Assembly (NCBI RefSeq): GCF_011764485.1
Contig: NZ_AP022848.1
Span: forward strand, 3,252,001-3,316,000
Length of the DNA: 64,000 bases
Origin: Bosea sp. ANAM02
Lineage (GTDB): Bacteria > Pseudomonadota > Alphaproteobacteria > Rhizobiales > Beijerinckiaceae
Direction: 5' to 3'
Positions 1 to 64,000 of the stretch are shown here, piece by piece (position 1 is the first letter of the stretch; each line of letters begins with the position of its first letter). A program made the position numbers and the translations under genes. The notes below the pieces were generated by a model. The model was not told where the DNA came from. It did no database searches and was given only the letters and a program-made list of their open reading frames with translations.

Positions 1-39
1 CGCCGATCTCGAATCCTATGAAAGCGGAGCCACTCGCTC

Positions 40-1272
40 ATGAACCCCTGCAAATGCCGCTTCTGCAGCGCGCCCCTGACCACGGTCTTCGCCGATCTCG
101 GCATGACGCCGCTGGCGAATGCTTTCGTGGCACCGGACGACGCATCCGAGCCCGAAGCCTTTTTTCCGTTGCAGGTCTATGTCTGCGATGCCTGCAAGCT
201 GGTGCAGGCGCGCGATGTCGAGACGCCCGGCGCGATCTTCAGCGACTATGCCTATTTCTCCGGCTTCTCGCAGAGCTGGCTTGACCATAGCGAGCGCTAT
301 GCCCACGCGATGATCCAGCGTTTCGGTCTCTCGGACGCCAGCAAGGTCGTCGAGGTCGCCAGCAATGACGGGTACCTGCTGCAGTATTTCCAGCAGGCGG
401 GCGTGCCGATCCTCGGCATCGAGCCGGCGGCCAATGTCGCGGCGGTCGCGCAGCGTCGGGGCATCCCGACGCAGGTGCGCTTTTTCGGCCGCAGGACGGC
501 ACGCGATCTCGCGGCGCAGGGCCATCAGGCCGATCTCATCGCGGCGAACAACGTCATCGCCCATGTCCCCGACCTCAACGACTTCGTGGCCGGGTTCGAA
601 TTGCTGCTGAAGCCGGAGGGCGTGCTGACGCTGGAATTCCCGCATCTGCTGCGGATGCTGATCGAGAACCAGTTCGACACGATCTATCACGAGCACTTCT
701 CGTATTTCTCCCTCCTCGCGATCGAGCGCGTGCTCGCGGCGCATGGGCTTGCGGTCTTCGACATCAACCGGCTGCCGACGCATGGCGGCTCGCTGCGCGT
801 CTATGCCGGTCACGCGGCCGGCGGACGTGAGCCTTCCGCCGCCGTGCTGACACTGCGGCAGGAAGAAGAGGCCTTCGGCCTCGACAGGATCGCTACCTAT
901 GCCGGCTTCGCCGAGCGGATCGCCCGCACGAAATGCGCCCTGCTAGATTTCCTGATCGCGGCGCGGCGTGACGGCAAGCGCGTCGCGGCCTATGGCGCGC
1001 CGGCCAAGGGCAACACGCTGCTCAACTATTGCGGCGTCGGGCCGGAACTCGTCGCCTTCACCGTCGATCGCAGCCCGCACAAGCAGGGCAGGCTCCTGCC
1101 GGGCACCCGCATCCCGGTGAAGGCGCCTGATGTCATCCTCAAGGAAAAGCCGGATTACCTGCTGATCCTGCCCTGGAATCTCAGGGGCGAAGTGATGCAG
1201 CAGATGGCGGCGCTGCGCGACTGGGGCGGGCGCTTCGTCGTCCCGATCCCGGAGGTCGAGGTGCTCGCGTGA
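40..1272 (+). CDS. SAM-dependent sugar C-methyltransferase
   Basis: Probable NDP-hexose C-methyltransferase for surface-glycan sugar synthesis, 410 aa, cytoplasmic. The first 60 residues carry a zinc-binding module (CRFCSAP ... VCDACK). A Rossmann SAM-binding core follows (VEVASNDGYLL near residue 107), then the C-terminal domain typical of this family (AAYGAPAKGNTLLNY near residue 320). This three-part order is that of TylCIII/NovU-type C-methyltransferases. The ATG at 40 follows a GCGGAG sequence. Another reading frame closes at TGA 19-21 and may be the end of an upstream gene. The stop overlaps the start of the epimerase gene by four bases (GTGA), so the two are translationally coupled. 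Which sugar is methylated cannot be read from the sequence. Confidence 0.85.
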   Translation: MNPCKCRFCSAPLTTVFADLGMTPLANAFVAPDDASEPEAFFPLQVYVCDACKLVQARDVETPGAIFSDYAYFSGFSQSWLDHSERYAHAMIQRFGLSDASKVVEVASNDGYLLQYFQQAGVPILGIEPAANVAAVAQRRGIPTQVRFFGRRTARDLAAQGHQADLIAANNVIAHVPDLNDFVAGFELLLKPEGVLTLEFPHLLRMLIENQFDTIYHEHFSYFSLLAIERVLAAHGLAVFDINRLPTHGGSLRVYAGHAAGGREPSAAVLTLRQEEEAFGLDRIATYAGFAERIARTKCALLDFLIAARRDGKRVAAYGAPAKGNTLLNYCGVGPELVAFTVDRSPHKQGRLLPGTRIPVKAPDVILKEKPDYLLILPWNLRGEVMQQMAALRDWGGRFVVPIPEVEVLA

Positions 1273-1799
1273 TCCTCAGCGAAACCCGCATCCCCGGCGT
1301 CTTCATCGTCGACCTCGCGCCATTCGCGGATGAACGGGGACATTTCGCACGCTGCTACTGCGCCGATGTCTTCGCCCGGCACGGGATCCGCTTTTCGCCG
1401 CTCCAGTGCAACCTGTCCTTCAATCCACACCCCGGCACGCTGCGCGGCCTGCACTACCAGGCGGAGCCGGTGCCGGACGCAAAACTCGTGCGCTGCTCGC
1501 GCGGTGCGATCTTCGATGTCGCGGTCGATCTTCGCGACGCTTCGCCGACCCGCGGCGAATGGGTCGGTGTCGAACTCGATGCGGCAAGCGGGCGGGCGCT
1601 CTTCGTGCCGGAGGGCTGCGCCCACGGCTTCCAGACGCTCAGGCCCGATAGCGAGGTCTTCTACATGATGGGCGCGCCCTATCGCGCCGATCTTTCGCGT
1701 GGCCTGCGCTGGAACGACCCTGCCTTCGGCATCGACTGGCCGAACCCGGTGCCGCGCCTCAATGCACGCGACGCGGCCTGGCCCGACCGCCGCGCCTGA
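1269..1799 (+). CDS. rfbC: dTDP-4-dehydrorhamnose 3,5-epimerase family protein
   Basis: Cupin-fold sugar nucleotide epimerase, 176 aa, the normal RmlC length. The family signatures are present: HPGTLRGLHYQ with the catalytic His near residue 60, and FVPEGCAHGFQTL near residue 115. It would epimerise C3 and/or C5 of a dTDP-4-keto-hexose. Its coupling to the upstream C-methyltransferase suggests the two act on the same 4-keto sugar, perhaps giving a branched or deoxy sugar. Other rml genes are not in the window. GTG start inside the preceding stop. A 3-epimerase rather than 3,5-epimerase is possible. Confidence 0.85.
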   Translation: MILSETRIPGVFIVDLAPFADERGHFARCYCADVFARHGIRFSPLQCNLSFNPHPGTLRGLHYQAEPVPDAKLVRCSRGAIFDVAVDLRDASPTRGEWVGVELDAASGRALFVPEGCAHGFQTLRPDSEVFYMMGAPYRADLSRGLRWNDPAFGIDWPNPVPRLNARDAAWPDRRA

Positions 1800-1826
1800 C
1801 CTCCCTTCCGGAACACGGATCAAGAC

Positions 1827-4142
1827 ATGATGGATATCGAGACCATGGCGGCCGATGGCGACGGCGCCGAGACCGGCGGGCATGGCCCATCGGGTTGGCT
1901 GCGGGCGCTTCTGAAGCGGCAGGCCGGTCAGCCTTTCCACCCGGGTGGCAACCTGCGCCCCGATACGATGGCGGGCCATTGGCGCAGCGACGGCTTCGAT
2001 TGCTATTTCTATGTGCCGCAGCGCGCACCCGCCGGCCTTCTCTCGGTCCGCTTCGTCGCGACCTTGCCGGATGCCGACGAGCAGCACCGGGATTGGTGGC
2101 GCCTCTACTTCGATATCGGGGACGGTTTCCGCCAGGAGGACAGCGTCGCCATCCCGACCTGCGCCGGCAGGATCGAGATCGCGACGATCATCGACCTGCC
2201 GGCTCCGGCCCGCGCCTTTCGCATCGATCCCAGCGAGATGCCTTGCCGTTTCGCGCTGCATGATCTGGCGCTGTCTCCACTCGCCGTGCCGCAGCCGCGC
2301 TCGTTCGCACTGCTCGGTCAGTTGCGGGATTTGCATCGACGCGGCGTGCTCGCGCGCAAAGTGATGCGGGCGGGCGGCATGCTGATGCGCGGCGAGTGGC
2401 GGGCGCTGCGCCAACGGATCGCTTCCGGCGCATCAGGGGAAGCGGCCGCCTATGGCCTCTGGCAGCGCAAGCGAACCATGACCGATGAATTGCGCCAGCG
2501 CTTCATCGCGAAAGCTGCGGAATTCCCGATCAGGCCGCGCTTCTCGATCATCATGCCCACCTTCAATTCGCCGCCCGTCTATCTCGAGCAGGCGATCGGC
2601 TCCGTACTGGCGCAGACCTATCCGGACTGGGAGCTGCTTGTCGTCGATGACGGCTCGACCGATCCGGCGACCCACCGCGTCCTCAACGAGGTCGCTGCGC
2701 GCGATCCGCGCATCCGCCCGACTTTCCTGCCCGCGAATGGCGGCATTGCGCAGGCCAGCAATGTCGCGCTGGCCCAGGCGAGCGGAGACTACATCGCCCT
2801 GCTCGACCATGACGACATGCTGGCTCCGCACGCTCTCCACGCCTTCGCCGACGCGATCAGCAGGCATCCGCAGGCCGACTGGCTCTACTCGGACGAGGAC
2901 AAGATCGACGAGGCGGGTCGCCGCTCGGCCCCGTTCTTCAAGCCGGACTGGTCGCCCGCGTATTTCCTCTCCTGCATGTATACTTGCCATCTCGGCGTCT
3001 ATCGGACGAGCCTGGCACGGCGCCTCGGCGGCTTCCGCCCGGAGTTCGATTTCGCGCAGGACTACGATCTGGCCTTGCGCTTCGCGGCGGCGACGAAGCA
3101 GATCGTCCATATCCCCGACATTCTCTACCACTGGCGCATGCTGCCGCAATCGACGGCGTCGGGCGGCGAGGCCAAACCTCAGGCGGAACTCGCGGCCCGG
3201 CGAGCTCTGCAGGATTTCGTCACGACCGGCCGCCATCACGGTCGCGTCGAGCCCGGCCCGCTGCCCGGCACGCATCGCGTCCGCTTCGACATCGTCGGCG
3301 AGCCGCTCGTCTCGATCGCGATCCCAACGGCCGGATACGGCAGCGACAACGGCCGGAGCTGGTATGTGCTCGATCTCGTCAGGTCGATCCGCGCGCTGAC
3401 GACATACGGCAATATCGAGATCGTCGTGGCCGAGAACGGCGACCTTGCCCCGGCGCTGGAGCAGGCGCTGCGCGAACTCGGGGCCCGATCGGTCCGCTAT
3501 GAAAGCCCGGTCTTCAACCTCTCGGACAAGATCAACCGCCTGGCCGAGGCGGCGCGGGGCGATTTTCTGCTCCTGCTCAACGACGACATGCGCGTCATCT
3601 CGCGCGGCTGGATCGAGGAGATGCTCATGTGGTGCCAGCAGGACGGCATCTCCGGCGTCGGCGCAAAGCTGTTCTTTCCCGACGGACGGATCCAGCATGC
3701 CGGCGTATTGCTGCTCGGCCAGGGGCCGTCGCATCCCTACTATCTGCATCCTGCCTCGGAGATCGGACAGGTCTGCTCGGCCGTCGTTCCGCGCGACTAC
3801 AGCGCGGTGACCGGCGCCTGCATGATGGTCCGGCGCGCGGATTTCCTGGCCGTCGGCGGCTTCGATCCGTCCTATCGGATCAACTACAACGATATCGACT
3901 TCTGCCTGCGGCTGAACGCGCATACCGGCGGGCATTTCGCGTACACGCCCCTGGCCTGCCTGGAGCACCACGAATCCGTCAGCCGGCCGGAGCCGGAGCG
4001 CGGCGACCTCGCTCGGTTCAACCGCCAATGGGCGGATATCGTGGGGCGCGATCCCTTCTACAATTCCAACCTGTCCCAGAGCTCCCCGCGCTTCGCGCTG
4101 ACGGCCGATCCGCAATCCCTGCGGGAAAGTTACGGGTTGTGA
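1827..4142 (+). CDS. Tandem-domain family 2 glycosyltransferase
   Basis: Large 771-aa protein with two GT-A (GT2) domains after an N-terminal region of about 230 residues without recognised motifs. Domain 1 starts near residue 236 (FSIIMPTFNSP) with a VDDGSTD loop and the metal-binding DHDD near residue 327. Domain 2 starts near residue 493 (VSIAIPT) with LLNDDMRV near 585 and DIDFCLR near 690. Such double transferases build two linkages of a surface polysaccharide repeat. It lies 27 bp after the epimerase gene in the same direction, so it probably ends the glycan operon. Donor and acceptor are unknown. Confidence 0.85.
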   Translation: MMDIETMAADGDGAETGGHGPSGWLRALLKRQAGQPFHPGGNLRPDTMAGHWRSDGFDCYFYVPQRAPAGLLSVRFVATLPDADEQHRDWWRLYFDIGDGFRQEDSVAIPTCAGRIEIATIIDLPAPARAFRIDPSEMPCRFALHDLALSPLAVPQPRSFALLGQLRDLHRRGVLARKVMRAGGMLMRGEWRALRQRIASGASGEAAAYGLWQRKRTMTDELRQRFIAKAAEFPIRPRFSIIMPTFNSPPVYLEQAIGSVLAQTYPDWELLVVDDGSTDPATHRVLNEVAARDPRIRPTFLPANGGIAQASNVALAQASGDYIALLDHDDMLAPHALHAFADAISRHPQADWLYSDEDKIDEAGRRSAPFFKPDWSPAYFLSCMYTCHLGVYRTSLARRLGGFRPEFDFAQDYDLALRFAAATKQIVHIPDILYHWRMLPQSTASGGEAKPQAELAARRALQDFVTTGRHHGRVEPGPLPGTHRVRFDIVGEPLVSIAIPTAGYGSDNGRSWYVLDLVRSIRALTTYGNIEIVVAENGDLAPALEQALRELGARSVRYESPVFNLSDKINRLAEAARGDFLLLLNDDMRVISRGWIEEMLMWCQQDGISGVGAKLFFPDGRIQHAGVLLLGQGPSHPYYLHPASEIGQVCSAVVPRDYSAVTGACMMVRRADFLAVGGFDPSYRINYNDIDFCLRLNAHTGGHFAYTPLACLEHHESVSRPEPERGDLARFNRQWADIVGRDPFYNSNLSQSSPRFALTADPQSLRESYGL

Positions 4143-4217
4143 GGCGGCCCAGGTCGAAGGGGACCAGAATCGAGCGCCCGGTGCCCGCCGTTCCATGCGG
4201 GCACCGGCGCATCGCAT

Positions 4218-4994
4218 TCAGGCCAGCATTCTGGTGTCACCACAAACCGAGATTTCCTGGCCGGAGATCGTCTTGCCGAAAGGCGAGGCCAGGAAGACGA
4301 TCTGGCGTGCGATATCGGCGGGATCGACGAAGCGCTTGATCGACACTCCGGCAAAAAGGCGGGCCGTCATCTCCTCATGCGAGACATTGAAACTGCGCGC
4401 CTTGTTGGCGATGACGCTCTGGATGCGCGGGCCTTCGACGAGTCCCGGGCAGATGGCGTTGGCGCGGATACCGAATTCGCCGAGCTCGGCCGAGAGCGCC
4501 TTGGTGAAGCCGATGACGCCCCATTTCGCCGCGGCATAGGGCGAGCGCAGCGGGAAGCCATGCTTCCCGGCCTGGCTGGACAGGTTGACGATCGAGGCAT
4601 TTCCGGACTGCTTGAGATGCGCGACAGCCAGCCGCGTGCAGTTGAACTGGCCGGTCAGGTCGATCGCGACGCAGGAATCCCAGTCTTCCGGCGCGATCTC
4701 GTCGACGCGGCCGGTCGGCCCCGCGATGCCGGCGTTGTTGACGAGGCAGTCCAGCCCGCCCAACGCGGCGAGCGCTTCGTCGAACAACCGCGCGACCGCC
4801 TTTCGATCGGAAACGTCGCAAATCGAGCGGGTGATCGCCGGTTCGCTCTCGGCCAAAGCAGCGAGCGCGGCTTCGTCGACGTCGCAGACATGCACCTTCG
4901 CCCCTTCCGCCGCGAAGGCGCGCGCCGTGGCGAGGCCGATTCCGTTGGCGCCGGCGGTCACCAGCACCCGCAAACCGTCGATCTTCAAATCCAT
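4218..4994 (-). CDS. SDR-family NAD(P)-dependent oxidoreductase
   Basis: Classical short-chain dehydrogenase, 258 aa. The nucleotide-binding glycine motif reads TAGANGIG near residue 13, followed by NNAG near 88. The catalytic Ser lies in NLSSQAG near 140 and Tyr/Lys in YAAAK near 153. It follows the GntR gene by 32 bp on the same strand and is probably co-transcribed with it. Divergent importer, dehydrogenase and BKACE genes suggest that it oxidises a hydroxyl or sugar intermediate of the imported compound. The substrate cannot be assigned. Confidence 0.85.
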   Translation of the reverse strand: MDLKIDGLRVLVTAGANGIGLATARAFAAEGAKVHVCDVDEAALAALAESEPAITRSICDVSDRKAVARLFDEALAALGGLDCLVNNAGIAGPTGRVDEIAPEDWDSCVAIDLTGQFNCTRLAVAHLKQSGNASIVNLSSQAGKHGFPLRSPYAAAKWGVIGFTKALSAELGEFGIRANAICPGLVEGPRIQSVIANKARSFNVSHEEMTARLFAGVSIKRFVDPADIARQIVFLASPFGKTISGQEISVCGDTRMLA

Positions 4995-5026
4995 GACCTC
5001 AGACCCTTCTCATCGCGTGTCGATCG

Positions 5027-5791
5027 TCATTCCGGCAGCCGCGCCGTGCGCTCGATGTGATCCGCAGCGGCGCGAATGTCCTCTTCCAGCGCGGCGCGGG
5101 CTGCGGCCGGGTCATGCCGGCGCAGCGCCGCGACGAGGGCCGCATGAGCAATGACGGCGCTGCCGCCGTCGAGGCGGCGTGGCTCGTGGCGCATGTCGAG
5201 ATTGAGGATCGGCCCCGCCTTGAGCCAGAGACGCCCGATCATCTCGATGAGCGACGGCATGCCCGCCGCCTCATAGAGCGCGAAATGCAGGTGGCGATTG
5301 GCAAGAACGGCCCCGGCGCTGTCAGGCGGATCGGCGCGCGCCGCGTCGCGGAAGGCGACTTCATGCCGCTGGATCGTGTCGATCTGCTCCGCGGTGATGA
5401 CCTTGGCCGCCTCTTCCACGGCAAAGCCCTCGACGACCAGGCGGATGCGGGTCAGCTCGCGGAACTGGGCCAGGGTGAGAACGGGCACGCGGACCGCCCG
5501 GCCCGGGAGCACTTCGAGCGCCTTGTCGGCGGCAAGCCGGCTGACCGCTTCGCGCACCGGCATCATCGAGACGCCCAGCGCCTCTGCCGCGCGCCTGAGC
5601 GAGAGCTTCTCGCCCGGCGCAAGCCGACCGGCTATCAGCAGTTCACGCAATTCGCCGGTCACGCGCTCACCGAGCGTCTCGTGCGCGAGCGAGCCGACTT
5701 CGTCGAGAGCAGACGCATCCTGCGCCCGCCGCGCAGCGGGTTGGTCTGACCCGCCTTCATGCAGGGCGGGGGGCTGGACTCGGGCGATCAT
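5027..5791 (-). CDS. GntR-family transcriptional regulator (FadR/FCD type)
   Basis: DNA-binding regulator, 254 aa from ATG 5791. The winged helix spans about residues 40-105 (LRELLIAGRLAPGEKLSLRRAAEALGVS, split here only for description; recognition segment MMPVREAVSRL). An all-helical FCD ligand domain follows (VVEGFAVEEAAK ... NRHLHFALYEAAG ... HAALVAALRRHD). An upstream in-frame start at 5815 would run through the palindrome at 5806-5817, so I chose the internal ATG. It is divergent from the importer operon and upstream of the SDR gene. It probably senses the imported substrate and controls both arms through the shared intergenic operator. Confidence 0.85.
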   Translation of the reverse strand: MIARVQPPALHEGGSDQPAARRAQDASALDEVGSLAHETLGERVTGELRELLIAGRLAPGEKLSLRRAAEALGVSMMPVREAVSRLAADKALEVLPGRAVRVPVLTLAQFRELTRIRLVVEGFAVEEAAKVITAEQIDTIQRHEVAFRDAARADPPDSAGAVLANRHLHFALYEAAGMPSLIEMIGRLWLKAGPILNLDMRHEPRRLDGGSAVIAHAALVAALRRHDPAAARAALEEDIRAAADHIERTARLPE

Positions 5792-5805
5792 GTCTGCCAA
5801 CCTAA

Positions 5806-5817
5806 CTGTGATCACAG
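5806..5817. promoter_or_regulatory. Perfect palindrome, candidate GntR operator
   Basis: CTGTGATCACAG is a perfect 12-bp palindrome, 14 bp upstream of the GntR start and 75 bp upstream of the binding-protein start. It overlaps a second GATCAC half-site. FadR-type GntR proteins bind short palindromes of this kind between divergent genes. Confidence 0.55.
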
Positions 5818-5892
5818 ATCACGACAAGCGGTTCACAGAGGCCGCCACGAGATTGAAAAAGCGCCGAGGCGCGACCGTTCTGGGAGGGACGC

Positions 5893-7146
5893 ATGACTGG
5901 GATCATCAAGGGCCTTTCACGCCGTCAGGTACTTGCGGGCACGGCCGCCGCCGCGGGCGGTCTTATCGCAAGCCCGTCCGTCATTCTTGCACAGACATCC
6001 GAGGCCATTCGCTTCGGCCATCTGACGCCGCGCACCGGCTTTCTCGGCCCGCTCGGCGAATATGCCGTGATGGCCGTCGACCTCGCGGTCGAGGAGATCA
6101 ATGCGGCGGGCGGCATCAACGGGCGCAAGCTCGAAGCGCTGAAGGAGGATTCGGTCAATCCCCAGACCGCTTCCACCAAGGCCGAGCGCATGTTCGAGCG
6201 CGATCAGGTCGCCTGCATCATCGGCGAGATCTCCTCGGCCTCCTGCCTGACGATCTCGCAGGTCGCGGCCCGCAACAAGAAGCTCTTCGTCAACACCGGC
6301 GGCAATTCGGACGCGTTGCGCGGCGAAAGCTGCAACCGCTACATGTTCCATGTCGAGCATCAGAACTCGATGTATGTGAAGAGCGCCGGGCGCTCGCTGC
6401 TGGCGCAGGGGCTGGTCAAGGGCAAGAAGTGGTTCTCGCTCACGGCCGACTACGCCTTCGGGCATGATCTCAGCAAGGTCGCCAAGCGCTTCATGGAGGC
6501 CAATGGCGGCCAGTTCGCCGCCGACAAGCTCGTGCCGACCGACGCCACCGACTTCTCGGCGCTGCTGCTCGAGATCCGCGCGGCGAAGCCGGATCTCGTC
6601 ATCTCCAACCTCGCCGGCAACCAGATCACCAATTTCCTCAAGCAGTATTCGGAGTTCGGCCTGACCTTCCCGGTCGCCGGCTTCGGCTTCGACACCGCCC
6701 TCGCCTGGGCGGCCGGCAAGGACAATTTCGGCGGCACCTGGCCCTGCGTCTGGCACCATCTGATCGACACGCCGTCGAGCAAGGCCTTCGTCGCCGCCTT
6801 CACCAAGAAATACGGCAAGCCGCCCGAGAACCAGGCCTGGGGGGACTATGTAGCCGTCAAGATCATGGCGCAGTCGATGAACGAGCTGAAGAGCACGGAT
6901 ACCGCCAAGGTCCTGGAGCATTTGGAAAAGGGCGCGAAGTTCGACGTGATGAAGCCGCGCCAGGGCTATTTCCGCGCGTCCGATCATCAGCTGATCAGCG
7001 AGATGTACACGATCACGGCGCTGCCAGCGGCCCAGGTCAAGAACCAGTGGGATCTCTTCACCTCCTCGCCGCCGGTGCCCGGCCCGAACGAGGACATGGA
7101 GGTCATCGCGACGCAGGGCGACGAGGCCGTCTGCAAAATGAGCTGA
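5893..7146 (+). CDS. ABC transporter substrate-binding protein (LivJ/amide-type)
   Basis: Periplasmic ligand-binding component of a branched-chain-amino-acid-type (HAAT) importer, 417 aa. It begins with a twin-arginine signal (SRRQVLAG at residues 9-16, hydrophobic stretch, cleavage near VILAQT), so export by Tat is likely. The mature part is a type-I periplasmic binding fold (IRFGHLTPRTGFLG ... AGGINGRKLEAL ... GEISSASCLTISQVAARNK). The start is supported by GGGAGGGA just upstream. First gene of the rightward operon. Family members bind amino acids, amides, aromatic acids or urea; the downstream catabolic enzymes point to an organic acid or amine. Confidence 0.88.
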   Translation: MTGIIKGLSRRQVLAGTAAAAGGLIASPSVILAQTSEAIRFGHLTPRTGFLGPLGEYAVMAVDLAVEEINAAGGINGRKLEALKEDSVNPQTASTKAERMFERDQVACIIGEISSASCLTISQVAARNKKLFVNTGGNSDALRGESCNRYMFHVEHQNSMYVKSAGRSLLAQGLVKGKKWFSLTADYAFGHDLSKVAKRFMEANGGQFAADKLVPTDATDFSALLLEIRAAKPDLVISNLAGNQITNFLKQYSEFGLTFPVAGFGFDTALAWAAGKDNFGGTWPCVWHHLIDTPSSKAFVAAFTKKYGKPPENQAWGDYVAVKIMAQSMNELKSTDTAKVLEHLEKGAKFDVMKPRQGYFRASDHQLISEMYTITALPAAQVKNQWDLFTSSPPVPGPNEDMEVIATQGDEAVCKMS

Positions 7147-7154
7147 GGGCTCAG

Positions 7155-7262
7155 CGTCATTCTCGGGCGAAGCGAAGCGCAAACCCGAGAATCTCATGAC
7201 TGGAAGGCGCCGGCTGGCGCCTCCTTCGGCCTGAGATGCTCGGGTCAAGCCCGAGCATGACG
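7155..7262. repeat. Intergenic palindromic repeat (REP-like family 1)
   Basis: Long imperfect inverted repeat. It starts CGTCATTCTCGGG and ends with CCCGAGCATGACG. Two smaller hairpins (CTCGGG..CCCGAG type) lie inside, around a GGCGCCGGCTGGCGCC core. Related copies are at 22572-22658 and 26232-26264. It separates the binding-protein gene from livH and may modulate operon expression as an mRNA structure. Confidence 0.7.
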
Positions 7263-7309
7263 GCTTGGCACGTCATCCCATCGTGCAATCCCGGACAGAA
7301 GGTCAATCC

Positions 7310-8185
7310 TTGCTCACCCTCTTCATCCAGCAGGTGCTGAACGGGCTGCTCGACGGGGTCTACTACCTCCTGATCGCACTCGGCCTGTCGCTGATCTTCT
7401 CGCTCGGCGGCATCGTCAACCTGGCGCATGGCGCCTTCTATGCGATCGGCGCCTATCTCACGATCGTGCTGGCGCCGCATATCGGCTTTGGGGGCGCGAT
7501 CATCGCCTCGCCGGTGCTCGTCGCGCTGATCGGCATCGTCATCGAGCGCGGCCTGTTCAGACATTTCTATCGGCGCGATCCGATCCTGTCGCTGCTGCTG
7601 ACCTTCGGCCTCGCCATGGTCGCGGAGCAGATGCTGCGCATGATCTTCGGCGCGCCGCCCCTCTCCTTCTCGATCCCGACGGCGCTGCGCGGGCAGATCT
7701 TCATCGGGGACTTCATCTATTCGCGCTATCGCGCGCTGCTGCTGCTGATCGCAGCCGCCTGCGTCCTCGGCCTCTGGTTCCTGCTGCAGCGAACCGCCTT
7801 CGGCCGGGTCGTGCGTGCTGGCGTCCAGAACCCCGACATGGTCGGCGCGCTCGGCATCTCGCTGCAGCCCTACATGATGGCGGTGGCCGGCATCGGCATC
7901 GGCCTGGCCGGGCTCGCCGGCGTGCTGCTCGCGCCGATCTACTCGATCCACCCCGCAATGGGGCAGGAAATCATCACCCCGGCCTTCGTGGTGGTCGTCA
8001 TCGGCGGCCTCGGTTCCTTCTGGGGCGTCGTCGTCGCCGCGCTGCTGGTCGGCCTGGTCAAGGGCATCACCATCGGGCTCGGCTACACGCAGTGGTCGAC
8101 GGCCGTGATCTACCTGATGATGCTGCTCGTCCTGCTCTTCCGTCCGCGCGGCCTGTTCGGCGAGCGCATCCAGCGCTTCGAGTGA
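7310..8185 (+). CDS. livH: Branched-chain amino acid-type ABC permease, LivH subunit
   Basis: Inner-membrane permease, 291 aa from TTG 7310. It starts LTLFIQQVLNGLLDGVYY, the usual LivH N-terminus. About eight membrane segments follow, with the conserved SLGGIVNLAHGAFYAIGAY block and the family loop GRVVRAGVQNPDMVGALGI. The TTG at 7310 is preceded by AGAAGG with 7-nt spacing. An earlier in-frame TTG at 7265 lies within the repeat and has no ribosome-binding site. Pairs with the fused LivM-LivG-LivF protein that starts 7 bp downstream. Confidence 0.85.
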   Translation: MLTLFIQQVLNGLLDGVYYLLIALGLSLIFSLGGIVNLAHGAFYAIGAYLTIVLAPHIGFGGAIIASPVLVALIGIVIERGLFRHFYRRDPILSLLLTFGLAMVAEQMLRMIFGAPPLSFSIPTALRGQIFIGDFIYSRYRALLLLIAAACVLGLWFLLQRTAFGRVVRAGVQNPDMVGALGISLQPYMMAVAGIGIGLAGLAGVLLAPIYSIHPAMGQEIITPAFVVVVIGGLGSFWGVVVAALLVGLVKGITIGLGYTQWSTAVIYLMMLLVLLFRPRGLFGERIQRFE

Positions 8186-8192
8186 GGTCGCG

Positions 8193-10718
8193 ATGAGCCC
8201 ATCCACCCGCGACTATCTTCCGCTCGGCGCAGCCGCGATCGCTCTGATCGCGCTGCCGTCCCTGATGCATCTGATCGGGCTCGGCACCACATCGGCCACC
8301 GAGGTCGTGGTCTTCGCCATCGCCTGCATGGCGCTCAACATCCTCGTCGGCACCACCGGCCTCGTCTCGTTCGGACACGGCACCTGGTTCGGCATCGCCG
8401 CCTATGCCGCGGGGCTGATGCAGCGCAACTGGTTCCCCGGCCAGTTCGTACTTCCGATCCTGCTGGCGGTCGCCGTCGTCGCCGTGATCGCTTTTGCCTT
8501 CGGCGCGCTGATCCTGCGGCGGCGTGGCGTCTATTTCTCGCTGCTGACCCTGGCGCTGGCAGCCATGATCTACTCTGTCGCATTCCGCTGGACCGCGGTG
8601 ACCGGCGGCGAGGACGGGCTGGGCGGCATCACGCGCCCGCTCTTTGCCGGCATCGACTTCGAGACCGCCCTGCCCTTCTACGCGCTGGTGGCGTCGATAG
8701 GGTTCGGCGTCGTCTGTCTGCTCTGGCGCTTCCAGCGTTCGCCGGTCGGCACGGTGCTCGTCGCCATCCGGGAGAACGAGCAACGCGCCCGCTTCCTCGG
8801 CTATCCCACCACCCGCTACAAGCTCGTCGCCTTCACGGTCTCCGCCGCGCTGACCGGGCTCGCCGGCGCGCTTCTGCTGTTCAACAACCGGATGACCTCG
8901 GCCGATCCGATCTCGGTCGCCTTCTCGGGCGAGCTGCTGGCCATGGTCGTGATCGGCGGGATGCGGTCCTTCCTCGGGCCGGCGCTGGGGGCCCTCTTCT
9001 TCGTCGTCTTCCGCGACTATCTCTCGAGCGCGAGCGAGAACTGGCTGCTCTGGTTCGGCCTGCTTTTCGTCGCCTTCATCGTCTTCTCGCCCGACGGGCT
9101 GGTCGGTGTCGGCCAGCGCCTGCTCAAGCCGTTCCGGAAGCAGCCGGCGGAGGATGCGGCGATGTCCGCCCGCAAGGCGGGCGCCGTCGAACTGCCGGCC
9201 TTCATGAAGCCGGACGACGCCGGCGACGGCACGATCCTGACCGCGGGCGGGCTCGCCAAGAGCTTCGGCGGCATCAAGGCGGTCGAGGATGTCAGCTTCG
9301 CGATGCGCGACCGGAAGCTGCATGCGCTGATCGGCCCGAACGGCGCCGGCAAGACCACGGCCTTCAACCTGATTTCCGGCATGTTCACGCCCGATCGCGG
9401 CACCGTGCGCCTGCGCGAGCACGACATCGCGGGCCTCGACCCCGATGCGATCACGCGCGCCGGCATCGGCCGCGCCTTCCAGATCACCAATCTCTTCCCC
9501 GCCCTCTCGGTCGCCGAGAACGTGCGGCTCGCGGTGCAGGCACGGGCGCCGGAGCGCTTCGGCTTCTGGCGCCCGGCGACGGGGCTGGAGAAGGTCAACG
9601 ACGAAACGCGGCAGGTCGTCGCGACGATGGGCCTGTCGGGCATCGAGCGCGCGGAGGCCGGGTCACTGAGCTATGGCGGCCAGCGCCTGCTCGACATGTC
9701 GCTGGCGCTGGCGACCAGCCCGCGTGTCCTCCTGCTCGACGAGCCGCTCGCAGGGCTGGCCGCAGCGGAGCGCGAGCGCGTCGGCAACCTGATCAAGTCG
9801 ATCTCGACCGACCTGCCGGTCCTGCTGGTCGAGCACGATATCGACCGCGTCTTCGCCATCGCCGACCATGTCACGGTGATGAACGAGGGCAGCGTGCTCG
9901 TCGACGGCACGGTCGAGGATGCACGCTCCTCTGCCCGGGTGCAGGAGATCTATATCGGCTCGGGCGCGCACGCGCTCGCGGCGAAGCCGCGCGAAAGCGC
10001 GGCGGGCGAAGGCGTGCTGCTCGGCCTGAAGGATGTCGACACGTTCTATGGCAAGAGCCACATCCTGCGCGACGTTTCGTTCGACGTGCATGACAATGAG
10101 ATCGTGGCGCTGCTCGGCCGCAACGGTGCCGGCAAGTCGACCCTGCTGAAGACCGTCACCGGCATCGCGCCACCGGCGCAAGGCAGCATTCGCCTCGCCG
10201 GCGCGGAGATCGCGCGCCAGGCGCCGGCGGTGATCGCCCGGGCCGGCGTCGCCTATGTGCCGCAGGGGCGTGGCCTGTTCGCCGGCATGAGCGTCAAGGA
10301 CAACATGGAGCTCGGGCGGCTGCGGCGGCTCACCGGCAACGGCACGCATTGGGACGACGAGAAGATCTTCTCCTTCTTCCCGCGCATCCGCGAACGCTGG
10401 AATTCGCCGGCCGACTATCTCTCCGGCGGCGAGCAGCAAATGGTGGCGGTGGCCCGTGCGCTTTCCGGCGATACCCGCGTGCTGCTGCTGGACGAGCCTT
10501 TCGAGGGGCTGGCGCCGGCCGTGGTCGAGGAGCTGTTCGAGGCCTTCGACAAGCTCCGCCGGGAGATCGCGATCGTGATCGTCGATCATCATCTCGATCT
10601 GGCGCTCGCTCTTTCGGACCGGACGGTTGTCCTGGAGCGCGGGCAGGTCACGCATGTCGGCCCGTCGCGGGCTCTCAGCCAGGACCTGGCCCTGCGCCGG
10701 CAGGTGCTGTGGCTATGA
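8193..10718 (+). CDS. Fused LivM permease - LivG ATPase - LivF ATPase
   Basis: One 841-aa polypeptide carries three importer subunits. Residues 1-315 are a LivM-type permease (SFGHGTWFGIAAYAAG near 65; loop VAIRENEQRARFLGYPT near 190). Residues 340-590 are LivG: Walker A GPNGAGKTT near 381, signature LSYGGQ near 491, Walker B VLLLDEP near 510. Residues 605-841 are LivF: Walker A GRNGAGKST near 644, signature YLSGGEQQ near 742, Walker B VLLLDEPFEGLAP near 765. Linkers are short and the frame is uninterrupted. With LivH and the binding protein this completes an HAAT importer. A LivM-LivG fusion is fairly common; a triple fusion is much less so. Confidence 0.9.
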   Translation: MSPSTRDYLPLGAAAIALIALPSLMHLIGLGTTSATEVVVFAIACMALNILVGTTGLVSFGHGTWFGIAAYAAGLMQRNWFPGQFVLPILLAVAVVAVIAFAFGALILRRRGVYFSLLTLALAAMIYSVAFRWTAVTGGEDGLGGITRPLFAGIDFETALPFYALVASIGFGVVCLLWRFQRSPVGTVLVAIRENEQRARFLGYPTTRYKLVAFTVSAALTGLAGALLLFNNRMTSADPISVAFSGELLAMVVIGGMRSFLGPALGALFFVVFRDYLSSASENWLLWFGLLFVAFIVFSPDGLVGVGQRLLKPFRKQPAEDAAMSARKAGAVELPAFMKPDDAGDGTILTAGGLAKSFGGIKAVEDVSFAMRDRKLHALIGPNGAGKTTAFNLISGMFTPDRGTVRLREHDIAGLDPDAITRAGIGRAFQITNLFPALSVAENVRLAVQARAPERFGFWRPATGLEKVNDETRQVVATMGLSGIERAEAGSLSYGGQRLLDMSLALATSPRVLLLDEPLAGLAAAERERVGNLIKSISTDLPVLLVEHDIDRVFAIADHVTVMNEGSVLVDGTVEDARSSARVQEIYIGSGAHALAAKPRESAAGEGVLLGLKDVDTFYGKSHILRDVSFDVHDNEIVALLGRNGAGKSTLLKTVTGIAPPAQGSIRLAGAEIARQAPAVIARAGVAYVPQGRGLFAGMSVKDNMELGRLRRLTGNGTHWDDEKIFSFFPRIRERWNSPADYLSGGEQQMVAVARALSGDTRVLLLDEPFEGLAPAVVEELFEAFDKLRREIAIVIVDHHLDLALALSDRTVVLERGQVTHVGPSRALSQDLALRRQVLWL

Positions 10719-10760
10719 ACACGCTGTGGTCCCCGCATGTCTGAGCAAGGATGTTTTCCG

Positions 10761-11702
10761 ATGACCAAGATCGCCATCGTCGGCTCCGGCCTCATCGGCC
10801 GTGCCTGGGCGACCGTCTTCGCCAGCCACGGCTTCGACGTGGCGCTGCATGACGTCGTCGCCGGAGCCGCCGACGCCGCGCGGAGCCATATCGCGACCAA
10901 TCTCGACGAACTCGCCGGGCACGGACTGGTCGAGGATCCGAAGGGGTCGCTCGCCCGCATCCGGGTCGCGTCCGGTCTCGCCGACGCCCTGTCGGACGCC
11001 GGCTTCGTCCAGGAGAACGGGCCGGAGACCGTTGCGGCGAAGCGTGCGCTCTTCGCCGAAATGGATGCGCTCGCCGCTCCCGACGCCATTCTGTCCTCAT
11101 CGACCTCCTTCATCATGGCCTCGGTCTTCAGCGAGGGGCTGAAGGGCCGCGCCCGCTGCCTCGTCGGCCATCCGGTGAACCCGCCGCATCTGGTGCCGAT
11201 CGTCGAGATCGCGCCGGCCCCCTGGACCGATCCGGCCGTCGTCGAGCGCGCCAAGGCGATCTACGAAAAGGCGGGCCAGGTGCCGATCACCCTGCGCAAG
11301 GAGAAGGCCGGCTTCGTCCTCAACCGCCTGCAGGCGGTGCTGCTGGCCGAAGCGTTCCGCCTCGTCGGCGAAGGCGTCGCAAGCGCTGAGGACGTCGACA
11401 AGACGATCCGCGACGGGCTCGGCCTGCGCTGGGCGTTCATGGGGCCCTTCGAGACAATCGAACTCAATGCGCCCGGCGGTATTCCCGACTACTGTTCGCG
11501 TTATGCCGCTTCGCTCGACCGCATGGTCAAATCCTCGGAAGGGCTGGGCAATCCGTTCGAGGAGGAGACCGTCGCCGCGGTGATGCGGGAATGGCGCGGC
11601 ACGCAATCGGCCGAGCGTGTCAAACGCCTGAGCGACTGGCGCGACGCACGCCTCGCCGCCCTGCGAGCCCATAAGCGGGCGGCTGCGCGTAAACCCGATT
11701 GA
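10761..11702 (+). CDS. 3-hydroxyacyl-CoA dehydrogenase-family oxidoreductase
   Basis: NAD-dependent 3-hydroxy-acid dehydrogenase, 313 aa. Rossmann motif GSGLIGRAWA at residues 8-17. The dehydrogenase signature GHPVNPPHLVPIVEI (near residue 140) contains the catalytic His. The C-terminal helical domain is present (KEKAGFVLNRLQ). Closest in layout to lambda-crystallin/L-gulonate 3-dehydrogenase and L-carnitine dehydrogenase, which act on free acids rather than CoA esters. The following BKACE gene supports this: the dehydrogenase would supply a beta-keto acid for cleavage. I prefer ATG 10761 over 10737 because AAGGA precedes it. Confidence 0.82.
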   Translation: MTKIAIVGSGLIGRAWATVFASHGFDVALHDVVAGAADAARSHIATNLDELAGHGLVEDPKGSLARIRVASGLADALSDAGFVQENGPETVAAKRALFAEMDALAAPDAILSSSTSFIMASVFSEGLKGRARCLVGHPVNPPHLVPIVEIAPAPWTDPAVVERAKAIYEKAGQVPITLRKEKAGFVLNRLQAVLLAEAFRLVGEGVASAEDVDKTIRDGLGLRWAFMGPFETIELNAPGGIPDYCSRYAASLDRMVKSSEGLGNPFEEETVAAVMREWRGTQSAERVKRLSDWRDARLAALRAHKRAAARKPD

Positions 11703-11739
11703 AATCGCCAACGGTGCGAGAAGGAAGAGTAACCGAACC

Positions 11740-12672
11740 ATGGCCAAGACTCGCAAAGTCATGATCACCTGCGCGGTGACCGGCGCGATCCACACTCCGT
11801 CGATGTCCCCTCACCTGCCGGTGACGCCGGACGAGATCATCGATGCGGCGGTGGGGGCGGCCGAGGCCGGCGCGGCGCTGGTCCATGTCCACGCGCGCAA
11901 TCCGCAGACCGGCCAGCCGGACCAGTCTCCGGAAGCCTTCGAGCCCTTCCTGAAAGTGATCAAGCAGCGCTGCGACGCCGTCATCAACATCACCACGGGC
12001 GGCGCGCCGACCATGGGCGTCGAAGAGCGTCTCCAGCCCTGCGCCCATTTCAAGCCGGAGGTCGCCTCGCTGAACATGGGTTCGATGAATTTCGGCCTCT
12101 ACCCGATGCTCGGCCGGTTCAAGGACTTCAAACATGACTGGGAGCGGCCCTATCTCGAAGGTTCGAAAGACCGGATCTTCAAGAACACCTTCCAGGACAT
12201 CGAGAACATCCTGACGACCTGCGCCGAGAACGGCACCCGCTTCGAGATCGAATGCTACGATATCGGGCATCTCTACACGCTGGCGCATTTCGCCGATCGC
12301 GGCCTGGTGAAGCCGCCCTTCTTCGTGCAGTCGGTGTTCGGCATCCTGGGCGGCATCGGCCCCCATCCGGAAGATGTCGCGCATATGAAGCGCACGGCCG
12401 ACCGGCTCTTCGGCGACGACTATCACTGGTCGGTGCTGGGCGCCGGGCGCCACCAGCTCGCCATCGCCGCGATGGCGGTGTCGATGGGCGGCAATCTGCG
12501 CGTCGGGCTGGAGGATTCGCTCTGGCTCGGCCCTGGCCAGCTAGCTCGATCGAACGCCGATCAGGTTCGCGCCGCCCGGCAGATCGTCGAGGGACTCGGG
12601 CTGGAAATCGCAACCCCGGCCGAGGCCCGTCAGGCCCTGCAGCTCAAGGGCGCGGATAAAGTGGCCTTCTAG
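11740..12672 (+). CDS. Beta-keto acid cleavage enzyme (BKACE, DUF849)
   Basis: 310-aa TIM-barrel, zinc-dependent enzyme of the 3-keto-5-aminohexanoate cleavage family. Visible family motifs are the N-terminal ITCAVTGAIHTP, the metal-binding LVHVHARNPQTG (His-x-His near residue 47), ITTGG, FEIECYD and VLGAGRHQL. BKACE enzymes condense a beta-keto acid with acetyl-CoA, giving acetoacetate and a new acyl-CoA. With the upstream dehydrogenase it could degrade a beta-hydroxy acid; dehydrocarnitine is one precedent. The conserved residues do not settle the substrate for me. Last gene of the operon. Confidence 0.88.
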   Translation: MAKTRKVMITCAVTGAIHTPSMSPHLPVTPDEIIDAAVGAAEAGAALVHVHARNPQTGQPDQSPEAFEPFLKVIKQRCDAVINITTGGAPTMGVEERLQPCAHFKPEVASLNMGSMNFGLYPMLGRFKDFKHDWERPYLEGSKDRIFKNTFQDIENILTTCAENGTRFEIECYDIGHLYTLAHFADRGLVKPPFFVQSVFGILGGIGPHPEDVAHMKRTADRLFGDDYHWSVLGAGRHQLAIAAMAVSMGGNLRVGLEDSLWLGPGQLARSNADQVRAARQIVEGLGLEIATPAEARQALQLKGADKVAF

Positions 12673-12776
12673 AGCATCGGCCCGAAAAGTGGCACGCGGT
12701 TCTCGGAAAAAGCCGATGCAAAATCAAATAACTAGAGCATCGGGCTGAATATGATATTCAGTCCGATGCTCTAGAA
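12673..12776 (-). repeat. RIME1-like mosaic element, copy A
   Basis: About 104 bp made of two units. The first is AGAGCATCGGCCCGAAAAG ... CCGATGCA. The second is a perfect-arm palindrome, TAGAGCATCGGGCTGAAT with ATTCAGTCCGATGCTCTA. The same two-unit element occurs inverted at 30752-30855 and, degenerate, at 12870-12963. The arrangement resembles rhizobial intergenic mosaic elements (RIME). Confidence 0.7.
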
Positions 12777-12869
12777 CTGTTCCGCGATTGCCTCAATGGC
12801 GGAACAGCTCCATGTCTTTGATTTGACGCTTTTTGCAAACCGGGACTCGCTTCGCTTGAAGACGCTGGT

Positions 12870-12963
12870 GTATCGGACTGATTATCGCTTTCAGCCCGAT
12901 ACCCGGGTTTCGCGATTCCGCATCGGCGTCTCCTGAAAGCCGCGTTCCAGTTTCGGGCCGGCG
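12870..12963 (+). repeat. RIME1-like mosaic element, degenerate copy B
   Basis: Starts GTATCGGACTGA...TCAGCCCGATAC, then CGCATCGGCGTCTCCTGAAAG and CGCGTTCCAGTTTCGGGCCG. It is collinear with the copy at 30752-30855 but diverged, and inverted relative to copy A, which lies 93 bp away. Confidence 0.55.
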
Positions 12964-13075
12964 GTCCGCGGCGGGCTGATTTCGCTCGGGAGCACCCGTC
13001 ATCCCGCTGCTTGCACGCGCAATCGTGAGTGGAACGGCGGCGCGCCGCTTCCCGACCGGTCAGCTTTCCGCACAT

Positions 13076-13106
13076 GAAAAAGCCCGCCGCTCCATCGCGG
13101 CAGGCT
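13076..13106 (-). terminator. Rho-independent terminator of the FadL-like gene
   Basis: On the minus strand an AGCCTGCCGC / GCGGCGGGCT stem is followed by TTTTTCAT. It lies 31 bp after the stop of the porin gene. Confidence 0.75.
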
Positions 13107-13136
13107 TCTCTTTGAGTCCGTTTCGGGCCGTGCCGC

Positions 13137-14492
13137 TCAGTACTTGCGGACCACCGGCTGGACCGGGATCGTCTCCGCCGGGTTGTCCCAGCGATAGGTC
13201 AGCGCCGCCGACACGATGTGGACCTGCGGCTTGGCCTCCGCCGCATAGAGAACCGGCGCCGCGGGGCTGAACTGCGGATGCGTGGGGCCGTAGTTCACAC
13301 GGGCCTTGTTGACGTGGATATAGGTGTAACCGAGGTCGAGATTGACCTTTTCCGAGAACTTGTAGCTCAGACCAGCCGAAAGCCAGAGGCGGTCGTTGTC
13401 GGAGATGTAGATCGTGCGGTTGGTGTCGTTGACCGCCGAGAGCTCGTAGCCGACGCCGGCGCGCAGCGTCAGGTCGCGGTTGTACTTGTATTCGAGACCT
13501 GCGGCGAAATACCACGAGTCGTCATAGACGAAGTTCAGGCTGGTGACCGGCAGGCCATTGAGCTGGCTGACGATCGGAATGCGCCGGAAGCGGCTCCAGT
13601 TCGTCCATTCGACGCCGAGATGGGCCTGCCACTGATCATTGATCTGCTGCGAGACACCGAAGACGACCGAATCGGGCAGATTCAGATTGGCCTTGATCGG
13701 GATCACGGCGCCGGGGAGCCAGAACTTGCCTTCGAGCGTCTGCCGGATCGAGGAGCGATAGGCGATGCCGATATTGGTGCCCTGCCAGGGGGTGAGGTTC
13801 ACACCGAAGCGATAGCCGAAATCGATAGTGTCGCCGTCGAGGATCGCATTGCCGGCGGCAGCGGTGAGGCCGGTCGCCTGCTTCAGATTGGCCTTGAAGT
13901 ACTGGACCTGGAGCGCCGCACCGATCGAGAGCCAGTCGTTCACCTTGTAACCGATGGTCGGCGAAACGTTGATCGAGCGGACCTTCGCCGAGCGGCCATA
14001 GGTCTGGGCGGCGTTGAAGGTATTGTCGGCCTTCGAGCGCAAGCCGAACGGCGCGCCGGTCGTCATACCGATCCAGAGCCGGTCATTGAGCTGCCAGGCC
14101 GAATAGGAGGCCGGGATGAAGGCGCCGTCGCCGCCAAGCTGGCCGGTGCCGAGCGGGCTGCCGCCCAGCGCGGTATTCGGAACGGTGACGCCCGGAGCGA
14201 CGACCACGCGCGTTCCTGTCGTCGGCGTATATTCGCCCTGCGGCAGCAGATAGGTGAAGTTCCACTGGCTGTTGCGGCCGGGGAACATGGTGATGGTCGC
14301 CGGGTTCCAGGCCATCGAACCCATGCCGATGCCACCCGAAGCGGCGCCGGCATAGGCCATGCCGAGACCCTCGGCGCTCTGGCCGCTGCGGATGGCGAAG
14401 GAGCTCGCCGAGGCCGCTCCAGCCGCGAGCAGGGCGGCGAGCGAGACGGTGGCGGCTGCGGCGGTACGAACAAGGCCATTCATCGAATCCAT
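13137..14492 (-). CDS. OmpP1/FadL/TodX-family outer-membrane channel
   Basis: Beta-barrel transporter for hydrophobic compounds, 451 aa. From ATG 14492 (or ATG 14483) there is a Sec signal (MNGLVRTAAAATVSLAAL ... GAASA). The family N-terminus of the mature chain follows (SSFAIRSGQSAEGLGMAYAG, then AWNPATITMFPG), which forms the plug hatch. Alternating aromatic beta strands run to a terminal VRKY end. FadL proteins import long-chain fatty acids or aromatic hydrocarbons. An upstream extension of the frame to 14657 lacks a signal peptide context and was not used. It has its own promoter region and terminator. Confidence 0.88.
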   Translation of the reverse strand: MDSMNGLVRTAAAATVSLAALLAAGAASASSFAIRSGQSAEGLGMAYAGAASGGIGMGSMAWNPATITMFPGRNSQWNFTYLLPQGEYTPTTGTRVVVAPGVTVPNTALGGSPLGTGQLGGDGAFIPASYSAWQLNDRLWIGMTTGAPFGLRSKADNTFNAAQTYGRSAKVRSINVSPTIGYKVNDWLSIGAALQVQYFKANLKQATGLTAAAGNAILDGDTIDFGYRFGVNLTPWQGTNIGIAYRSSIRQTLEGKFWLPGAVIPIKANLNLPDSVVFGVSQQINDQWQAHLGVEWTNWSRFRRIPIVSQLNGLPVTSLNFVYDDSWYFAAGLEYKYNRDLTLRAGVGYELSAVNDTNRTIYISDNDRLWLSAGLSYKFSEKVNLDLGYTYIHVNKARVNYGPTHPQFSPAAPVLYAAEAKPQVHIVSAALTYRWDNPAETIPVQPVVRKY

Positions 14493-14913
14493 CCCGGTTC
14501 TAGGTTCTTCGAGGTCAGACACCCCGCTTGATTCGAAGCATGACGCGAGCCGTTTCCCGCCGCAATCCTGCTCGGCGCGCCTTGAAATCGCCGCAGCGGC
14601 TCCCCAATTCGCCTCAGAAACTCGGAAAATTGCCCAAAAGCGACCATTTTCGAGCATGCGCCGACGAGATTGTTCAGAAAGATATCGTTTATATAAGAAC
14701 TATTGCCGGTTTTGAGCCCTTTCGAACCTGCCGGCCTTCCCCGATTTGGTTTGCCGGAGCCGTCGCTTTGGAAAGCGGCGTTGCATTCGGGCAACAATCC
14801 GACGGCCCGCGCTTTGCGGATGCCCCATGCGCGATGACGGGCTTGTGTTTCCCGCCGGCATCCGATCAGAATCCCGTCACCCATTTAGATCGTTTGAAAA
14901 CGGGGGAAACACC
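14493..14913. other. Divergent promoter region, FadL and FAH genes
   Basis: 421 bp between divergent genes, with an AT-rich segment near 14680-14715 that includes TTTATATAAG. Promoters for both genes probably lie here. I see no RNA gene. Confidence 0.45.
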
Positions 14914-15762
14914 TTGAAACTGCTCCGCTACGGCGCGTCCGGCCAGGAGAAGCCGGCCCTTCTCGATGCCAAGGGCGGGTTGCGCGACCTGTCCGGCGTC
15001 ATTCCAGACCTTGCCGGCAAGGCGCTGACTTCGGCCTCGCTCGCCAAGATCAAGGCGCTCTCGCCGGAATCGCTGCCTCTGGTCTCCGGTTCGCCCCGCA
15101 TCGGCGCCTGCGTCGCCGACGTCCGCAACTTCATCGCCGTCGGCCTGAACTTCGCCGACCATGCGGCGGAGACCGGCGCCGAGATCCCGAAGGAGCCGAT
15201 CCTGTTCAACAAGGCCCCGAACTGCATCGTGGGCCCGAATGACGACGTGATCATCCCCAAGGGTTCGCAGAAGACCGACTGGGAGGTCGAGCTCGCGATC
15301 GTGATCGGCGACGGCGGCTCCTATATCGAGGAGAAGGATGCGATGGCGGCGATCGCCGGCTTCTGCGTCTGCAACGACGTCTCCGAGCGCGCCTTCCAGC
15401 AGGAGCGCGGCGGCCAGTGGGCCAAGGGCAAGGGCTGCCCGACCTTCGGCCCGCTCGGTCCCTGGCTCGTCACCACCGACGAGATCAAGGACATCCAGAA
15501 TCTCGGCATGTGGCTCGAGGTCGATGGCGAGCGCGTGCAGAACGGCTCGACCAAGACGATGATCTTCGGCGCCGCCTATCTGGTCCATTACATCAGCCAG
15601 TTCATGCGCCTCGATCCGGGCGACGTCATCACCACCGGCACGCCGCCCGGCGTCGGCCTCGGCTTCAAGCCGCCGCGCTTCCTGAAGGGCGGCGAGGTCG
15701 TCACCCTCGGCATCGAGGGCCTCGGCGAGCAGAAACAGAATTTCGTGCCCTACAAGGGCTGA
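14914..15762 (+). CDS. Fumarylacetoacetate hydrolase family protein
   Basis: 282-aa FAH-fold enzyme of the 2-hydroxyhepta-2,4-dienedioate isomerase / acylpyruvase / ureidoglycolate-lyase-like group. Metal ligands of the family are visible in DWEVELAIVIG (two Glu near residue 125) and CNDVSER (Asp near 155). The C-terminal signature ITTGTPPGVGLGF is present. I chose TTG 14914 (LKLLRYG is the usual start of the family) because GGGGGAA precedes it at good distance. The in-frame extension upstream to 14746 has no homology-like features. It hydrolyses or isomerises C-C bonds in keto-acid catabolism; the exact substrate is unknown. A terminator follows directly. Confidence 0.85.
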   Translation: MKLLRYGASGQEKPALLDAKGGLRDLSGVIPDLAGKALTSASLAKIKALSPESLPLVSGSPRIGACVADVRNFIAVGLNFADHAAETGAEIPKEPILFNKAPNCIVGPNDDVIIPKGSQKTDWEVELAIVIGDGGSYIEEKDAMAAIAGFCVCNDVSERAFQQERGGQWAKGKGCPTFGPLGPWLVTTDEIKDIQNLGMWLEVDGERVQNGSTKTMIFGAAYLVHYISQFMRLDPGDVITTGTPPGVGLGFKPPRFLKGGEVVTLGIEGLGEQKQNFVPYKG

Positions 15763-15767
15763 TCCGG

Positions 15768-15791
15768 AAGGGGCGCTTCGGCGCCCCTTTT
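15768..15791 (+). terminator. Rho-independent terminator after the FAH gene
   Basis: AAGGGGCGC-TTCG-GCGCCCCTT stem-loop with a UUCG tetraloop and following T run, six bases after the stop codon. Confidence 0.88.
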
Positions 15792-15798
15792 CTTATCG

Positions 15799-16139
15799 GC
15801 CGAATACGATCGGCCTTTAGAGCTGCTTGGTTTCAATGGAACCAGGCGTCATTCCCGGCAAGTCGCGAAGCGGCGCAGACCCGGAAGGGCGGCTTGATTC
15901 AGGGCCAAATCAGCAGGCTCCAAGCATCCGGCTGCCGGCTCTCGACGAAACAGGAAAAAAAGCACTGCCGAAGCTGCTTGACCTGGCTTCGGCAGTGCAA
16001 GCCGATACACGCCTGTGGCCTTGAAGCCCTCTGGCGTTTTCCCACTCTGGCCTCCCCGCCAAATTTCGGCATCCCCCAAATGGGAGGTTCCTACGGCTGC
16101 GCGAAAGCGCCGGCAGGGACAACGCGCCGCCGCCCAGCC
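15799..16139. other. Gene-free stretch between convergent genes
   Basis: Holds the minus-strand terminator at 15955-15998 and otherwise only open frames without start signals. I find no gene. Confidence 0.5.
15955..15998 (-). terminator. Strong minus-strand terminator
   Basis: Perfect 13-bp stem GCACTGCCGAAGC / GCTTCGGCAGTGC (15962-15974 and 15986-15998) with seven A on the plus strand at 15955-15961. That reads as stem plus T run on the minus strand. It probably ends the LuxR-type regulator transcript. Confidence 0.8.
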
Positions 16140-17240
16140 TCAGCGGGGCCCGGCGGCGCTCTTCAGCAGCCCCACCAGATCGGCCTGCCGGCGCGTGCCG
16201 GTCTTGGCGAGAATGCGTTTCAGGGTCGTGCGCGCCGTGGCCTCGGTCACGCCGAGACGCAACGCCGCATCGCGCGGCGGGTGGCCGCCGGCGATGACCG
16301 CGGCCAGCCGTGCCTCGGCCGGGGTCAGGTCGAACAGGCCGGCGATCAGGCCGGCATCCGGCCCCGCGCCCGCCGTGATCGGCGTGGCGACGATGATGGC
16401 ACCGGCAAAGGAGAAGATATCGCGAGCCCGGCCACGCACCGGCGCGACATGCACGACCATGGGGCTGGCGCCGCGCCAGGCCGGGATCGGGACGGAGCGG
16501 ACGGGCTGAGGCAGGTCAGCCCGCGAGAATCCGGCGATCACATTGGCCAGCATGTCGTCGGCCGGCGCATAGGCCAAAGCGAGGCGTGCTGCGCGATCGA
16601 GGAAGACACCGGGCATCAGGTCCTGGAACAGGGCGTTGGCGTCGAGCACATGGCCGCGCAGGCCGAGAACCGCGGCCGGCAGCCCCATCAGTTCGAGCGC
16701 CTGAGATGCGGCCCGCGCGCGCTCCATCGCCAGGCGGCGCCCGAGCAACCCGGCGCGGGCGAAATGCGGCCGCAGGCGATCGAGAGCAGCGATGGCCTGC
16801 CCATCCACGGTTCCTTCCGCAAATGAACGCTCGCAATGGACGATCGTGGTGTCGCCGGTCGGTGCGGTCATCACCGTCGCGACGCCCGAACCATATCCGG
16901 CCGGGATGAGGATATCCTGATAGACCGGCTCCCGCGCGATCTCGTCACGGCTGAAGACATCGTCGTCTGTGATGAAGCCGAGCCGGCCATGCGCGAGCAG
17001 GCGCTGCGCCCGCTCGTTGACCGCGAACGGGATCCGGCGCAGCACCTCCTCGTAGCCCTCGGTGAATTCGGGCGAAGAGCCGACCAGCCGCGCTTCGTCG
17101 TGCAGCACGGTTCCGAGCAAAGCCTCGCGGCAACTGGCGATGCGGGCCGTGTCGCGGAGCACGGCAGGCCAGGCCTCGGGGACGATCGCGGCCTCGTAGA
17201 TGCCGTCGATCAACGCGTTCTCGAACTCGCTGCCCGTCAC
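16140..17240 (-). CDS. LuxR-family transcriptional regulator
   Basis: 366-aa regulator with a C-terminal LuxR/GerE helix-turn-helix (LTPAEARLAAVIAGG ... RLGVTEATARTTLKRILAKTG, residues about 300-355). The long N-terminal part has no signature I can name; a PAS-like core around residues 170-270 is possible (LPAAVLGLRGHVLDANALFQDLM). The architecture matches solo LuxR-type regulators common in Rhizobiales. Starts ATG 17240. Transcribed alone, with a strong terminator about 140 bp downstream. Its targets are not evident from the neighbours. Confidence 0.8.
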   Translation of the reverse strand: MTGSEFENALIDGIYEAAIVPEAWPAVLRDTARIASCREALLGTVLHDEARLVGSSPEFTEGYEEVLRRIPFAVNERAQRLLAHGRLGFITDDDVFSRDEIAREPVYQDILIPAGYGSGVATVMTAPTGDTTIVHCERSFAEGTVDGQAIAALDRLRPHFARAGLLGRRLAMERARAASQALELMGLPAAVLGLRGHVLDANALFQDLMPGVFLDRAARLALAYAPADDMLANVIAGFSRADLPQPVRSVPIPAWRGASPMVVHVAPVRGRARDIFSFAGAIIVATPITAGAGPDAGLIAGLFDLTPAEARLAAVIAGGHPPRDAALRLGVTEATARTTLKRILAKTGTRRQADLVGLLKSAAGPR

Positions 17241-17345
17241 GTCGCTCTCTCTCGCAGAACAACCAACCTATCCCGCACGACGCGAAAATGTCTCGTCAAA
17301 AGACAGGCCCTGATTGATGCCGCAACGCGTTCGCGGCCGGAAGGT

Positions 17346-18281
17346 TCAGCCTTCCGGCAGGCCAAGCATGAGGCGGATGTTCTGCACGGCGGCGCCGGAC
17401 GCTCCCTTGCCGAGATTGTCGAGCCGCGCGACCAGAACCGCCTGGCCGAGATCGTCCTGCCCGAACACGGTGAGCTCCAGCTTGTTGGTGTCGTTCAGCG
17501 CCTCCGGCTCGATCTTGCCGTTCCGGCCGTCCTGCGGAAGCACGCTGACATAGGTCGAGCCGGCATAGCGCTCGGCCAGCGCGTGATGGAGATCGGCGAC
17601 GCTCGGGCGCCCCGGCAGCGTGTCGAGATGCAGCGGCACCGATACCAGCATGCCCTGCCGGAAATTGCCGACGGAGGGTACGAAGATCGGCCGCCGGGTC
17701 AGCCGGGCATAGGCCTGCAATTCGGGCAGGTGCTTGTGACGCAGCCCAAGGCCGTAAAGCTCGAAGGCCGGCGCGACGCCGGTCTCGAAATCCTCGATCA
17801 TCGACTTGCCGCCGCCGGAATAGCCGGAGACGGCATTGACCGTGACGGGGTGGTCCTGCGCCATCAGCCCGGCATCGACGAGCGGCCGCAGCAGCGCGAT
17901 CGCGCCCGTCGGATAGCAACCAGGATTGGCGACACGGTTCGCGCCGGCGATCTTCTCGGCATGGCCGGGCTCCAGCTCGGCAAAGCCATAGACCCAGCCC
18001 GGCGCGACGCGATGGGCGGTCGCGGCATCGACGATCTTGGGCGCGTCAGAGCCGAGCTGATCGGCCAGCGCGACCGATTCCTTGGCGGCCTCGTCGGGCA
18101 GGCAGAGCACGACGAGATCGACGATCGCCATCATGTCCTTACGGGCAGCTGGGTCCTTGCGCTTGTCGGGGTCGATGCTCTTGACCGCGACCTCCGGCAC
18201 CGCCGCCAGGCGCTCGCGGATGCCGAGGCCGGTCGTGCCGGCTTCGCCGTCGATGAAGATGGTTTTCAGGTTCTGGCTCAT
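17346..18281 (-). CDS. argC: N-acetyl-gamma-glutamyl-phosphate reductase
   Basis: Third enzyme of arginine synthesis. It reduces N-acetylglutamyl-5-phosphate with NADPH to the semialdehyde. 311 aa, the short type-2 ArgC. N-terminal nucleotide fold (IFIDGEAGTTGLGIRERL) and the catalytic Cys122 in ANPGCYPTGA; SGYSGGGKSMI is also family-typical. ATG 18281 is chosen over an upstream in-frame start because the protein naturally begins MSQNLKTIFIDGE. Upstream on the same strand is a terminator, so it is transcribed separately from the NTF2-like gene. Confidence 0.93.
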   Translation of the reverse strand: MSQNLKTIFIDGEAGTTGLGIRERLAAVPEVAVKSIDPDKRKDPAARKDMMAIVDLVVLCLPDEAAKESVALADQLGSDAPKIVDAATAHRVAPGWVYGFAELEPGHAEKIAGANRVANPGCYPTGAIALLRPLVDAGLMAQDHPVTVNAVSGYSGGGKSMIEDFETGVAPAFELYGLGLRHKHLPELQAYARLTRRPIFVPSVGNFRQGMLVSVPLHLDTLPGRPSVADLHHALAERYAGSTYVSVLPQDGRNGKIEPEALNDTNKLELTVFGQDDLGQAVLVARLDNLGKGASGAAVQNIRLMLGLPEG

Positions 18282-18323
18282 CGGGACCCCCGGTGGCTGG
18301 GCAGGCGAGTTGGCTAAAGGCAT

Positions 18324-18348
18324 AAAAAAACCGCGCTCGATGGCGCGG
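18324..18348 (-). terminator. Minus-strand rho-independent terminator
   Basis: CCGCGCTCGATGGCGCGG hairpin with seven A before it on the plus strand, so a T run follows the stem on the minus strand. It probably ends the NTF2-like gene transcript and lies just upstream of argC. Confidence 0.75.
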
Positions 18349-18467
18349 TCGCGGGCGTTCGGACGTCAGCCGAGCGTCATCGCGGGCGCGCCGGGGCGGC
18401 CTGGACAGGGCGACGTCGGATGAAGCTCGTCATCATGACCCGTATATGTTCGCAAGGCGAGCGGCTG

Positions 18468-18926
18468 TCAATCTCGCGCAACCGCATCCGCTGCCGGAAG
18501 CCTGGCCGCCGGCTCGTAACGCCCCTCCAGCCGGTTGGCATGCCGGTGCAGCAGACGCCAGCCGCCGCCCTCGAAGCGGAAGACATGGGTGACGCGATTG
18601 GTCCAGCGCGTCGGTGCGGCGCCCGGCGCCATCGCGACCTCGAAGGTCTCGATATCGGTGACCAGCGTGATGGGATCGCCGACAACGGTGGTGACGTTCT
18701 CGTGCGAAACGGTGCCGCCTTTGAACTGCTCGGCCGCCCAGTCCCAACGCCGGGAGACCGCTTCCCAGCCCTTCTCATAGCCGCCCCAGCCATAGAAGCT
18801 CGTCGCTTCCTCGCTATGCGAATAGAGCGCCTTGATCGCCCGCACATCGCCCTGGGCGACATCGGCCAGGGCGCGGCGCAGCGCAGCCAGCGCGGCGGGG
18901 AAGCTTTCGGCGGAGGCTGCCGTCAT
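18468..18926 (-). CDS. SnoaL/NTF2-like protein
   Basis: 152-aa small cone-fold protein of the SnoaL-like/DUF4440 group. Visible features are an N-terminal helix pair (LRRALADVAQGDVRAIKALYS), the conserved aromatic G-W-G-G segment and strands RWTNRVTHVFRFEGGGWRLL near residues 110-130. The last of these is the usual WRVVHRH-type strand; it reads WRLLHRHAN here. Such proteins serve as small-ligand enzymes or calcium/calmodulin-kinase-II-like association domains; function here is unknown. Single gene with its own terminator. Confidence 0.7.
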   Translation of the reverse strand: MTAASAESFPAALAALRRALADVAQGDVRAIKALYSHSEEATSFYGWGGYEKGWEAVSRRWDWAAEQFKGGTVSHENVTTVVGDPITLVTDIETFEVAMAPGAAPTRWTNRVTHVFRFEGGGWRLLHRHANRLEGRYEPAARLPAADAVARD

Positions 18927-19025
18927 CGCAGGCCCTTTCTGTCGGCCACCAGACCAGAAACGGAATCAAACAAAAGACTTCGGAAGGAAACTTCGCAAGT
19001 TGATTCCGCTCCCTCACAGATCGAT

Positions 19026-19982
19026 TCAACGTCCCCGCTTTAACGCCAGCCCCTGGATGTGATGCTGGACGATGGTCGAGGCGGCGATTGCCGTGATGTC
19101 GGCATGGTCGTAGGGCGGCGAGACCTCGACCACGTCCATGCCGCGGATATCGAGATCACGCAGAGCCCAGAGAAGGCGCAGCGCCTGATCGGCGGTGAAG
19201 CCGCCCGAAACCGGGGTGCCGGTGCCCGGCGCGAAGGCGGGATCGAGCACATCGATGTCGAAGGTGAGATAGGCGGCGCCCTCCCCGACCCGCTCGCGGA
19301 TGCGCCTTGCCGTGCCGGCGACGCCGAGCTCCTGCACCTCATAGGCGTCGATGATGGCGATGCCGCAGTCGCGCGGCGCCACCGTGCGGATGCCGACCTG
19401 GATCGAACGCTCGACATCGATCAGGCCTTCTCGCACCGCTTCCAGCACGAAGCTGCCATGGCCGATGCCGCCCGGACCGTCGTCCCAGGTATCCTGATGA
19501 GCGTCGAACTGAATCAGCGCCAGCTTGCCGTGGCGGGCGACATGGGCGCGCAGCAGCGGGAGGGTCACGAAATGATCGCCACCGAGCGTGACGAGATGGG
19601 CGCCGGCGGCAAGGATGCCGGCAGCTTCGACTTGAATCGCGCGGGCGCAGCCCTGGAGATCGCCGCGCGGCAGGGCGCAGTCGCCATAGTCGACGGCTGA
19701 AAGCCGGGCGAAGGGGTCAATGCCCGATGGATATTGCGGGTCGCCGTCGAAGATCGCGCTGGCGCGGCGGATCGCCTGAGGGCCGAAGCGCGTACCCGGC
19801 CGGTTGGTGACCGAGAGATCGAAGGGCACGCCCCAGATCACCAGATCGGCGCCCGCGACGTCCTTGCCGTAGCGGCGACGCATGAAGGAGAGCGCGCCGG
19901 CATAGGTCGGATCGGCTGCGCCGCCGCGCCTGTCGCCGGTGAAGGCATGGTCGATCGGCGGCTTGTCGGAGGCTTCGGTCAT
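19026..19982 (-). CDS. Agmatinase/arginase-family ureohydrolase
   Basis: 318-aa manganese ureohydrolase. All metal motifs are visible: GGDHFVTLPLL (His), DAHQDTWDD (Asp, His, Asp) and DIDVLDPAFAPGTGTP (two Asp). The N-terminal RPGTRFGPQAIR segment is agmatinase-like. It hydrolyses a guanidino compound to urea plus an amine; agmatine to putrescine is the first guess. Guanidinobutyrase or guanidinopropionase are alternatives the motifs do not exclude. A small membrane protein gene is 15 bp away in the upstream direction on the same strand. Confidence 0.85.
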   Translation of the reverse strand: MTEASDKPPIDHAFTGDRRGGAADPTYAGALSFMRRRYGKDVAGADLVIWGVPFDLSVTNRPGTRFGPQAIRRASAIFDGDPQYPSGIDPFARLSAVDYGDCALPRGDLQGCARAIQVEAAGILAAGAHLVTLGGDHFVTLPLLRAHVARHGKLALIQFDAHQDTWDDGPGGIGHGSFVLEAVREGLIDVERSIQVGIRTVAPRDCGIAIIDAYEVQELGVAGTARRIRERVGEGAAYLTFDIDVLDPAFAPGTGTPVSGGFTADQALRLLWALRDLDIRGMDVVEVSPPYDHADITAIAASTIVQHHIQGLALKRGR

Positions 19983-19997
19983 CAGCGTCTCGGGTCG

Positions 19998-20276
19998 TCA
20001 GCGGCGCGCGGTAAACCAGACATAGAGGCACCAGGGCAGGATCAGCGCGAACGCGGTCAGTACCAGCCGCAGCATCGTCCAGGCATTGGGATTGTTGAGC
20101 GCGCGGCCGTCGAGCTCCGGAACGCCATGGATGAAGCCTAGCGCAATGGCCGGCGCGAGGAAGATCACCAGCGCCCGGCCGATGCGCCGCCCGCGCGGCA
20201 GCTCCTCCCGCGCCAGCATCAGCAGGGCCGGTACCGCGATCATGCCGAAAGCGATCAGGACGAGAAGGACGCGCAT
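19998..20276 (-). CDS. Small three-helix membrane protein
   Basis: 92-aa hydrophobic protein with about three membrane helices: residues 2-20 (VLLVLIAFGMIAVPALLML), 34-52 (ALVIFLAPAIALGFIHGV) and 67-88 (MLRLVLTAFALILPWCLYVW). It lies directly upstream of the agmatinase-family gene on the same strand, so it is probably co-transcribed. I do not recognise the family and would not assign a role. Confidence 0.65.
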   Translation of the reverse strand: MRVLLVLIAFGMIAVPALLMLAREELPRGRRIGRALVIFLAPAIALGFIHGVPELDGRALNNPNAWTMLRLVLTAFALILPWCLYVWFTARR

Positions 20277-20323
20277 GGGGTTCCGAGCGAGGTGTCGACT
20301 GAAACGACTATATGTCCTGTCTC

Positions 20324-20452
20324 AACCGCGCCGTCATCCCGGGCGACCGAAGGGAGACCCGGGATCCATGCCGGAGCGCTTCCGGCGCAGGTTCAGGCAT
20401 GGATCCCGGATCGGCGCCGCTTCGCGGCTTGTCCGGGATGACGGCGCGGTTG
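20324..20452. repeat. REP-like palindromic repeat (family 2)
   Basis: Outer arms AACCGCGCCGTCATCCCGGG and CCGGGATGACGGCGCGGTT, with internal GGGATCCATGCC / GGCATGGATCCC arms. A closely similar copy lies at 24017-24130, also between genes. Confidence 0.75.
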
Positions 20453-20470
20453 GAGGGAGAGGAGTGGAAG

Positions 20471-21223
20471 TTACCGCCCGCCGCTGACCTTCAGGATGAT
20501 GCCGGTCGTGTAGCTCGATGCTTCCGAGAGCAGGAACAGCACAGCCTCGGCGATCTCGTCGGCGGTCGCGGCGCGCTTCAGCGGGATCAGCGGCGCGATC
20601 CGCGCGACGCGGCCGGCCTCGCCGGTCGAGAGCGCGTGGATCTCGGTCTCGGTGATGCCGGGTGCCACCGCGTTCACGCGGATGCCGTGCCCGGCCAGTT
20701 CCTTGGCGAGGCCGATGGTGAGGGAATCGACCGCGCCCTTCGAGGCCGCGTACCAGACATATTCGCCGGGCGAGCCCAGCTCCGCCGCCACGGAGGAGAT
20801 GTTGACGATCGCCCTGCCCTCCACCCCCGGGTTGGCGATGAGCGCGCGCGCTGCCTCGCGGGCGACGAGGATCGCGCCGGTGACGTTGACGTCGATGCAA
20901 TCGCGGATGATCGCGGCGTCGGTCTCGACGAGCAGCCCCGACCTGCCGGTGATGCCGGCATTGTTGACGACATGCGTCAGCGGCCCCAGCGCCGTCCTCG
21001 CCTCCGCGAAGACGCGGATGATGTCGGCTTCATCAACCATGTCGCCCTGAAGCGCCACGGCCTTGGCGCCCTTCCCCTCGCAGGCCGCGACGACTTCGGC
21101 CGCCGCCTTGGCGTTGCTCTGGTAGTTCACCGCGACATCGTAGCCGCGCCCGGCCGCCATGATGCAGGTCGCGGCACCGATACCGCGGCTGCCGCCGGTG
21201 ACGAGAAGAACAGGGCGGGTCAT
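20471..21223 (-). CDS. SDR-family oxidoreductase
   Basis: 250-aa short-chain dehydrogenase from ATG 21223, which follows AAGGAG. Motifs: TGGSRGIGAAT near residue 8, NNAG near 88, catalytic Ser in NISSVAA near 142 and YAASKGA near 157. GLAKELAGHGIRVNAVAPG and the C-terminal TTGIILKVSGG complete the fold. Close in pattern to glucose 1-dehydrogenase or 3-oxoacyl-ACP reductase types. It stands alone between repeats, so the neighbours do not suggest a substrate. Confidence 0.85.
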   Translation of the reverse strand: MTRPVLLVTGGSRGIGAATCIMAAGRGYDVAVNYQSNAKAAAEVVAACEGKGAKAVALQGDMVDEADIIRVFAEARTALGPLTHVVNNAGITGRSGLLVETDAAIIRDCIDVNVTGAILVAREAARALIANPGVEGRAIVNISSVAAELGSPGEYVWYAASKGAVDSLTIGLAKELAGHGIRVNAVAPGITETEIHALSTGEAGRVARIAPLIPLKRAATADEIAEAVLFLLSEASSYTTGIILKVSGGR

Positions 21224-21321
21224 GGCGGGCTCCTTCGGCAGAATGCAGTCCTCATCCAGAGGAGCCGCGCCAGCGGCGTCTCGGAAGATGCTCCAGAAGG
21301 TTCCGGAGTTTCCCGAAATGT

Positions 21322-21366
21322 CCTTCGAGACGCAGCCTTCGGCTACTCCTCGGGATGAGGGCTGAG
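21322..21366. repeat. Half copy of REP-like repeat (family 3)
   Basis: TCCTTCGAGACGC ... GGCTACTCCTCGGGATGAGGG. Matches one arm of the full repeat at 24735-24847. Confidence 0.6.
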
Positions 21367-21388
21367 ACAGACAGAAAGGCAATAGAAA

Positions 21389-21418
21389 CGAAAAGGGCGG
21401 CTCTTGCGAGCCGCCCTT
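21389..21418 (-). terminator. Terminator of the rplM-rpsI operon
   Basis: AAGGGCGGCTC-TTGC-GAGCCGCCCTT hairpin, 11-bp perfect stem, 27 bp after the rpsI stop. On the minus strand it is followed by TTCGTTTC. Confidence 0.85.
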
Positions 21419-21444
21419 CCGCATACCGGCAATCCCGGAAACGA

Positions 21445-21924
21445 TCAGCGCTTCGAGAACTGGAAGCTGCGGCGGGCCTTGGCCTTGCCGAACTTCTTAC
21501 GCTCGACGACACGCGAGTCGCGGGTCAGGAAGCCTTCCTTCTTGAGCGGGCCGCGCAGCTCGGGCTCGTAATGCGTCAGAGCCTTGGAGATGCCGTGGCG
21601 CACCGCGCCGGCCTGGCCGGAGAGACCGCCGCCCTTGACCGAGACGACGACGTCATACTGCGTCATGCGGTCGACGAGCTGGAGCGGCTGCGCCAGCACG
21701 AGGCGCAGCACCGGGCGCGCGAAATAGATCTCCTGGTCGCGGCCGTTGACGGTGACCTTGCCGGAACCCGGCTTGATCCAGACGCGGGCGATGGCGTTCT
21801 TGCGCTTGCCGGTGGCATAGGCGCGGCCCTGGGCGTCGACCTTCTTGACGTGGACCGGAGCTTCCGGCTGAGCGGGCTTGGCGACGTCGCCAAGCTGGGA
21901 GAGAGACTGCAGAACTTCAGCCAC
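21445..21924 (-). CDS. rpsI: 30S ribosomal protein S9
   Basis: Small-subunit protein S9 (uS9), 159 aa, with the alphaproteobacterial N-terminal extension of about 30 residues before [17 protein letters not shown]. The conserved core ([19 protein letters not shown]) and the basic C-terminal tail ([17 protein letters not shown]) that reaches the ribosomal P-site are intact. Starts with GTG two bases after the rplM stop; AGAGGG inside the rplM end serves as ribosome-binding site. Standard rplM-rpsI operon. Confidence 0.97.
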
Positions 21925-21926
21925 GG

Positions 21927-22391
21927 TCAGACCCTCTTGTTCTTGCTGTTGAGCGCGGCGACGTCGAGCGCCTCCGGCGACTGGGCAGCGTGCGGATGCT
22001 CCGCGCCCTTGTAGACGCGCAGGTTGCCGAGGATCTGGCGGAAGAGCGGGCCGCGCGGCAGCATGCGCTCGACAGCCTTCTCGACGACGCGCTCAGGGAA
22101 GCGGCCTTCCAGGATGAACTTGGCCGAACGCTCCTTGATGCCACCCGGGAAACCCGTGTGGTGGTAGTAGTTCTTCTGCTCGCGCTTGCGGCCGGTCAGG
22201 GAGACCTTCTCGGCGTTGATCACGATGACATTGTCGCCGCAGTCGACATGGGGGGTGTAGGCGGCCTTGTGCTTGCCGCGCAGACGCATCGCCACAACGG
22301 AGGCGAGACGGCCGACGACGAGCCCGGAGGCGTCGATCACAACCCACTTCTTTTCGACATCGGCGGGCTTGAGCGAGACGGTGGTCTTCAT
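21927..22391 (-). CDS. rplM: 50S ribosomal protein L13
   Basis: Large-subunit protein L13 (uL13), 154 aa. It starts [20 protein letters not shown], with the family block [12 protein letters not shown] near residue 55 and [18 protein letters not shown] near 110. ATG 22391 is the natural start; the frame extends upstream only through leader sequence. The leader holds a GC-rich hairpin followed by a T run (22413-22445), suggesting attenuation or autoregulation of the L13-S9 operon. Confidence 0.97.
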
Positions 22392-22412
22392 CGCGGTACC
22401 CTTCGGTTGCGT

Positions 22413-22445
22413 AAAAAAGGACAAGCCGCCGGAGAGCCCGGCGGC
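22413..22445 (-). promoter_or_regulatory. rplM leader hairpin with T run (attenuator candidate)
   Basis: On the minus strand GCCGCCGG-loop-CCGGCGGC (8-bp perfect stem) is followed by TTGTCCTTTTTTAC, then the rplM start 22 bp later. It has the form of an intrinsic terminator placed inside the 5' leader. It could also be the end of an upstream transcript, but no same-strand gene lies close upstream. Confidence 0.5.
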
Positions 22446-22571
22446 GGTGTGGCGTCGGGATAGGGGCAAGGACGCCGGCTGTCAAGCATCAAGATCGGCG
22501 CTCGAAAGCCAAAAATGTCGATTTTTCAATCGCCTGAGAAAAACGGTATCAGGATACCGCATCTTTCCTGC

Positions 22572-22658
22572 CGTCATGCTCGGGCTTGACCCGAGCATCT
22601 CTGGAAGGAGGGACGCCCTATCCTGCACGAGATTCTCGGGTCAAGCCCGAGAATGACG
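22572..22658. repeat. REP-like repeat (family 1)
   Basis: CGTCATGCTCGGGCTTGACC-CGAGCATC and GATTCTCGGGTCAAGCCCGAGAATGACG arms. Same family as 7155-7262. Confidence 0.72.
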
Positions 22659-22673
22659 CCGATTGGTCCGCTC

Positions 22674-23102
22674 TCAGCGCTCGGCCGGGATCGAATAGGT
22701 CCCGGTCGCGTGGCAGACCATCTCCGCCTCGCCCTGCGAATAGAGGCAGACCTCGCCGACCGCGAGCCGCTTGCCGAGCTTGAGCAGCCTGGACTCGCCG
22801 ATCAGCGCCGCCTGGCCGGGCTTGCGCAGGAAGTTGAAATTGAGGCTCGTCGTCACCGCGAGGCCGACCGGGCCGATCTGGGCCAGGATCGCCGCATAGA
22901 GCGCGAGATCGGCCAGCGCCATCATGGTCGGGCCGGAGATCGTGCCGCCGGGACGCAGATGCTTCTCGTGATAGTCGCAGCGCATCCGGGCCGTCATCGG
23001 CCCGACCTCCTCGATGAAATAGGTGCGCCCGCCATGGTGGAGCTGGGGGAAGACCTGATCGAGATAGGCATCGATCTCGGAGGCGCTCATGCGAGTCGTC
23101 AT
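22674..23102 (-). CDS. PaaI-type hotdog-fold thioesterase
   Basis: 142-aa acyl-CoA thioesterase-like protein. The family core HLRPGGTISGPTMMALADLA (near residues 48-66) carries the G-G-x-x-x-G/D region. The strand LAVTTSLNFNFLRKPGQ and the C-terminal MVCHATGTYSIP complete the hotdog fold. Hydrolyses acyl- or aryl-CoA thioesters, substrate unknown. ATG 23102 chosen; ATG 23090 (MSASEID) is also possible. Upstream extension of the frame lies antisense to the enoyl-CoA hydratase gene and is not real. Divergent from that gene with a 90-bp gap, suggesting related acyl-CoA metabolism. Confidence 0.85.
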   Translation of the reverse strand: MTTRMSASEIDAYLDQVFPQLHHGGRTYFIEEVGPMTARMRCDYHEKHLRPGGTISGPTMMALADLALYAAILAQIGPVGLAVTTSLNFNFLRKPGQAALIGESRLLKLGKRLAVGEVCLYSQGEAEMVCHATGTYSIPAER

Positions 23103-23192
23103 GCGGAAAACCGAAGGCTGAGGCGGGACTTCTCCCCTTGCAGCATGGCCGGCTGGCCCCGACAATAGGCGGAATTGCGGAAGGGGAGCACG

Positions 23193-24008
23193 ATGAACGC
23201 CCATCACAAGCCGGAGGCCGCGCCCGTGCTGCTGCGCGAGGATGCGCAGGGCGTCGCGACGCTGACGCTGAACCGTCCGCAGACGCGCAACCCGCTGAGC
23301 GAGGCGATGCTGGCGGCGCTGAGCCAGACCTTCACCGCCATCGCTGCCGATCGCGCGATCAAGGTCGTCATCCTGACCGCTGCAGGGCCGGTGTTCAGCG
23401 CGGGGCACGACCTCAAGGAGATGACCGCCCGTCGCGCCGATGCCGACCGGGGCCGCGACTATTTCACGGATATCCTCGGGCGCTGCTCGACCATGATGCA
23501 GCAGATCACCGCCCTGCCCCAGCCGGTGATCGCGGCGATCGAGGGCACGGCGACGGCCGCCGGTTGCCAGCTCGTCGCGAGCTGCGACCTCGCGATCGCG
23601 GGCGGGGCCGCGCGGTTCTGTACGCCGGGCGTCCATATCGGGCTGTTCTGCTCGACGCCGATGGTGGCGCTCTCGCGCAATCTCTCGGCCAAGCACGCGC
23701 TGGAGATGCTGCTGCTCGGCGAGATGGTGCCGGCCGATGAAGCGGCCCGGATAGGTCTCGTCAATCGTGTCGTGCCCGCCGGCGATGCATTGGCGGAGGC
23801 ACGACGGCTCGCCGCGATCATCGCCTCGAAATCGCCGGCGACGATCAAGATCGGCAAGCGCGCCTTCTACGAGCAGCGCGAAATGGGGCTGAAGGCGGCC
23901 TATGACCATGCCTCGGCCGTGATGGTCGAGAACATGCTCGCGCGCGACGCCGAGGAGGGCATCGGCGCCTTCGTGGAAAAGCGCGCGCCGGTGTGGGGAG
24001 AAACATAA
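23193..24008 (+). CDS. Enoyl-CoA hydratase/isomerase, ECHDC3-like
   Basis: 271-aa crotonase-fold protein. Oxyanion-hole segments are FSAGHDLKEM near residue 72 and IEGTATAAGCQLVASCDLAIA near 110-130. The blocks FCTPGVHIGLFCSTP and EGIGAFVEKRAPVW are characteristic of the ECHDC3 subgroup rather than FadB/PaaF. The residue that follows the second oxyanion Gly is Cys, and the acidic residues of true hydratases are not obvious to me, so the catalysed reaction is uncertain. ATG 23193 is preceded by AAGGGGAG. Confidence 0.85.
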   Translation: MNAHHKPEAAPVLLREDAQGVATLTLNRPQTRNPLSEAMLAALSQTFTAIAADRAIKVVILTAAGPVFSAGHDLKEMTARRADADRGRDYFTDILGRCSTMMQQITALPQPVIAAIEGTATAAGCQLVASCDLAIAGGAARFCTPGVHIGLFCSTPMVALSRNLSAKHALEMLLLGEMVPADEAARIGLVNRVVPAGDALAEARRLAAIIASKSPATIKIGKRAFYEQREMGLKAAYDHASAVMVENMLARDAEEGIGAFVEKRAPVWGET

Positions 24009-24016
24009 CCACCTCC

Positions 24017-24130
24017 GTGTCATCCCGGGCGACCGGAGGGAGACCCGGGATCCATGCCGGAACCTTTGCCGGAAGCGCTCCGGAATGGATCCCGGATCTC
24101 CGCTTCGCTGCGTCCGGGATGACGGCGCGG
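24017..24130. repeat. REP-like palindromic repeat (family 2)
   Basis: TGTCATCCCGGGCGACC ... GGTCGCCCG-type arms ending GTCCGGGATGACGG. Near-copy of 20324-20452, including the internal GGGATCCATGCCGG segment. Confidence 0.75.
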
Positions 24131-24182
24131 CTGCCGCATCCTATATCGGTCCTGCGCTTTCCCTGCCGCCGAGCCCAGCCTC

Positions 24183-24713
24183 ATGACCCACGACGCCTAT
24201 CCCGACAGCCTGATCCGCGACATCCTGAAATCCGTGAAGCGGATCGCGCTGGTCGGCGCCTCCGCCAACGAGGCACGGCCGAGCTGGATCGTGACCAAGT
24301 ACCTCATCGACCGCGGCTATGACGTCATCCCGGTCAATCCCGGCCTCGCCGGCCAGACGATCCTCGGCAAGACGGTCTATGCCGCGCTCAGGGACATCCC
24401 CGGCCCGGTCGACATGGTCGAGATCTTCCGCAACTCGGAAGCGGCCGGCCCGATCACCGACGAGGCGCTGGCGCTCGACCCGCTGCCCAAGGTGATCTGG
24501 ATGCAGTTGTCGGTGCGCAATGACGCGGCCGCGGCGCGGGCCGAGGCGAAGGGCGTCACCGTCATCATGAACCGCTGCCCGAAGATCGAATACGGCCGGC
24601 TGTCGGGCGAGATCGGCTGGCAGGGCATCAATTCGCGCATCCTCTCGGCCAAGAGGCCGGTGCTCGCCGGCAAGGGCTTCCAGAAGCTGACGATCAACCG
24701 GCCGGGGACGTAA
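24183..24713 (+). CDS. CoA-binding domain protein
   Basis: 176-aa Rossmann-like protein consisting of a single CoA-binding domain (CoA_binding_2): KRIALVGASANEARPSWIV near residue 20, YDVIPVNPGLAG near 48, DMVEIFRNSE near 80 and VIWMQLSVRND near 105. Homologous to the N-terminal part of succinyl-CoA synthetase alpha and to YccU. Its cellular role is not established for the family. Single gene between repeats. Confidence 0.85.
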   Translation: MTHDAYPDSLIRDILKSVKRIALVGASANEARPSWIVTKYLIDRGYDVIPVNPGLAGQTILGKTVYAALRDIPGPVDMVEIFRNSEAAGPITDEALALDPLPKVIWMQLSVRNDAAAARAEAKGVTVIMNRCPKIEYGRLSGEIGWQGINSRILSAKRPVLAGKGFQKLTINRPGT

Positions 24714-24734
24714 AGCCCGCTTCAAATTCCTTCA

Positions 24735-24847
24735 GCCCTCATCCTGAGGAGCGCCGCAGGCGCGTCTCGAAGGATGTTTCAGGGGGGCCGGAAGTATCTG
24801 GAGCGTCCTTCGAGACGCCGCTTCGCGGCTCCTCAGGACGAGGGCTC
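24735..24847. repeat. REP-like palindromic repeat (family 3)
   Basis: Arms CCCTCATCCTGAGGAGC and GCTCCTCAGGACGAGGG, with inner CGTCTCGAAGGA / TCCTTCGAGACG. A half copy is at 21322-21366. Confidence 0.72.
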
Positions 24848-24877
24848 GGTTCTTTAGAATGAGCGCCGCCTCCCGAA

Positions 24878-24911
24878 TTGACGCCTCGCCAACCGTTCGT
24901 TAAATCGAACG
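24878..24911 (+). promoter_or_regulatory. Promoter with overlapping palindrome upstream of metY-like gene
   Basis: TTGACG (24878-24883), 17-bp spacer, TAAATC (24901-24906). The perfect-arm palindrome CGTTCG-TTAAAT-CGAACG (24894-24911) covers the -10 box, a position expected for a repressor site. I looked for a SAM-II riboswitch here and do not see one. Confidence 0.5.
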
Positions 24912-24946
24912 ATCCGTTTTCGACGTCAGATTGTCAGGGAGCAGCC

Positions 24947-26224
24947 ATGACCGACCGCGCACCGGGTTTCAGCACACTCGCCATCCATGCCGGAGCGGCC
25001 CCCGACGCGGCGACGGGCGCACGCGCCACGCCGATCTACCAGACAACCTCCTTCGTCTTCGACGACGTCGACCACGCCGCCTCGCTGTTCGGTCTGCAGG
25101 CCTTCGGCAACATCTATACGCGCATCGGCAATCCAACCAATGCGGTGCTGGAAGAGCGCGTCGCGGCGCTCGAAGGCGGCACGGCGGCGCTCGCCGTCGC
25201 CTCCGGCCATGCGGCCGAGTTCCTCTGCTTCCACGCCCTGCTGCAGCCGGGCGACGAGTTCGTCGCGGCGCGCAAGCTCTATGGCGGCTCGATCAACCAG
25301 TTCAACCATTCCTACAAGAGCTTCGGCTGGAACGTGATCTGGGCCGATCCGGACGATGTCGAGGGCTTCGCCGCCGCCGTGACGCCGAAGACCAAGGCGA
25401 TCTTCATCGAGTCCATCGCCAATCCGGGCGGCGTCATCGTCGACATCGCGGCGATCAGCGCCATCGCGAAAAAGCACAACATCCCGCTCATCGTCGACAA
25501 CACGATGGCCTCGCCCTATCTGCTGCGCCCGTTCGAGCACGGCGCCGACATCGTCGTGCATTCGGCAACGAAGTTCCTGGGCGGCCATGGCAACTCGATC
25601 GGCGGCCTGATCGTCGACGGCGGCTCGTTCAACTGGGTCGGCGACGACCGCTATCCGATGCTCTCCAAGCCACGGCCGGAATATAACGGCATGGTGCTGG
25701 GCGAGACCTTCGGCAATTTCGCCTTCGCGATCGCGACGCGCGTGCTCGGCTTGCGCGATCTCGGCCCGGCGCTCTCGCCCTTCAATGCCTTCATGCTGCT
25801 GACCGGCATCGAGACGTTGCCCCTGCGCATGCAGAGGCATTGCGACTCGACGCAGAAGGTCGCCGAGCATCTCGCCAAGCATCCGGCGGTCGAGTGGGTC
25901 AGCTATCCCGGCCTGCCCGGCGACAAGTATCAGGAGCTTGCCAGGCGCTATACGCCGAAGGGCGCCGGCGCGGTCTTCACCTTCGGGCTCAAGGGCGGCT
26001 ACGACGCTGGCGTCAAGCTGGTCTCGAACCTCAAGCTGTTCTCGCATCTCGCCAATATCGGCGACACCCGCTCGCTGGTGATCCACCCCGCCTCGACCAC
26101 CCATCGCCAGCTTACCGACGAGCAGAAGATCGCGTCGGGTGCCGGGCCGCAGGTGGTCCGCCTCTCGATCGGGCTCGAGGATGTCGAGGACCTGATCGCG
26201 GATCTGGATCAGGCGCTGGCCTGA
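24947..26224 (+). CDS. metY: O-acetylhomoserine aminocarboxypropyltransferase (sulfhydrylase)
   Basis: PLP enzyme of the Cys/Met metabolism family, 425 aa, the usual MetY length. It makes homocysteine from O-acetylhomoserine and sulfide. Motifs: FSTLAIHAG at the N-terminus, YTRIGNPTN near residue 60, [34 protein letters not shown] with the PLP Lys near 209, and [11 protein letters not shown] near 375. ATG 24947 follows AGGGAGC; an upstream in-frame start would run through the promoter. Ends in a terminator. O-succinylhomoserine specificity cannot be excluded. Confidence 0.92.
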
Positions 26225-26231
26225 GCTCGTG

Positions 26232-26264
26232 CGTCATTCTCGGGTTTGACCCGAGAATCTCATG
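26232..26264. repeat. Half copy of REP-like repeat (family 1)
   Basis: CGTCATTCTCGGGTTTGACC-CGAGAATCTCATGA hairpin directly after the metY stop. Same arms as 7155-7262. Confidence 0.6.
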
Positions 26265-26272
26265 ATCGAGGA

Positions 26273-26296
26273 GGCGCCGGAAACGGCGCCTTTTTT
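26273..26296 (+). terminator. Terminator of the metY-like gene
   Basis: GGCGCCG-GAAA-CGGCGCC followed by six T. Confidence 0.9.
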
Positions 26297-26313
26297 CGTT
26301 GGAACACCCCGAC

Positions 26314-26462
26314 TGTCATTCCGGGGCACGCCGCAGGCGTGAGCCCGGAATCCAGAGCCGACGCCGTCATGGATTTGAGGCGACCGCCCAACCGTGTTCT
26401 TTATGAAAGCGGCATCGGTTCTGGATTCCGGGCTCTTCGCTGCGCGAAGCCTCGGAATGACA
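26314..26462. repeat. REP-like palindromic repeat (family 4)
   Basis: Outer arms TGTCATTCCG and CGGAATGACA, with inner GAGCCCGGAATCCAGAGCC / GGTTCTGGATTCCGGGCTC arms about 70 bp apart. Sits between the metY-like gene and ctaA. Confidence 0.72.
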
Positions 26463-26484
26463 AAGTGCGGAGCGCCGCTTCGCC

Positions 26485-27588
26485 TTACGTCCTTGCCGCC
26501 TGTTCAGTGCGCGTAACGTGGACCACGCCCATCGCCAGCACGGCAAAGCCGAGCGCCTGATGGCCCAGCCCGGCCCAGAGCGGCACGACCAGCAGCAGCG
26601 TGACGATGCCGAGCGCCGATTGCGCCAGCACCAGCCCGGCGATTGCGGTCGCGCGCCTGGCACTGCCCGATCCCGGCGCGGCGCGGCGCAGCCTCAGCAC
26701 ATTCCACAAGGCGACGGCGAAGAGGATGTAGGCACCGAGGCGGTGGTTGAACTGCACCAGCGCGACATTGTCGACGAAGTTCTCCCAGAACGGCGTCTGG
26801 GCGAAGAGCTGCGAGCCCGGCGGCACCAGCGCGCCGTCCATCAGCGGCCAGGTGTTGAAGGTGAAGCCGGCCTTCGAGCCGGCGACGAGCCCGCCGAGCG
26901 CGACCTGCACGAAGAGCAGCAGCAGGAGCAGCCATGCGGTCGCCCTGCCCCGTGCCGGCTCGATCCGGCGCAACGGGGTCAATGTCGTCGCGAAAGCCAC
27001 GACCGAAGCGAAGAACAGGCCGGCGAAGGTGAGATGCAGCGTCAGCTTGACCGGCGCGACGGCGATCATGCCGGGCTCAAGGCCCGAAGCGACCATGATC
27101 CAGCCGATCGCGCCCTGCAGGCCGAGCAGCAGGCCCATGCCGAACAGCGTCGCGACCTGCGGGACCGGCAGCAGGCGGCGCAGCGCGACGACGAGGAAAC
27201 CGGCGAGATAGATCAGGCCGATGAAGCGGCCGAGCTGGCGATGACCCCATTCCCACCAGTAGATGAACTGGAACTGGCCCAGGCTCATGCCTTCGTTGAG
27301 AAGCTGGTATTGCGGGCTCGCGCGGTATTTGCCGAATTCCTCGGCCCAGACCTCGGCCGAGAGCGGCGGCATCGCCCCCGTAATCGGCTTCCATTCGGTG
27401 ATCGAGAGGCCGGAGCCGGTGAGCCGCGTCGCACCGCCGACGACCACCATCAGGAAGACGAGCCCGGCCACGATCCAGAGCCAGCGGCGAATGCCGGCAT
27501 GATCGGCCCTGGCGTCGGCGCGGGTCTGGTCAAGGGCGAGGGTCACGGGCGGGCTTTCGGTCGCAGGCGGGGATCTTTGGGCGCGCAT
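26485..27588 (-). CDS. ctaA: Heme A synthase (COX15/CtaA)
   Basis: Inner-membrane heme A synthase, 367 aa with eight membrane helices. It hydroxylates heme O for cytochrome aa3 oxidase. The four heme-coordinating His regions are visible: WEWGHRQLGR, VKLTLHLTFAG, LVQFNHRLGAY and LGHQALGFAV. ATRLTGSGLSITEWKPI near residue 45 is the family signature. ATG 27588 chosen: the N-terminal 20 residues precede the first helix at RRWLWIVAGLVFLMVVVGG. The frame extends further upstream without a plausible start. Divergent from the DUF2842 gene, an arrangement usual in alphaproteobacteria. Confidence 0.93.
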   Translation of the reverse strand: MRAQRSPPATESPPVTLALDQTRADARADHAGIRRWLWIVAGLVFLMVVVGGATRLTGSGLSITEWKPITGAMPPLSAEVWAEEFGKYRASPQYQLLNEGMSLGQFQFIYWWEWGHRQLGRFIGLIYLAGFLVVALRRLLPVPQVATLFGMGLLLGLQGAIGWIMVASGLEPGMIAVAPVKLTLHLTFAGLFFASVVAFATTLTPLRRIEPARGRATAWLLLLLLFVQVALGGLVAGSKAGFTFNTWPLMDGALVPPGSQLFAQTPFWENFVDNVALVQFNHRLGAYILFAVALWNVLRLRRAAPGSGSARRATAIAGLVLAQSALGIVTLLLVVPLWAGLGHQALGFAVLAMGVVHVTRTEQAART

Positions 27589-27686
27589 CGCTTCACAAGC
27601 GCGCTCGCCGATGACATAGACCCGTCGCTCCGGCACGACAACGCCCGCATTGCCGCAGCAGCCCAGCTCGCTCGGTGGAGAGCCCG

Positions 27687-27896
27687 ATGAAACAACGCAA
27701 CCGCAAGCTGATCGGGACCGTGCTGATCCTCGTCTTCGTCTGCGTCTATGCGCTCGTCGCGATGGCGCTGGCACAAGGGCGGATCACCGAGGCGCCGAAG
27801 CTGGTGCAGACCGTCGCCTATATCGCGCTCGGCCTCGCCTGGGTGCTGCCGCTGCTGCCGCTGATCAAGTGGATGGAGCGCAAGGACGAGACATAA
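27687..27896 (+). CDS. DUF2842 small membrane protein
   Basis: 69-aa protein with two membrane helices (residues 8-30 GTVLILVFVCVYALVAMAL; 42-61 VAYIALGLAWVLPLLPLI) and a charged end KWMERKDET. DUF2842 proteins are typical of alphaproteobacteria and are often encoded beside ctaA, so a link to cytochrome oxidase biogenesis is plausible but untested. ATG 27687 follows GGAGAG. Confidence 0.8.
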   Translation: MKQRNRKLIGTVLILVFVCVYALVAMALAQGRITEAPKLVQTVAYIALGLAWVLPLLPLIKWMERKDET

Positions 27897-27927
27897 ACTG
27901 CCCATCCCTCAGAGCATAAAATTGTGA

Positions 27928-27960
27928 AAATCAAACCCTGTTTGCGCTTAAAAACAGGGT
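27928..27960 (-). terminator. Terminator of the AT-rich small gene
   Basis: On the minus strand ACCCTGTTT-loop-AAACAGGGT (9-bp perfect stem) followed by TTGATTTTC. It overlaps the last codons of the small gene. Confidence 0.6.
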
Positions 27961-28116
27961 GAAAAACAAAGCTAGAAAAAAGAACTCAGCTACAATTGCA
28001 TACAAGATACTTTTCCAACCACACCCAAACAAAAAAGAAATAATCAGAACGGCCGGAAAAGACCCTATAATTCCGTAAATTGATATGCCGACGAGCAATC
28101 CAAAAAAATTGTCCAA
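27931..28116 (-). CDS. Small AT-rich membrane protein, unknown
   Basis: 61 aa from TTG 28116 (GGGGGA seven bases upstream), or 65 aa from TTG 28128. Almost wholly hydrophobic: FFGLLVGISIYGIIGSFP, then VLIISFLFGCGW and AIVAEFFFLALFFTLFL, so about two or three membrane helices. The surrounding 240 bp are far richer in A and T than anything nearby and use AT-ending codons, indicating recent acquisition. It ends in its own terminator and lies just downstream of the polysaccharide deacetylase gene on the same strand. No family recognised. Confidence 0.45.
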   Translation of the reverse strand: MDNFFGLLVGISIYGIIGSFPAVLIISFLFGCGWKSILYAIVAEFFFLALFFTLFLSANRV

Positions 28117-28144
28117 CGAATCCCCCAAAGTTTGATTTTCAAAG

Positions 28145-29197
28145 TCAATCTACGCCCCGTTTCCGCCCCCTGCTCCGCAGCCAGAACGGCAGCCCGGACA
28201 GCAGCGCCCGCAGTGCCGCCTCGTTCTGGTGGAGGCCGTTGAGCGAGACGCGCGGCAGGGCGTGGAGATGGCCGGCGTGTTCGGAGAAGAGATGGCCCGG
28301 CCGAGTGGTCACCGCGCTCTCGAAGCCCGCCTCCGCGGCCAGCGCGAAATCGCGCGGCCCGGCCGAGCCGGGGTCGCCGACCGGATAGGCGAAATGGCGG
28401 ATCGGGATAGCCAGTTCCGCCTCCAGTCGCGCCTTGCTCTCGGCGATCTCGCGGCGGGCGACATCGATGTCGTGCTTTGCCAGCATCGGATGCGTCAGGG
28501 TATGGGCGCCGATCGTCACGCCCGGCGCGCCCGAGAGAGCCCGCAGCGTCTCCCAGGGCAGGCATTCGCGCTCGACGAGGGCGACGGGGTCGATGCCGGC
28601 TTCTGCCGCGAGGGTGGAAATCGCAGAGAGCAGAATCGCTTCCGGCGCGCGGCGCAGACGCCAGTAGAGCCTGGCGAAGGCGCGGTCCTTCTCGGCATCG
28701 CTTTCGGTCCGGGCGGTGAAGCGGCCGTCCGGCAAGGCGAGATCGATGCGCGGCAGCGCCCGGATCGCCTCCTCCAGCTCCAGCCACCAGAGCCGTGCCG
28801 TGCGGTCGGCGAAGCCCGGCGTCACGAATAGCGTCCAGGGCGCCTCGTGTTTCGCGAGGATCGGCCAGGCCTGCTCGACATTGTCGCGATAGCCGTCATC
28901 GAAGGTCAGCGCGACGAAGAAGCGGCCGGGCTTCGGATTGCGCAAACGGGCCAATGCCTCCTGCAGCGAGACGATATCGTAGCCGTCGGCCCGGATAAGA
29001 CCGAGCGCGCGATCGAGAAAACCCGGCGTGACATCGAGCAGCGCGTTCGGCGCGAAGCCGCGCGTCTTCGCCGCCCGGACATGGTGCAGGGTCAGGATCA
29101 CGCCCTGCCCTTGCGCGAAGCTTCGGCTCCAGCGATCGGCCCCCGTCGCCGCCATCATCCGGAATGCGGCCGCGATGGCCTTGTGACGCGCGTTCAT
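28145..29197 (-). CDS. Polysaccharide deacetylase family protein
   Basis: 350-aa NodB-fold carbohydrate esterase (CE4). Motif 1 is TFDDGYRDN near residue 99 with the metal and base Asp pair. Motif 2 is GAHTLTHP near 230 with the two zinc-type His residues. Later FAYPVGDPGS matches the family. It removes acetyl groups from a surface or exopolysaccharide. No signal peptide is evident, so a cytoplasmic or peripheral location is likely. ATG 29197 chosen; a TTG at 29206 has a better spaced AGAGGA. Divergent from the acetyltransferase gene, which suggests opposing modification of one glycan. Confidence 0.85.
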   Translation of the reverse strand: MNARHKAIAAAFRMMAATGADRWSRSFAQGQGVILTLHHVRAAKTRGFAPNALLDVTPGFLDRALGLIRADGYDIVSLQEALARLRNPKPGRFFVALTFDDGYRDNVEQAWPILAKHEAPWTLFVTPGFADRTARLWWLELEEAIRALPRIDLALPDGRFTARTESDAEKDRAFARLYWRLRRAPEAILLSAISTLAAEAGIDPVALVERECLPWETLRALSGAPGVTIGAHTLTHPMLAKHDIDVARREIAESKARLEAELAIPIRHFAYPVGDPGSAGPRDFALAAEAGFESAVTTRPGHLFSEHAGHLHALPRVSLNGLHQNEAALRALLSGLPFWLRSRGRKRGVD

Positions 29198-29342
29198 GGC
29201 AGCCAAATGCGAGCGTCCTCTTGCAACCACCCGCTAACTCTGTCGCACGATCGCGCCGCCGGGCCGCGCCAATGTGGCCGACCCGTTCACAATGACGGGT
29301 TAAGGAGACGCCATCTGTCCGCTCGCCATGGGCGAAGGAACC

Positions 29343-30569
29343 ATGCCTGCTGCCATCGCTTCGACACCGGCCATGCCCGACACGCTCGCCACTGGTCGTG
29401 TGCCATCGCGCCCGTGGGCTTCGATCGCAATCGAGACCGACATCGTCGCTCTCGCCGAGAGATGGCGTGCCTTCGAGGCAACCGCGCTGGCGACGCCCTA
29501 TCAGGGCTATGACTGGATCAGGCCCTTCGTCGAGACGGTCGGCGCCGCTGATGAGATGGTCCTGCGCTACGCGCTGGTGAAGGGCGCGGATGGCGAGCTC
29601 TGCGCATTGCTGCCGCTCGTCATCACCAAGCGCAGCGGTTTCAGATTCGCCGAGTTCATCGGCGGCAAGCATGCGAACTATCATATGGGGCTCTATGCCC
29701 CGGATTTCGCCGCGCAACTCGACGCGGCGCAGACGACACGCATGCTGACCGAGATCGGCGCGGCCATCGGCGGCCTCGATGCCTTCGTCTTCGTCAACCA
29801 GCCGGTCATCTGGCAAGGCGTCGGCAACCCCGCCGCGCTGCTCGCCGCCGGCCCGAGCCCGAGCCGCGCCTACAAGCTCGCCCTGATCGCCGGCGACGGC
29901 GATGCGACGCTCAAGCGCTCGATGAGCAGCCATGCGCGCAAGAAGCTCAAGAACAAGCATAGCCGTTTCAATGATTTCGGGCCGTCGGTGCTGACGCGGG
30001 CGGCGACTCCCGCAGAAGCTGCGCGAATCATCGACGCATTCCTGGCGCAGAAGGCGGAGCGCTTCCGCGCTATGGGCGTGCCGGACCCCTTCGCCGAACC
30101 GGCGGTGCGCGCCTTCCTGGAGCGCGGGGCGATGGGGGATGGATCGGCGCGCCCCGCGATCGAGCTTTACGCGCTCGATCTCGACGGGCAGGCAGTCGCA
30201 ACCTATGTCGGCGCGACCCAGGGCAAGCGCTTCTCAGGCATGGCGACGTCGTTCGACATGGCCAGCGAAACCGTCAAGACCAGCCCCGGCGAGCTGCTGC
30301 TGGCCGAACTGATCCGGCTGAAGGCCCGCGAGGGCGTCGCCGTCTTCGACCTCGGCGTCGGCGAAGCCCGCTACAAGACGACCTTCTGCGACGATCACGA
30401 CGACCTCGTCGACAGCTTCCTGCCCTTGACCCTGAAGGGCCGCGTCTTCGCGCGGATCGCCCGGACGAAGCGCGAATTGAAGCGGCGGATCAAGCGCTCG
30501 CCGACGGCGTTGAAATTCGCTCATCGGGCTTCGGGCTGGCTTCGAGGCAAGCGTTCCGAGGACGAGTAA
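29343..30569 (+). CDS. GNAT (BioF2/CelD-like) acetyltransferase
   Basis: 408-aa protein with a C-terminal GNAT_6/BioF2 acetyltransferase domain, residues about 190-370: MSSHARKKLKNKHSRF, then YALDLDGQAVATYVGATQGKRFSGM and a late VFDLGVGEARYKTTF block. This family is found in cellulose and exopolysaccharide loci (CelD). Family members use acyl-CoA or aminoacyl donors to modify glycans or lipids. ATG 29343 follows GAAGGA. Basic C-terminal tail (RTKRELKRRIKR). Divergent from the deacetylase, upstream of the EPS export genes. Confidence 0.78.
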   Translation: MPAAIASTPAMPDTLATGRVPSRPWASIAIETDIVALAERWRAFEATALATPYQGYDWIRPFVETVGAADEMVLRYALVKGADGELCALLPLVITKRSGFRFAEFIGGKHANYHMGLYAPDFAAQLDAAQTTRMLTEIGAAIGGLDAFVFVNQPVIWQGVGNPAALLAAGPSPSRAYKLALIAGDGDATLKRSMSSHARKKLKNKHSRFNDFGPSVLTRAATPAEAARIIDAFLAQKAERFRAMGVPDPFAEPAVRAFLERGAMGDGSARPAIELYALDLDGQAVATYVGATQGKRFSGMATSFDMASETVKTSPGELLLAELIRLKAREGVAVFDLGVGEARYKTTFCDDHDDLVDSFLPLTLKGRVFARIARTKRELKRRIKRSPTALKFAHRASGWLRGKRSEDE

Positions 30570-30653
30570 GTATGATCTTGCGCGGGAACGCGCCGTCATC
30601 GGAGGCTGACGAAGGGTCCCAGCCCACGCTCCCTCCACGTGATGCTCTTCCAG

Positions 30654-30749
30654 TCCGTCATGCTCGCCCTTCTGGCGAGCACCCACGTCTCGACCACCGC
30701 ACGACATGAAAGAAAACGTGGATGGTCGGGGCAAGCCCGACCATGACGA
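30654..30749. repeat. REP-like palindromic repeat (diverged)
   Basis: TCCGTCATGCTCGCCCTT ... GGGGCAAGCCCGACCATGACGA outer arms and inner CCACGTCTCG / AACGTGG. Diverged relative of family 1. Confidence 0.55.
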
Positions 30750-30751
30750 TC

Positions 30752-30855
30752 TAGAGTATCGGACTGAATATCGTATTCAGTCCGATACTCTAGCTCTTTG
30801 ACCTTGCATCGGCTTTTCCCGAAAACCGCGTTCCACTTTTCGGGCCGATGCTCTA
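30752..30855 (+). repeat. RIME1-like mosaic element, copy C
   Basis: TAGAGTATCGGACTGAAT with ATTCAGTCCGATACTCTA, then GCATCGGCTTTTCCCGAAAA with TTTTCGGGCCGATGCTCTA. Inverted relative to copy A (12673-12776). Confidence 0.72.
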
Positions 30856-30885
30856 TGCAACGAACCATCAGCTCGCGCCGGGTGT

Positions 30886-33048
30886 TCAGGCGCCGACCGG
30901 CATCTCCGAGCGCTGGACCGGGGGCATCGGCACGCCGCCCTCGGCATCGAGGATCAGCGTGACCGGCGCTTCGGTGAGCTCGCTCAGGCGATAGGCGGTC
31001 TCCAGCGCATGGCCGTTGCCGACCTGCCCGCTCATCACGAGCCCCGCCTGGGCCCGTCGGGCGATCGGCGCCAGCACCGAGCCGTCGTCGTTCGAGGCCG
31101 CCGCGACCAGCACCCAGTCATAGGTCTCGCAGAGCGCATCGAGCGCGACGTCTACGAGATCGGGCGCGGCCAGCACCGCCTCGCGCCCGGCGCGCCCGGC
31201 ACCGATGCGGTGCAGCCGCGAGCCCGGCGCCCGCATGATGATGTCGGAGAACAGGGCCTCGCCGGCGAGGAGCTCGGAGAAACCGGCTTCTCCGACGGCC
31301 TGATCGGAGGAGAGGTCGACGAACACGCAGCGGCAGCGCTGTGCCAGGAGCTCGGCGAGGTCGCGCGGTCTTGCCGCCTCGTCGCCGGCGCCGTCCAGCA
31401 CCAGGGCAAGCGGCGCCATGCCGCGCGCCGGCTCGCGGGTGCGCTCGGCGATCTCGGCCAGCGTCAGTTCAGGCTGGTCGAGGTCGAGCCGGGTCTGGCC
31501 GAGCTTTCCGGCATGGGTCAGCAGGCCGGCGACGCGCGCCTGACGCGGCGCACCGGGTACCGGAGCGGGCCCCTCCGTCTCCTCCTCCGAGGAATTGGCC
31601 GAGACCCAGCGCGGGCCGCGCGGGGCGTCCGGCAAGGGGCGGCCCTGGCCGTTGAGCAATTCGCGGGTCACGATCGTTGCCAGCGCGATCAGGAAGGTCG
31701 CGAGCGTCGAGACCAGCATCACCGGGATCTTCTTCGGGAAGGAAGGCTCGGTCGGCTCGACCGCACGCGAAATGATGCGGGCGTCGGCCGGCGTCGCGTT
31801 CATCGTGTCGCGTGCGACCGCCTCGCGATAGCGCTGCATGTATTGCTCGAGCTGCTCGCGCAGCGTGCGGGCCTCGCGCTCCAGCGCGCGCAACTGCACT
31901 TCGCTGTCATTGGCGCTGGAGACGTTCTTCTTCTGGCCGTCGAGCGCGGCCTGGAAGCTCTCGACGCGCTGGCCGGCGATCTTGGCCTCGTTCTCCAGCG
32001 TGCGCACCGTGCGCTCGGCGGCGGCGCGGAGCTGGCCTTCAAGGTCGAGCAACTGGGCGTTGAGCTCCTTGATCCGCGGATGTTCCGGGAGGAGGCTGCG
32101 TGATTCCGCGGCGATCTGGGCGCGCAGGTTGACGCGCTGCTCGATCAGGCGGCGGACGAGATCGTTGTTGGCGACGTCCGGGATCTCGAAGGTGCGGCCC
32201 TGCTTGATGGCATCGCGGATCAGGCCGGCCTTGGCCTGCGACTCGGCCTGCTGGCTACGAGCCGCCGAGAGTTGCGCCGACAGATCGGTGAGCTGCTGCG
32301 AGGTGATGGTGGTGTTGTTCGGGCCGGAGAACAGACCGTTCTTCGAGCGATAGTCCTCGACCTTGGCCTCGGCTTCGGCGACGCGCTTGCGCAAGGGCTC
32401 GATCGTGGTCGAGAGCCAGTTCGAGGCGCTGCGGGCGTTCTCCTGCTTCGCCTGCTCCTGGAATTCCAGATAGGTCTCGGCGATGGTGTTGGCGGCCTTG
32501 GCCGCGAGAGCGGCATCGCTCGAAGTGAACTCGACGGAGACGATGCGCGAACGAGCGACGGGGAAGACCAGCAAACGGTCGTAGTACTTTTCAAGGACGC
32601 GCTCTTCGGGGGAGCGGTCGGCCGGATGGCCGCCGAGCCCGATCATGACGGCGAGCTTGCGGATAGCGCTGAGCGCCCCGACGCCGGAATCGAACTCGGC
32701 ATTGCCGACGAGCCCGATCCGCTTCACCGCCTCACGCGCCAGGTCGCGCGACATGATGATCTGGACCTGGCTCTGCACCGCCTCGGAATCGAACTGGCCG
32801 CCATCGGCCACGGCCTGTCCCGGCAGCGCGTAGAAGCCGCTGCGGCTTTCGAGCAGCAGCTTGGCTTCGCCGGTATAGCGCGGCGTCACGACATTCACCG
32901 CGACGAAGGACAGCCCGAGGGCGGCGAGCGTCGGCGCGATGATCCAGAACTTGCGGCGCTTGATCGCCGCCCAGAGGGCGGAGAGATCGAGCATGTCGCC
33001 CCGGCCTTCACCGGCGCCGCGCGCATCAATCCCAGCTTGAGCGGTCAT
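30886..33048 (-). CDS. Wzz/GumC-like EPS chain-length and transport protein with degenerate kinase domain
   Basis: 720-aa inner-membrane polysaccharide co-polymerase. Membrane helices at about 34-54 (FWIIAPTLAALGLSFVAVNVV) and 440-465 flank a long periplasmic coiled-coil region (residues 170-420), as in GumC/ExoP. The C-terminal 180 residues follow the order of a bacterial tyrosine kinase (strand VFVDLSSD, GFSELLAGEALFSDII, YDWVLVAAA). However, the Walker A loop is replaced by DGAGDEAARP and there is no Tyr-rich tail, so it should lack kinase activity. ATG 33048 follows AGGTGGG. The Wza-like gene is divergent. Confidence 0.85.
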   Translation of the reverse strand: MTAQAGIDARGAGEGRGDMLDLSALWAAIKRRKFWIIAPTLAALGLSFVAVNVVTPRYTGEAKLLLESRSGFYALPGQAVADGGQFDSEAVQSQVQIIMSRDLAREAVKRIGLVGNAEFDSGVGALSAIRKLAVMIGLGGHPADRSPEERVLEKYYDRLLVFPVARSRIVSVEFTSSDAALAAKAANTIAETYLEFQEQAKQENARSASNWLSTTIEPLRKRVAEAEAKVEDYRSKNGLFSGPNNTTITSQQLTDLSAQLSAARSQQAESQAKAGLIRDAIKQGRTFEIPDVANNDLVRRLIEQRVNLRAQIAAESRSLLPEHPRIKELNAQLLDLEGQLRAAAERTVRTLENEAKIAGQRVESFQAALDGQKKNVSSANDSEVQLRALEREARTLREQLEQYMQRYREAVARDTMNATPADARIISRAVEPTEPSFPKKIPVMLVSTLATFLIALATIVTRELLNGQGRPLPDAPRGPRWVSANSSEEETEGPAPVPGAPRQARVAGLLTHAGKLGQTRLDLDQPELTLAEIAERTREPARGMAPLALVLDGAGDEAARPRDLAELLAQRCRCVFVDLSSDQAVGEAGFSELLAGEALFSDIIMRAPGSRLHRIGAGRAGREAVLAAPDLVDVALDALCETYDWVLVAAASNDDGSVLAPIARRAQAGLVMSGQVGNGHALETAYRLSELTEAPVTLILDAEGGVPMPPVQRSEMPVGA

Positions 33049-33710
33049 GGGCCCACCTATCGACGCAAAACTCTCGCCCCGTGGACGGGACGCGGGCGAC
33101 ATTGAACACGCGGTAAGGTTATCGCGGGGTAAATGCCGGCGCGGAGGCCCCCTCGCTCCTGCCCGTGCGACCGCCAACCCGCGCTGAAAATCGCCAACCC
33201 GAGGCGCTCCGGCTTCCCGCCCTCCCCGAAGCAGACCCGCGCTTTCGGCCCTGACATCGACGGCACGTCGCTTCCGATCTCGCCCGAGATTCCACTCGCT
33301 CGAGCGGGCATCCCGCGCCGTAACAGGGCCGCACTTCGTAAACGGCAATCAGGCCATCCGACCCGGAGCACGCGCCTCGACAGCGCGAAATCGGCAATTT
33401 CGACGCGAGATGCCCGGCGCCCGTTAAGGAAGGTGAACGATCCGTTAACGCCATTCTGAACGGCGGCTTCATCCGCCCTTCAGCGAGAACAGCGAATCTC
33501 GATTCGTTCGATCAAACGTGTCGCCATGATCGGGCCGCTGCCGACTGCAGCTACCCCCACAGCCTAGCAGTCGGCAGCGTTTTCGCGCTCCCCCTCCCCT
33601 CCAGATCACCCGTGGCCGCGCCGCCATTTAGCCTGCCGGCATCGGCGGGAAGCCTTTGTTAACCATATCGCGCCTAAAGATCGGGCCAGTTCTGCACGGG
33701 TAAGCCAGTG
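33049..33710. other. Divergent intergenic region of the EPS export genes
   Basis: 662 bp between the wzz-like and wza-like genes. It holds the long hairpin at 33536-33579 and presumably the promoters of both genes. Open frames within it have no start signals or recognised domains; I call no gene. Confidence 0.5.
33536..33583 (+). promoter_or_regulatory. Long perfect hairpin upstream of the Wza-like gene
   Basis: CGCTGCCGACTGC (33536-33548) and GCAGTCGGCAGCG (33567-33579) form a 13-bp perfect stem with an 18-nt loop, followed by TTTTC. It lies 128 bp before the Wza-like start. Possible leader attenuator, or terminator of an unseen short transcript. Confidence 0.5.
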
Positions 33711-34271
33711 ATGAGTCGACGCCTCGCCTCTCTCGCCTTGGCCGCCGCCATGACTGCGGGAGCCTGCGCGCCCCGCTATCCGGCGGCGGACTATGCGCTC
33801 GCCGAGCCGGCCGGTCCCTACCGGCTCGCCAGCGGCGACCGGCTGCGCATCATCGTCTTCGGGCAGGACAATCTCTCCAACATCTATGCCGTCGACGGCG
33901 CCGGCCGCATCGCGATGCCGCTGATCAACACGGTGGAAGCCCAGGGCCGTACGACGCAGCAGCTCGCCCAGGCGATCGAAGCCAAGCTGCGCGGCGGCTA
34001 TCTGCGCGAGCCCAAGGTTTCCGTCGAGGTCGACACCTACCGCCCCTTCTTCGTGCTCGGCGAGGTCACCCAGTCCGGCCAGTTCCCCTATGTGAACGGC
34101 ATGACCGTGCAGACCGCGGTCGCGATCGCCGGCGGCTTCACGCCGCGCGGGCAGCGCTCCTCGGCCGAAGTCACGCGCCAGATCGACGGGCAGACCGTGA
34201 CCGCGACCGTGCCGATCACCTATCCGGTGCAGCCCGGCGACACGATCGTCATCAAGGAACGCTGGTTCTGA
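33711..34271 (+). CDS. Polysaccharide export lipoprotein (Wza/GumB-like)
   Basis: 186-aa outer-membrane polysaccharide export protein, short GumB/ExoF-like form. The N-terminal signal ends in a lipobox (TAGAC, lipidated Cys near residue 19). The Poly_export domain follows (YRLASGDRLRIIVFGQDNLSN ... YAVDGAGRIAMPLI) and an SLBB domain (FFVLGEVTQSGQFPYVNGMTVQTAVAIAGGF). It forms the outer-membrane exit for exopolysaccharide with the Wzz/GumC partner. ATG 33711 chosen; a GTG directly precedes it. The GT4 gene follows 16 bp later. Confidence 0.9.
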   Translation: MSRRLASLALAAAMTAGACAPRYPAADYALAEPAGPYRLASGDRLRIIVFGQDNLSNIYAVDGAGRIAMPLINTVEAQGRTTQQLAQAIEAKLRGGYLREPKVSVEVDTYRPFFVLGEVTQSGQFPYVNGMTVQTAVAIAGGFTPRGQRSSAEVTRQIDGQTVTATVPITYPVQPGDTIVIKERWF

Positions 34272-34287
34272 GACCGCGGCGCGCCCG

Positions 34288-35454
34288 ATGACGGACAGTC
34301 TCGCCTCCCGCCCGCTGAAGATCCTGCATGTTTTCCGCGCGCCGCTCGGCGGGCTGTTCCGGCACGTCCTCGACGTGGCGCGCGGGCAGATCGAGCGCGG
34401 TCACCATGTCGGCATCTTCTGCGATTCGAGCACCGGCGGCACACGGGCCGACGCGGTCTTCAGCGAACTCGAGGGCCGGTTGACGCTGGGCGTCACGCGG
34501 GTGCCGATGTCGCGCTACCCGAACACCACCGACCTCAAGGCCCAGATCTCCGAGGTATCGCTGCGCCGCCGCCGCCTGCCCGATGTCGTGCATTGCCACG
34601 GCTCGAAGGGCGGGGTCTATGGCCGCATCCCCGCGCTGTTTTCGCCCGGCCGGCGCTATGTAACCGCCTATACGCCCCATGGCGGCAGCTTCAACTACAA
34701 GCCGGGCGGCGTGGAGCATAAGGTCTATATGAGCGTCGAACGCCTGCTCGAAGGCGCGACCGACATGTTCCTGTTCGAGAGCCGTTTCATCGCGGGTCGC
34801 TTCGAGGCCCATATCGGCCATCGCCCGCGCACCGACCACCGGATCGTGCTCAACGGCGTCTCCGATGCGGAATTCGAGCCGATCGACCACAGCGCCGCCG
34901 AATTCGACCTGCTCTATCTGGGCGAGCTGCGTTCGGCCAAGGGCGTCGACACGCTGATCGACGCGCTCTCGCTGCTGCGCCGCCGCGACAACCTGACGCC
35001 GCGCATCCTCATCGTCGGCTCGGGGCCGGACGAAGCGGAGCTGAAGCAGATGACGCGCGAGCGCGGCATCGCCGACCAGTGCGTCTTCGAGCCGCCGGCG
35101 CCGATCCGGAAGGCCCTGGCCCGCGCGCGGGCCATGGTGATCCCGTCGCGGGCGGAGTCCCTGCCCTATGTCATCCTGGAAGCGGCCGCGGCCGCGCAGC
35201 CGCTGATCTCGACCGATGTCGGCGGCATCGGCGAAATCTACGGCCCCGGCCATCGCCAGCGCCTGATCCCGGCGAACGACCCGACGATCCTCGCGGGAGC
35301 GATCAAGGCCATGATCGAGACGCCCGAGGCCGAGCGCCTCGCCCAGGCGGCGGACCTCGCCGGCCATGTCCGGCAGAATTTCCGCCTGGACGACATGGTC
35401 GACGGCGTCATCGCTGGCTACCGCGACGCGCTGAAGGCGCGCGGCATCGCCTGA
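34288..35454 (+). CDS. Family 4 glycosyltransferase
   Basis: 388-aa GT-B retaining glycosyltransferase. The N-terminal domain begins LKILHVFRAPLGGLFRHVLDVARG. C-terminal donor-site motifs are DLLYLGELRSAKGVDTLIDAL near residue 208, PSRAESLPYVILEAAAAAQPLI near 285 (with the E-x7-E pattern), then TDVGGIGEIYG. It probably adds a sugar to the lipid-linked EPS repeat. Co-transcribed with the Wza-like gene. Confidence 0.88.
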   Translation: MTDSLASRPLKILHVFRAPLGGLFRHVLDVARGQIERGHHVGIFCDSSTGGTRADAVFSELEGRLTLGVTRVPMSRYPNTTDLKAQISEVSLRRRRLPDVVHCHGSKGGVYGRIPALFSPGRRYVTAYTPHGGSFNYKPGGVEHKVYMSVERLLEGATDMFLFESRFIAGRFEAHIGHRPRTDHRIVLNGVSDAEFEPIDHSAAEFDLLYLGELRSAKGVDTLIDALSLLRRRDNLTPRILIVGSGPDEAELKQMTRERGIADQCVFEPPAPIRKALARARAMVIPSRAESLPYVILEAAAAAQPLISTDVGGIGEIYGPGHRQRLIPANDPTILAGAIKAMIETPEAERLAQAADLAGHVRQNFRLDDMVDGVIAGYRDALKARGIA

Positions 35455-35464
35455 TACCTGCGCG

Positions 35465-35800
35465 TCAGACCATCTTGAGCGCGACCACGCCGCCGACCAC
35501 GAGCAGGATGCCGAGCCAGCCCGCCGGCCTGATGCGCTGGCCGAAGACCAGCGCGCCGATGATCGCGGTGATCACCAGCCCCGCCCCGCCCCAGACGGCA
35601 TAGGCGACGGAGAGATCCATGCCCTCGATCGCCTTGGCGAGCGCCGCGAAGGCGCCCATGACGAGGACGACGCCGCCGGCGCCCGTCGCACGGCGGGTCA
35701 TGCCGTCCGAGAGCTTGAGCAGATAGGTGCCGCCGATCTCGAGCGTGACGGCGAGCACGAGCCAGAGGAATGGCACGGCCTGCGCGACCGAGGCGTTCAC
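35465..35800 (-). CDS. SMR-family efflux protein, subunit 2
   Basis: 111-aa four-helix small multidrug resistance protein. The essential membrane Glu is in LVLAVTLEIGGTYLLK (near residue 22), and AYAVWGGAGLV matches the family signature. The start overlaps the stop of the paired SMR gene (ATGA), so the two probably form a heterodimeric transporter like EbrAB, YkkCD or MdtIJ. Substrates might be cations, guanidinium or polyamines. Opposite in direction to the EPS genes on either side. Confidence 0.85.
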   Translation of the reverse strand: MNASVAQAVPFLWLVLAVTLEIGGTYLLKLSDGMTRRATGAGGVVLVMGAFAALAKAIEGMDLSVAYAVWGGAGLVITAIIGALVFGQRIRPAGWLGILLVVGGVVALKMV

Positions 35801-36150
35801 GCGAGCCTCCCGTCACCCTCGCTGCGATCCTGCCCCACTCCGTTCTCGATGAGCAGGATGCCGGCCAGGATCGCGGCGAGCCCCGCCGCGCGCGCGGCGG
35901 TGAGGTGTTCGCCGAAGAGCACATGACCGAGCACCGCGATGCCGACGATGCCGAGCCCTTCCCAGACGGCATAGGCGACCGCCATCGGGATGACGCGCAG
36001 CGCGATGCTGAGCAGGATGAAGGAGAAGCCGATCAGGATCAGCGGCAAGGTGCCGACGAGCCATGAGGTGGAGACGGCCGACTTCAGCGCGGCCGTCGCG
36101 ACGATCTCGACGGCGATGGCCGCGAGCAGAACCAACCAATGAAAAGACAT
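35797..36150 (-). CDS. SMR-family efflux protein, subunit 1
   Basis: 117-aa partner SMR protein with four helices. Conserved Glu in LLAAIAVEIVATAALK near residue 14 and the signature AYAVWEGLGIVGIAVLG near 58. The C-terminus has a hydrophilic extension (GVGQDRSEGDGRLA). ATG 36150 chosen because the protein begins MSFHWLVLLAAIAVEI; the upstream extension is AT-rich and lacks hydrophobic character. First gene of the two-gene SMR unit. Confidence 0.85.
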   Translation of the reverse strand: MSFHWLVLLAAIAVEIVATAALKSAVSTSWLVGTLPLILIGFSFILLSIALRVIPMAVAYAVWEGLGIVGIAVLGHVLFGEHLTAARAAGLAAILAGILLIENGVGQDRSEGDGRLA

Positions 36151-36672
36151 GTTGCACACGGGCGAAGCCGGCGCTGGACGCCGCGGGTGCGACGCAGGGA
36201 CAGCCAAGCAATCGTTAGAGTTTAAAATCGATAGATCCGAAAAGAAGACTGGCCTGGAGCTTTTCTCCAGAATCCGGCGCCATAGGTTAATCACCTTCCA
36301 AGGCGCGGCGCTCGTTACGAGCGATATATGCTTCTCAGACACTCATCGAAAGCCAATATGCCTGCGCGCGCTTACCCTGTCAACTCGCGATCACTTGCAA
36401 TAACAACCACTTGCAGAAAATCACGACTTTTCAGATCGCTTCAAACCGGCGCCAAATCACTGGCCGGCCAAGACAAAATCCACTTTTTCGTCATCGCGTT
36501 TTCGCAGAGTGCGACAGGCACTCGACCGGCACCGTAGCGGCGCCCGGAAGGCTTACGAATCCCTCGAAACAGCAAGGGGTCCGGTTAAACGTTCCGTGAG
36601 CAATTTCGGTTAGAGCCGAAGCGGGATCGCCGCACTCCCTGGCACGGCGCTCCGAGTTGAGGGTGTAGGGTC
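36151..36672. other. AT-richer divergent promoter region
   Basis: 522 bp between the SMR pair and the priming transferase gene. Lower GC than neighbours near 36200-36480, with a small hairpin CTGGAG-CTTTT-CTCCAG (36255-36271). Promoters for both directions are expected; I see no gene. Confidence 0.45.
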
Positions 36673-38226
36673 ATGGGGACTTTCGACGTCCGCGATATGA
36701 TGAAGGCGGACGCGGCCGCCTCGGCGACGCATGGCGTCTTCGGCGGCGCCGACAAGGGGCAGACGCGGCGGTTCCATCCGCTGGCCGAGCGCATCGCGGC
36801 CATCCCCGTCAAACCGACTCTGTCCCCGGTGATGATCGAGGGCGTAGCCCGCCTGCTCGATGTGATCGCCGTGCTCGGCACGGGCGGATTGATCTACTGG
36901 CTCTACGCGGCCGGCAAGGTCGAATACGCGCTGCCTTACCAGGTGACGGTCGGCGCCCTGACGATCGGCACGCTGGTGCTGTTCCAGATCCTGCAGTTGT
37001 ATCCGATCGGCGCGCTGCGCCATTTCATCGGCAGCGCGGTCAGGCTTGTCACCGGGTGGACCATGCTGTTCCTGGTCGCGCTCGCAGCCTTCTTCTTCCT
37101 GAAGATCGGCGACCAGGTTTCGCGCGGCTGGCTGATCGGCTTCTATTTCGCCGGCGTCGGCGCTCTGCTGGCCGGGCGCGTGGTCATGACGGCGGGCGTG
37201 CGCCATCTCACCCGCACCGGCCGGCTTGAACGGCGCACAGCGATCGTCGGTGGCGGCGAAGCGGGGGAAGCCCTGATCCGCGCTCTTGAGAGCCAGACAG
37301 ATACCGGCCTGCGCATCTGCGGCGTTTTCGACGACCGCAACGACGATCGATCGCCCGATCTCGTCGCCGGCTATCCCAAGCTCGGCACGATCGACGATCT
37401 CGTCGAGTTCGCACGCCGTACGAAGCTCGATCTCGTCATCTTCACCCTGCCGATCTCGGCCGAGGCGCGGCTCCTGACAATGCTGCGCAAGCTCTGGGTG
37501 CTGCCGATCGACATCCGCCTTTCGGCCCATATGTCGAAGCTGCGCCTGCGGCCGCGCTCCTATTCCTATTTCGGCGCCGTCCCGGTGCTCGACGTCTTCG
37601 ATCGACCGATCGCGGACTGGGACATCGTCGTGAAATGGGCCTTCGACAAGGTCGTCGGCACGCTGGCGCTGATCGCGCTCTCGCCGGTGATGCTGGCGAC
37701 CGCTATCGCGATCAAGCTCGACAGCAAGGGACCGGTTTTCTTCCGCCAGAAGCGCTACGGCTTCAACAACGAGACCGTCGACGTCTTCAAGTTCCGCTCG
37801 CTGCATCACGACATGGCCGATCAGACCGCAGCCAGGCAGGTCACCAAGGACGATCCGCGCGTGACGCGCGTCGGCCGCTTCATCCGCAAAACCTCGATCG
37901 ACGAATTGCCCCAGCTCCTGAACGTCGTGTTCAAGGGCGATCTCTCGCTGGTCGGCCCGCGGCCGCACGCAATCCATGCCAAGGCCTCGAACCGCGCCTA
38001 TGAGCAGGTGGTCGACGGCTATTTCGCGCGCCACAAGGTCAAGCCCGGCATCACCGGCTGGGCCCAGATCAACGGCTGGCGCGGCGAAACAGATACCGAG
38101 GACAAGATCCAGCGGCGCGTCGAGCACGATCTCTACTATATCGAGAACTGGTCCGTGCTCCTCGACCTCTATATCCTCGCCAAGACGCCGTTCTCGCTGC
38201 TGACGAAGAACGAGAACGCCTATTGA
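36673..38226 (+). CDS. Undecaprenyl-phosphate sugar phosphotransferase (WcaJ/ExoY-like)
   Basis: 517-aa polyprenyl glycosylphosphotransferase that starts EPS repeat assembly by moving a hexose-1-phosphate onto undecaprenyl phosphate. Four N-terminal helices, then a CoA-binding-like fold (TAIVGGGEAGEALIRAL near residue 195). The C-terminal catalytic domain follows a fifth helix: KFRSLHHDMAD with the catalytic Asp-region near 375, RKTSIDELPQLLNV near 408, SLVGPRPHA near 425 and KPGITGWAQINGWRG near 455. Typical WcaJ length. The ligase-like gene overlaps its stop. Confidence 0.92.
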   Translation: MGTFDVRDMMKADAAASATHGVFGGADKGQTRRFHPLAERIAAIPVKPTLSPVMIEGVARLLDVIAVLGTGGLIYWLYAAGKVEYALPYQVTVGALTIGTLVLFQILQLYPIGALRHFIGSAVRLVTGWTMLFLVALAAFFFLKIGDQVSRGWLIGFYFAGVGALLAGRVVMTAGVRHLTRTGRLERRTAIVGGGEAGEALIRALESQTDTGLRICGVFDDRNDDRSPDLVAGYPKLGTIDDLVEFARRTKLDLVIFTLPISAEARLLTMLRKLWVLPIDIRLSAHMSKLRLRPRSYSYFGAVPVLDVFDRPIADWDIVVKWAFDKVVGTLALIALSPVMLATAIAIKLDSKGPVFFRQKRYGFNNETVDVFKFRSLHHDMADQTAARQVTKDDPRVTRVGRFIRKTSIDELPQLLNVVFKGDLSLVGPRPHAIHAKASNRAYEQVVDGYFARHKVKPGITGWAQINGWRGETDTEDKIQRRVEHDLYYIENWSVLLDLYILAKTPFSLLTKNENAY

Positions 38227-39491
38227 GCTCGCTGGCGCATACGCCGGAGGAACGGCCGGCCCCGGGCCTGTCGATCTCCTATGCCGCGATCAAGCGCGGC
38301 ACGCTGTGGCTGCTCGGCGCCTCGAGCGGCATCGCCTTGATCGAGCCCTCGCCCTACGAAATCGTCTTCCTGCTGGTGCTGTTCGTCTTCACGCTGACGG
38401 GTATACGCTTCTCGCAAAAGCTTCTGCCGTTCGCGCTGCTGCTACTCGGCTACAATATCGGCGGCATCGTCTCGCTGATTCCGTGGATGGACGAGGGCGC
38501 CTCGGTGCGCTTCACCGCCGTCTCGGTCTATCTGATGATCACCGCGGTCTTCCTCGCCGGCATCATGTCGCAGGATGCGGCCGGCCGACTCGAGACATTG
38601 CGGCGAGGCTATCTGTTCGCCGCCTGGGTCGGGGGGCTCGCGGCCCTTCTCGGCTATTTCAACATCGCCGGGCTCGGCGAAGCCTTCACGCTCTACGGCC
38701 GCGCCTCGGGCACGTTCAAGGATCCCAATGTTCTCGGCCCCTATCTCGCCCTGCCGATCGTCTATGTACTGCAGCGGATCATGACCGGGCAGATCGGGAT
38801 CGTACGCGGTCTCGTGACGCTCAGCATCCCGCTCGCGGCCGTATTCTTCACCTTCTCGCGCGGCGCGTGGGGCGTTCTCATCGCCGCGACGGTCCTGATG
38901 ACCGCCCTCACCTTCCTGACCGCGCCGAGCGCCGCCGCGCGGACGCGGATCGTCGCGATGTCCGCCGCCGCGCTCATGGCCGCGGCCGCTGCGCTGCTGG
39001 TCGCGCTATCCTTCGAGGACGTTCGCGCCGTCTTCGAGCTGCGCGCCAGCCTGGTGCAGGAATATGACGGCGGCGTCACCGGCCGCTTCGGCAATCAATG
39101 GCGCGCCATTCCGATGCTGCTGGATGCCCCGAACGGCTTCGGGCCGCTGCGTTTCCGCTGGCATTTCAACCAGGCCGATCCGCACAACGTCTTCATCAAC
39201 GCCTTCGCCTCCTATGGCTGGCTCGGCGGGCTGTTCTGGCTCGGGCTCATGGCCGCGACCTGCTATGTCGGCTGGCGGCTGGTCTTCCGGCGCGGAGCGA
39301 CCCAACTGCATGCCATCGCGATCTGGTCGGTGCTCTTCGTCACCATCCTGCAGGGCCTTCAGATCGACACCGATCATTGGCGCCATCTCTATCTGATGAT
39401 GGGCCTCGTCTGGGGGTTGGCGGCCTTGGTGCCGGAGGGCGAAGCGATGGGAGCCGCGGTTCAGCCCCGCGCCTTGCGGACCACGACATAG
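38223..39491 (+). CDS. O-antigen ligase/polymerase-like membrane protein (ExoQ-type)
   Basis: 422-aa protein with about eleven membrane helices and the Wzy_C-like periplasmic region: GRASGTFKDPNVLGPYLALP near residue 160 and RWHFNQADPHNVFINAFASYGWLGGLFW near 310. The Asn-His/His-Asn loop is typical of O-antigen ligases and EPS polymerases. It probably polymerises the EPS repeat in the inner membrane. TTG start overlapping the preceding stop. Its 3' end overlaps the convergent methyltransferase gene by 31 bp. Confidence 0.85.
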   Translation: MSSLAHTPEERPAPGLSISYAAIKRGTLWLLGASSGIALIEPSPYEIVFLLVLFVFTLTGIRFSQKLLPFALLLLGYNIGGIVSLIPWMDEGASVRFTAVSVYLMITAVFLAGIMSQDAAGRLETLRRGYLFAAWVGGLAALLGYFNIAGLGEAFTLYGRASGTFKDPNVLGPYLALPIVYVLQRIMTGQIGIVRGLVTLSIPLAAVFFTFSRGAWGVLIAATVLMTALTFLTAPSAAARTRIVAMSAAALMAAAAALLVALSFEDVRAVFELRASLVQEYDGGVTGRFGNQWRAIPMLLDAPNGFGPLRFRWHFNQADPHNVFINAFASYGWLGGLFWLGLMAATCYVGWRLVFRRGATQLHAIAIWSVLFVTILQGLQIDTDHWRHLYLMMGLVWGLAALVPEGEAMGAAVQPRALRTTT

Positions 39492-40279
39492 GCGTAGGTC
39501 GTGACGAAGCTCCAGCCGATCCGCGCCGCCAGGGCGTTGAAGGCATGGTCGACCTGCTTCAGCCCCGGCATCCGATCGAAATAGCCATGACCCCAGAAGC
39601 GCTGGACATGGGCCTCGGCGAAACCGACCCGCTTCAGCATCGGCTCAAGCAGGGCCGGATCGCCGCGGCACCAGTCGTAGAGCGCCGGGAATTTCGGATC
39701 CCCGCCGCCGTCGCGTCGCGCCGGGAACAGGGCCTGCACGATGGCGTGCGACACCTTTTCCGGCAGGACATGGTTCAGCGCGAAGACCGGTGCCCACAGC
39801 GTCGGAAAAAAGGCGAGCGCCACGCCGCCGGGCGCCAGCAGTTCATGGATATTGCGCCAGGCCCGTTCGACTCCGTCGACATGCTCGAAGACCATGCGCG
39901 AGACCATCATGTCGTAGCCGCCGCGCCGGACATCGGGCTCCGAGAGGTCGCCTGCGATATCGAAACGCGCGGTCCGGAGCCCGCGCCCCGTCAGGGCCAA
40001 TTCGCCGGCATCGATATCGTTGACGATCAGATCGATGCCGTTGCTCGCGGCTTCTTCCTGCGTGAACAGCGGATCGCGCCCGCCGCCGATCTCGCAGACG
40101 CTGCGCAAGCCGAACTGATGCGCCAGCCCGAGAATGGTCGCCTCGTAGTGATCCCAGGCCCATTGCGAATGCCAGCCCGGCTTGATCTCGCCGAAGAACC
40201 CCGCGAGCGAGCCGGCGTGCTGCGCCGACGCCCGGCGCTCCGGCCCGGCCCCTGCGATCGCAAGACTTGCCATGGACAT
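39461..40279 (-). CDS. Class I SAM-dependent methyltransferase
   Basis: 272-aa methyltransferase. The SAM-binding motif I reads SVCEIGGGRDPLFTQE near residue 63. Motif II region YDMMVSRMVFEHV near 120 and NIHELLAPGGVALAFFPT near 143 are typical of the Methyltransf_11 group. ATG 40279 follows GGAGG at five bases. Substrate unknown; position at the end of the EPS locus suggests a glycan or lipid-linked sugar, but it is transcribed towards the EPS genes. Confidence 0.85.
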   Translation of the reverse strand: MSMASLAIAGAGPERRASAQHAGSLAGFFGEIKPGWHSQWAWDHYEATILGLAHQFGLRSVCEIGGGRDPLFTQEEAASNGIDLIVNDIDAGELALTGRGLRTARFDIAGDLSEPDVRRGGYDMMVSRMVFEHVDGVERAWRNIHELLAPGGVALAFFPTLWAPVFALNHVLPEKVSHAIVQALFPARRDGGGDPKFPALYDWCRGDPALLEPMLKRVGFAEAHVQRFWGHGYFDRMPGLKQVDHAFNALAARIGWSFVTTYAYVVVRKARG

Positions 40280-40481
40280 GATCGCCTCCGCCTTTGCGTA
40301 CCCTCCCCGCCCCGGACGACATTGGCCGCCCGGCCATCCGGCCGCAACAGCAAGGTTAAACAACGGTTAACGAGAGAATCCGCCTGCCGAAGGGCAGTTG
40401 CGCCCGCCCGCATGAAGACTGTTCATGATCGCATCGAAGCGCATTGCATCTGCCGCGCCTCGCCACTATAAGCCGAGCCGT

Positions 40482-40559
40482 CGGAGCGTAGCGCAGCCCG
40501 GTTAGCGCACTTGTCTGGGGGACAAGGGGTCGGAGGTTCGAATCCTCTCGCTCCGACCA
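40482..40559 (+). tRNA. tRNA-Pro (GGG)
   Basis: Full cloverleaf with encoded CCA. Acceptor stem CGGAGCG / CGCTCCG, anticodon stem CTTGT / ACAAG with loop CTGGGGG, so anticodon GGG at 40517-40519. T arm GGAGG-TTCGAAT-CCTCT. It lies 3.8 kb left of the mobile element and shows no sign of being its attachment site. Confidence 0.97.
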
Positions 40560-40734
40560 TCATACCCAAACATCATCTTGATCAGACGATCGCCGTCGCC
40601 CGGCATCGTCGCGATTCTGCCTGAATCAGCCGGGCGGCGCGGGATGCCCGGCACCTGCCCATGCCGCCGCGCGACCGCCGCCTTCGCGCCACCCTCACGC
40701 CTCCACCGTAGTTCAGGCCCCAAGCGATACGGGC

Positions 40735-40938
40735 ATGCGAGCCGTTACCCGCGAGGAGGCGCCCCCCAAACGGGGGATGCGCCTGCGGCTGTATCGCGTT
40801 CATGATCGGGCCTTGAGTGAGGGGCTCATGCTCGACCAGGACGAAGATCCGGCGACGATCATCGGCGTCACCGTGCCACATTGGCTGCTCTCCGCGATCA
40901 ACGGGGCGGCCGGGCTGATCCTCGTGCTGGTGATCTGA
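40735..40938 (+). CDS. Hypothetical small protein with C-terminal helix
   Basis: 67 aa. The first part is polar (RLYRVHDRALSEGLMLDQDEDP); residues 49-67 (WLLSAINGAAGLILVLVI) could be one membrane helix. No clear ribosome-binding site before ATG 40735 and no family recognised. The region between the tRNA and the zinc-ribbon gene is poor in convincing genes. Confidence 0.35.
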   Translation: MRAVTREEAPPKRGMRLRLYRVHDRALSEGLMLDQDEDPATIIGVTVPHWLLSAINGAAGLILVLVI

Positions 40939-41033
40939 CCCCGGCGGCGTCTCCGGCCGAACACCCCAAATGGGGGCTGCAACGGCACGCGCCAAAGTGC
41001 GATGATAGCAATGCGGCTGCGGGTAACTCGATC

Positions 41034-41222
41034 ATGAAACACAAGCATCAGATGTCGCTCATTGCGCGACGGGCTCAAATTCGCCGTGCCGTGGCGAACC
41101 GAAAAGATCTTCCCCCGGTGCAGCCGGCAGGACGGCCGGCCTTGCGCCTGGTTCCAGCCAGTCAGGAAGGCGAACAGGTCACGCGAACCGATCGCCGCAA
41201 GCCGATTTCGGCCGTCGAGTAG
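41034..41222 (+). CDS. Hypothetical small basic protein
   Basis: 62 aa, Arg- and Lys-rich (ARRAQIRRAVANRKDLPPVQP). Start ATG 41034 has no strong ribosome-binding site. Not recognised; weak call made only because the frame is open, in the same direction as the following small genes, and shows no better competitor. Confidence 0.3.
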   Translation: MKHKHQMSLIARRAQIRRAVANRKDLPPVQPAGRPALRLVPASQEGEQVTRTDRRKPISAVE

Positions 41223-41318
41223 CGCGTCATCCCGGTTCTGCACGCCCGCGTTCAGCCAATAGTCATCCGCGTTGGCCCTTGATGGCGGCGTGGCACGCCG
41301 ATTGCCGCAACGTCAATC

Positions 41319-41567
41319 ATGAGCACGGACGGTATCGCGTTGAAGCAAGACTGGTTCCATTGCGAGGATTGCGGCTCGCCGGGCGTATCGATTCCGCACA
41401 CGCTCAGCGATGCCAGCGTCGTCTCCTGCGCCAATTGCGGATTGAACCTCGGCTCCTGGGCCGAGTATCGCCGCAGGGTCGACCAGGTTCTGATGGCCGA
41501 GCAAACCCGCAAGGCGCGGCGCGTGATCGTGGCCGACCCGGTCGGAAGCGTGCTGGCCGAGGCCTGA
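41319..41567 (+). CDS. Small zinc-ribbon-like protein
   Basis: 82 aa with two CxxC knuckles (FHCEDCGSPG near residue 15 and SCANCGLNLG near 37), 22 residues apart, spacing typical of a zinc ribbon. A helical C-terminal half follows (RRRVDQVLMAEQTRKARR). Might bind nucleic acid or act as a small adaptor; no family I can name. Confidence 0.55.
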   Translation: MSTDGIALKQDWFHCEDCGSPGVSIPHTLSDASVVSCANCGLNLGSWAEYRRRVDQVLMAEQTRKARRVIVADPVGSVLAEA

Positions 41568-41716
41568 CGGAAAGCACCCGCCGCCTCCGCCGCGCCGGTT
41601 CAAGCATGGAGACCGGGATGGATGGAGTTCTCCACTGCCCGGCCTCTCCAGCCGGCTTGCCAGACACAGGGTAAGGCCTCACGATCCCTTACGTGGCGTC
41701 GATTGGGAGGTCGGGG

Positions 41717-41836
41717 ATGCGTGCCGTGTCGCGTTCGGTGGATGGTCCGATCTCGAGTCAGCGGGCGGTTCTGATGCGCGTTCTCACGCTTCTGGCCATC
41801 GCAGCGGCTGTCCTGATGCCTCTCATGGACCGGTAG
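41717..41836 (+). CDS. 39-residue single-helix membrane protein
   Basis: ATG 41717 is preceded by GGAGG with six-base spacing, the best ribosome-binding site in this stretch. Residues 1-18 are polar (MRAVSRSVDGPISSQRAV). Residues 19-36 are hydrophobic (LMRVLTLLAIAAAVLMPL) and the protein ends MDR. A small membrane protein of unknown role, or a leader peptide. Confidence 0.45.
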   Translation: MRAVSRSVDGPISSQRAVLMRVLTLLAIAAAVLMPLMDR

Positions 41837-41890
41837 CTGCCCGCCCGCCGGATCCGGCACCGCGGCGACTTTCCGCGATGCCGTCATCCG

Positions 41891-42514
41891 TCAGTTGCGC
41901 ACCAGCCAATCGCCGAGCAGGCCGATATCGGCCTGGCCCAGACCATGACCAGCCGGCAGCACGCGATGCTCGACGGCGGCTCCGTCCGCGCCGAGTTGCC
42001 GGGCCAGCGTCTCGGCATTGGCTTTGGGCACGATCGGATCGAGCGCGCCCGACAGGATCAGGACCGGCTTGCCCGTGAGATCGGCTTGCGGCGGCTCCGC
42101 GAAGGGCGTCATCGCGCGCAGAAGCGCGGCGCCGGCCAGGATATCGGGCCGCTGCTGCAGCAAGGCTGCCGCGATATTCGCGCCATTGGAGAAGCCGAGC
42201 GCGATCGGCGCCGGCAGGCCATGAAGCTGCCTTGCCCACAGCACGAAATCCGCCAGTTCGTCGGTACGGCGCCTGAGATCGGCCTCGTCGAAAACGCCTT
42301 CCGCCAGACGGCGGAAGAAACGCGGCGCCGCACCTTCCAGGACCTTGCCGCGTGGCGATAGCAGGCTCGCGCCCGGCGCTACGGTGCGGCCGAGCGGGAG
42401 GAGATCGCGCTCGTCGCCGCCGGTGCCGTGCAGGAGCAGCAGCGGCCGGCGCGTCGGATCGCTGCCGGGCTCGAAGACATGGATGAAATCGGTCTCGACG
42501 GTTGTCGCTGTCAT
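41891..42514 (-). CDS. Alpha/beta hydrolase, carboxylesterase (MhqD-like)
   Basis: 207-aa serine esterase of the phospholipase/carboxylesterase group. Oxyanion segment LLLLHGTGGDERDL near residue 25, nucleophile elbow GFSNGANIA near 107 (Ser), Asp in SGALDPIVP near 160 and His in LPAGHGL near 193. With the adjacent ring-cleaving dioxygenase and the DoxX gene it matches the gene set of the Bacillus mhqD/mhqO/mhqP quinone-stress regulon, though operon structure differs. It probably hydrolyses a ring-cleavage product or quinone adduct. It follows the dioxygenase gene by about 107 bp on the same strand. Confidence 0.82.
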   Translation of the reverse strand: MTATTVETDFIHVFEPGSDPTRRPLLLLHGTGGDERDLLPLGRTVAPGASLLSPRGKVLEGAAPRFFRRLAEGVFDEADLRRRTDELADFVLWARQLHGLPAPIALGFSNGANIAAALLQQRPDILAGAALLRAMTPFAEPPQADLTGKPVLILSGALDPIVPKANAETLARQLGADGAAVEHRVLPAGHGLGQADIGLLGDWLVRN

Positions 42515-42621
42515 GGCTTTCTCCCTTGATCAAGCGGAAGCGCCCTGCCCCTTTTCGACAAGCAGGCAGGGCGTCTGGTCCTTGGTCCGCCGTCCGCCTC
42601 GGTGGCGGGCGGCGGGCTTCG

Positions 42622-43554
42622 TCAGCCGAGGGCGGGCAGGACCGCCTCGATCTCCTTGCGATGCGCCTCGTATTGCGGCGGCAGCTTCAGCGCACGGCCG
42701 AGCTCGGCCGCGGGCTCGTCGACCGCGAAGCCGGGGATATCGGTCGCGATCTCGAACAGGACATGGCCGGGCTCACGGAAATAGACCGAGCGGAAATAGT
42801 TCCGGTCGCGCTGCTCCGTGGGGCTGATGCCATGGTTCTGAACGAGCCGGCGCACCATCTCCTCCTGTGCGGCGTCATCGGCCGCGCGGAAGGCGATGTG
42901 GTGGACCGAGCCGGCGCCCTGCCGGGCCGGCAGGAAGCCGCCGGCGACCCGCAGGTCGATCACCCCGCCGACCGCCGTGCCCTTGGCGGCATAGCGGATC
43001 AGCGTGTCCTCGCGGCCGATCTCGGTGAAGCCGAAGACATCGTCGAGGATCGCGCCCGTCGGCGCGGCATCCGCCAGCAGCAGGCTGACGCTGTGGAAGC
43101 CGCGCAGCGCATGTTCGGCGGAGATGCCGCCCTCTGCCCAGGCCGGCTCCTTCCCGACTCCGGGCAGGCCGACGAGGGCGAGCCTCATGCCGTCCGGGTC
43201 GCGGAAGCTCAGCACGGTCTCGCCGAAGCGCTTGACCGGCACCTCATGCGGGACGCCCTGCTCGACGAAGCGATGCGCCCAGAAGCCGATCGAACCTTCC
43301 GGAACCCGGAAGACCGTCTCCTGAGTCTCGCCGATGCCCAGGCGGCCGGGCGCGGCATGCTCCCACGGGAAGAAGGTCAGGATCGAGCCGGGCGCGGCAT
43401 CCGCATCGCCGAAATAGAGGTGATAGGTGCCGGGATCGTCGAAATTGACCGTCTTCTTGACGAGGCGCAGGCCGAGTACGCGGCTGTAGAAGTCGAGATT
43501 GCGGCGCGCGGGGCCGGAGATGGCGGTAACGTGGTGAAGGCCGTTGATCTGCAT
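42622..43554 (-). CDS. Ring-cleaving dioxygenase (MhqO/MhqA-like)
   Basis: 310-aa protein with two vicinal-oxygen-chelate (glyoxalase) domains. Domain 1 starts GLHHVTAISGPARRNLDFYSRVLGLRLVKK (described in part: His near residue 6). Domain 2 starts RGFHSVSLLLAD near 155; GSVHHIAFRAAD near 215 and VLFEIATD near 265 supply metal ligands. The 2-His-1-Glu iron site of hydroquinone-type extradiol dioxygenases is therefore plausible. ATG 43554 follows GGAGG. Acts in quinone/hydroquinone detoxification by analogy with MhqO. Confidence 0.87.
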   Translation of the reverse strand: MQINGLHHVTAISGPARRNLDFYSRVLGLRLVKKTVNFDDPGTYHLYFGDADAAPGSILTFFPWEHAAPGRLGIGETQETVFRVPEGSIGFWAHRFVEQGVPHEVPVKRFGETVLSFRDPDGMRLALVGLPGVGKEPAWAEGGISAEHALRGFHSVSLLLADAAPTGAILDDVFGFTEIGREDTLIRYAAKGTAVGGVIDLRVAGGFLPARQGAGSVHHIAFRAADDAAQEEMVRRLVQNHGISPTEQRDRNYFRSVYFREPGHVLFEIATDIPGFAVDEPAAELGRALKLPPQYEAHRKEIEAVLPALG

Positions 43555-43755
43555 GGCTGGGTCCTCCGTTGTCCTGATCACGATGAGCGGACATCCGCTC
43601 CGTTGGCCGGAAGATCGGCATGACGGCCACCGAAAGCCAGAGGCAACTCATTGCATCAATGCAATATCATGATCGCCAATTGACAATTTGATTTGCAGAA
43701 TGGGCTGCCCGATCTTTTGCCCGAGACCAACCGGTCCCGTTTCAGGAGACTTTCC

Positions 43756-44181
43756 ATGATCGACAATCGCCTCGCCCCCTATGGCGCCCTGACCTTGCGC
43801 ATCGCGCTCGGCCTGATGTTCATCGCCCATGCCTATCTCAAGCTCGTCATCTTCACGCCGGCGGGCTTCACCGGCTTCCTCGGTCAGGTCGGCCTGCCCG
43901 GCCTCCTCGCCTGGCCGATCATGCTGGCCGAGCTTCTCGGCGGCATCGCCATCCTCATCGGCTTCTACGGTCGCTATGTCTCGCTGGCCCTGATCCCGAT
44001 CCTGCTCGGCGCGCTCTCGGTCCATGCCGGCAACGGCTGGGTCTTCAACGCGCCGAATGGCGGCTGGGAGTATCCCGCCTTCCTCGCGCTGACCGCGCTG
44101 GCGCATGGATTGATCGGCGACGGCGCGCTCGCCGTCACCGGCTCCCGTTCCCAGGCCACCGCCAAGCCGGCCCTGGCCTGA
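43756..44181 (+). CDS. DoxX-family membrane protein (MhqP-like)
   Basis: 141-aa protein with four membrane helices (ALTLRIALGLMFIAHAYLKL; FTGFLGQVGLPGLLAWPIML; AELLGGIAILIGFYG; FLALTALAHGLIGDGALAV). DoxX/MhqP proteins are membrane partners of quinone and thiol redox enzymes. ATG 43756 follows AGGAG. Divergent from the ring-cleaving dioxygenase. The original LysR-type regulator began 47 bp downstream (ATG 44229) and is now cut off by the mobile element. Confidence 0.87.
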   Translation: MIDNRLAPYGALTLRIALGLMFIAHAYLKLVIFTPAGFTGFLGQVGLPGLLAWPIMLAELLGGIAILIGFYGRYVSLALIPILLGALSVHAGNGWVFNAPNGGWEYPAFLALTALAHGLIGDGALAVTGSRSQATAKPALA

Positions 44182-44228
44182 TGCGAAACTGCCTTGATGG
44201 GGCTCGCGCCTTGGCCGAGAGTGAGCGG

Positions 44229-44309
44229 ATGAATCAAGCCGCAAAGCCCCTGGCCTGGGACGATTTCCGCCTGATCAAGACGGAAATGGCGAGTTTCGAC
44301 AGGCGGTAA
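44229..44309 (+). pseudogene. Displaced 5' end of the LysR-type regulator gene
   Basis: ATG 44229 after AGAGTGAGCGG begins MNQAAKPLAWDDFRLIK, then leaves the regulator frame into element DNA and stops at 44307-44309. Residues KPLAWDDFRLIK are those of the LysR protein at 61545. This is the original start region of that gene, left behind at the left junction. Confidence 0.85.
44256..44279 (+). repeat. attL core
   Basis: 24-bp copy identical to 61575-61598. It encodes WDDFRLIK of the LysR protein. Flanking bases diverge on both sides, so crossover occurred within these 24 bp. Confidence 0.9.
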
Positions 44310-44361
44310 CTGCGCACCATTCTGCGCCTATCTACCGGCGCAGATTGACTTTTTTCATTTT

Positions 44362-44392
44362 AGTCTGCATGTACCTGCACAGACCTGCACAG
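44362..44392 (+). repeat. Candidate integrase arm-type sites (left)
   Basis: AGTCTGCATGTACCTGC (44362-44378) overlapping two tandem ACCTGCACAG copies (44373-44382 and 44383-44392). A matching 17-mer lies at 45758-45774 beyond the integrase gene. Position between attL and int fits arm-binding sites of a tyrosine recombinase. Confidence 0.55.
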
Positions 44393-44433
44393 GCAGGATT
44401 TTGGACAGATAGTAGACGACAGGAAAAACGACC

Positions 44434-45693
44434 ATGGCGCGGAAGCTGAAGGAAGCCGAGCTGACCACGCGCAATGCGCGGACCAAATTGCCGGCGCAGG
44501 CCAAGCCATATTGGCGGCGCGTGGATGCCGAAATCCATATCGGCTACCGCAAGGGCAAGCGCTCCGGCGTGTGGGTCGTCCGTTGGGCCATCGGCAACGG
44601 CTACCGGCAAGAGACGGTCGGCAACGCTGACGACGTGACCAGCGTCGGCACCCTCACCCACGATCAGGCGGTCAGGCGCGGCGTTGAGATCGTCGAGCAG
44701 GCCCGCAAGGATGAAGCTGCGGCAGCGGCCGGCCCGATCGAGACGGTGGAGTCGGCCGTCCGCTCCTATATCGAGATGCGCGACGCCCGTGACAGTAGGC
44801 GGCGCGGCCGGACCGTGAAGAGCGATGCCCATACGAGGCTGACGCGCCATGTCCTCTCGCACAAGATCGCCGCCGTTAAGCTGCACAATCTGACGCCCGC
44901 CGACGTGTTGGCGTGGCAAGGCGGGCTGACCAGCCTGAAGGAGACGACGCAGGTCCGCTTATGGAGCGACCTGCGCGCCGCGCTACTGGCCAAGGACTGC
45001 AAGGTGAAGCTGCCGAAGCGCGATGACGGTGATCGCGACGAGTATGTCGAGACGGCCCGCGAGGGCCAAATCCTGACCGATGCGCAGGTCTTCGCGATCG
45101 TCGCCAAAGCGCTCGAATACGATCGGGACTTCGGCCGGCTCGTGTCCGTTCTCGCGGCGACGGGCGCGCGGCTTAGCCAAGTGGTCCGCCTCAAGGTCAG
45201 CGATTTTCAGCCCGATATCTCACGCCTGACCGTTCCGACCAGCCGCAAGGGCAGTCAGCGCAACAAACTGCCCTCAATCAACGTGGTGCTCGCGCCGACC
45301 GTGCGCGACATGCTGATCGAGATCACCAAGGGACGCGGCCCGGCGGACCCCCTGCTGGAGCGCAACCGGGCGGGTAATGGCCGGCCTCTGACGCGCGGCG
45401 CGTGGAAGACGGCGAGCGAGATGACCAAGCCATGGGCGGCCGTTCTTGAGGCAGCCGGCATGAAGGATTCGGGGATCGTTCCCTACGCGCTCCGGCATTC
45501 GAGCATCGTGCGTTGGCTGCGCGGGACCACGCCTCTCGACGCCGCCAAGCAGCACGACACCAGCCTTTCAATGATCGAACGGCACTACGGGAAATTCGTG
45601 CGGTCGTCCGCCGATGATCTGGCGGCGCGCATGGCCATTTCGTTCGGCCCGGCGACGGATGGCAGCAACGTGCATCAGCTCCGCACAGCGTAG
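44434..45693 (+). CDS. Tyrosine-type site-specific integrase
   Basis: 419-aa phage-type recombinase that moves the element. An N-terminal arm-binding region (residues 20-100) and SAM-like core-binding domain (105-190) precede the catalytic domain. Catalytic residues visible: Arg246 (TGARLSQV), Arg354 in YALRHSSI (first His of the HxxR box is Tyr, a common variant), His374 (KQHDTSL) and Tyr385 (IERHYGKF). ATG 44434 lies 155 bp inside attL, the usual place. It should cut within the 24-bp core and give an attachment site inside the LysR gene. Ends directly before a GCAAGCGC-type site. Confidence 0.93.
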   Translation: MARKLKEAELTTRNARTKLPAQAKPYWRRVDAEIHIGYRKGKRSGVWVVRWAIGNGYRQETVGNADDVTSVGTLTHDQAVRRGVEIVEQARKDEAAAAAGPIETVESAVRSYIEMRDARDSRRRGRTVKSDAHTRLTRHVLSHKIAAVKLHNLTPADVLAWQGGLTSLKETTQVRLWSDLRAALLAKDCKVKLPKRDDGDRDEYVETAREGQILTDAQVFAIVAKALEYDRDFGRLVSVLAATGARLSQVVRLKVSDFQPDISRLTVPTSRKGSQRNKLPSINVVLAPTVRDMLIEITKGRGPADPLLERNRAGNGRPLTRGAWKTASEMTKPWAAVLEAAGMKDSGIVPYALRHSSIVRWLRGTTPLDAAKQHDTSLSMIERHYGKFVRSSADDLAARMAISFGPATDGSNVHQLRTA

Positions 45694-45714
45694 TTATTTG
45701 CGCTTGCAAAATAA
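45694..45714 (-). promoter_or_regulatory. GCAAGCGC-family site s1
   Basis: Reverse strand TTATTTTGCAAGCGCAAATA, an imperfect palindrome (TTATTTGC / GCAAAATAA). Sits 37 bp before a candidate -35 box at 45752. Related to sites at 46795-46813 and 52518-52560. Confidence 0.5.
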
Positions 45715-45751
45715 AGCCGAGATTATTTTCGGCTCTATCGCAAAATTCGGG

Positions 45752-45781
45752 TTGCGAAGTCTGCACGAACCTGCGTATTTG
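45752..45781 (+). promoter_or_regulatory. Candidate promoter of the HTH-proQ operon
   Basis: TTGCGA (45752-45757), 18-bp spacer, TATTTG (45776-45781). The spacer contains the integrase-arm-like 17-mer, so integrase binding could affect this promoter. Confidence 0.4.
45758..45774 (+). repeat. Candidate integrase arm-type site (right of int)
   Basis: AGTCTGCACGAACCTGC, 15 of 17 bases identical to 44362-44378. Confidence 0.5.
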
Positions 45782-45879
45782 GCACTGCGTTTCCCGACGC
45801 ACATGTCATTTGTCAGTCAGCCGGTCAGCCACAGTCATTTCATCGGGTCCGATTTCCCCTTGAGCAAGGCTGATTTGCC

Positions 45880-46266
45880 ATGTCTGAAACGACCCCGGCG
45901 CCGCTGCCGCGCCTCTCCTATACGCTGAACGAAGCCGTCCAAGTCACCGGCATCAGTCAGCGGATGCTCTACTCGCACCGCGACGCCGGCCTCGTGACCT
46001 TCGTCAAGAACGGCCGCAGCAACATCATCCTTGCCGACGACCTGCAGGCGATGCTGCACAAGCTGCGCGCGCAGTCCGTCAAGGGCCAGCCGTTCGGCCT
46101 TACGGCTCCGGCCGAACAGACGATCGAGCAGACCCCGGCCCCGGTCGTGACCGAGCCGAAGGCGGCCGAGCCCGCCAAGCCCGCCGCCCCGGCGCCTGCA
46201 AAGGCCGATTTCAGTTTGTTCATGGGCGCCGGCCGGACCACGTCCACCGGCAAGGCGGCGTCATGA
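45880..46266 (+). CDS. Helix-turn-helix protein, excisionase/AlpA-like
   Basis: 128 aa. Residues 10-60 form a MerR-like/HTH_17 DNA-binding fold (SYTLNEAVQVTGISQRMLYSHRDAGLVTF then VKNGRSNIILADDLQAML, described in parts). This is the pattern of phage excisionases and AlpA regulators. A long Pro/Ala-rich tail (residues 75-120) follows. Position next to the integrase and start of an operon with the ProQ-domain gene suggest a role in excision and/or as transcription factor. The stop overlaps the next start (ATGA). It is my best candidate for the protein that binds the GCAAGCGC sites, but that is inference. Confidence 0.7.
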   Translation: MSETTPAPLPRLSYTLNEAVQVTGISQRMLYSHRDAGLVTFVKNGRSNIILADDLQAMLHKLRAQSVKGQPFGLTAPAEQTIEQTPAPVVTEPKAAEPAKPAAPAPAKADFSLFMGAGRTTSTGKAAS

Positions 46267-46721
46267 GCGAAGCCATCAGCAACAAGGCGGCCCGCCGTGC
46301 CCGCGTCCTCGCGATGCTCGACACGTTGCAAGCGCGCTACCCGCTCGCCTTCGCCCGTCACCGGCCGGCGTTGGCGATCGGCATTTCGGATGCGATCGCA
46401 GCGGCCAATCCGGACCTGAACCGGGCTGACCTCGGCACGGCCATGTCCCTGCACTGCGCCTCGGTCACATACCTGCGCAGCGTCGCCTATGGTCCGCGCC
46501 GGGTCGATCTCTACGGCCAGCCGGGCGAGGCACCGACGGACGATGCGCGCCAGCATGCAGTGCAGCGCCTGACCGCAATGCTCGCCCGTCGAGACGGCAA
46601 GCTGATGCCCGCGCCAGCCGTCACCCCGGAAGTGGCGCAACCGGTCCCTGCACCGGCGCCGAAGGCCAGTGGCATCAACGCGGCCAAGCCCCGGCTCTCG
46701 CTCAAGAGGAACGCGGCATGA
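46263..46721 (+). CDS. ProQ/FinO-domain RNA-binding protein
   Basis: 152 aa. Residues 8-105 follow the ProQ/FinO fold: RRARVLAMLDTLQARYPLAF, then PALAIGISDAIAAANPDLNRADLGTAM and a TYLRSVAYGPRRVDLYGQPG segment, the usual YL-x-x-x-x-x-G-x-x-R-x-x-L-x-G signature. A Pro/Ala linker and basic tail (KPRLSLKRNAA) follow. Family members bind hairpins near 3' ends of RNAs and promote antisense pairing, as FinO does for plasmid F. In this element it could act on the hairpin-rich leader just downstream. Translationally coupled to the HTH gene. Confidence 0.78.
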   Translation: MSEAISNKAARRARVLAMLDTLQARYPLAFARHRPALAIGISDAIAAANPDLNRADLGTAMSLHCASVTYLRSVAYGPRRVDLYGQPGEAPTDDARQHAVQRLTAMLARRDGKLMPAPAVTPEVAQPVPAPAPKASGINAAKPRLSLKRNAA

Positions 46722-46794
46722 CCGCGCGGGCGTTGCTTCCGGAGGAACGGCAAGCCAATCAGACCGTTAAAGCGTTCCCATGCGCGGAACGACA

Positions 46795-46813
46795 TTATTT
46801 CGCAAGCGCCTAA
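46795..46813 (+). promoter_or_regulatory. GCAAGCGC-family site s2
   Basis: TTATTTCGCAAGCGCCTAA, 26 bp upstream of the candidate -35 box at 46840. Confidence 0.5.
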
Positions 46814-46839
46814 CCCATTGGAAATAAACAGAAATCGAC

Positions 46840-46868
46840 TTGAGCCAATGCCGGCGAAGCCCTAGGCT
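46840..46868 (+). promoter_or_regulatory. Candidate promoter of the primase-helicase gene
   Basis: TTGAGC (46840-46845), 17-bp spacer, TAGGCT (46863-46868). Gives a leader of about 180 nt with two hairpins. Confidence 0.4.
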
Positions 46869-46911
46869 CCGCAAATCAGGAGGCACCCGCGCTTGTCCAA
46901 GGTCGGGTCAA

Positions 46912-46944
46912 AAGAAAACCCCCCGGACATCAATCCGAGGGGGC
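46912..46944 (-). terminator. Minus-strand terminator-like hairpin
   Basis: On the minus strand CCCCC-TC-GGA ... TCC-GGGGGG followed by TTTTCTTTT. Genes on both sides run rightwards, so it may block antisense transcription or act as structure in the primase leader. Confidence 0.45.
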
Positions 46945-46962
46945 GAAGAACCGGCGCAAACC

Positions 46963-47001
46963 GGGCTACAAAAGAAGAAAATGCACATCTTCTTGTAGCC
47001 C
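46963..47001 (+). promoter_or_regulatory. Bulged 14-bp hairpin in the primase leader
   Basis: GGGCTACAA-(AA)-GAAGA pairs with TCTTC-TTGTAGCCC, nine-base loop. It ends 54 bp before the primase ATG. Candidate target of the ProQ/FinO-domain protein or a replication-control hairpin. Confidence 0.5.
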
Positions 47002-47055
47002 TCATTGCGACCAAGCACAAGCCCTAGCGGGCGTGTGCGTATACACGGGCACGAG

Positions 47056-49614
47056 ATGACTATCCCCTCTTTCGATCCTTCCCTCTTCCGTTTCGACGGC
47101 CAGCCCTCGCGCGCCGCTGCCGACCAGCTCGCCGCGAACGGGTATCAGCCTATCCCCATCACGGCCCCGGACGGGCCGAAGAGCTACGTCAACGCCGAGG
47201 GGCGTGAAGTTCCGCTTTCCCCCGGCAAGCGGCCGGAGCTTACGAACTGGCAAGTCTGCAATACGGCGCATGCTCTGGCGCACTTCACCGACGGCTGCAA
47301 TCTCGGCCTGCGCATGGGTGGCGTGTCGTTCGACCCGGCCGGCCTCTGTTCGTGGGTGGCCTTCGATGTCGATTTCGGTGCCGGCTTCGAAGCCGAAGGC
47401 AACGCGGTCCGCGACCTGCTGCGGATCAATGGGCAAGACGTTCTGATCCGCGTCGGACGGCCTCCCAAGTTCCTCGCATTGCGCCGGCTCCCGGTAGCGG
47501 ATGCCACGTCCCGCGATTTCAAATGGGAACGCGGCGCCGACGTCCTGACGATGCAACTGCTCGCGGATGGCACGAAAGCCGGACCGAAACAGTTCGTCGC
47601 CTATGGCCTTCATCCTGACCGTCTGCACGAGACGCCGCAGGGCCGCTATGAATGGCATGGCGGCGATCCGCTCAGCGTGCCGGCGGACGCGGTCCCGGTC
47701 GTCGACCTCTGGGCAGGGCTGGCCGCTATCGATCAAGCGCTCGCCCCGCTCGGCTGGAAACGTCTCGACGCCAAGCGCGAGATTTCGGAACTGCCGCCCT
47801 ATGCCGGACCGATCACGGACAAGATGATCGAGGCAGCGCAGCGCGCAGCGGAAGAGACGACCGCGGAAATCGCTGGCATGGCGGAAGGCACCGGGCGCGG
47901 TGGCGTCGCTTTTGATTTCGGCTTGCGCTTCGGCATCGTCGCCCGGTCCCGGCTGGACCTTTTGGACGACTGGCTGGCCGAACTGCCGGGCGAAGTGCAC
48001 CGGGACTTGGCGCGGGGCTGTACGGCCTCGCTCGGCCATGGACAGGAGATGCGCGCGGCGATCGTGCAATCGGAACTGAGCGCGGCCGTTGCGGCCCATG
48101 GCGGTGCGGCTGGCGTATCGAGCAATGCGACGGCGCTGACGAAGGCCGAGGAAGTGGACGGCAGCAAGTTCGCCCCGGCGCCAGCGACGCAGGAAGCCCC
48201 GGTCACGACGCCAGCAGCGACGAAGACGATCACGCCGATGACCGACCCCGACACGGGCCTCATCACGACCAAGGAAGGCGACCCGCTCACCGATATCACC
48301 GAGAACGTTTTGCTTATGGCTCGGTATCTCGGCGCCGAATTCCGTCACAATGAATGGGAGCGCAAAGACCAAGTGCGGATGCCCGGCCGTCAGGGATGGG
48401 AAAAGGTCGAGGACAGGCACAAGAACCGCCTGTTCATGAAGGCGCGCGGCGTGGGGCTAAACTACCCGGTCGGGAAGGAATTCTTTTACGACGGCCTCAA
48501 GTACGCTGCTGGCGATAACGTCGTCGACCCGATGCGCGACTATCTCGGCAACCTTCACCAGATGTTCCCGGCGGCGGTGCGCGGTCACGATAGCGGCCTC
48601 ACTCTGGAAAACTGGCTGCCGGCGATCGTCGGTGTTGAGGATACGCCCTACCACCGCGCCGTCGGTCGCTATCTGGTCGGTTCGATGATCCGGCGCATCC
48701 TCCTGCCCGGCTGCAAGTCGGACGAGATGGTCGTCTTGATTTCGAAGGATCAGGGCAAGGGCAAGTCGACGTTCTGCAAAGAGCTTTCGCCAGACCTTCC
48801 GGGCATGGAACCGGGCGCCGCATTCTGCGAAAGCCTGCCGCTCGGCGCCGATGACAAGAAAGTGTTGGAAGAGACGGGCGGCAAGGCGGTCGTGGAATTC
48901 GCCGAAATGGCCACCGTGCGCGGCAAGGAAGTCGAGCACGTCAAAAGCATGCTGTCCAAGACACATGACTCGTCGCGGCTCGCCTATGGAAGCGAGACGA
49001 CCGAGCGCGGCCGGCGCTTCATCTTCATCGGCACGACCAATGACGAGACGCCCCTGCGCGACCAGAGCGGCGATCGTCGCTTCCTCCCGGTGAAGATGCC
49101 GGAAGGCGCCGAAATCGACTTGGCGCGGTTCAGGGAGGCCAAGGAATGGCTGTTGCGCCTCGCGGTGCAGGAGCTGGTGGCATCGAACTGGACGGAGACG
49201 TTCCGCCTGCCTCGCGAGCTGTGGGGCGTCGCTGCCGAAGTGCAGGCCGCATCGCGCGGTCGCAGCAACTGTGAAGAACTGCTGATCGAGATGCTTGGCG
49301 ATGCGACGCACGGCGAAGAGCGGATCGCTGGGGCTGACGTCGAGCTGTTCCGGTCGACGCATCGCGGCAGCAAGCCGGCGCTAGGCCGGATGATGAAAGA
49401 CCTCGGCTTCGAACGTGAGCAGGGTGCCAACAAAGGCAATGGCGCCCCGCGCCCCCGTCATTGGGTGCGCATCACGGAAGGGCTGACCGGCTCCGTGCAG
49501 TTCGTCCTGTCCACGGACCGGAAAGAGCTGCGCCGGCCGCATGCGACGACGCCGGAGGCGGGCACGGGGGCGGGCGTCGCTGCTGGTGCCTTCCAACCGG
49601 GACCGGCGCCCTAG
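47056..49614 (+). CDS. Primase/polymerase - VirE-type helicase
   Basis: 852-aa replication protein. The N-terminal half is a prim-pol (bifunctional primase/polymerase) domain with catalytic acidic pair VAFDVDFG (Asp104, Asp106). A linker rich in Ala/Pro/Thr covers residues 350-405. The C-terminal half is a virulence-associated-E (D5-like) SF3-type ATPase: Walker A SKDQGKGKST (563-572, Lys570), Walker B AVVEFAEM near 612, sensor FIFIGTTNDE near 660. It resembles P4 alpha in logic: priming and unwinding in one chain. ATG 47056 chosen. The iteron array begins 87 bp after its stop. Confidence 0.87.
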   Translation: MTIPSFDPSLFRFDGQPSRAAADQLAANGYQPIPITAPDGPKSYVNAEGREVPLSPGKRPELTNWQVCNTAHALAHFTDGCNLGLRMGGVSFDPAGLCSWVAFDVDFGAGFEAEGNAVRDLLRINGQDVLIRVGRPPKFLALRRLPVADATSRDFKWERGADVLTMQLLADGTKAGPKQFVAYGLHPDRLHETPQGRYEWHGGDPLSVPADAVPVVDLWAGLAAIDQALAPLGWKRLDAKREISELPPYAGPITDKMIEAAQRAAEETTAEIAGMAEGTGRGGVAFDFGLRFGIVARSRLDLLDDWLAELPGEVHRDLARGCTASLGHGQEMRAAIVQSELSAAVAAHGGAAGVSSNATALTKAEEVDGSKFAPAPATQEAPVTTPAATKTITPMTDPDTGLITTKEGDPLTDITENVLLMARYLGAEFRHNEWERKDQVRMPGRQGWEKVEDRHKNRLFMKARGVGLNYPVGKEFFYDGLKYAAGDNVVDPMRDYLGNLHQMFPAAVRGHDSGLTLENWLPAIVGVEDTPYHRAVGRYLVGSMIRRILLPGCKSDEMVVLISKDQGKGKSTFCKELSPDLPGMEPGAAFCESLPLGADDKKVLEETGGKAVVEFAEMATVRGKEVEHVKSMLSKTHDSSRLAYGSETTERGRRFIFIGTTNDETPLRDQSGDRRFLPVKMPEGAEIDLARFREAKEWLLRLAVQELVASNWTETFRLPRELWGVAAEVQAASRGRSNCEELLIEMLGDATHGEERIAGADVELFRSTHRGSKPALGRMMKDLGFEREQGANKGNGAPRPRHWVRITEGLTGSVQFVLSTDRKELRRPHATTPEAGTGAGVAAGAFQPGPAP

Positions 49615-50613
49615 CGACGCCCAGGTACATTGATGGCCATCATGGGGCGGCGGGAGCAATCTCGCCGCCCTCTTCGTTTGCGGGGTCGGGGCGGAAGCCC
49701 GGAACCAATGAACTGCCGGGGGTCTGGCATCGGTTCCACGTCATTGGTTCCACGAAAACAGCGGTAAACACGGCACTTTCAGAGCTTGGAACTGATGGAA
49801 CCGATGGAACCGATGAATTATAGAGACTACTGGGAAAGGGCCTAGAGCTAGTGCAGTAGGTACGTGCGGCAGGTAAGCAGTACCTATCCCCAGCCCTCAT
49901 AGGCGCCACTTGGGAATCTACGGTTCCACAGTTCCACTCCCCCCATCGTACAGGCCCGTACAGCGTTACGCAGGCCGGCGCGCAGTTAAAGTAGGAACTG
50001 ATGGGTTTGGGGCTTCGGTTCCGTTCGATCTTCGGTTCCAGTCATCCGGCCTCGCTTGGTCGGTCCCGGTCTGAAAAGCAGCCCATAAAGCCGTCCTTAC
50101 GTTAACAACTTTTTTCTGCCGCCCGTAACGCCGGGTACGGTCATATCGGCTTCGCCGCACCCCCAGCAGCTCAAGAACCGCTTGCGCTATCAACCTGTAG
50201 GCCAATCATTCGTATGCATATGACCTGCCGGCCCCCCTGCCCGGCTGACCTCCTAAGACCCTCGATTCCAGCTCGCCTAAGCCCTTCCCGCCCCGATGAG
50301 GCGGAAAACGCACGTTGGCCTGCGCTGCCCTGCGTGCGTTGTCAGAGACTTAGCGCCAGCCGCCCGGCAGTCGTCCAAAAAGAGCGCCGGAATGGGCCTT
50401 TCGGGAGCCTCTGGCGGGCCGTTCTGACGCCTCGTCTGGTCGCTCTGGACCTGCTGCGGTTCGGCTGACGGCCGGCGCTGATCCGTCGATCCCTGTGAAC
50501 CAGCATAGTCCAGACAATGGACCGGGCTATCGTCCTGACGATTTCATAGGTATACCAATGAAACTAGGTGCGCGTTACGGGCGGATCGTCGCCAACAAAC
50601 CGATAGGAAACCG
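49615..50613. other. Gene-free kilobase with iteron array
   Basis: No convincing gene. The first 430 bp carry the TGGAACCGATG repeats. Also present: inverted TAGGTAC / GTACCTA (49858-49886), direct CGTACAG pair (49947-49961), an ACTTTTTTCTG tract near 50107-50117 and TATGCATA at 50213-50220. Placement between the replication gene and the phage-gene block is where a P4-type origin could lie. Confidence 0.7.
49701..50040. repeat. Iteron-like array, consensus TGGAACCRATG
   Basis: Ten or eleven copies. Plus strand: 49701 (GGAACCAATG), 49787, 49796 and 49805 (three at 9-bp steps), 49993 (AGGAACTGATG). Minus strand: 49728-49738, 49742-49752 (14-bp step), 49921-49928, 49930-49936, 50014-50022 and 50031-50040 (17-bp step). 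Two copies face three in the left cluster. The density and clustering cannot be explained by coding sequence. Confidence 0.8.
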
Positions 50614-51000
50614 ATGGTCGTTCCAATGAAGCAGCGGACCTTGCCGAAGGCTGGTCACCATGGCGGGACGCGGGTCGGCAACGGCAGCGACATCGCACCG
50701 GGCGTTGACCTTCGAAGCCGTCGCGGGCGTCGTTACAAAGAGCTGATGCTTGCCGAGGCGCAGCGCGCGGGCATCGCCAACGCCATCAGCCCGGCGCAGC
50801 TCGCCATCCTGCGCAGCCTCGCCGCCGTCGCCATCCTGATCGAGCAGGCCGAACAGACGATCGCCATGGGCACGAACGCCGCGCCGCGCGATTATCTCGA
50901 CCTCGGCCGCCGGCAGCAGCGCCTGCGCGACGAACTGGCGGCCACCACGCCCGGCGGCGGCGTCGATCCGCTGGCCGTCTGGTTGAGCAAGCAGGGCTGA
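50614..51000 (+). CDS. Phage-type small helical protein
   Basis: 128 aa. Basic N-terminus (RSRRGRRYKELMLAEAQ) and a long helical pair (SPAQLAILRSLAAVAILIEQAEQTIAMGT, then YLDLGRRQQRLRDELA; described in parts). This layout resembles small proteins encoded just upstream of terminases in rhizobial prophages, but no terminase follows here. ATG 50614 has AGGA upstream; ATG 50626 is an alternative. Starts the rightward phage-gene block; the next gene begins four bases after the stop. Confidence 0.65.
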   Translation: MVVPMKQRTLPKAGHHGGTRVGNGSDIAPGVDLRSRRGRRYKELMLAEAQRAGIANAISPAQLAILRSLAAVAILIEQAEQTIAMGTNAAPRDYLDLGRRQQRLRDELAATTPGGGVDPLAVWLSKQG

Positions 51001-51004
51001 CCCG

Positions 51005-51799
51005 ATGGCCAATCCCAACCCGACGAAGCCGCCGCCCCGTCTTCCCGTGGTCGTCAGAGGCCAGCGAAGGAAGGATCACGACCGTACCGAAGACGGCCAG
51101 CGCAGCGACACCGGCCCGGACGCTGACGACGTGTCGCCGGAAGAGCTTGCCGCCCGGACCCGCCGCGCCGCCGCCGCGACCCGACTGGCCGAATTCGGCG
51201 CCATGGACGCAGCGCTTGCCGTGCTCCGTGGTGAGATTGCGCCGCCGGACCTCGCACCAGAGACGGAGCCGGCGCGTAAGCGGCGCATCGCCCGTGTGCT
51301 GGCCGGAACGAACGCCGTTCATCTCGGCCTCATGAGCATCAGCCCGGTCTACGATCCTGAAATTCGCCTGCGTGCCATCGCGCAGCTTGAGGCAATCCGA
51401 CAGGACGACCCGGCCCTTGCCGATGGCGCGATCGACAGCTTGCTCGAACTGGACGCCGCCGATGCGCACCAGCAGGTGGCGCGGCTCGTGCTCGCCGGTC
51501 GGCTCACTGCCGCCGCTGCGACTGCGATCCAAAAGTCTCTGGACGCCCGGAACGATGCCCGGCTGCGGGACCTCTATGCGCGGTTCGTCGAGGCCGAGAA
51601 GCGCCACGCCCTTATGGCCGCAGCCCCATCACCGCAGCCCGACGCCGCACCGGCACCACAGCCCGCCGCCGCGTCGACCATGCCGGGCATGCCGGATGGC
51701 ATCGTCATCGTGCCCTTGCCGGAAGACGACGACCAGTCACCGCCCGAACCGCCAACCTTCGAAGAGTGGATGAAGAGCCATGGCGCTCCGTCTGACTGA
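51005..51799 (+). CDS. Unknown phage-block protein
   Basis: 264 aa. Charged N-terminal 50 residues, a mostly helical middle (residues 50-200; IRLRAIAQLEAIRQDDPALAD, in parts), then an Ala/Pro-rich stretch and an acidic end (LPEDDDQSPPEPPTFEEWM). In the position of a small terminase, but I cannot identify an HTH or other motif. It overlaps the following gene by 20 bp, indicating coupled translation. Confidence 0.6.
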   Translation: MANPNPTKPPPRLPVVVRGQRRKDHDRTEDGQRSDTGPDADDVSPEELAARTRRAAAATRLAEFGAMDAALAVLRGEIAPPDLAPETEPARKRRIARVLAGTNAVHLGLMSISPVYDPEIRLRAIAQLEAIRQDDPALADGAIDSLLELDAADAHQQVARLVLAGRLTAAAATAIQKSLDARNDARLRDLYARFVEAEKRHALMAAAPSPQPDAAPAPQPAAASTMPGMPDGIVIVPLPEDDDQSPPEPPTFEEWMKSHGAPSD

Positions 51800-52124
51800 A
51801 GCCCGGCTCGACCGATTGGCCGAGGCGCTGGCCGAGCACATCGCCCGGCGCGAGCCTCCGAAGCTGCCGGACATCAAGATCGCCGCCATCCCGGCCGGTC
51901 GCTTTCTGGCCAGCGAGACGGGCCGCAGCAAGACGCTGTCGCAGGCCGAGGCGGAAGCACAATTCGGCATCGCTCCCGTCGACCCGGTCCACCCCGTCAT
52001 CCCCAACTGGTCACCGCCGATCGCGCCAGCCGAGCCAGACGGGCCGCAGCCCGGCGACCCCGGTTATAGCCGCGCCCTGCACGATCCTGCGTTCCGCAGC
52101 CGCTACAATCTGGACGACGACTGA
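51780..52124 (+). CDS. Unknown small protein
   Basis: 114 aa, begins MALRLTEARLDRLAEALAEH, followed by a Pro-rich half (DPVHPVIPNWSPPIAPAEP) and the end FRSRYNLDDD. No family recognised. Overlaps both neighbours (20 bp upstream; one base downstream), typical of tightly packed phage genes. Confidence 0.55.
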   Translation: MALRLTEARLDRLAEALAEHIARREPPKLPDIKIAAIPAGRFLASETGRSKTLSQAEAEAQFGIAPVDPVHPVIPNWSPPIAPAEPDGPQPGDPGYSRALHDPAFRSRYNLDDD

Positions 52125-52519
52125 TGTTCCGCTTTCTCTCGCGCCTTCCGCGACTGTTCACCCGCCGCCGGCCCGTCATGGCCAGCGAGGAAACGCTCGC
52201 CGCAATCGAGCAGGTGCGCGCCAACATCGCGGACTTGGACGAGCTGCTCGGCATGCCCGACCCGCATCCGATGCGCCTGCACTGGACGAAGCTGGCCAAG
52301 CAGCGCGCCGAGTCCCGCCTTCACGACCTGCTGCGCCGCAAGGCCGCCGAAGAGCGCGAGGCCGCCGCCCGCAATCGCGCCCGCGCCATCCCGCTCGACG
52401 AGCAGCATGACGGCTCCCGCTTCGATCCGACGGCCACGCGGCCCCGGCCGAAAGAGGAAGTGCTGCCCCTTGGCGTGCAGGCCCCGTATTTCATCCCGCG
52501 CAATCCTTGGGACAGGTAA
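52124..52519 (+). CDS. Unknown coiled-coil protein
   Basis: 131 aa. Basic N-terminus (FRFLSRLPRLFTRRR), then a helix-rich segment (LAAIEQVRANIADLDELLG; LAKQRAESRLHDLLRRKAAEE) likely to form a coiled coil, and a polar tail ending FIPRNPWDR. No family recognised. Last gene before a promoter-operator region. Confidence 0.55.
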   Translation: MFRFLSRLPRLFTRRRPVMASEETLAAIEQVRANIADLDELLGMPDPHPMRLHWTKLAKQRAESRLHDLLRRKAAEEREAAARNRARAIPLDEQHDGSRFDPTATRPRPKEEVLPLGVQAPYFIPRNPWDR

Positions 52520-52560
52520 TGTTTCGCAAGCGCCTGTAAGTATTCGCGCTTGCATAATAA
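52518..52560. promoter_or_regulatory. Paired GCAAGCGC sites s3 and s4 (inverted)
   Basis: s3 AATGTTTCGCAAGCGCCTG (plus) and s4 TATTCGCGCTTGCATAATAA (minus-strand reading TTATTATGCAAGCGC). Ends 11 bp before the -35 box at 52572. Confidence 0.55.
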
Positions 52561-52571
52561 GTAACCGCTGC

Positions 52572-52601
52572 TTGCCAGACTAGCGAATCACTGCGTATAG
52601 T
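52572..52601 (+). promoter_or_regulatory. Candidate promoter of the protease - tape-measure operon
   Basis: TTGCCA (52572-52577), 18-bp spacer, TATAGT (52596-52601). The best -10 box inside the element. Confidence 0.5.
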
Positions 52602-52672
52602 GCAGACATCGGCCCCAACACCCATGCGGTGCGGCCCATCTCTTCCCAAGCACCATTGCAGGAGCCGGCCCC

Positions 52673-52894
52673 ATGCCGCTCGACAACCGTCATTTGCCGG
52701 CGCTCGCCAAGATGTCAGCGGCCGTGATGCTCGCGCGCATCGAACTGCAACTGCAGGTCGGCGACATCCGGCCGGGCGATTACATCGAAGATCATGCCCC
52801 GCGCCTGCATGAAACGCTGATCGCGGCGGGCAGGTCGCAGGCCGAGGCCGATGCGTTCGTCGACAGCCTGAACAATCTGCTGGCGGAAGGCTGA
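52673..52894 (+). CDS. Unknown small helical protein
   Basis: 73 aa: LARIELQLQVGDIRPGDYIEDHAPRLHETL in outline, then a helical end (AEADAFVDSLNNLLAEG). ATG 52673 follows AGGAGCCGG. The stop is one base before the protease start, so it belongs to the same operon. No family recognised. Confidence 0.6.
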   Translation: MPLDNRHLPALAKMSAAVMLARIELQLQVGDIRPGDYIEDHAPRLHETLIAAGRSQAEADAFVDSLNNLLAEG

Positions 52895-52895
52895 C

Positions 52896-53384
52896 ATGCT
52901 GATCGAGGGCATCGCCAGCACGGCCCGGCCGGACCTCTACGGCGATGTGACGTTGCCGGCGATGCTGGCCGATGCCGTCCAGCGGAAGGGCGTCGAGAAC
53001 GTCCGCTTTCTGCTGCGCCATGACGAAGCCCGGCCGGCTGGTCGCCTTCGTTCCGCGCTGATGACGCCCGCCGGCCTGCGCGTGATTGCAGAGCTGGACC
53101 ATCGCCAGCCCGGCGTTGCGGCCGAGATCGTCGCCATCCGCCAGCGTCAGCCGCGCGGCCTTTCGCTCAACTACACCGGCTTTCGCATCGGCCGGTTCTG
53201 CGCGCCCATGGACCTGCTGGAAATCTCGCTCGTTCTCACGCCCGGCTGCCCGGACTGCCTCGTGCGGCCCTGCCCATGGCCGGAAGACATGATCGAGCTG
53301 TTCGCCCGGCAGGACGCAGCCGCCGCCAAGGCGCCCGCCTTTCGCATGCCCGCAATCCGCTATCCCGAGGAAGCCACCCGATGA
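52896..53384 (+). CDS. HK97-family prohead protease-like protein
   Basis: 162 aa. Begins LIEGIASTARPDLYGDVTLP, the usual start of caudoviral prohead proteases (peptidase S78/U35). Candidate catalytic His42 in FLLRHDEARPAGRL and Ser90 in PRGLSLNYTG; LLEISLVLTPGCPDC near 107 matches the family strand LEISLV. These proteases cut scaffold and capsid proteins during head maturation. No capsid or portal gene is recognised beside it, so it may be a remnant or act on proteins of a helper phage. The next gene overlaps its stop (ATGA). Confidence 0.68.
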   Translation: MLIEGIASTARPDLYGDVTLPAMLADAVQRKGVENVRFLLRHDEARPAGRLRSALMTPAGLRVIAELDHRQPGVAAEIVAIRQRQPRGLSLNYTGFRIGRFCAPMDLLEISLVLTPGCPDCLVRPCPWPEDMIELFARQDAAAAKAPAFRMPAIRYPEEATR

Positions 53385-53881
53385 CCGCCGAACATCTCAA
53401 GAAACTCCGTGCCTATCTGGTCGACTTGGACCGGGCAGCAACGGTGAAGCTGGCCAGCAAGCTCGGCCTGCGCCGCCATGACCTTGAGGACTTCGCCGAC
53501 GCCGGGATCGAGCTGCCGGCCGAAGCCATGGCTGCGCTCGAAAGCGAATTCGCGCAGGCGGAATTGCGCCGCATGATGGCCGGCCCGCGCAACGGCCCGC
53601 TGCTGCTCGACCTGCACGAGAATACCGGCATCGGCGACGCCCGCCGCGATCTGTTCATCAGCGGGGCGCTCGACTTCACCGCCGACGAGCTGGCCAAGGC
53701 GCGCGACTACATGGTCGGCAAGCCCGACCGGCCGGCGCAGCCCGTCACCGCCATGAGCGCGCAGCCCGAGCCGGCGTTCCCGCTTCGCGGCGCGGCGCTG
53801 AAAATCATCAATTCGATGTCGGACTCGGCCTTGGCGGCGTTCGTCCGGGACCACAGCCCCGCAACCGACAAGGCGGCCTGA
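53381..53881 (+). CDS. Unknown phage-block protein
   Basis: 166 aa, begins MTAEHLKKLRAYLVDLDRAA and is largely helical (residues 1-70 and 95-130), ending AAFVRDHSPATDKAA. Directly after the prohead protease, the place normally taken by scaffold or major capsid protein, but far too short for a typical HK97-fold capsid. A small scaffold-like role is possible. No family recognised. Confidence 0.6.
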   Translation: MTAEHLKKLRAYLVDLDRAATVKLASKLGLRRHDLEDFADAGIELPAEAMAALESEFAQAELRRMMAGPRNGPLLLDLHENTGIGDARRDLFISGALDFTADELAKARDYMVGKPDRPAQPVTAMSAQPEPAFPLRGAALKIINSMSDSALAAFVRDHSPATDKAA

Positions 53882-53884
53882 AAG

Positions 53885-54082
53885 ATGGAACAGACGATCG
53901 TCCGCGCCATTCGCGACTTCCGCGAGCGCAACCCCAAGGCCGACGATGCCCGGCTCGCCGACCATCTGGCCTTTCACTACGCCGGGCATGTCCGCAGCGC
54001 CATGCACGCCCGCGAGCTGATCGACCAGTTCGATCGGCAGTTCTGTCCGCCGGCCCCGGCGCCGACGAAGCGGAAGCGCTGA
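53885..54082 (+). CDS. Unknown small protein
   Basis: 65 aa: EQTIVRAIRDFRERNPKADD then ARLADHLAFHYAGHVRSAMH and a basic end APTKRKR. ATG 53885 lies three bases after the preceding stop (GAAAG upstream). No family recognised; helical, possibly nucleic-acid binding by charge. Confidence 0.55.
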   Translation: MEQTIVRAIRDFRERNPKADDARLADHLAFHYAGHVRSAMHARELIDQFDRQFCPPAPAPTKRKR

Positions 54083-54084
54083 TC

Positions 54085-54300
54085 ATGGACAAGCGCGACC
54101 TGCTTGCCGCTGCACAGCGTGCCCGCCGCGAAGTCGAGGCGGCGCGCACTGAGCTGGTCGACGTGGTGACTGATGTTCTCGAATCCCCGTCGGCGGTCCT
54201 TTCCCGCCTGCTTGGGGATGAGGGGGCGGCGTGCGGTGAGGCGCAAGTTGACGGCGCCGACCCGGTCAACACCACGCCGCCCCCGGCCACCTTTCACTAG
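54085..54300 (+). CDS. Unknown small protein
   Basis: 71 aa, helical first half (DKRDLLAAAQRARREVEAAR, then TELVDVVTDVLE), polar Pro-rich end. Begins two bases after the preceding stop and ends 16 bp before the tape-measure-like gene. No family recognised. Confidence 0.5.
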   Translation: MDKRDLLAAAQRARREVEAARTELVDVVTDVLESPSAVLSRLLGDEGAACGEAQVDGADPVNTTPPPATFH

Positions 54301-54316
54301 CCGGAGCTAAAATCTG

Positions 54317-56938
54317 ATGGCGAATTTCGTCGAGTCCGCCGTCCTGCGCTTGCAGGACCAGACGTCCGGCCCGGCCGCGAAGATCAACGCCGCGCTGCGC
54401 CAAGTCTGGCAGTCCGCGAACCGGCTGCGCGGCGTCAAAATCGACCTGTTCGCGGGCGGCGCATCCGGCAAGGCGCAGGCGCAGATTGCACAGCTTCGCG
54501 CGCTCGATCGGGAGATCGGGAAGCTTGCCAATGGTCGGCGCCAGCTCCCGACGCTGACGGTGCGCGTGGACTCGTCGCAGGTCGCCCGCGCCCTGACCCG
54601 CATCGGCGAGCTGCACCGCGCCGCCGGCCAGACGTTGCCCGGTCAGCGCCTCGGCGCCAGCGGCTTCGGCGGTGGCGGGCGCGGCCCCGGTCCCGGCCAG
54701 CCGAACAACCTGTTCCACTGGCGCCGCGACGATTCCAACTGGGATGCAGCCGGGCGGATCATGGCGCGCAGCTTCGTCGCCGTGGCCGGCGCGTCGCTCG
54801 CAACGCAGGTTGGCCGCGCCATCGCGAGCGGCGGCCGGGCCGTCAGCCGGGCCGATACGGTCGGAGCGAAGGCCGATGTTTCGGGCGTCGATACGACAGC
54901 GCTGACCGCAGCCGCGCAACGGTCTGCGTCCCGGTTCCGGGGCACGTCGATCGCCGATATCAGCGATGCCGCGATCGAGCAGGCGGCGGGCCTGACCGTC
55001 GATTTCAAGGCTGGTCGCATCTCGCTCGACCAGTTCAACAGCAAGCTTCAGGAGCTGACCGACCGCGTCGCGCGCAATGCGCAGATCATCGGTCAGTCGA
55101 CCGGCAATTTCAAAGCCGGCGGCGAAGAGGCGCGCCAGCTCGAAAAGTCGCTGGAGGTCTTCCGGGGCGCCGCTCCCAACCTCAAGGGCGACTTGGCCGA
55201 AGGGCTGCTTAAGGCGTACATTTCGGCCGGCGGCGACACGCGGCAAGAGGAAATCAAGCGCCTCGGCCAGCAGCTCGGTTCACTGGTCGCGGCCGGTTTC
55301 TCCGATGACGCGATCAAGCTGGCGGTGCTGGCACGCGACGAGGGCGGCAAGGCTTCCACGGCCGAAATCCGCATGGCGAGCGAAGCCATGGTCGCGGCGG
55401 CGGACGCCATCAAGAAAGAGGCCGTCGTAAAGCAGCAGGCGCTTGGCCTGCGCGATGCGCAGGGCCGCAGCACCGCCACCGAGGCGGAACGTCAGAACCC
55501 ATTCCTTTACGTCGAGCGGCTGGCGAATATCATGCGCCGCAAAGGTCTGGACCCGAACGACCAGACGGCGGTCAACAAGTTCCTTGCCGAGCAGTCCGGC
55601 TTTACCAAGTCGCAGCAGCGTTTCTTCGCGAAGAACATTCCAAGCATCGAAAAGAACCTGCGCGACCTTGGCCGCACCAACCAAATCGACCTCAACAAGA
55701 CTATCGCCAATCCGACCATCGCGACGGCGATTGCCGACCTGTCCGCCAAGGCGCAGGACGCGGCCGTCGCGCTCGGCGATGCGACCGGCGCGACGAACGC
55801 CATCAAATCCCGCCTCATCGGCCTTGCCGACACGCTGGGCAATATCTCGCGCGGCAACTTCACTGGTCTGGACGGGGCGAAGATTGCCGAAGCGCTGGCC
55901 GTCGCGGTCGCGGGTGCCTTCGCCGCCAAAAAGACGCTGGATTTCTTCAGTCCGATGGCGGGCGCGGCCCGCAACCTGAACGCCTCGGCCGTCAATCTCA
56001 ACAATGCGGCGCGGGCCTTATCGGCTGCGGCTGGTCGCCCCGTGCCCGGCGGGCCGGGCGCACCGGGACCGGGAAGCCGTGTCGGCGGCGCGGTCGGTGG
56101 CGCAGTCGGCGGTATCGCTGGCGGCTTCGGCGGTCAGGCCATCGGCGAGGCTATCGGCGCGTATCTGGGCGGCGATGCCGGCAAGCAGGTCGGCGCGACC
56201 ATCGGCGGCGCGGCGGGCGTTGCGCTGGGCATCAAGGCCGGCGAGGTCGCAGGCGCTGCACTGGTCACCGCGCTCGGCTTGCCTGCCGTCGGCGCTGCTC
56301 TGGCGACGGCCATTGCCGCAGCCATCGTGCTCAAGCCGACCGTCGCCAATGCCGGCGAAGATGCCGAGATCGCACGCCAGCGCGAGGCCGGCACCTTCGG
56401 CCAAGGCAAGATGCCCGGATCGTCGGCGACCGAGGTCACCAAGGCCATCGGCGAAGAGCGTCTCAAGGTCGAGCGGGAAATCACGGCGGCCGTCGTCGAG
56501 CGTGCCGACAGCCTGAACCGCATCGCCAAGCTTCAGGCCGAGCTTGATAAGTCGCGCGAGAACAGCAAGCGTTTCGGCCTGCCCGACGACCCGAACAACC
56601 TGCGCCGCGAAGGCGAGATCGCCGACGAGCGCAGCCGGGTCGCCAGTCTGGACGAGCAGCTCGCCAAGTTCGAAGCGGCGCAGCGGGCGCTTGTCGCCGA
56701 GCAGGCGCAGGCGATGGAAACGGCCGCGACGAACAGCAAGTTCGCCATCAGCACCAGCTTTGCCGAGGGCGGCACGACGGCGGCTTCCAACTTCAACACG
56801 GGCGTCAACCCGGCCGGCATGGGGTCGACCATCGGCAGCACCGCCGCGAGCGAATTCATGGCGCGGGTCAACGGCCTGAAAATCGGCGTCGAGCTGAAAA
56901 CCGGCCCCGACGTCGGCGCGAGCAACGTCCACCGCTAA
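54317..56938 (+). CDS. Phage tail tape-measure-like protein
   Basis: 873 aa. N-terminus VLRLQDQTSGPAAKINAALR is typical of tail length tape-measure proteins. Long helical stretches cover residues 1-120 and 230-500. A Gly/Ala-rich membrane-like region spans about 575-680 (GGAVGGIAGGFGGQAIGEAI; AALATAIAAAIVL), and a coiled coil spans 700-800 before a short end. By the family rule of about 0.15 nm per residue it would set a tail near 130 nm. Tail tube and baseplate genes are not recognised. Here it comes before the tail chaperone, the reverse of the usual order. Confidence 0.65.
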   Translation: MANFVESAVLRLQDQTSGPAAKINAALRQVWQSANRLRGVKIDLFAGGASGKAQAQIAQLRALDREIGKLANGRRQLPTLTVRVDSSQVARALTRIGELHRAAGQTLPGQRLGASGFGGGGRGPGPGQPNNLFHWRRDDSNWDAAGRIMARSFVAVAGASLATQVGRAIASGGRAVSRADTVGAKADVSGVDTTALTAAAQRSASRFRGTSIADISDAAIEQAAGLTVDFKAGRISLDQFNSKLQELTDRVARNAQIIGQSTGNFKAGGEEARQLEKSLEVFRGAAPNLKGDLAEGLLKAYISAGGDTRQEEIKRLGQQLGSLVAAGFSDDAIKLAVLARDEGGKASTAEIRMASEAMVAAADAIKKEAVVKQQALGLRDAQGRSTATEAERQNPFLYVERLANIMRRKGLDPNDQTAVNKFLAEQSGFTKSQQRFFAKNIPSIEKNLRDLGRTNQIDLNKTIANPTIATAIADLSAKAQDAAVALGDATGATNAIKSRLIGLADTLGNISRGNFTGLDGAKIAEALAVAVAGAFAAKKTLDFFSPMAGAARNLNASAVNLNNAARALSAAAGRPVPGGPGAPGPGSRVGGAVGGAVGGIAGGFGGQAIGEAIGAYLGGDAGKQVGATIGGAAGVALGIKAGEVAGAALVTALGLPAVGAALATAIAAAIVLKPTVANAGEDAEIARQREAGTFGQGKMPGSSATEVTKAIGEERLKVEREITAAVVERADSLNRIAKLQAELDKSRENSKRFGLPDDPNNLRREGEIADERSRVASLDEQLAKFEAAQRALVAEQAQAMETAATNSKFAISTSFAEGGTTAASNFNTGVNPAGMGSTIGSTAASEFMARVNGLKIGVELKTGPDVGASNVHR

Positions 56939-56967
56939 CCCTTCACCCCCAGAGAGAAACCGCGACA

Positions 56968-57624
56968 ATGACCACACTCGACTGCAGCAGATATAGCTTC
57001 AACCTCGGCGGCCAGCCCGTCCAGAGCGCCACCGTCGCCCCCATCGGCTTTGCGGCCTATGTCGCCGTGACCAACGCCGCCACCCGCGCCGGCCGCTCGC
57101 CGGAAGCCTTCGCCCGCAACGTCTTCCGTGCCCGGCTCAAGGCGCAGGTGACGCTGCAGCTCGCCAGCGGCCAGACCGGCAAGCTGGACGACGAGGCGAT
57201 CACGGCCTTGCATCCGCGCCTTGGCCTGCGCCTGAAAGCGGCGATCGACAGTTCCGCCGCCAGCGCCGGCCGGGCCGAACTGCTCGGCAACCCGGACGCG
57301 GACGGCATCACCGAGCCTATTCACGTCAAGCTGGGCGACCCCATCAAGGGAGCGGGCGACGCCGTGATCGACGAAATCGAGTTTCAGGCCAAGACGCTCG
57401 GCGAGATGGAAGACGTCATCACCGCCGATGACCGCATCGGCCAAGTGCTCGCGCTCATGAAGATTGGCCGGCCGGTGACCGGCAGCCTGTCTGCGCTGCC
57501 GTCGTGGGCCGTCGACCAGATTTCCATGGGCGATGGCCTCTTCCTGCTGACGGAGGTCTTGGGCCGTTTTTTGGACGACCCGGCCCCGGCGGAAAGCCCG
57601 GCAAGTCCCGGTGCCGAAGCCTGA
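56968..57624 (+). CDS. Tail assembly chaperone-like protein, short form
   Basis: 218 aa. Residues 115-205 (PIHVKLGDPIKGAGDAVIDE; DRIGQVLALMKIGRPVTGSL; DQISMGDGLFLLTEVLGRFL, given in parts) follow the GpE/gp41-type tail assembly chaperone pattern, in which a beta segment precedes a helical two-thirds. An N-terminal half of about 110 residues looks like a diverged duplicate (YSFNLGGQPVQSATVAPIGF). Near its end the codons CGT TTT TTG contain the slip site T TTT TTG. A -1 shift there would extend the product to 57776. Confidence 0.6.
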   Translation: MTTLDCSRYSFNLGGQPVQSATVAPIGFAAYVAVTNAATRAGRSPEAFARNVFRARLKAQVTLQLASGQTGKLDDEAITALHPRLGLRLKAAIDSSAASAGRAELLGNPDADGITEPIHVKLGDPIKGAGDAVIDEIEFQAKTLGEMEDVITADDRIGQVLALMKIGRPVTGSLSALPSWAVDQISMGDGLFLLTEVLGRFLDDPAPAESPASPGAEA

Positions 57625-57776
57625 CGGAAGAGGCTTGGTATCTCGAATACCATGTGGGCGCCTTCCCCCGCGACATCAGGATATCGCCGCTCGTGCACCG
57701 CATGAATCGCTACTTCGAAGCGCACCGCGACCGGCAGAAGTTCGAAGCCTCGATCGTCGGGGCGAAGCTGACATAG
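57567..57776 (+). CDS. -1 frame extension of the tail chaperone (programmed frameshift candidate)
   Basis: From the heptamer T TTT TTG (57567-57573, correct X XXY YYZ phase) the -1 frame stays open for 67 codons to TAG 57774-57776. It encodes a credible protein tail: LTEEAWYLEYHVGAFPRDIR, then SPLVHRMNRYFEAHRDRQKF. Tail chaperones of lambda, P2 and many other phages are made as short and frameshifted long forms. The extension has no good start of its own, so frameshifting is the simplest reading. An independent gene starting inside is the alternative. Confidence 0.6.
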   Translation, partial: FFGRPGPGGKPGKSRCRSLTEEAWYLEYHVGAFPRDIRISPLVHRMNRYFEAHRDRQKFEASIVGAKLT

Positions 57777-57815
57777 CGATTGGTCACCGGGTTCGTCGCG
57801 GTTCCCGGTGCCATA

Positions 57816-57849
57816 GGCGGGGGCAGCTTGGCCGTTAGCTGCCCCCGCC
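57816..57849 (+). terminator. Strong hairpin after the tail chaperone genes
   Basis: Perfect 13-bp stem GGCGGGGGCAGCT / AGCTGCCCCCGCC with loop TGGCCGTT. No T run follows (AACCCTTTC), so it may be a weak terminator or an RNA-stabilising end. Confidence 0.5.
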
Positions 57850-57877
57850 AACCCTTTCACCGAGCAAAGAGGAAGGC

Positions 57878-58240
57878 ATGGCTTACGACCATACCGAAGT
57901 GCGCAGCGACGGCCGAAAAGCGGCGGGAATCGGCAACCCGGACAGCTACACGGCCCATCCCGGCCATTGGTGGCGCGGGCCGATTGGCGAGCACGAGCTG
58001 AAGCTCGCACCCATCGCCTATGAGCAGCGCGACCCGGTCGCATGGCTGGCGGCCTGCAACGTCTATCGCAGTCTTTTGCCTGACGAAGCGATCGAGCGCG
58101 CGACCTATGTGCTGGACCAATACGAGCCGCCGCGCCCCGGCCCCATCCGCAGCGTCCGGGCCTCGATCGACGGCATGAGCGCCGAAGAGGTTGCCCGGTT
58201 CCGGCGCCTGACCAAGAACCGGACAGCCACGGAAGCGTGA
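57878..58240 (+). CDS. Unknown phage-block protein
   Basis: 120 aa. Trp-rich start (AHPGHWWRGPIGEHELKLAP), then a helical region (DPVAWLAACNVYRSLLPDEA; IERATYVLDQY) and a Pro-rich linker to a basic end (RFRRLTKNRTATEA). ATG 57878 follows AGAGGAAGG. Not recognised. A hairpin just before it separates it from the tail chaperone, and another follows it. Confidence 0.6.
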   Translation: MAYDHTEVRSDGRKAAGIGNPDSYTAHPGHWWRGPIGEHELKLAPIAYEQRDPVAWLAACNVYRSLLPDEAIERATYVLDQYEPPRPGPIRSVRASIDGMSAEEVARFRRLTKNRTATEA

Positions 58241-58247
58241 CCAGCAG

Positions 58248-58280
58248 AAAGCCCCCGGCTCTTGCGGCACCGAGGGCTTT
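58248..58280 (+). terminator. Hairpin after the 120-aa gene
   Basis: AAAGCCCCCGG / CCGAGGGCTTT, eleven base pairs with one mismatch, eight-base loop region. It directly follows the stop, with T-rich 3' arm. Confidence 0.6.
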
Positions 58281-58383
58281 CAGGTCGTGCCGGGGCTGTG
58301 GGGCAGCGGATGGCGACGACGTTCCTTCCATACCATCAGCGCCCGGCTCTTGCCACGGCAGGCGCGTGCGATATCTCTTTCGC

Positions 58384-58605
58384 ATGCCGTTCTCGTCGCT
58401 GACCGATCCGGTTGACCTCGCCCGCGCTCAAGCGGCCCTAGATGCTGCATGGGCTGAGGTCGCCGACATGATCCACGAGGACGGCCAAGCCGAAGCCCGG
58501 ATATGGCTGGCGCACATTGTGGCCAGTCAGGTGCATGTCGCTCTGGACGAAAGCGACCTGACGGCGCGGGCCGTGCACAAGTTCCGGGAGCGCTGGGGGC
58601 ACTAG
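58384..58605 (+). CDS. Unknown small protein
   Basis: 73 aa from ATG 58384: PFSSLTDPVDLARAQAALDA, AWAEVADMIHEDGQAEARIW, then DLTARAVHKFRERWGH. Helical with a basic end, similar in layout to small proteins common on rhizobial plasmids and prophages. The frame extends upstream through the hairpin at 58248-58280, so the internal ATG is more likely. Convergent with the next gene, whose stop overlaps its own. Confidence 0.5.
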   Translation: MPFSSLTDPVDLARAQAALDAAWAEVADMIHEDGQAEARIWLAHIVASQVHVALDESDLTARAVHKFRERWGH

Positions 58606-59111
58606 CCTTTCGCTGCGAACAGCCCGGCGACGAGCGATGCCCGATGCGCGTGCAGCTCGCCGGCCTGCTTGAGCAGGTCGGCAATCTGGTCGTCGACCTT
58701 CGCGAGCTGCGCGCGCAGCGTGGCCGAACCATCGTCAGCGACCCCGGCGATGGCCGCCTTGATTTGCGCTTTCTTGTTGCTCGATCGGGTCGTCAGATGG
58801 TCATAACGGTTGTCGGCCATCAAATAGAGGTCGACGCGCCGGCAGAACTTCCGAATGTAGACCGTCAACCAGTCGTGCGACGTCTCAACAGCGATGTGGT
58901 TGGACATGCGGCCGAGATGGTTGGTGTTCAGATTCGAGGTCCCGGCGTAGATCACCACGTTCCGGTCGGTGTCGACGAACACCATGGTTTCGCCGTTCAT
59001 CTTGCGGTCCACGATTTCGTGCTCGATCCGGCCGTCGGTGACCATGAGCGTGCCGACATGCAGGTCCGTCGGCTTGGCTTCGAAACGCTGAAAGAGCTTG
59101 CCCGGTTCCAT
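58602..59111 (-). CDS. Unknown protein with C-terminal coiled coil
   Basis: 169 aa from ATG 59111 (GGAG upstream). Beta-rich first half (DLHVGTLMVTDGRIEHEIVD; ETMVFVDTDRNVVIYAGTSN). The middle is basic (WLTVYIRKFCRRVDLYLMAD). The C-terminal coiled coil is at residues 135-165 (LRAQLAKVDDQIADLLKQAG). Not recognised. It has its own promoter region with repeated TGATA motifs, so it is regulated separately from the TA pair. Confidence 0.6.
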   Translation of the reverse strand: MEPGKLFQRFEAKPTDLHVGTLMVTDGRIEHEIVDRKMNGETMVFVDTDRNVVIYAGTSNLNTNHLGRMSNHIAVETSHDWLTVYIRKFCRRVDLYLMADNRYDHLTTRSSNKKAQIKAAIAGVADDGSATLRAQLAKVDDQIADLLKQAGELHAHRASLVAGLFAAKG

Positions 59112-59172
59112 TTTCGTAACTCCATCCGGCCAGTGCGGGCGGTGCGCAAGCCGGTAATCCCCCCGGCCTGCA

Positions 59173-59235
59173 ATCCTGATATTAATTGATATCAGAAGAG
59201 TCAACTAGTTTTAGTATCAGCTAGCGCAATTAGTA
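59173..59235 (-). promoter_or_regulatory. Operator-rich promoter of the 169-aa gene
   Basis: CTGATAT-TAATTG-ATATCAG is a perfect-arm palindrome (about 59176-59195). GCTGATACTAA occurs twice on the minus strand further upstream. A TTGACT box lies between them, with a TATCAG-like -10 17 bp on. A repressor-controlled promoter is likely. Confidence 0.5.
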
Positions 59236-59430
59236 TCAGCGCCGCCGCCACTCGCCATTGCCGCCCTTGTAGAAGCCGCGCGCCCGGCTGGTGCTGGCCG
59301 GCCCCTTCGATCCATAGAGCTGCGTCATCAGTGCATTGAATTCGCGCTTCGATACCGGCTTGTCGCGGGAATCAGCGACGGCCGGAGCGGTCAGGAGCAG
59401 GATGGCGGCGAGCGCGAGTGCGTGTTTCAT
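59236..59430 (-). CDS. Small exported protein
   Basis: 64 aa from ATG 59430: a clear Sec signal (MKHALALAAILLLTAPAVA, cleavage before DSRDK). The short basic mature part ends RARGFYKGGNGEWRRR. No Cys lipobox. Function unknown; element-encoded exported proteins can alter phage adsorption or cell-envelope stress, which is speculation here. Lies 48 bp after the toxin gene on the same strand. Confidence 0.55.
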   Translation of the reverse strand: MKHALALAAILLLTAPAVADSRDKPVSKREFNALMTQLYGSKGPASTSRARGFYKGGNGEWRRR

Positions 59431-59478
59431 CCCGGAAGCGTCGCTCGATCCGGGCTTCCGTGGCAAGCTAACTACAGA

Positions 59479-59892
59479 CTATTCGTGAAAGCGGTGTTTC
59501 CGGTCGAGCCAAATCACGAAGAAACTCTCCCCGACGAAGGCGCCGTGAACGCGCTGCTTCTTTCCGACGTCGAGGCCATAAAGTGCGACGTCAGGGCTGA
59601 GCCCGGTCGGTAGTCTGTGCTTGCTCTTGCCCTGATGCCGGTGGCACGTCTTCGTCGTTGACGTAACCTGATCCGGCGTGCGCTCGGCCATCTTAATGAG
59701 CCACGACGAAAAGCCCTGAATTTCGTCCTTGGTCCAATCAGAAAGACACTCATATGTCTTCTGATAGTATTTCATAGAGATATTGACTTTTCCATCGCTC
59801 GCAGGGGCTAGGTTGCGAACGTCGATAACTCCGGCCGTGCCACCTTTAGGAAGGCTATCAATTGCGAAGTTGTTGTATTGCTTCTTTGCCAA
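59479..59892 (-). CDS. Putative toxin partner of the Panacea antitoxin
   Basis: 137 aa. Middle helix pair (DWTKDEIQGFSSWLIKMAER), basic His-rich segment (TKTCHRHQGKSKHRLP). The end VHGAFVGESFFVIWLDRKHR matches the final strands (x-G-x-x-x-G-x-x-F-x-x-x-W-x-D-x-x-H) of small toxins found beside DUF4065 antitoxins. AT-richer than its surroundings. Starts inside the antitoxin gene (35-bp overlap), the tight coupling expected of a toxin-antitoxin pair. Target unknown; a RelE/HigB-like fold is possible. Confidence 0.6.
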   Translation of the reverse strand: MAKKQYNNFAIDSLPKGGTAGVIDVRNLAPASDGKVNISMKYYQKTYECLSDWTKDEIQGFSSWLIKMAERTPDQVTSTTKTCHRHQGKSKHRLPTGLSPDVALYGLDVGKKQRVHGAFVGESFFVIWLDRKHRFHE

Positions 59893-60349
59893 GGCGGGCC
59901 GCGTAAAAGTTGCGCATCAAGAGCTTGTCTATCGGCTGAGTGCAGCGCGCTTCCGGCGGCAGGTTGCCGCGCGCCATGTGCCACGGCGCTTCCTCGTGCG
60001 TCATCTGCTCAAGCCGCTTGGCCGTGTATTGGCCGTACTCGTTTTGAATCGCCTTGAGGAATGGAAGCAGCGCGTCCGGCAGCGCGACGGCGCGCTCTGG
60101 CGGCAGAGGTTCGAAACCCTTCCCTCGGTATTTCTGATAGACGGACGCCGACACCGGGCCGTGCGCCCATGCCTGCATGTGCTCATTGATGAGCGCGCGA
60201 TCGAAATTGGCCAGAAACCAAGCGTCGGCATAATAGACGAGCTTCTGGACCTTCAGGTGAGTAATGACCTCACCAGCGCTGCGATCCGCTGCATTGACGA
60301 ACCACGTCGCAACAGCGGTCGGCGAAACGTATGTGCCGTTATCTAGCAT
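59858..60349 (-). CDS. Panacea-domain (DUF4065, SocA-like) antitoxin
   Basis: 163 aa from ATG 60349 (GAGAGGGA upstream). The PAD1/DUF4065 signature is clear: VSPTAVATWFVNAADRSAGE, LKVQKLVYYADAWFLANF, AWAHGPVSASVYQKYRGKGF. Panacea-domain proteins neutralise many unrelated toxins encoded next to them (PanAT systems). The frame extends upstream to 60472 but without a start signal. It is the first gene of a leftward pair and is preceded by a palindrome at 60425-60438. Confidence 0.8.
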   Translation of the reverse strand: MLDNGTYVSPTAVATWFVNAADRSAGEVITHLKVQKLVYYADAWFLANFDRALINEHMQAWAHGPVSASVYQKYRGKGFEPLPPERAVALPDALLPFLKAIQNEYGQYTAKRLEQMTHEEAPWHMARGNLPPEARCTQPIDKLLMRNFYAARLGKEAIQQLRN

Positions 60350-60424
60350 TCCCTCTCGGCCTTCGCTTAGCGGGCCGCTCCCTTGCAGACACCCTTCGGC
60401 GATTCTGCACGCTATTGTCCAATC

Positions 60425-60438
60425 ACGTTTGTTAACGT
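60425..60438. promoter_or_regulatory. Palindrome upstream of the toxin-antitoxin pair
   Basis: ACGTT-TGTT-AACGT, 75 bp before the antitoxin ATG; likely operator for autoregulation. Confidence 0.4.
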
Positions 60439-60458
60439 TCGGTTCCGCACCGTCAGCG

Positions 60459-60839
60459 CTATTCCTCGCCAACCCGTCGGCGGCGCTCGGCCGGCGCCGG
60501 GTCAGTCGGGTACATGTTGGCCTTGCCGCCCGCGATCAAGGTCAGCCCTCGCATCGAAGGCGGCAGATCGGGCGGCGGGTTGCTTTTCAAGTCCGGGCAA
60601 TAGCCGCCGCACGCGAACTGTGCGTCAGCCACCGGCCGGCCGCCCTTCGATCGCGGCCGGCTTGGACACGTCGCTTGGAAACGGCTGATCAGCATTCCAA
60701 TCGTCTCGGCCGCGCCGAATTTCTCGGCCAGCTTGGCAAGGCGCGCATCGCCGTAGCGCCGGCACTTCTGACAGCGGAAGCGCAGCACGACCCACGGATA
60801 GAATTCCAGCGACGTGTGCGGGCCGGGCGGCTCATTCAC
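60459..60839 (-). CDS. Zinc-knuckle-like phage protein
   Basis: 126 aa from GTG 60839, whose start overlaps the previous stop (GTGA). A CQKCRRYGD knuckle lies near residue 25 and further Cys at CP and CGGYCPDL (residues 50-85), so a metal-binding fold is likely. Similar Cys patterns occur in unknown proteins of rhizobial prophages. Second gene of the LexA-box operon. No function assigned. Confidence 0.6.
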   Translation of the reverse strand: MNEPPGPHTSLEFYPWVVLRFRCQKCRRYGDARLAKLAEKFGAAETIGMLISRFQATCPSRPRSKGGRPVADAQFACGGYCPDLKSNPPPDLPPSMRGLTLIAGGKANMYPTDPAPAERRRRVGEE

Positions 60840-61090
60840 GATTCCTGCTCGCGCTCCGGCCGGGCGCCTTCCGAGAACAGACCGCGCAGGAAGCCGCGCG
60901 AGCATGACCGATCGGCGTCGAGCGCCAACCGCCCGCTCTCGGCCAGCAACAGCAGGTAGCTCCGTGCCAGCGCCCGAAACGCCGCCCGCTCGAATCCCTC
61001 GTGCTCTTCGATCAGGTCGGCGACGAGAGACGTGATTTCGGCGTCAATCGACGCATCCTCGACCTGCTGGTCGGCTGGCTGTGCTGACAT
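60836..61090 (-). CDS. Small helical protein, first gene of LexA-box operon
   Basis: 84 aa, acidic helical first half (DASIDAEITSLVADLIEEHE) and a second helix (RAAFRALARSYLLLLAESGR). ATG 61090 is 22 bp downstream of a LexA-type box, so transcription probably rises on DNA damage. Translationally coupled to the zinc-knuckle gene. Could trigger induction of the element; no family recognised. Confidence 0.55.
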   Translation of the reverse strand: MSAQPADQQVEDASIDAEITSLVADLIEEHEGFERAAFRALARSYLLLLAESGRLALDADRSCSRGFLRGLFSEGARPEREQES

Positions 61091-61112
61091 TTTCGCGCCC
61101 TCGGATTATGAG

Positions 61113-61127
61113 AACAGAAAGAGAACA
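61113..61127. promoter_or_regulatory. LexA (SOS) box
   Basis: GAAC-AGAAAGA-GAAC, reading GTTC-N7-GTTC on the minus strand. It matches the direct-repeat LexA box known from Rhizobium and Rhodobacter. Located between the leftward operon (start 61090) and the rightward gene (start 61151), so it could control both. Confidence 0.7.
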
Positions 61128-61150
61128 TAGACAGCAGAGAGTCAACCCGG

Positions 61151-61396
61151 ATGAAATTCCCGCTGCGGGTCAGACGAGGCGCGCAATGCTACCGGATCGA
61201 AGATGCGTGGGGCCGTAGCGTCGTCCTGCACTTCGAAAGCGATCCTGCCCGCGCCGAGGCCATGGGCCGCTGGACCGAGCAGGAGGCGCGGGAGTTGGCC
61301 ACCTACACCGCCCGGATGCTGACCAATGCGCGGGCCGAACAGCTCTATCTATGGAACCTCACGGACCCGGCTTCGAAAGGTTACCGGCGGCGCTAG
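61151..61396 (+). CDS. Unknown small protein near right end of the element
   Basis: 81 aa: FPLRVRRGAQCYRIEDAWGR, VVLHFESDPARAEAMGRWTE, then LYLWNLTDPASKGYRRR. The beta-then-helix layout is seen in small unknown phage proteins. ATG 61151 is 23 bp from the LexA box in the divergent direction, so it may also be damage-induced. No family recognised. Confidence 0.55.
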   Translation: MKFPLRVRRGAQCYRIEDAWGRSVVLHFESDPARAEAMGRWTEQEARELATYTARMLTNARAEQLYLWNLTDPASKGYRRR

Positions 61397-61544
61397 ACGA
61401 TTCGCGGCGGTCCGGTTGCGTCGCTGTGCACCCCGCCCATTGCCAGCAGCGCGGCGCCAGCTCCAAATGCGGAGTGAGAAACCGCTCGCTAAAAAGGCGT
61501 TCTTTACGAATAGCAGATGATTTTCCATCAAGAAAGCTAAGCCA

Positions 61545-62507
61545 TTGAATTCAAATGCACAAAAACCGCTAGCATGGGACGATTTCCGCCTGATCAAGGC
61601 GATCGCCGACAAGCGGGCGCTGCCGGCCGCCGCGGCAGCGCTCGGCGTCAATCACTCGACGGTGTTCCGCCGCCTCGGCCAGATCGAGGAGGCGCTCGGC
61701 ACCCGCCTGTTCGAGCGCCATCGCAGCGGCTATGTCGCGACGCCGGCCGGCGAGGAGATGATCCAGCTCGCCGCCCGCGTCGACGACGACATCACCGCCT
61801 TCGCCCGCAAGCTAGCCGGACAGGAGATCAAGCCGGCCGGCGAATTGCGCGTCGCCACCAATGACTCACTGCTGGTCGACCTGCTGACGCCGCTCTTCGC
61901 GCGCTTCCTCGGGCAATGCCCGGATATCCGGCTCGATATCCTGATCGGCAACCAGGCTGCCAATCTCTCCAAGCGCGACGCCGATGTCGCGATCCGCGCC
62001 ACCGACAATCCTCCGGAGACGCTGATCGGCCGCAAGCCGGCCCGTATCGCCTGGGCGCTCTACGGCCGGGCCGCCGATTTTCCCGATGCGGAGCCGCCCC
62101 TCCGCGAGAGCCTGTGGGAGCGTAGCTGGGTTTCGCTCGGCGATCAGTTCACCATGCTGAGCGCGGTGCGCTATCTCGCCCGCCATGTCGCGCCGGAGCG
62201 GGTCGTCTACAGGCTCAATACCGTTCTCGGCCTCGCTGAAGCCGTCGAGGCCGGGATCGGCGTCGGCTTCCTGCCCTGCTTCATCGGCGACACGCGCCCT
62301 GCCCTCAGGCGGTTGGGCGAGCCCGATCCGGATCTTGCCGCAGATCTCTGGCTCCTCACCCATCCGGACATGCGGCATACGCCCCGGGTCAGGCTCTTCC
62401 TCAATTTCCTCGCCGCCGAGCTTGGGCGGCTGAAGCCGCTGGTCGAGGGTGATCGTCCGATCGGACGCAACAGCGCGACCGACGCCTCGGCGGCCGAGAC
62501 CGCCTGA
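61545..62507 (+). CDS. LysR-family regulator, 5' end rebuilt by the element
   Basis: 320 aa. HTH at residues 12-70 (LPAAAAALGVNHSTVFRRLG), then the LysR effector domain (LRVATNDSLLVDLLTPLFAR; AVEAGIGVGFLPCFIGD). The gene starts at TTG 61545 inside element DNA (MNSNAQKPLA) and enters host sequence at attR. The original host start survives at 44229 (MNQAAKPLA). It probably controlled the DoxX and ring-cleaving dioxygenase genes, from which it is now 17 kb away, and its promoter now comes from the element. Confidence 0.88.
   Translation: MNSNAQKPLAWDDFRLIKAIADKRALPAAAAALGVNHSTVFRRLGQIEEALGTRLFERHRSGYVATPAGEEMIQLAARVDDDITAFARKLAGQEIKPAGELRVATNDSLLVDLLTPLFARFLGQCPDIRLDILIGNQAANLSKRDADVAIRATDNPPETLIGRKPARIAWALYGRAADFPDAEPPLRESLWERSWVSLGDQFTMLSAVRYLARHVAPERVVYRLNTVLGLAEAVEAGIGVGFLPCFIGDTRPALRRLGEPDPDLAADLWLLTHPDMRHTPRVRLFLNFLAAELGRLKPLVEGDRPIGRNSATDASAAETA
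61575..61598 (+). repeat. attR core
   Basis: 24-bp copy identical to 44256-44279, in frame with the LysR gene (WDDFRLIK). Confidence 0.9.
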
Positions 62508-62571
62508 CCGGCTATTCTCCTCTCTCCGTCAAGTGAATGACGGGGCGCAGCCTCCACAATGCTAGCTCTGC

Positions 62572-63702
62572 ATGGAGGCGGCAGCCCGATCAGGCGCCGC
62601 CGCAGTCGTGGCGCCTGCGGCCACCGCGCGATTGCTTGGGCTTGAGGCCGCGACGGGGCTGAACATGCCGGGACCTGCCAAGAAATCCGTCTCGAAGGGA
62701 TCGCGCTGCAACAACACCGCCGCGATCCAGAACGCCATCAACATCATGAACGGCGGCAAGAACAACCTGAAGGTCGACGGCATCTTCGGCGACAATACCG
62801 AAAGCGCGGTCAAGACTTTCCAGCGCGCCTGCGGGCTGAACGACGACGGCAGCGTCGGCAACCTTACTGGCGGCCGCCTTTTCGAGGTCGTCAAGGTCAC
62901 GCAGATTCTGACGCTCGACCTGCCGGCCGACGCCTTCGCCTTCACCGGCAAGGCGTTGCCGCTGCCGCCGCTGCTCGACACCGCCGGAAAACTGCTGACG
63001 CGGCGCAACGAGATCCAGACATGGACGGCCCTGCCTCGCCTGGAGAAAACCGGAATCGATGTCCCGAAACTGGAATTGCGTCATATCGGCCTGAAAACAG
63101 CGACGATGATGGCCCATGGCGTCGTTCCCAAGGCCCTCAAAAAGCCGCTGGCGCTGCTGGAAAAACTGCCTCTCGACGGAACGATGCCTCAATCGGTGCA
63201 GATCATCGGCACGACCAAGGACCTGCGCAAGCTCACGCTGACCTACAGCATCAACAAGATCGTGCAGCCGCGCGCCCCGAAGTTCTTCAGCCCCTATTTC
63301 AAGATGGAGGGCGATCTCGACTTCGACCAGCAGAACCTGAAACTGACCGGAACCTGGAAAACGAGAGTGGAAATCGCCTCGCCTACGCTGGTGATCGCAG
63401 ACTGGCTCGAAGCGGGGATCAACGCCAATCTCTGGGCGAGCGCCAATGGCGCGGTCGGCATGGGGGGCGCAGCCGGCGAAGTCTCCGCCGGTGCGACTGT
63501 CGAGGGTAAGGCCGTGATCCACGTGCTCAAGACAGAGACGCCGATCGGCCCGTTCAAGCGTACGCAGATCGATCTGTTCGGCGGCTTCAATCTCGGCCTG
63601 TCCGCGCATGCCTCGATCAATCAGGACGGTGCGACCTTCAACATCATCCCGCCCAAGCTCAGCCCGACGCTCGGCGTCAGCCTGGTCCTGGCAAGCTTCT
63701 AG
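62572..63702 (+). CDS. Peptidoglycan-binding-domain protein with beta-rich C-terminus
   Basis: 376 aa. Residues 45-100 form a PG_binding_1 domain (AAIQNAINIMNGGKNNLKVD; GIFGDNTESAVKTFQRACGL). The remaining 270 residues are mostly beta and unrecognised (FKMEGDLDFDQQNLKLTGTW; SAGATVEGKAVIHVLKTETP). No clear signal peptide, which is odd for a wall-binding protein; the first 30 residues are Ala-rich but end in a charged stretch. This could be a phage-tail or contractile-injection-type spike partner or a secreted effector. ATG 62572 is the only reasonable start. Confidence 0.6.
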   Translation: MEAAARSGAAAVVAPAATARLLGLEAATGLNMPGPAKKSVSKGSRCNNTAAIQNAINIMNGGKNNLKVDGIFGDNTESAVKTFQRACGLNDDGSVGNLTGGRLFEVVKVTQILTLDLPADAFAFTGKALPLPPLLDTAGKLLTRRNEIQTWTALPRLEKTGIDVPKLELRHIGLKTATMMAHGVVPKALKKPLALLEKLPLDGTMPQSVQIIGTTKDLRKLTLTYSINKIVQPRAPKFFSPYFKMEGDLDFDQQNLKLTGTWKTRVEIASPTLVIADWLEAGINANLWASANGAVGMGGAAGEVSAGATVEGKAVIHVLKTETPIGPFKRTQIDLFGGFNLGLSAHASINQDGATFNIIPPKLSPTLGVSLVLASF

Positions 63703-63706
63703 AGCC

Positions 63707-63747
63707 GGATCCGATCAGGTTGAAGCAACCTGATCGGTGAATCCGTG
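63707..63747. repeat. Palindromic intergenic element
   Basis: GGATCCGATCAGGTTG-AAG-CAACCTGATCGG...ATCC: nearly perfect 12-bp stem with extended arms, directly after the stop of the 376-aa gene. No T run follows; resembles dispersed rhizobial repeats rather than a terminator. Confidence 0.5.
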
Positions 63748-63905
63748 TCTAACTTATTGATAGAGAACGCCGCGGCCTATCGGGCGCGATCAGACGATCC
63801 GTCTTGGCCGGCGCTGCATCGGGCTTGTCCGGCAAGCGACATCGGACGGCCCGGAAAGCGGGCGCGCGATTGCGGCCTTGCCGTCGGACGGGCTACGATC
63901 TCTCC

Positions 63906-64000
63906 ATGGAGATCGTCATTCCCCTGATCATCGGGCTCAGCCTGATCTGGCTCATCGGCCGCGGCGTGCCCTGGAACGCCAAGCTCATGACCATCGTGGT
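63906..64000 (+). CDS. 5' end of a membrane protein gene (partial)
   Basis: ATG 63906 begins MEIVIPLIIGLSLIWLIGRG and continues VPWNAKLMTIVV to the window edge. The first 18 residues form a membrane helix or uncleaved signal. Too little is present for identification. Confidence 0.4.
   Translation, partial: MEIVIPLIIGLSLIWLIGRGVPWNAKLMTIV

Follow-up and report, generated by a model that had tools for sequence, protein, structure and literature searches.

A LysR gene interrupted and restored by an integrated element

Within the window, by which we mean the whole 64-kb stretch of DNA that was analysed, an element of ~17.3 kb with a tyrosine integrase is flanked by two 24-bp copies of TGGGACGATTTCCGCCTGATCAAG, one in attL (44256–44279) and one in attR (61575–61598), all features being given on the forward strand. 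To the left lies the host gene doxX (43756–44181; Pfam PF07681, E 8.4e-16), followed by the original start of a LysR-type gene, recognised by homologous ortholog starts, which reads MNQAAKPLAWDDFRLIKTEMASFDRR from ATG 44229 and runs into element DNA as a stub of 26 codons plus stop (44229–44309, the stop codon being 44307–44309). To the right, the element ends before the core in TTG AAT TCA AAT GCA CAA AAA CCG CTA GCA (61545–61574), encoding M N S N A Q K P L A from a TTG start and in frame with a LysR-type regulator of 320 aa (61545–62507; Pfam HTH_1, E 2e-14, and LysR_substrate, E 2.7e-27). The identical cores and the old start that enters the element and stops had both been noted in a preliminary description of this DNA, and both are present as described.

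The same description expected relatives to carry this LysR gene uninterrupted, and this held for all 29 congeneric orthologs that were fetched, in each of which the core runs straight into the LysR body; the left ATG is therefore the old start and the present TTG is supplied by the element. In these orthologs doxX lies just upstream in 27 and a dioxygenase-like gene is a neighbour in 28, while the N-termini in the 60 bases shown begin MNQAA in six and MNQSA in one, and three (L024, L026 and L027) have one TGA inside the matched stretch. With up to three mismatches the core occurs three times in the genome, namely in attL, in attR and in a LysR paralog, so that its reading as a common genomic repeat was rejected, again in line with the earlier description.

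The integrase (44434–45693) matches the PHROG integrase family (E 4.7e-19) and, below cut-off, Pfam Phage_integrase (E 3.3e-4). Its residues R246, K272, R354 and Y385 are invariant across seven aligned integrase sequences, and both family and residues place it among the tyrosine integrases; we take these four to be the catalytic motif, with Y351 at the usual His position. Upstream of the gene are two tandem copies of the 10-mer ACCTGCACAG (44373–44392), possibly arm-type sites, and relatives have tandem TATTTGACG-like repeats at this place. Further genes encode an HTH_17 protein (45880–46266; Pfam PF12728, E 5.2e-5, below cut-off), which may be an excisionase, and a VapE-like replication protein (47005–49614; Pfam PF05272, E 1.8e-43). 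No large terminase, portal or major capsid gene was recognised with PHROGs among 20 element ORFs, with at least six further small ORFs outside the scan.

The substitute 5' end and its K-P-L-A codons

Taken together, the orthologs and the in-frame junction support the proposal that the element integrated into the 5' end of the LysR gene and brought its own 5' end, start codon (TTG) and upstream region. The sequences show the insertion site, its uninterrupted form in relatives and the in-frame restoration. With an att pair in the 5' part of the gene and an in-frame, element-supplied 5' end, the element has the arrangement of 5'-restoring elements of the SXT/prfC and dusA type. Tyrosine-integrase recombination would have taken place at codons 15–17 of the chromosomal gene, leaving the old start behind as the stub. 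The attachment site of the element would carry upstream DNA, TTG, six non-homologous codons (start included), four synonymous codons and the identical core, so that the right junction again encodes a full regulator.

The four synonymous codons (61563–61574) read AAA CCG CTA GCA in the element and AAG CCC CTG GCC in the host copy, and differ at the four third positions only, bearing out the wobble-only difference first described. That selection preserved this K-P-L-A segment, as was also proposed, is weakly supported. Just 51 of 40,095 placements of four substitutions in 12 bases retain KPLA (0.0013), a value that applies to a single stretch picked post hoc, and a second LysR-targeting element was not found: viral contigs gave none by core pattern, and the other 66 genomes of the genus had neither a similar right end nor a second core copy close by. 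Only slightly short of an even chance is the alternative that the segment was never under selection and was picked up, codons included, from the LysR gene of an unsampled host. Six of the 29 orthologs also have KPLA and encode it with several codon sets, which leaves room for a donor that used a further one; against this, CTA or GCA is found at the last two codons in none of the 29, although a donor beyond this sample could still have carried them.

Kinship with tRNA-targeting integrases

We examined 54 loci of related integrases, a count that excludes weak or partial hits (L040, L041, L042, L044 and L045) and L043, the latter portion of the integrase that is split in G024. In 50 of these the 3' half of a tRNA-Glu or tRNA-Arg gene lies beside the integrase, upstream, at no less than 84% identity, compared with a shuffled maximum of 58%. 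The likeness to tRNA-targeting elements drawn in the preliminary description thus goes further than was stated there, since the integrase relatives themselves are mostly tRNA-targeting. In the tree, the integrase falls into a clade of 12 rows (100/100), the remaining 11 of which are tRNA-Glu integrases, with its exact place inside the clade weakly supported (92/96). Its own target is the LysR gene and not a tRNA gene; upstream of the integrase, tRNA 3' halves match at 48% at most, within the shuffled range. Given the relatives at tRNA 3' halves, the element is probably descended from tRNA-Glu elements, which we report as new. The tRNA-Glu(CTC) site of the genome is present once, and so shows no att duplication.

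The tRNA-Glu elements (e.g. G030, G392 and G723) resemble this one in their integrase (~39–50% identity), in an attL block 185–221 bp upstream of it and, for most, in a similar right-end motif. However, what those elements rebuild is a tRNA 3' end, read towards the element interior and matched base for base, whereas in the present case a protein 5' end is read outwards and differs at third positions, and cargo is hardly common to the two.

An anticodon-arm-like layout at the LysR site

The att identity blocks of the tRNA relatives stop just beyond the 7-nt anticodon loop. Aligned with these loops, the predicted 7-bp crossover is TGATCAA, at 44272–44278 in attL and at 61591–61597 in attR, where it is the centre of an inverted repeat, CGCC-TGATCAA-GGCG (61587–61601). 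By sequence comparison, then, the LysR site is a mimic of an anticodon arm (CGCC-N7-GGCG), which is also reported as new. The integrase would come from a family that uses the tRNA-Glu anticodon arm, and the LysR gene could have served as a target because its DNA has the same layout of CGCC, 7-bp overlap and GGCG. The right arm contributed by the element is GACG, and attL therefore lacks the full repeat.

The arm score of the LysR site is 10.1 (~1e-4 per position), a value reached by 11 of 127,948 window positions with the site itself included; the paralog site, with CGGC and GGCC as its arms, scores 4.6, and real tRNA-Glu sites lie far higher (24–29.5). A second CGCCTGATCAAGGCG is present in the genome and was counted against the arm reading. 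Were the likeness coincidental, mutations within the integrase would have altered its specificity, and the LysR site would be unrelated to an anticodon arm. The window has 17 occurrences of CGCC-N7-GGCG, and 275,790 positions of other DNA that was fetched have 45, so a single match alone is weak, but the repeat closes the identity block, the position that the anticodon arm takes in relatives, and it recurs near the integrase at all three clear non-tRNA sites of relatives, two of them within measured att blocks; we consider coincidence unlikely.

The right-end motif and expression of the regulator

The TTG start lies inside CTAAGCCATTGAATTC (61537–61552), which resembles the right-end motif of relatives and scores 14/16 against a consensus drawn from the same ends that it scores. 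None of 2000 random 50-mers reaches 14, and six of the 16 right-end scores (11–13) are within the random-sequence range. The TTG is 46 bp from the predicted crossover (-46) and in frame, compared with 47–48 bp in 11 of 15 relatives and 58 bp in the other four. A start codon within a motif of this kind, at a frame-fitting spacing, is likewise reported as new, and suggests that the element's right-end motif was recruited to supply it.

The native LysR upstream region is now 17.3 kb away from the regulator, whose expression would depend on element DNA and would revert upon excision; altered induction by the insertion is plausible. The stretch preceding the core differs in sequence between orthologs, and the new N-terminus itself may therefore matter little. 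An unexpressed or non-functional restored frame, with the insertion amounting to a LysR knockout and the 5' likeness a remnant of captured host DNA, is improbable. In its favour, a scan of 61100–61650 found no sigma-70-like consensus promoter, and the TTG is preceded by a stretch which by eye has no strong ribosome site. Against it, the 320 codons are intact, the four all-synonymous differences would be unlikely by chance and the differences from L005 (59 synonymous and 12 nonsynonymous codons) are no greater than uninterrupted genes show when compared in pairs (45–77 and 11–25), although the insertion may be recent.

We put the probability at roughly 0.8 that the element sits in the LysR 5' end and restores the regulator, that its integrase is of the tRNA-Glu anticodon-arm kind, and that the start codon comes from the right-end motif. 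A wider reading is more doubtful, in which this integrase family could move to unrelated genes carrying CGCC-N7-GGCG with any seven bases, and a host transcription factor has here taken its start codon from a recombination motif, giving a reversible switch between its own doxX operon when excised and the element when integrated.

Relation to known elements

Replacement of the 5' end of a target gene is not new as a principle. The ICE SXT reportedly gives prfC a new 5' end, as this element does for its target, although prfC encodes a release factor and the gene here a transcription regulator. Published work also describes dusA-specific islands and prophages that replace the dusA 5' end, with IMEVchUSA3 supplying a new promoter and an altered N-terminus (PMC8409611, PMC4482086; Farrugia et al. 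2015). These share with our element the replaced 5' end, but have another target gene and experimentally tested restoration, whereas here it is seen in the sequence. In the HE-PICI integrase clade, a tRNA-Phe group and a group that targets a phage capsid gene have extremely similar integrases, so a switch between tRNA and protein-gene targets is on record; the late gene interrupted there is described as unrestored until excision, unlike the in-frame restoration at our junction (PMC10111431). No report of a LysR gene in this role turned up in a literature search, conducted partly at title and abstract level, and we make no claim of its absence in print.

The element is a natural case of a route by which tRNA-targeting elements may gain protein-gene targets. 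What seems to count is the pair of arms of the anticodon stem, and neither the seven bases they enclose nor the identity of the gene; four natural non-tRNA sites make this idea directly testable. The insertion should also rewire a regulator whose neighbours resemble stress or detoxification genes.

Distribution of the element genes

VapE relatives were found in one of 67 genomes of the genus, the element's own, and none were found in viral contigs. The Pfam matches of selected element ORFs, from a scan not aimed at them, include no relaxase or conjugation genes. Viral contigs likewise held no integrase relatives; the integrase has one weak match in phages (28% identity, 43% covered) and one match in plasmids (28%, 91% covered). 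Besides the integrase, hardly any cargo is common with the tRNA relatives, and shared cargo as a general feature was rejected on comparison with 18 relative regions. The HTH_17 protein matches G216 (39% over 56 aa), two small right-end ORFs match G067 (75% over 87 aa and 83% over 58 aa), and there is a weak LysR match in G024 (23%).

Insertion of the element into a LysR gene

The genome comprises 5.65 Mb in two contigs, the window being 3252001-3316000 of contig 1. As the preliminary description reported, both ends of the element carry an identical 24-bp core, since TGGGACGATTTCCGCCTGATCAAG has two exact copies in the window (44256-44279 and 61575-61598); a whole-genome search allowing up to 3 mismatches added one copy, in a LysR paralog, which removes the concern that the repeat is a common genomic one. 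Between the two copies are encoded a tyrosine integrase, an HTH_17 protein (putative excisionase), a VapE-like protein and weakly phage-like proteins (HK97-type protease, tail), with a ProQ/FinO-family RNA-binding protein (46263-46721) adjoining the putative excisionase gene. A SocA/Panacea-like antitoxin gene and a small adjacent gene of unknown function (phrog_8366), together at 59479-60472, are likely a toxin-antitoxin pair. A PHROGs scan of 20 element ORFs, at least six small ones lying outside it, picked out no large terminase, portal or capsid gene. The element could be a satellite or a defective phage, or an integrative element of some other type. Two small right-end ORFs (60459-61090) match the right end of a tRNA-Arg element from congener G067 at 75% and 83%, which suggests exchange of end modules between elements.

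A LysR protein search gave some match in each of 61 genomes, and the empty site was read from the 29 best fetched loci outside this genome (L005-L033). As anticipated, relatives lacking the element keep an uninterrupted gene there: the core runs straight on into the LysR body in 29/29 orthologs, with doxX upstream in 27 and a dioxygenase-like gene present in 28, while a single TGA lies inside the matched stretch in three (L024, L026 and L027). The ortholog N-terminus, as read in part of the set, is MNQAA in six and MNQSA in one. The core was matched in 65 of the 67 genus genomes searched, and only this genome has two close copies. Together with the uninterrupted orthologs, this indicates that ATG 44229 is the original host start, which the element now parts from the LysR body.

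The element-supplied N-terminus

At the right junction the sequence reads TTG AAT TCA AAT GCA CAA AAA CCG CTA GCA and then enters the core, in frame over 320 codons (61545..62507, + strand), so the element does supply a replacement LysR N-terminus with a TTG start; the left junction leads into a 26-codon stub. Site, empty site and restored frame are thus directly observed, and in the working we propose the integrase would mediate exchange at TGATCAA, LysR would be expressed from element DNA and excision would bring back the native doxX-LysR order.

The four codons directly before the core, K-P-L-A, differ from the host codons at third positions only; if four substitutions are placed anywhere in this 12-base stretch, 51 of the 40,095 possible arrangements preserve KPLA. 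Among the 29 orthologs, KPLA is found in six and P at the second place in ten, with the element's codon set in none. The wobble-only difference is real, but as a single case picked post hoc it supports selection on the protein only weakly; the pattern fits protein constraint, or capture from an unsampled relative.

The right end of the element reads CTAAGCCATTGAATTC and was scored at 16 positions against a consensus close to CTAAGTCATTGATTT that was built from these same ends. Ten of 16 ends, this one included, scored at least 14 and six scored 11-13; the best of 2000 random window 50-mers scored 13, a value attained by three of them. Here the TTG precedes the overlap by 46 bases. The corresponding distance is 47 or 48 in 11 relatives, one of which has CTG, and 58 in four more; -46 is in frame with LysR and -58 would be, whereas -47 and -48 would be out of frame. 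In our reading, a recombination motif, its role itself putative, would have been recruited as the LysR start codon. The final 90 bp (GC 0.389 vs 0.652 for the element) could hold a promoter; a consensus scan of 61100-61650 gave no match.

Integrase relatives and tRNA targets

Relatives of the integrase, ~32-50% identical, were found in 9/67 genus genomes (this genome counted; E up to 1e-3), in 13/397 of the order and 2/385 of the class (each including this genome; E up to 1e-30) and in two other families (18/394 and 20/391 genomes; E up to 1e-50), as well as in two named records, Aquamicrobium defluvii and Bradyrhizobium murdochi. Of 54 integrase loci scored, 50 are preceded by a tRNA 3' half matching at 84% or more (45 Glu, 5 Arg; shuffled maximum 58%), the others being a degenerate tRNA-Glu-like sequence (L157, 55%) and three that are not tRNA (L039, L137, L156). 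Both att copies lie at a tRNA in 11/18 relative regions, with a far-end intact tRNA called by ARAGORN in all of these except G016, and ten additional regions gave four more full tRNA att pairs and one partial. The tRNA of these relatives is oriented towards the element interior; the LysR gene is oriented away from it. A midpoint-rooted tree of 18 integrases groups this one with 11 tRNA-Glu integrases in a clade of 12 rows (100/100), the inner fork containing it having support of 92/96; outside the clade fall the five Arg rows and a single Glu row. The tRNA-Glu(CTC) site of this genome is present in one copy. At one relative locus (L104 in G202), the stretch at about 1200-1260 holds a motif like the right end, CTAAGTGCTTGATTTTG, directly left of the tRNA-Glu block that precedes the integrase gene, as though another element abutted this one in tandem.

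A proposed anticodon-arm mimic at non-tRNA sites

At tRNA-Glu sites the identity block ends TTTTCGCC-GTGAGAG-GG, and the LysR site reads TTTCCGCC-TGATCAA-GGCG, its identity block stopping one base beyond the seven. With a matrix from six tRNA-Glu sites (two alike), overlap omitted, the LysR site scored 10.1, real tRNA-Glu sites 24.0-29.5 and the paralog site 4.6. A score of 10.1 was reached at 11/127,948 window positions, the LysR site included, and at 41/443,376 positions of congener DNA, true tRNA sites included. Across the 29 orthologs the site scored 0.0-11.0, and therefore not every species offers it. Counting against a mimic, the right arm carried by the element itself is GACG, which leaves attL without the full repeat, and another CGCCTGATCAAGGCG occurs at genome position 2790348.

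Three non-tRNA relatives served as a test of the mimic. In congener G024 (L055) an EamA transporter gene has at its 3' end a related element whose integrase is broken into two parts; the 16-bp att pair is TCGCC-GTCAGCC-GGCG (TCGCCGTCAGCCGGCG; joined-region positions about 8940-8955 and 15954), and the end of the EamA protein changes from VSRR to VSRRSNS, three residues longer. In G1040 (L159) a 22-bp pair, CCGCC-TCGAAAG-GGCGGCCATT (joined-region positions about 5164-5185 and 15811), places the element within an inverted repeat that follows a DUF1127 gene; on the left the element adds a series of T residues next to the repeat, which could complete a terminator. G1242 has CGCC-TATCAAA-GGCG, its right end not being found. 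CGCC-N7-GGCG thus lies within 240 bp of the integrase in 3/3, against a background in fetched DNA of 45 occurrences over 275,790 positions, which predicts ~0.04 per 240 bp.

Precedents and host neighbourhood

The general kind of element is already known from several precedents. PMC8409611 describes how integration at the 5' end of dusA by IMEVchUSA3 and, as cited there, of prfC by SXT gives the gene a new promoter and an altered N-terminus, and in PMC4482086 the 5' end of dusA is replaced by dusA islands. In PMC8371274, citing Campbell 2003, the 7-bp overlap and core sites are likened to anticodon loop and stem, and att sites centred on the anticodon are a counted class in PMC4383910. Replacement sequence is usually carried by attP according to PMC10111431, which also describes a tRNA-Phe group whose integrase is extremely close to that of a group inserting into a capsid gene. 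A regulator as target, an arm mimic common to three other non-tRNA sites and a start codon within the element-end motif make the present case a variant.

Upstream of the regulator, esterase-like and glyoxalase-superfamily genes divergent to doxX (41891-44181) form a conserved cluster. The esterase is related to the MhqD model, scoring below the model cut-off, and these neighbours, DoxX included, may be linked to quinone detoxification (mhq genes). The esterase-like/glyoxalase-superfamily/doxX cluster is a possible set of targets of the regulator.
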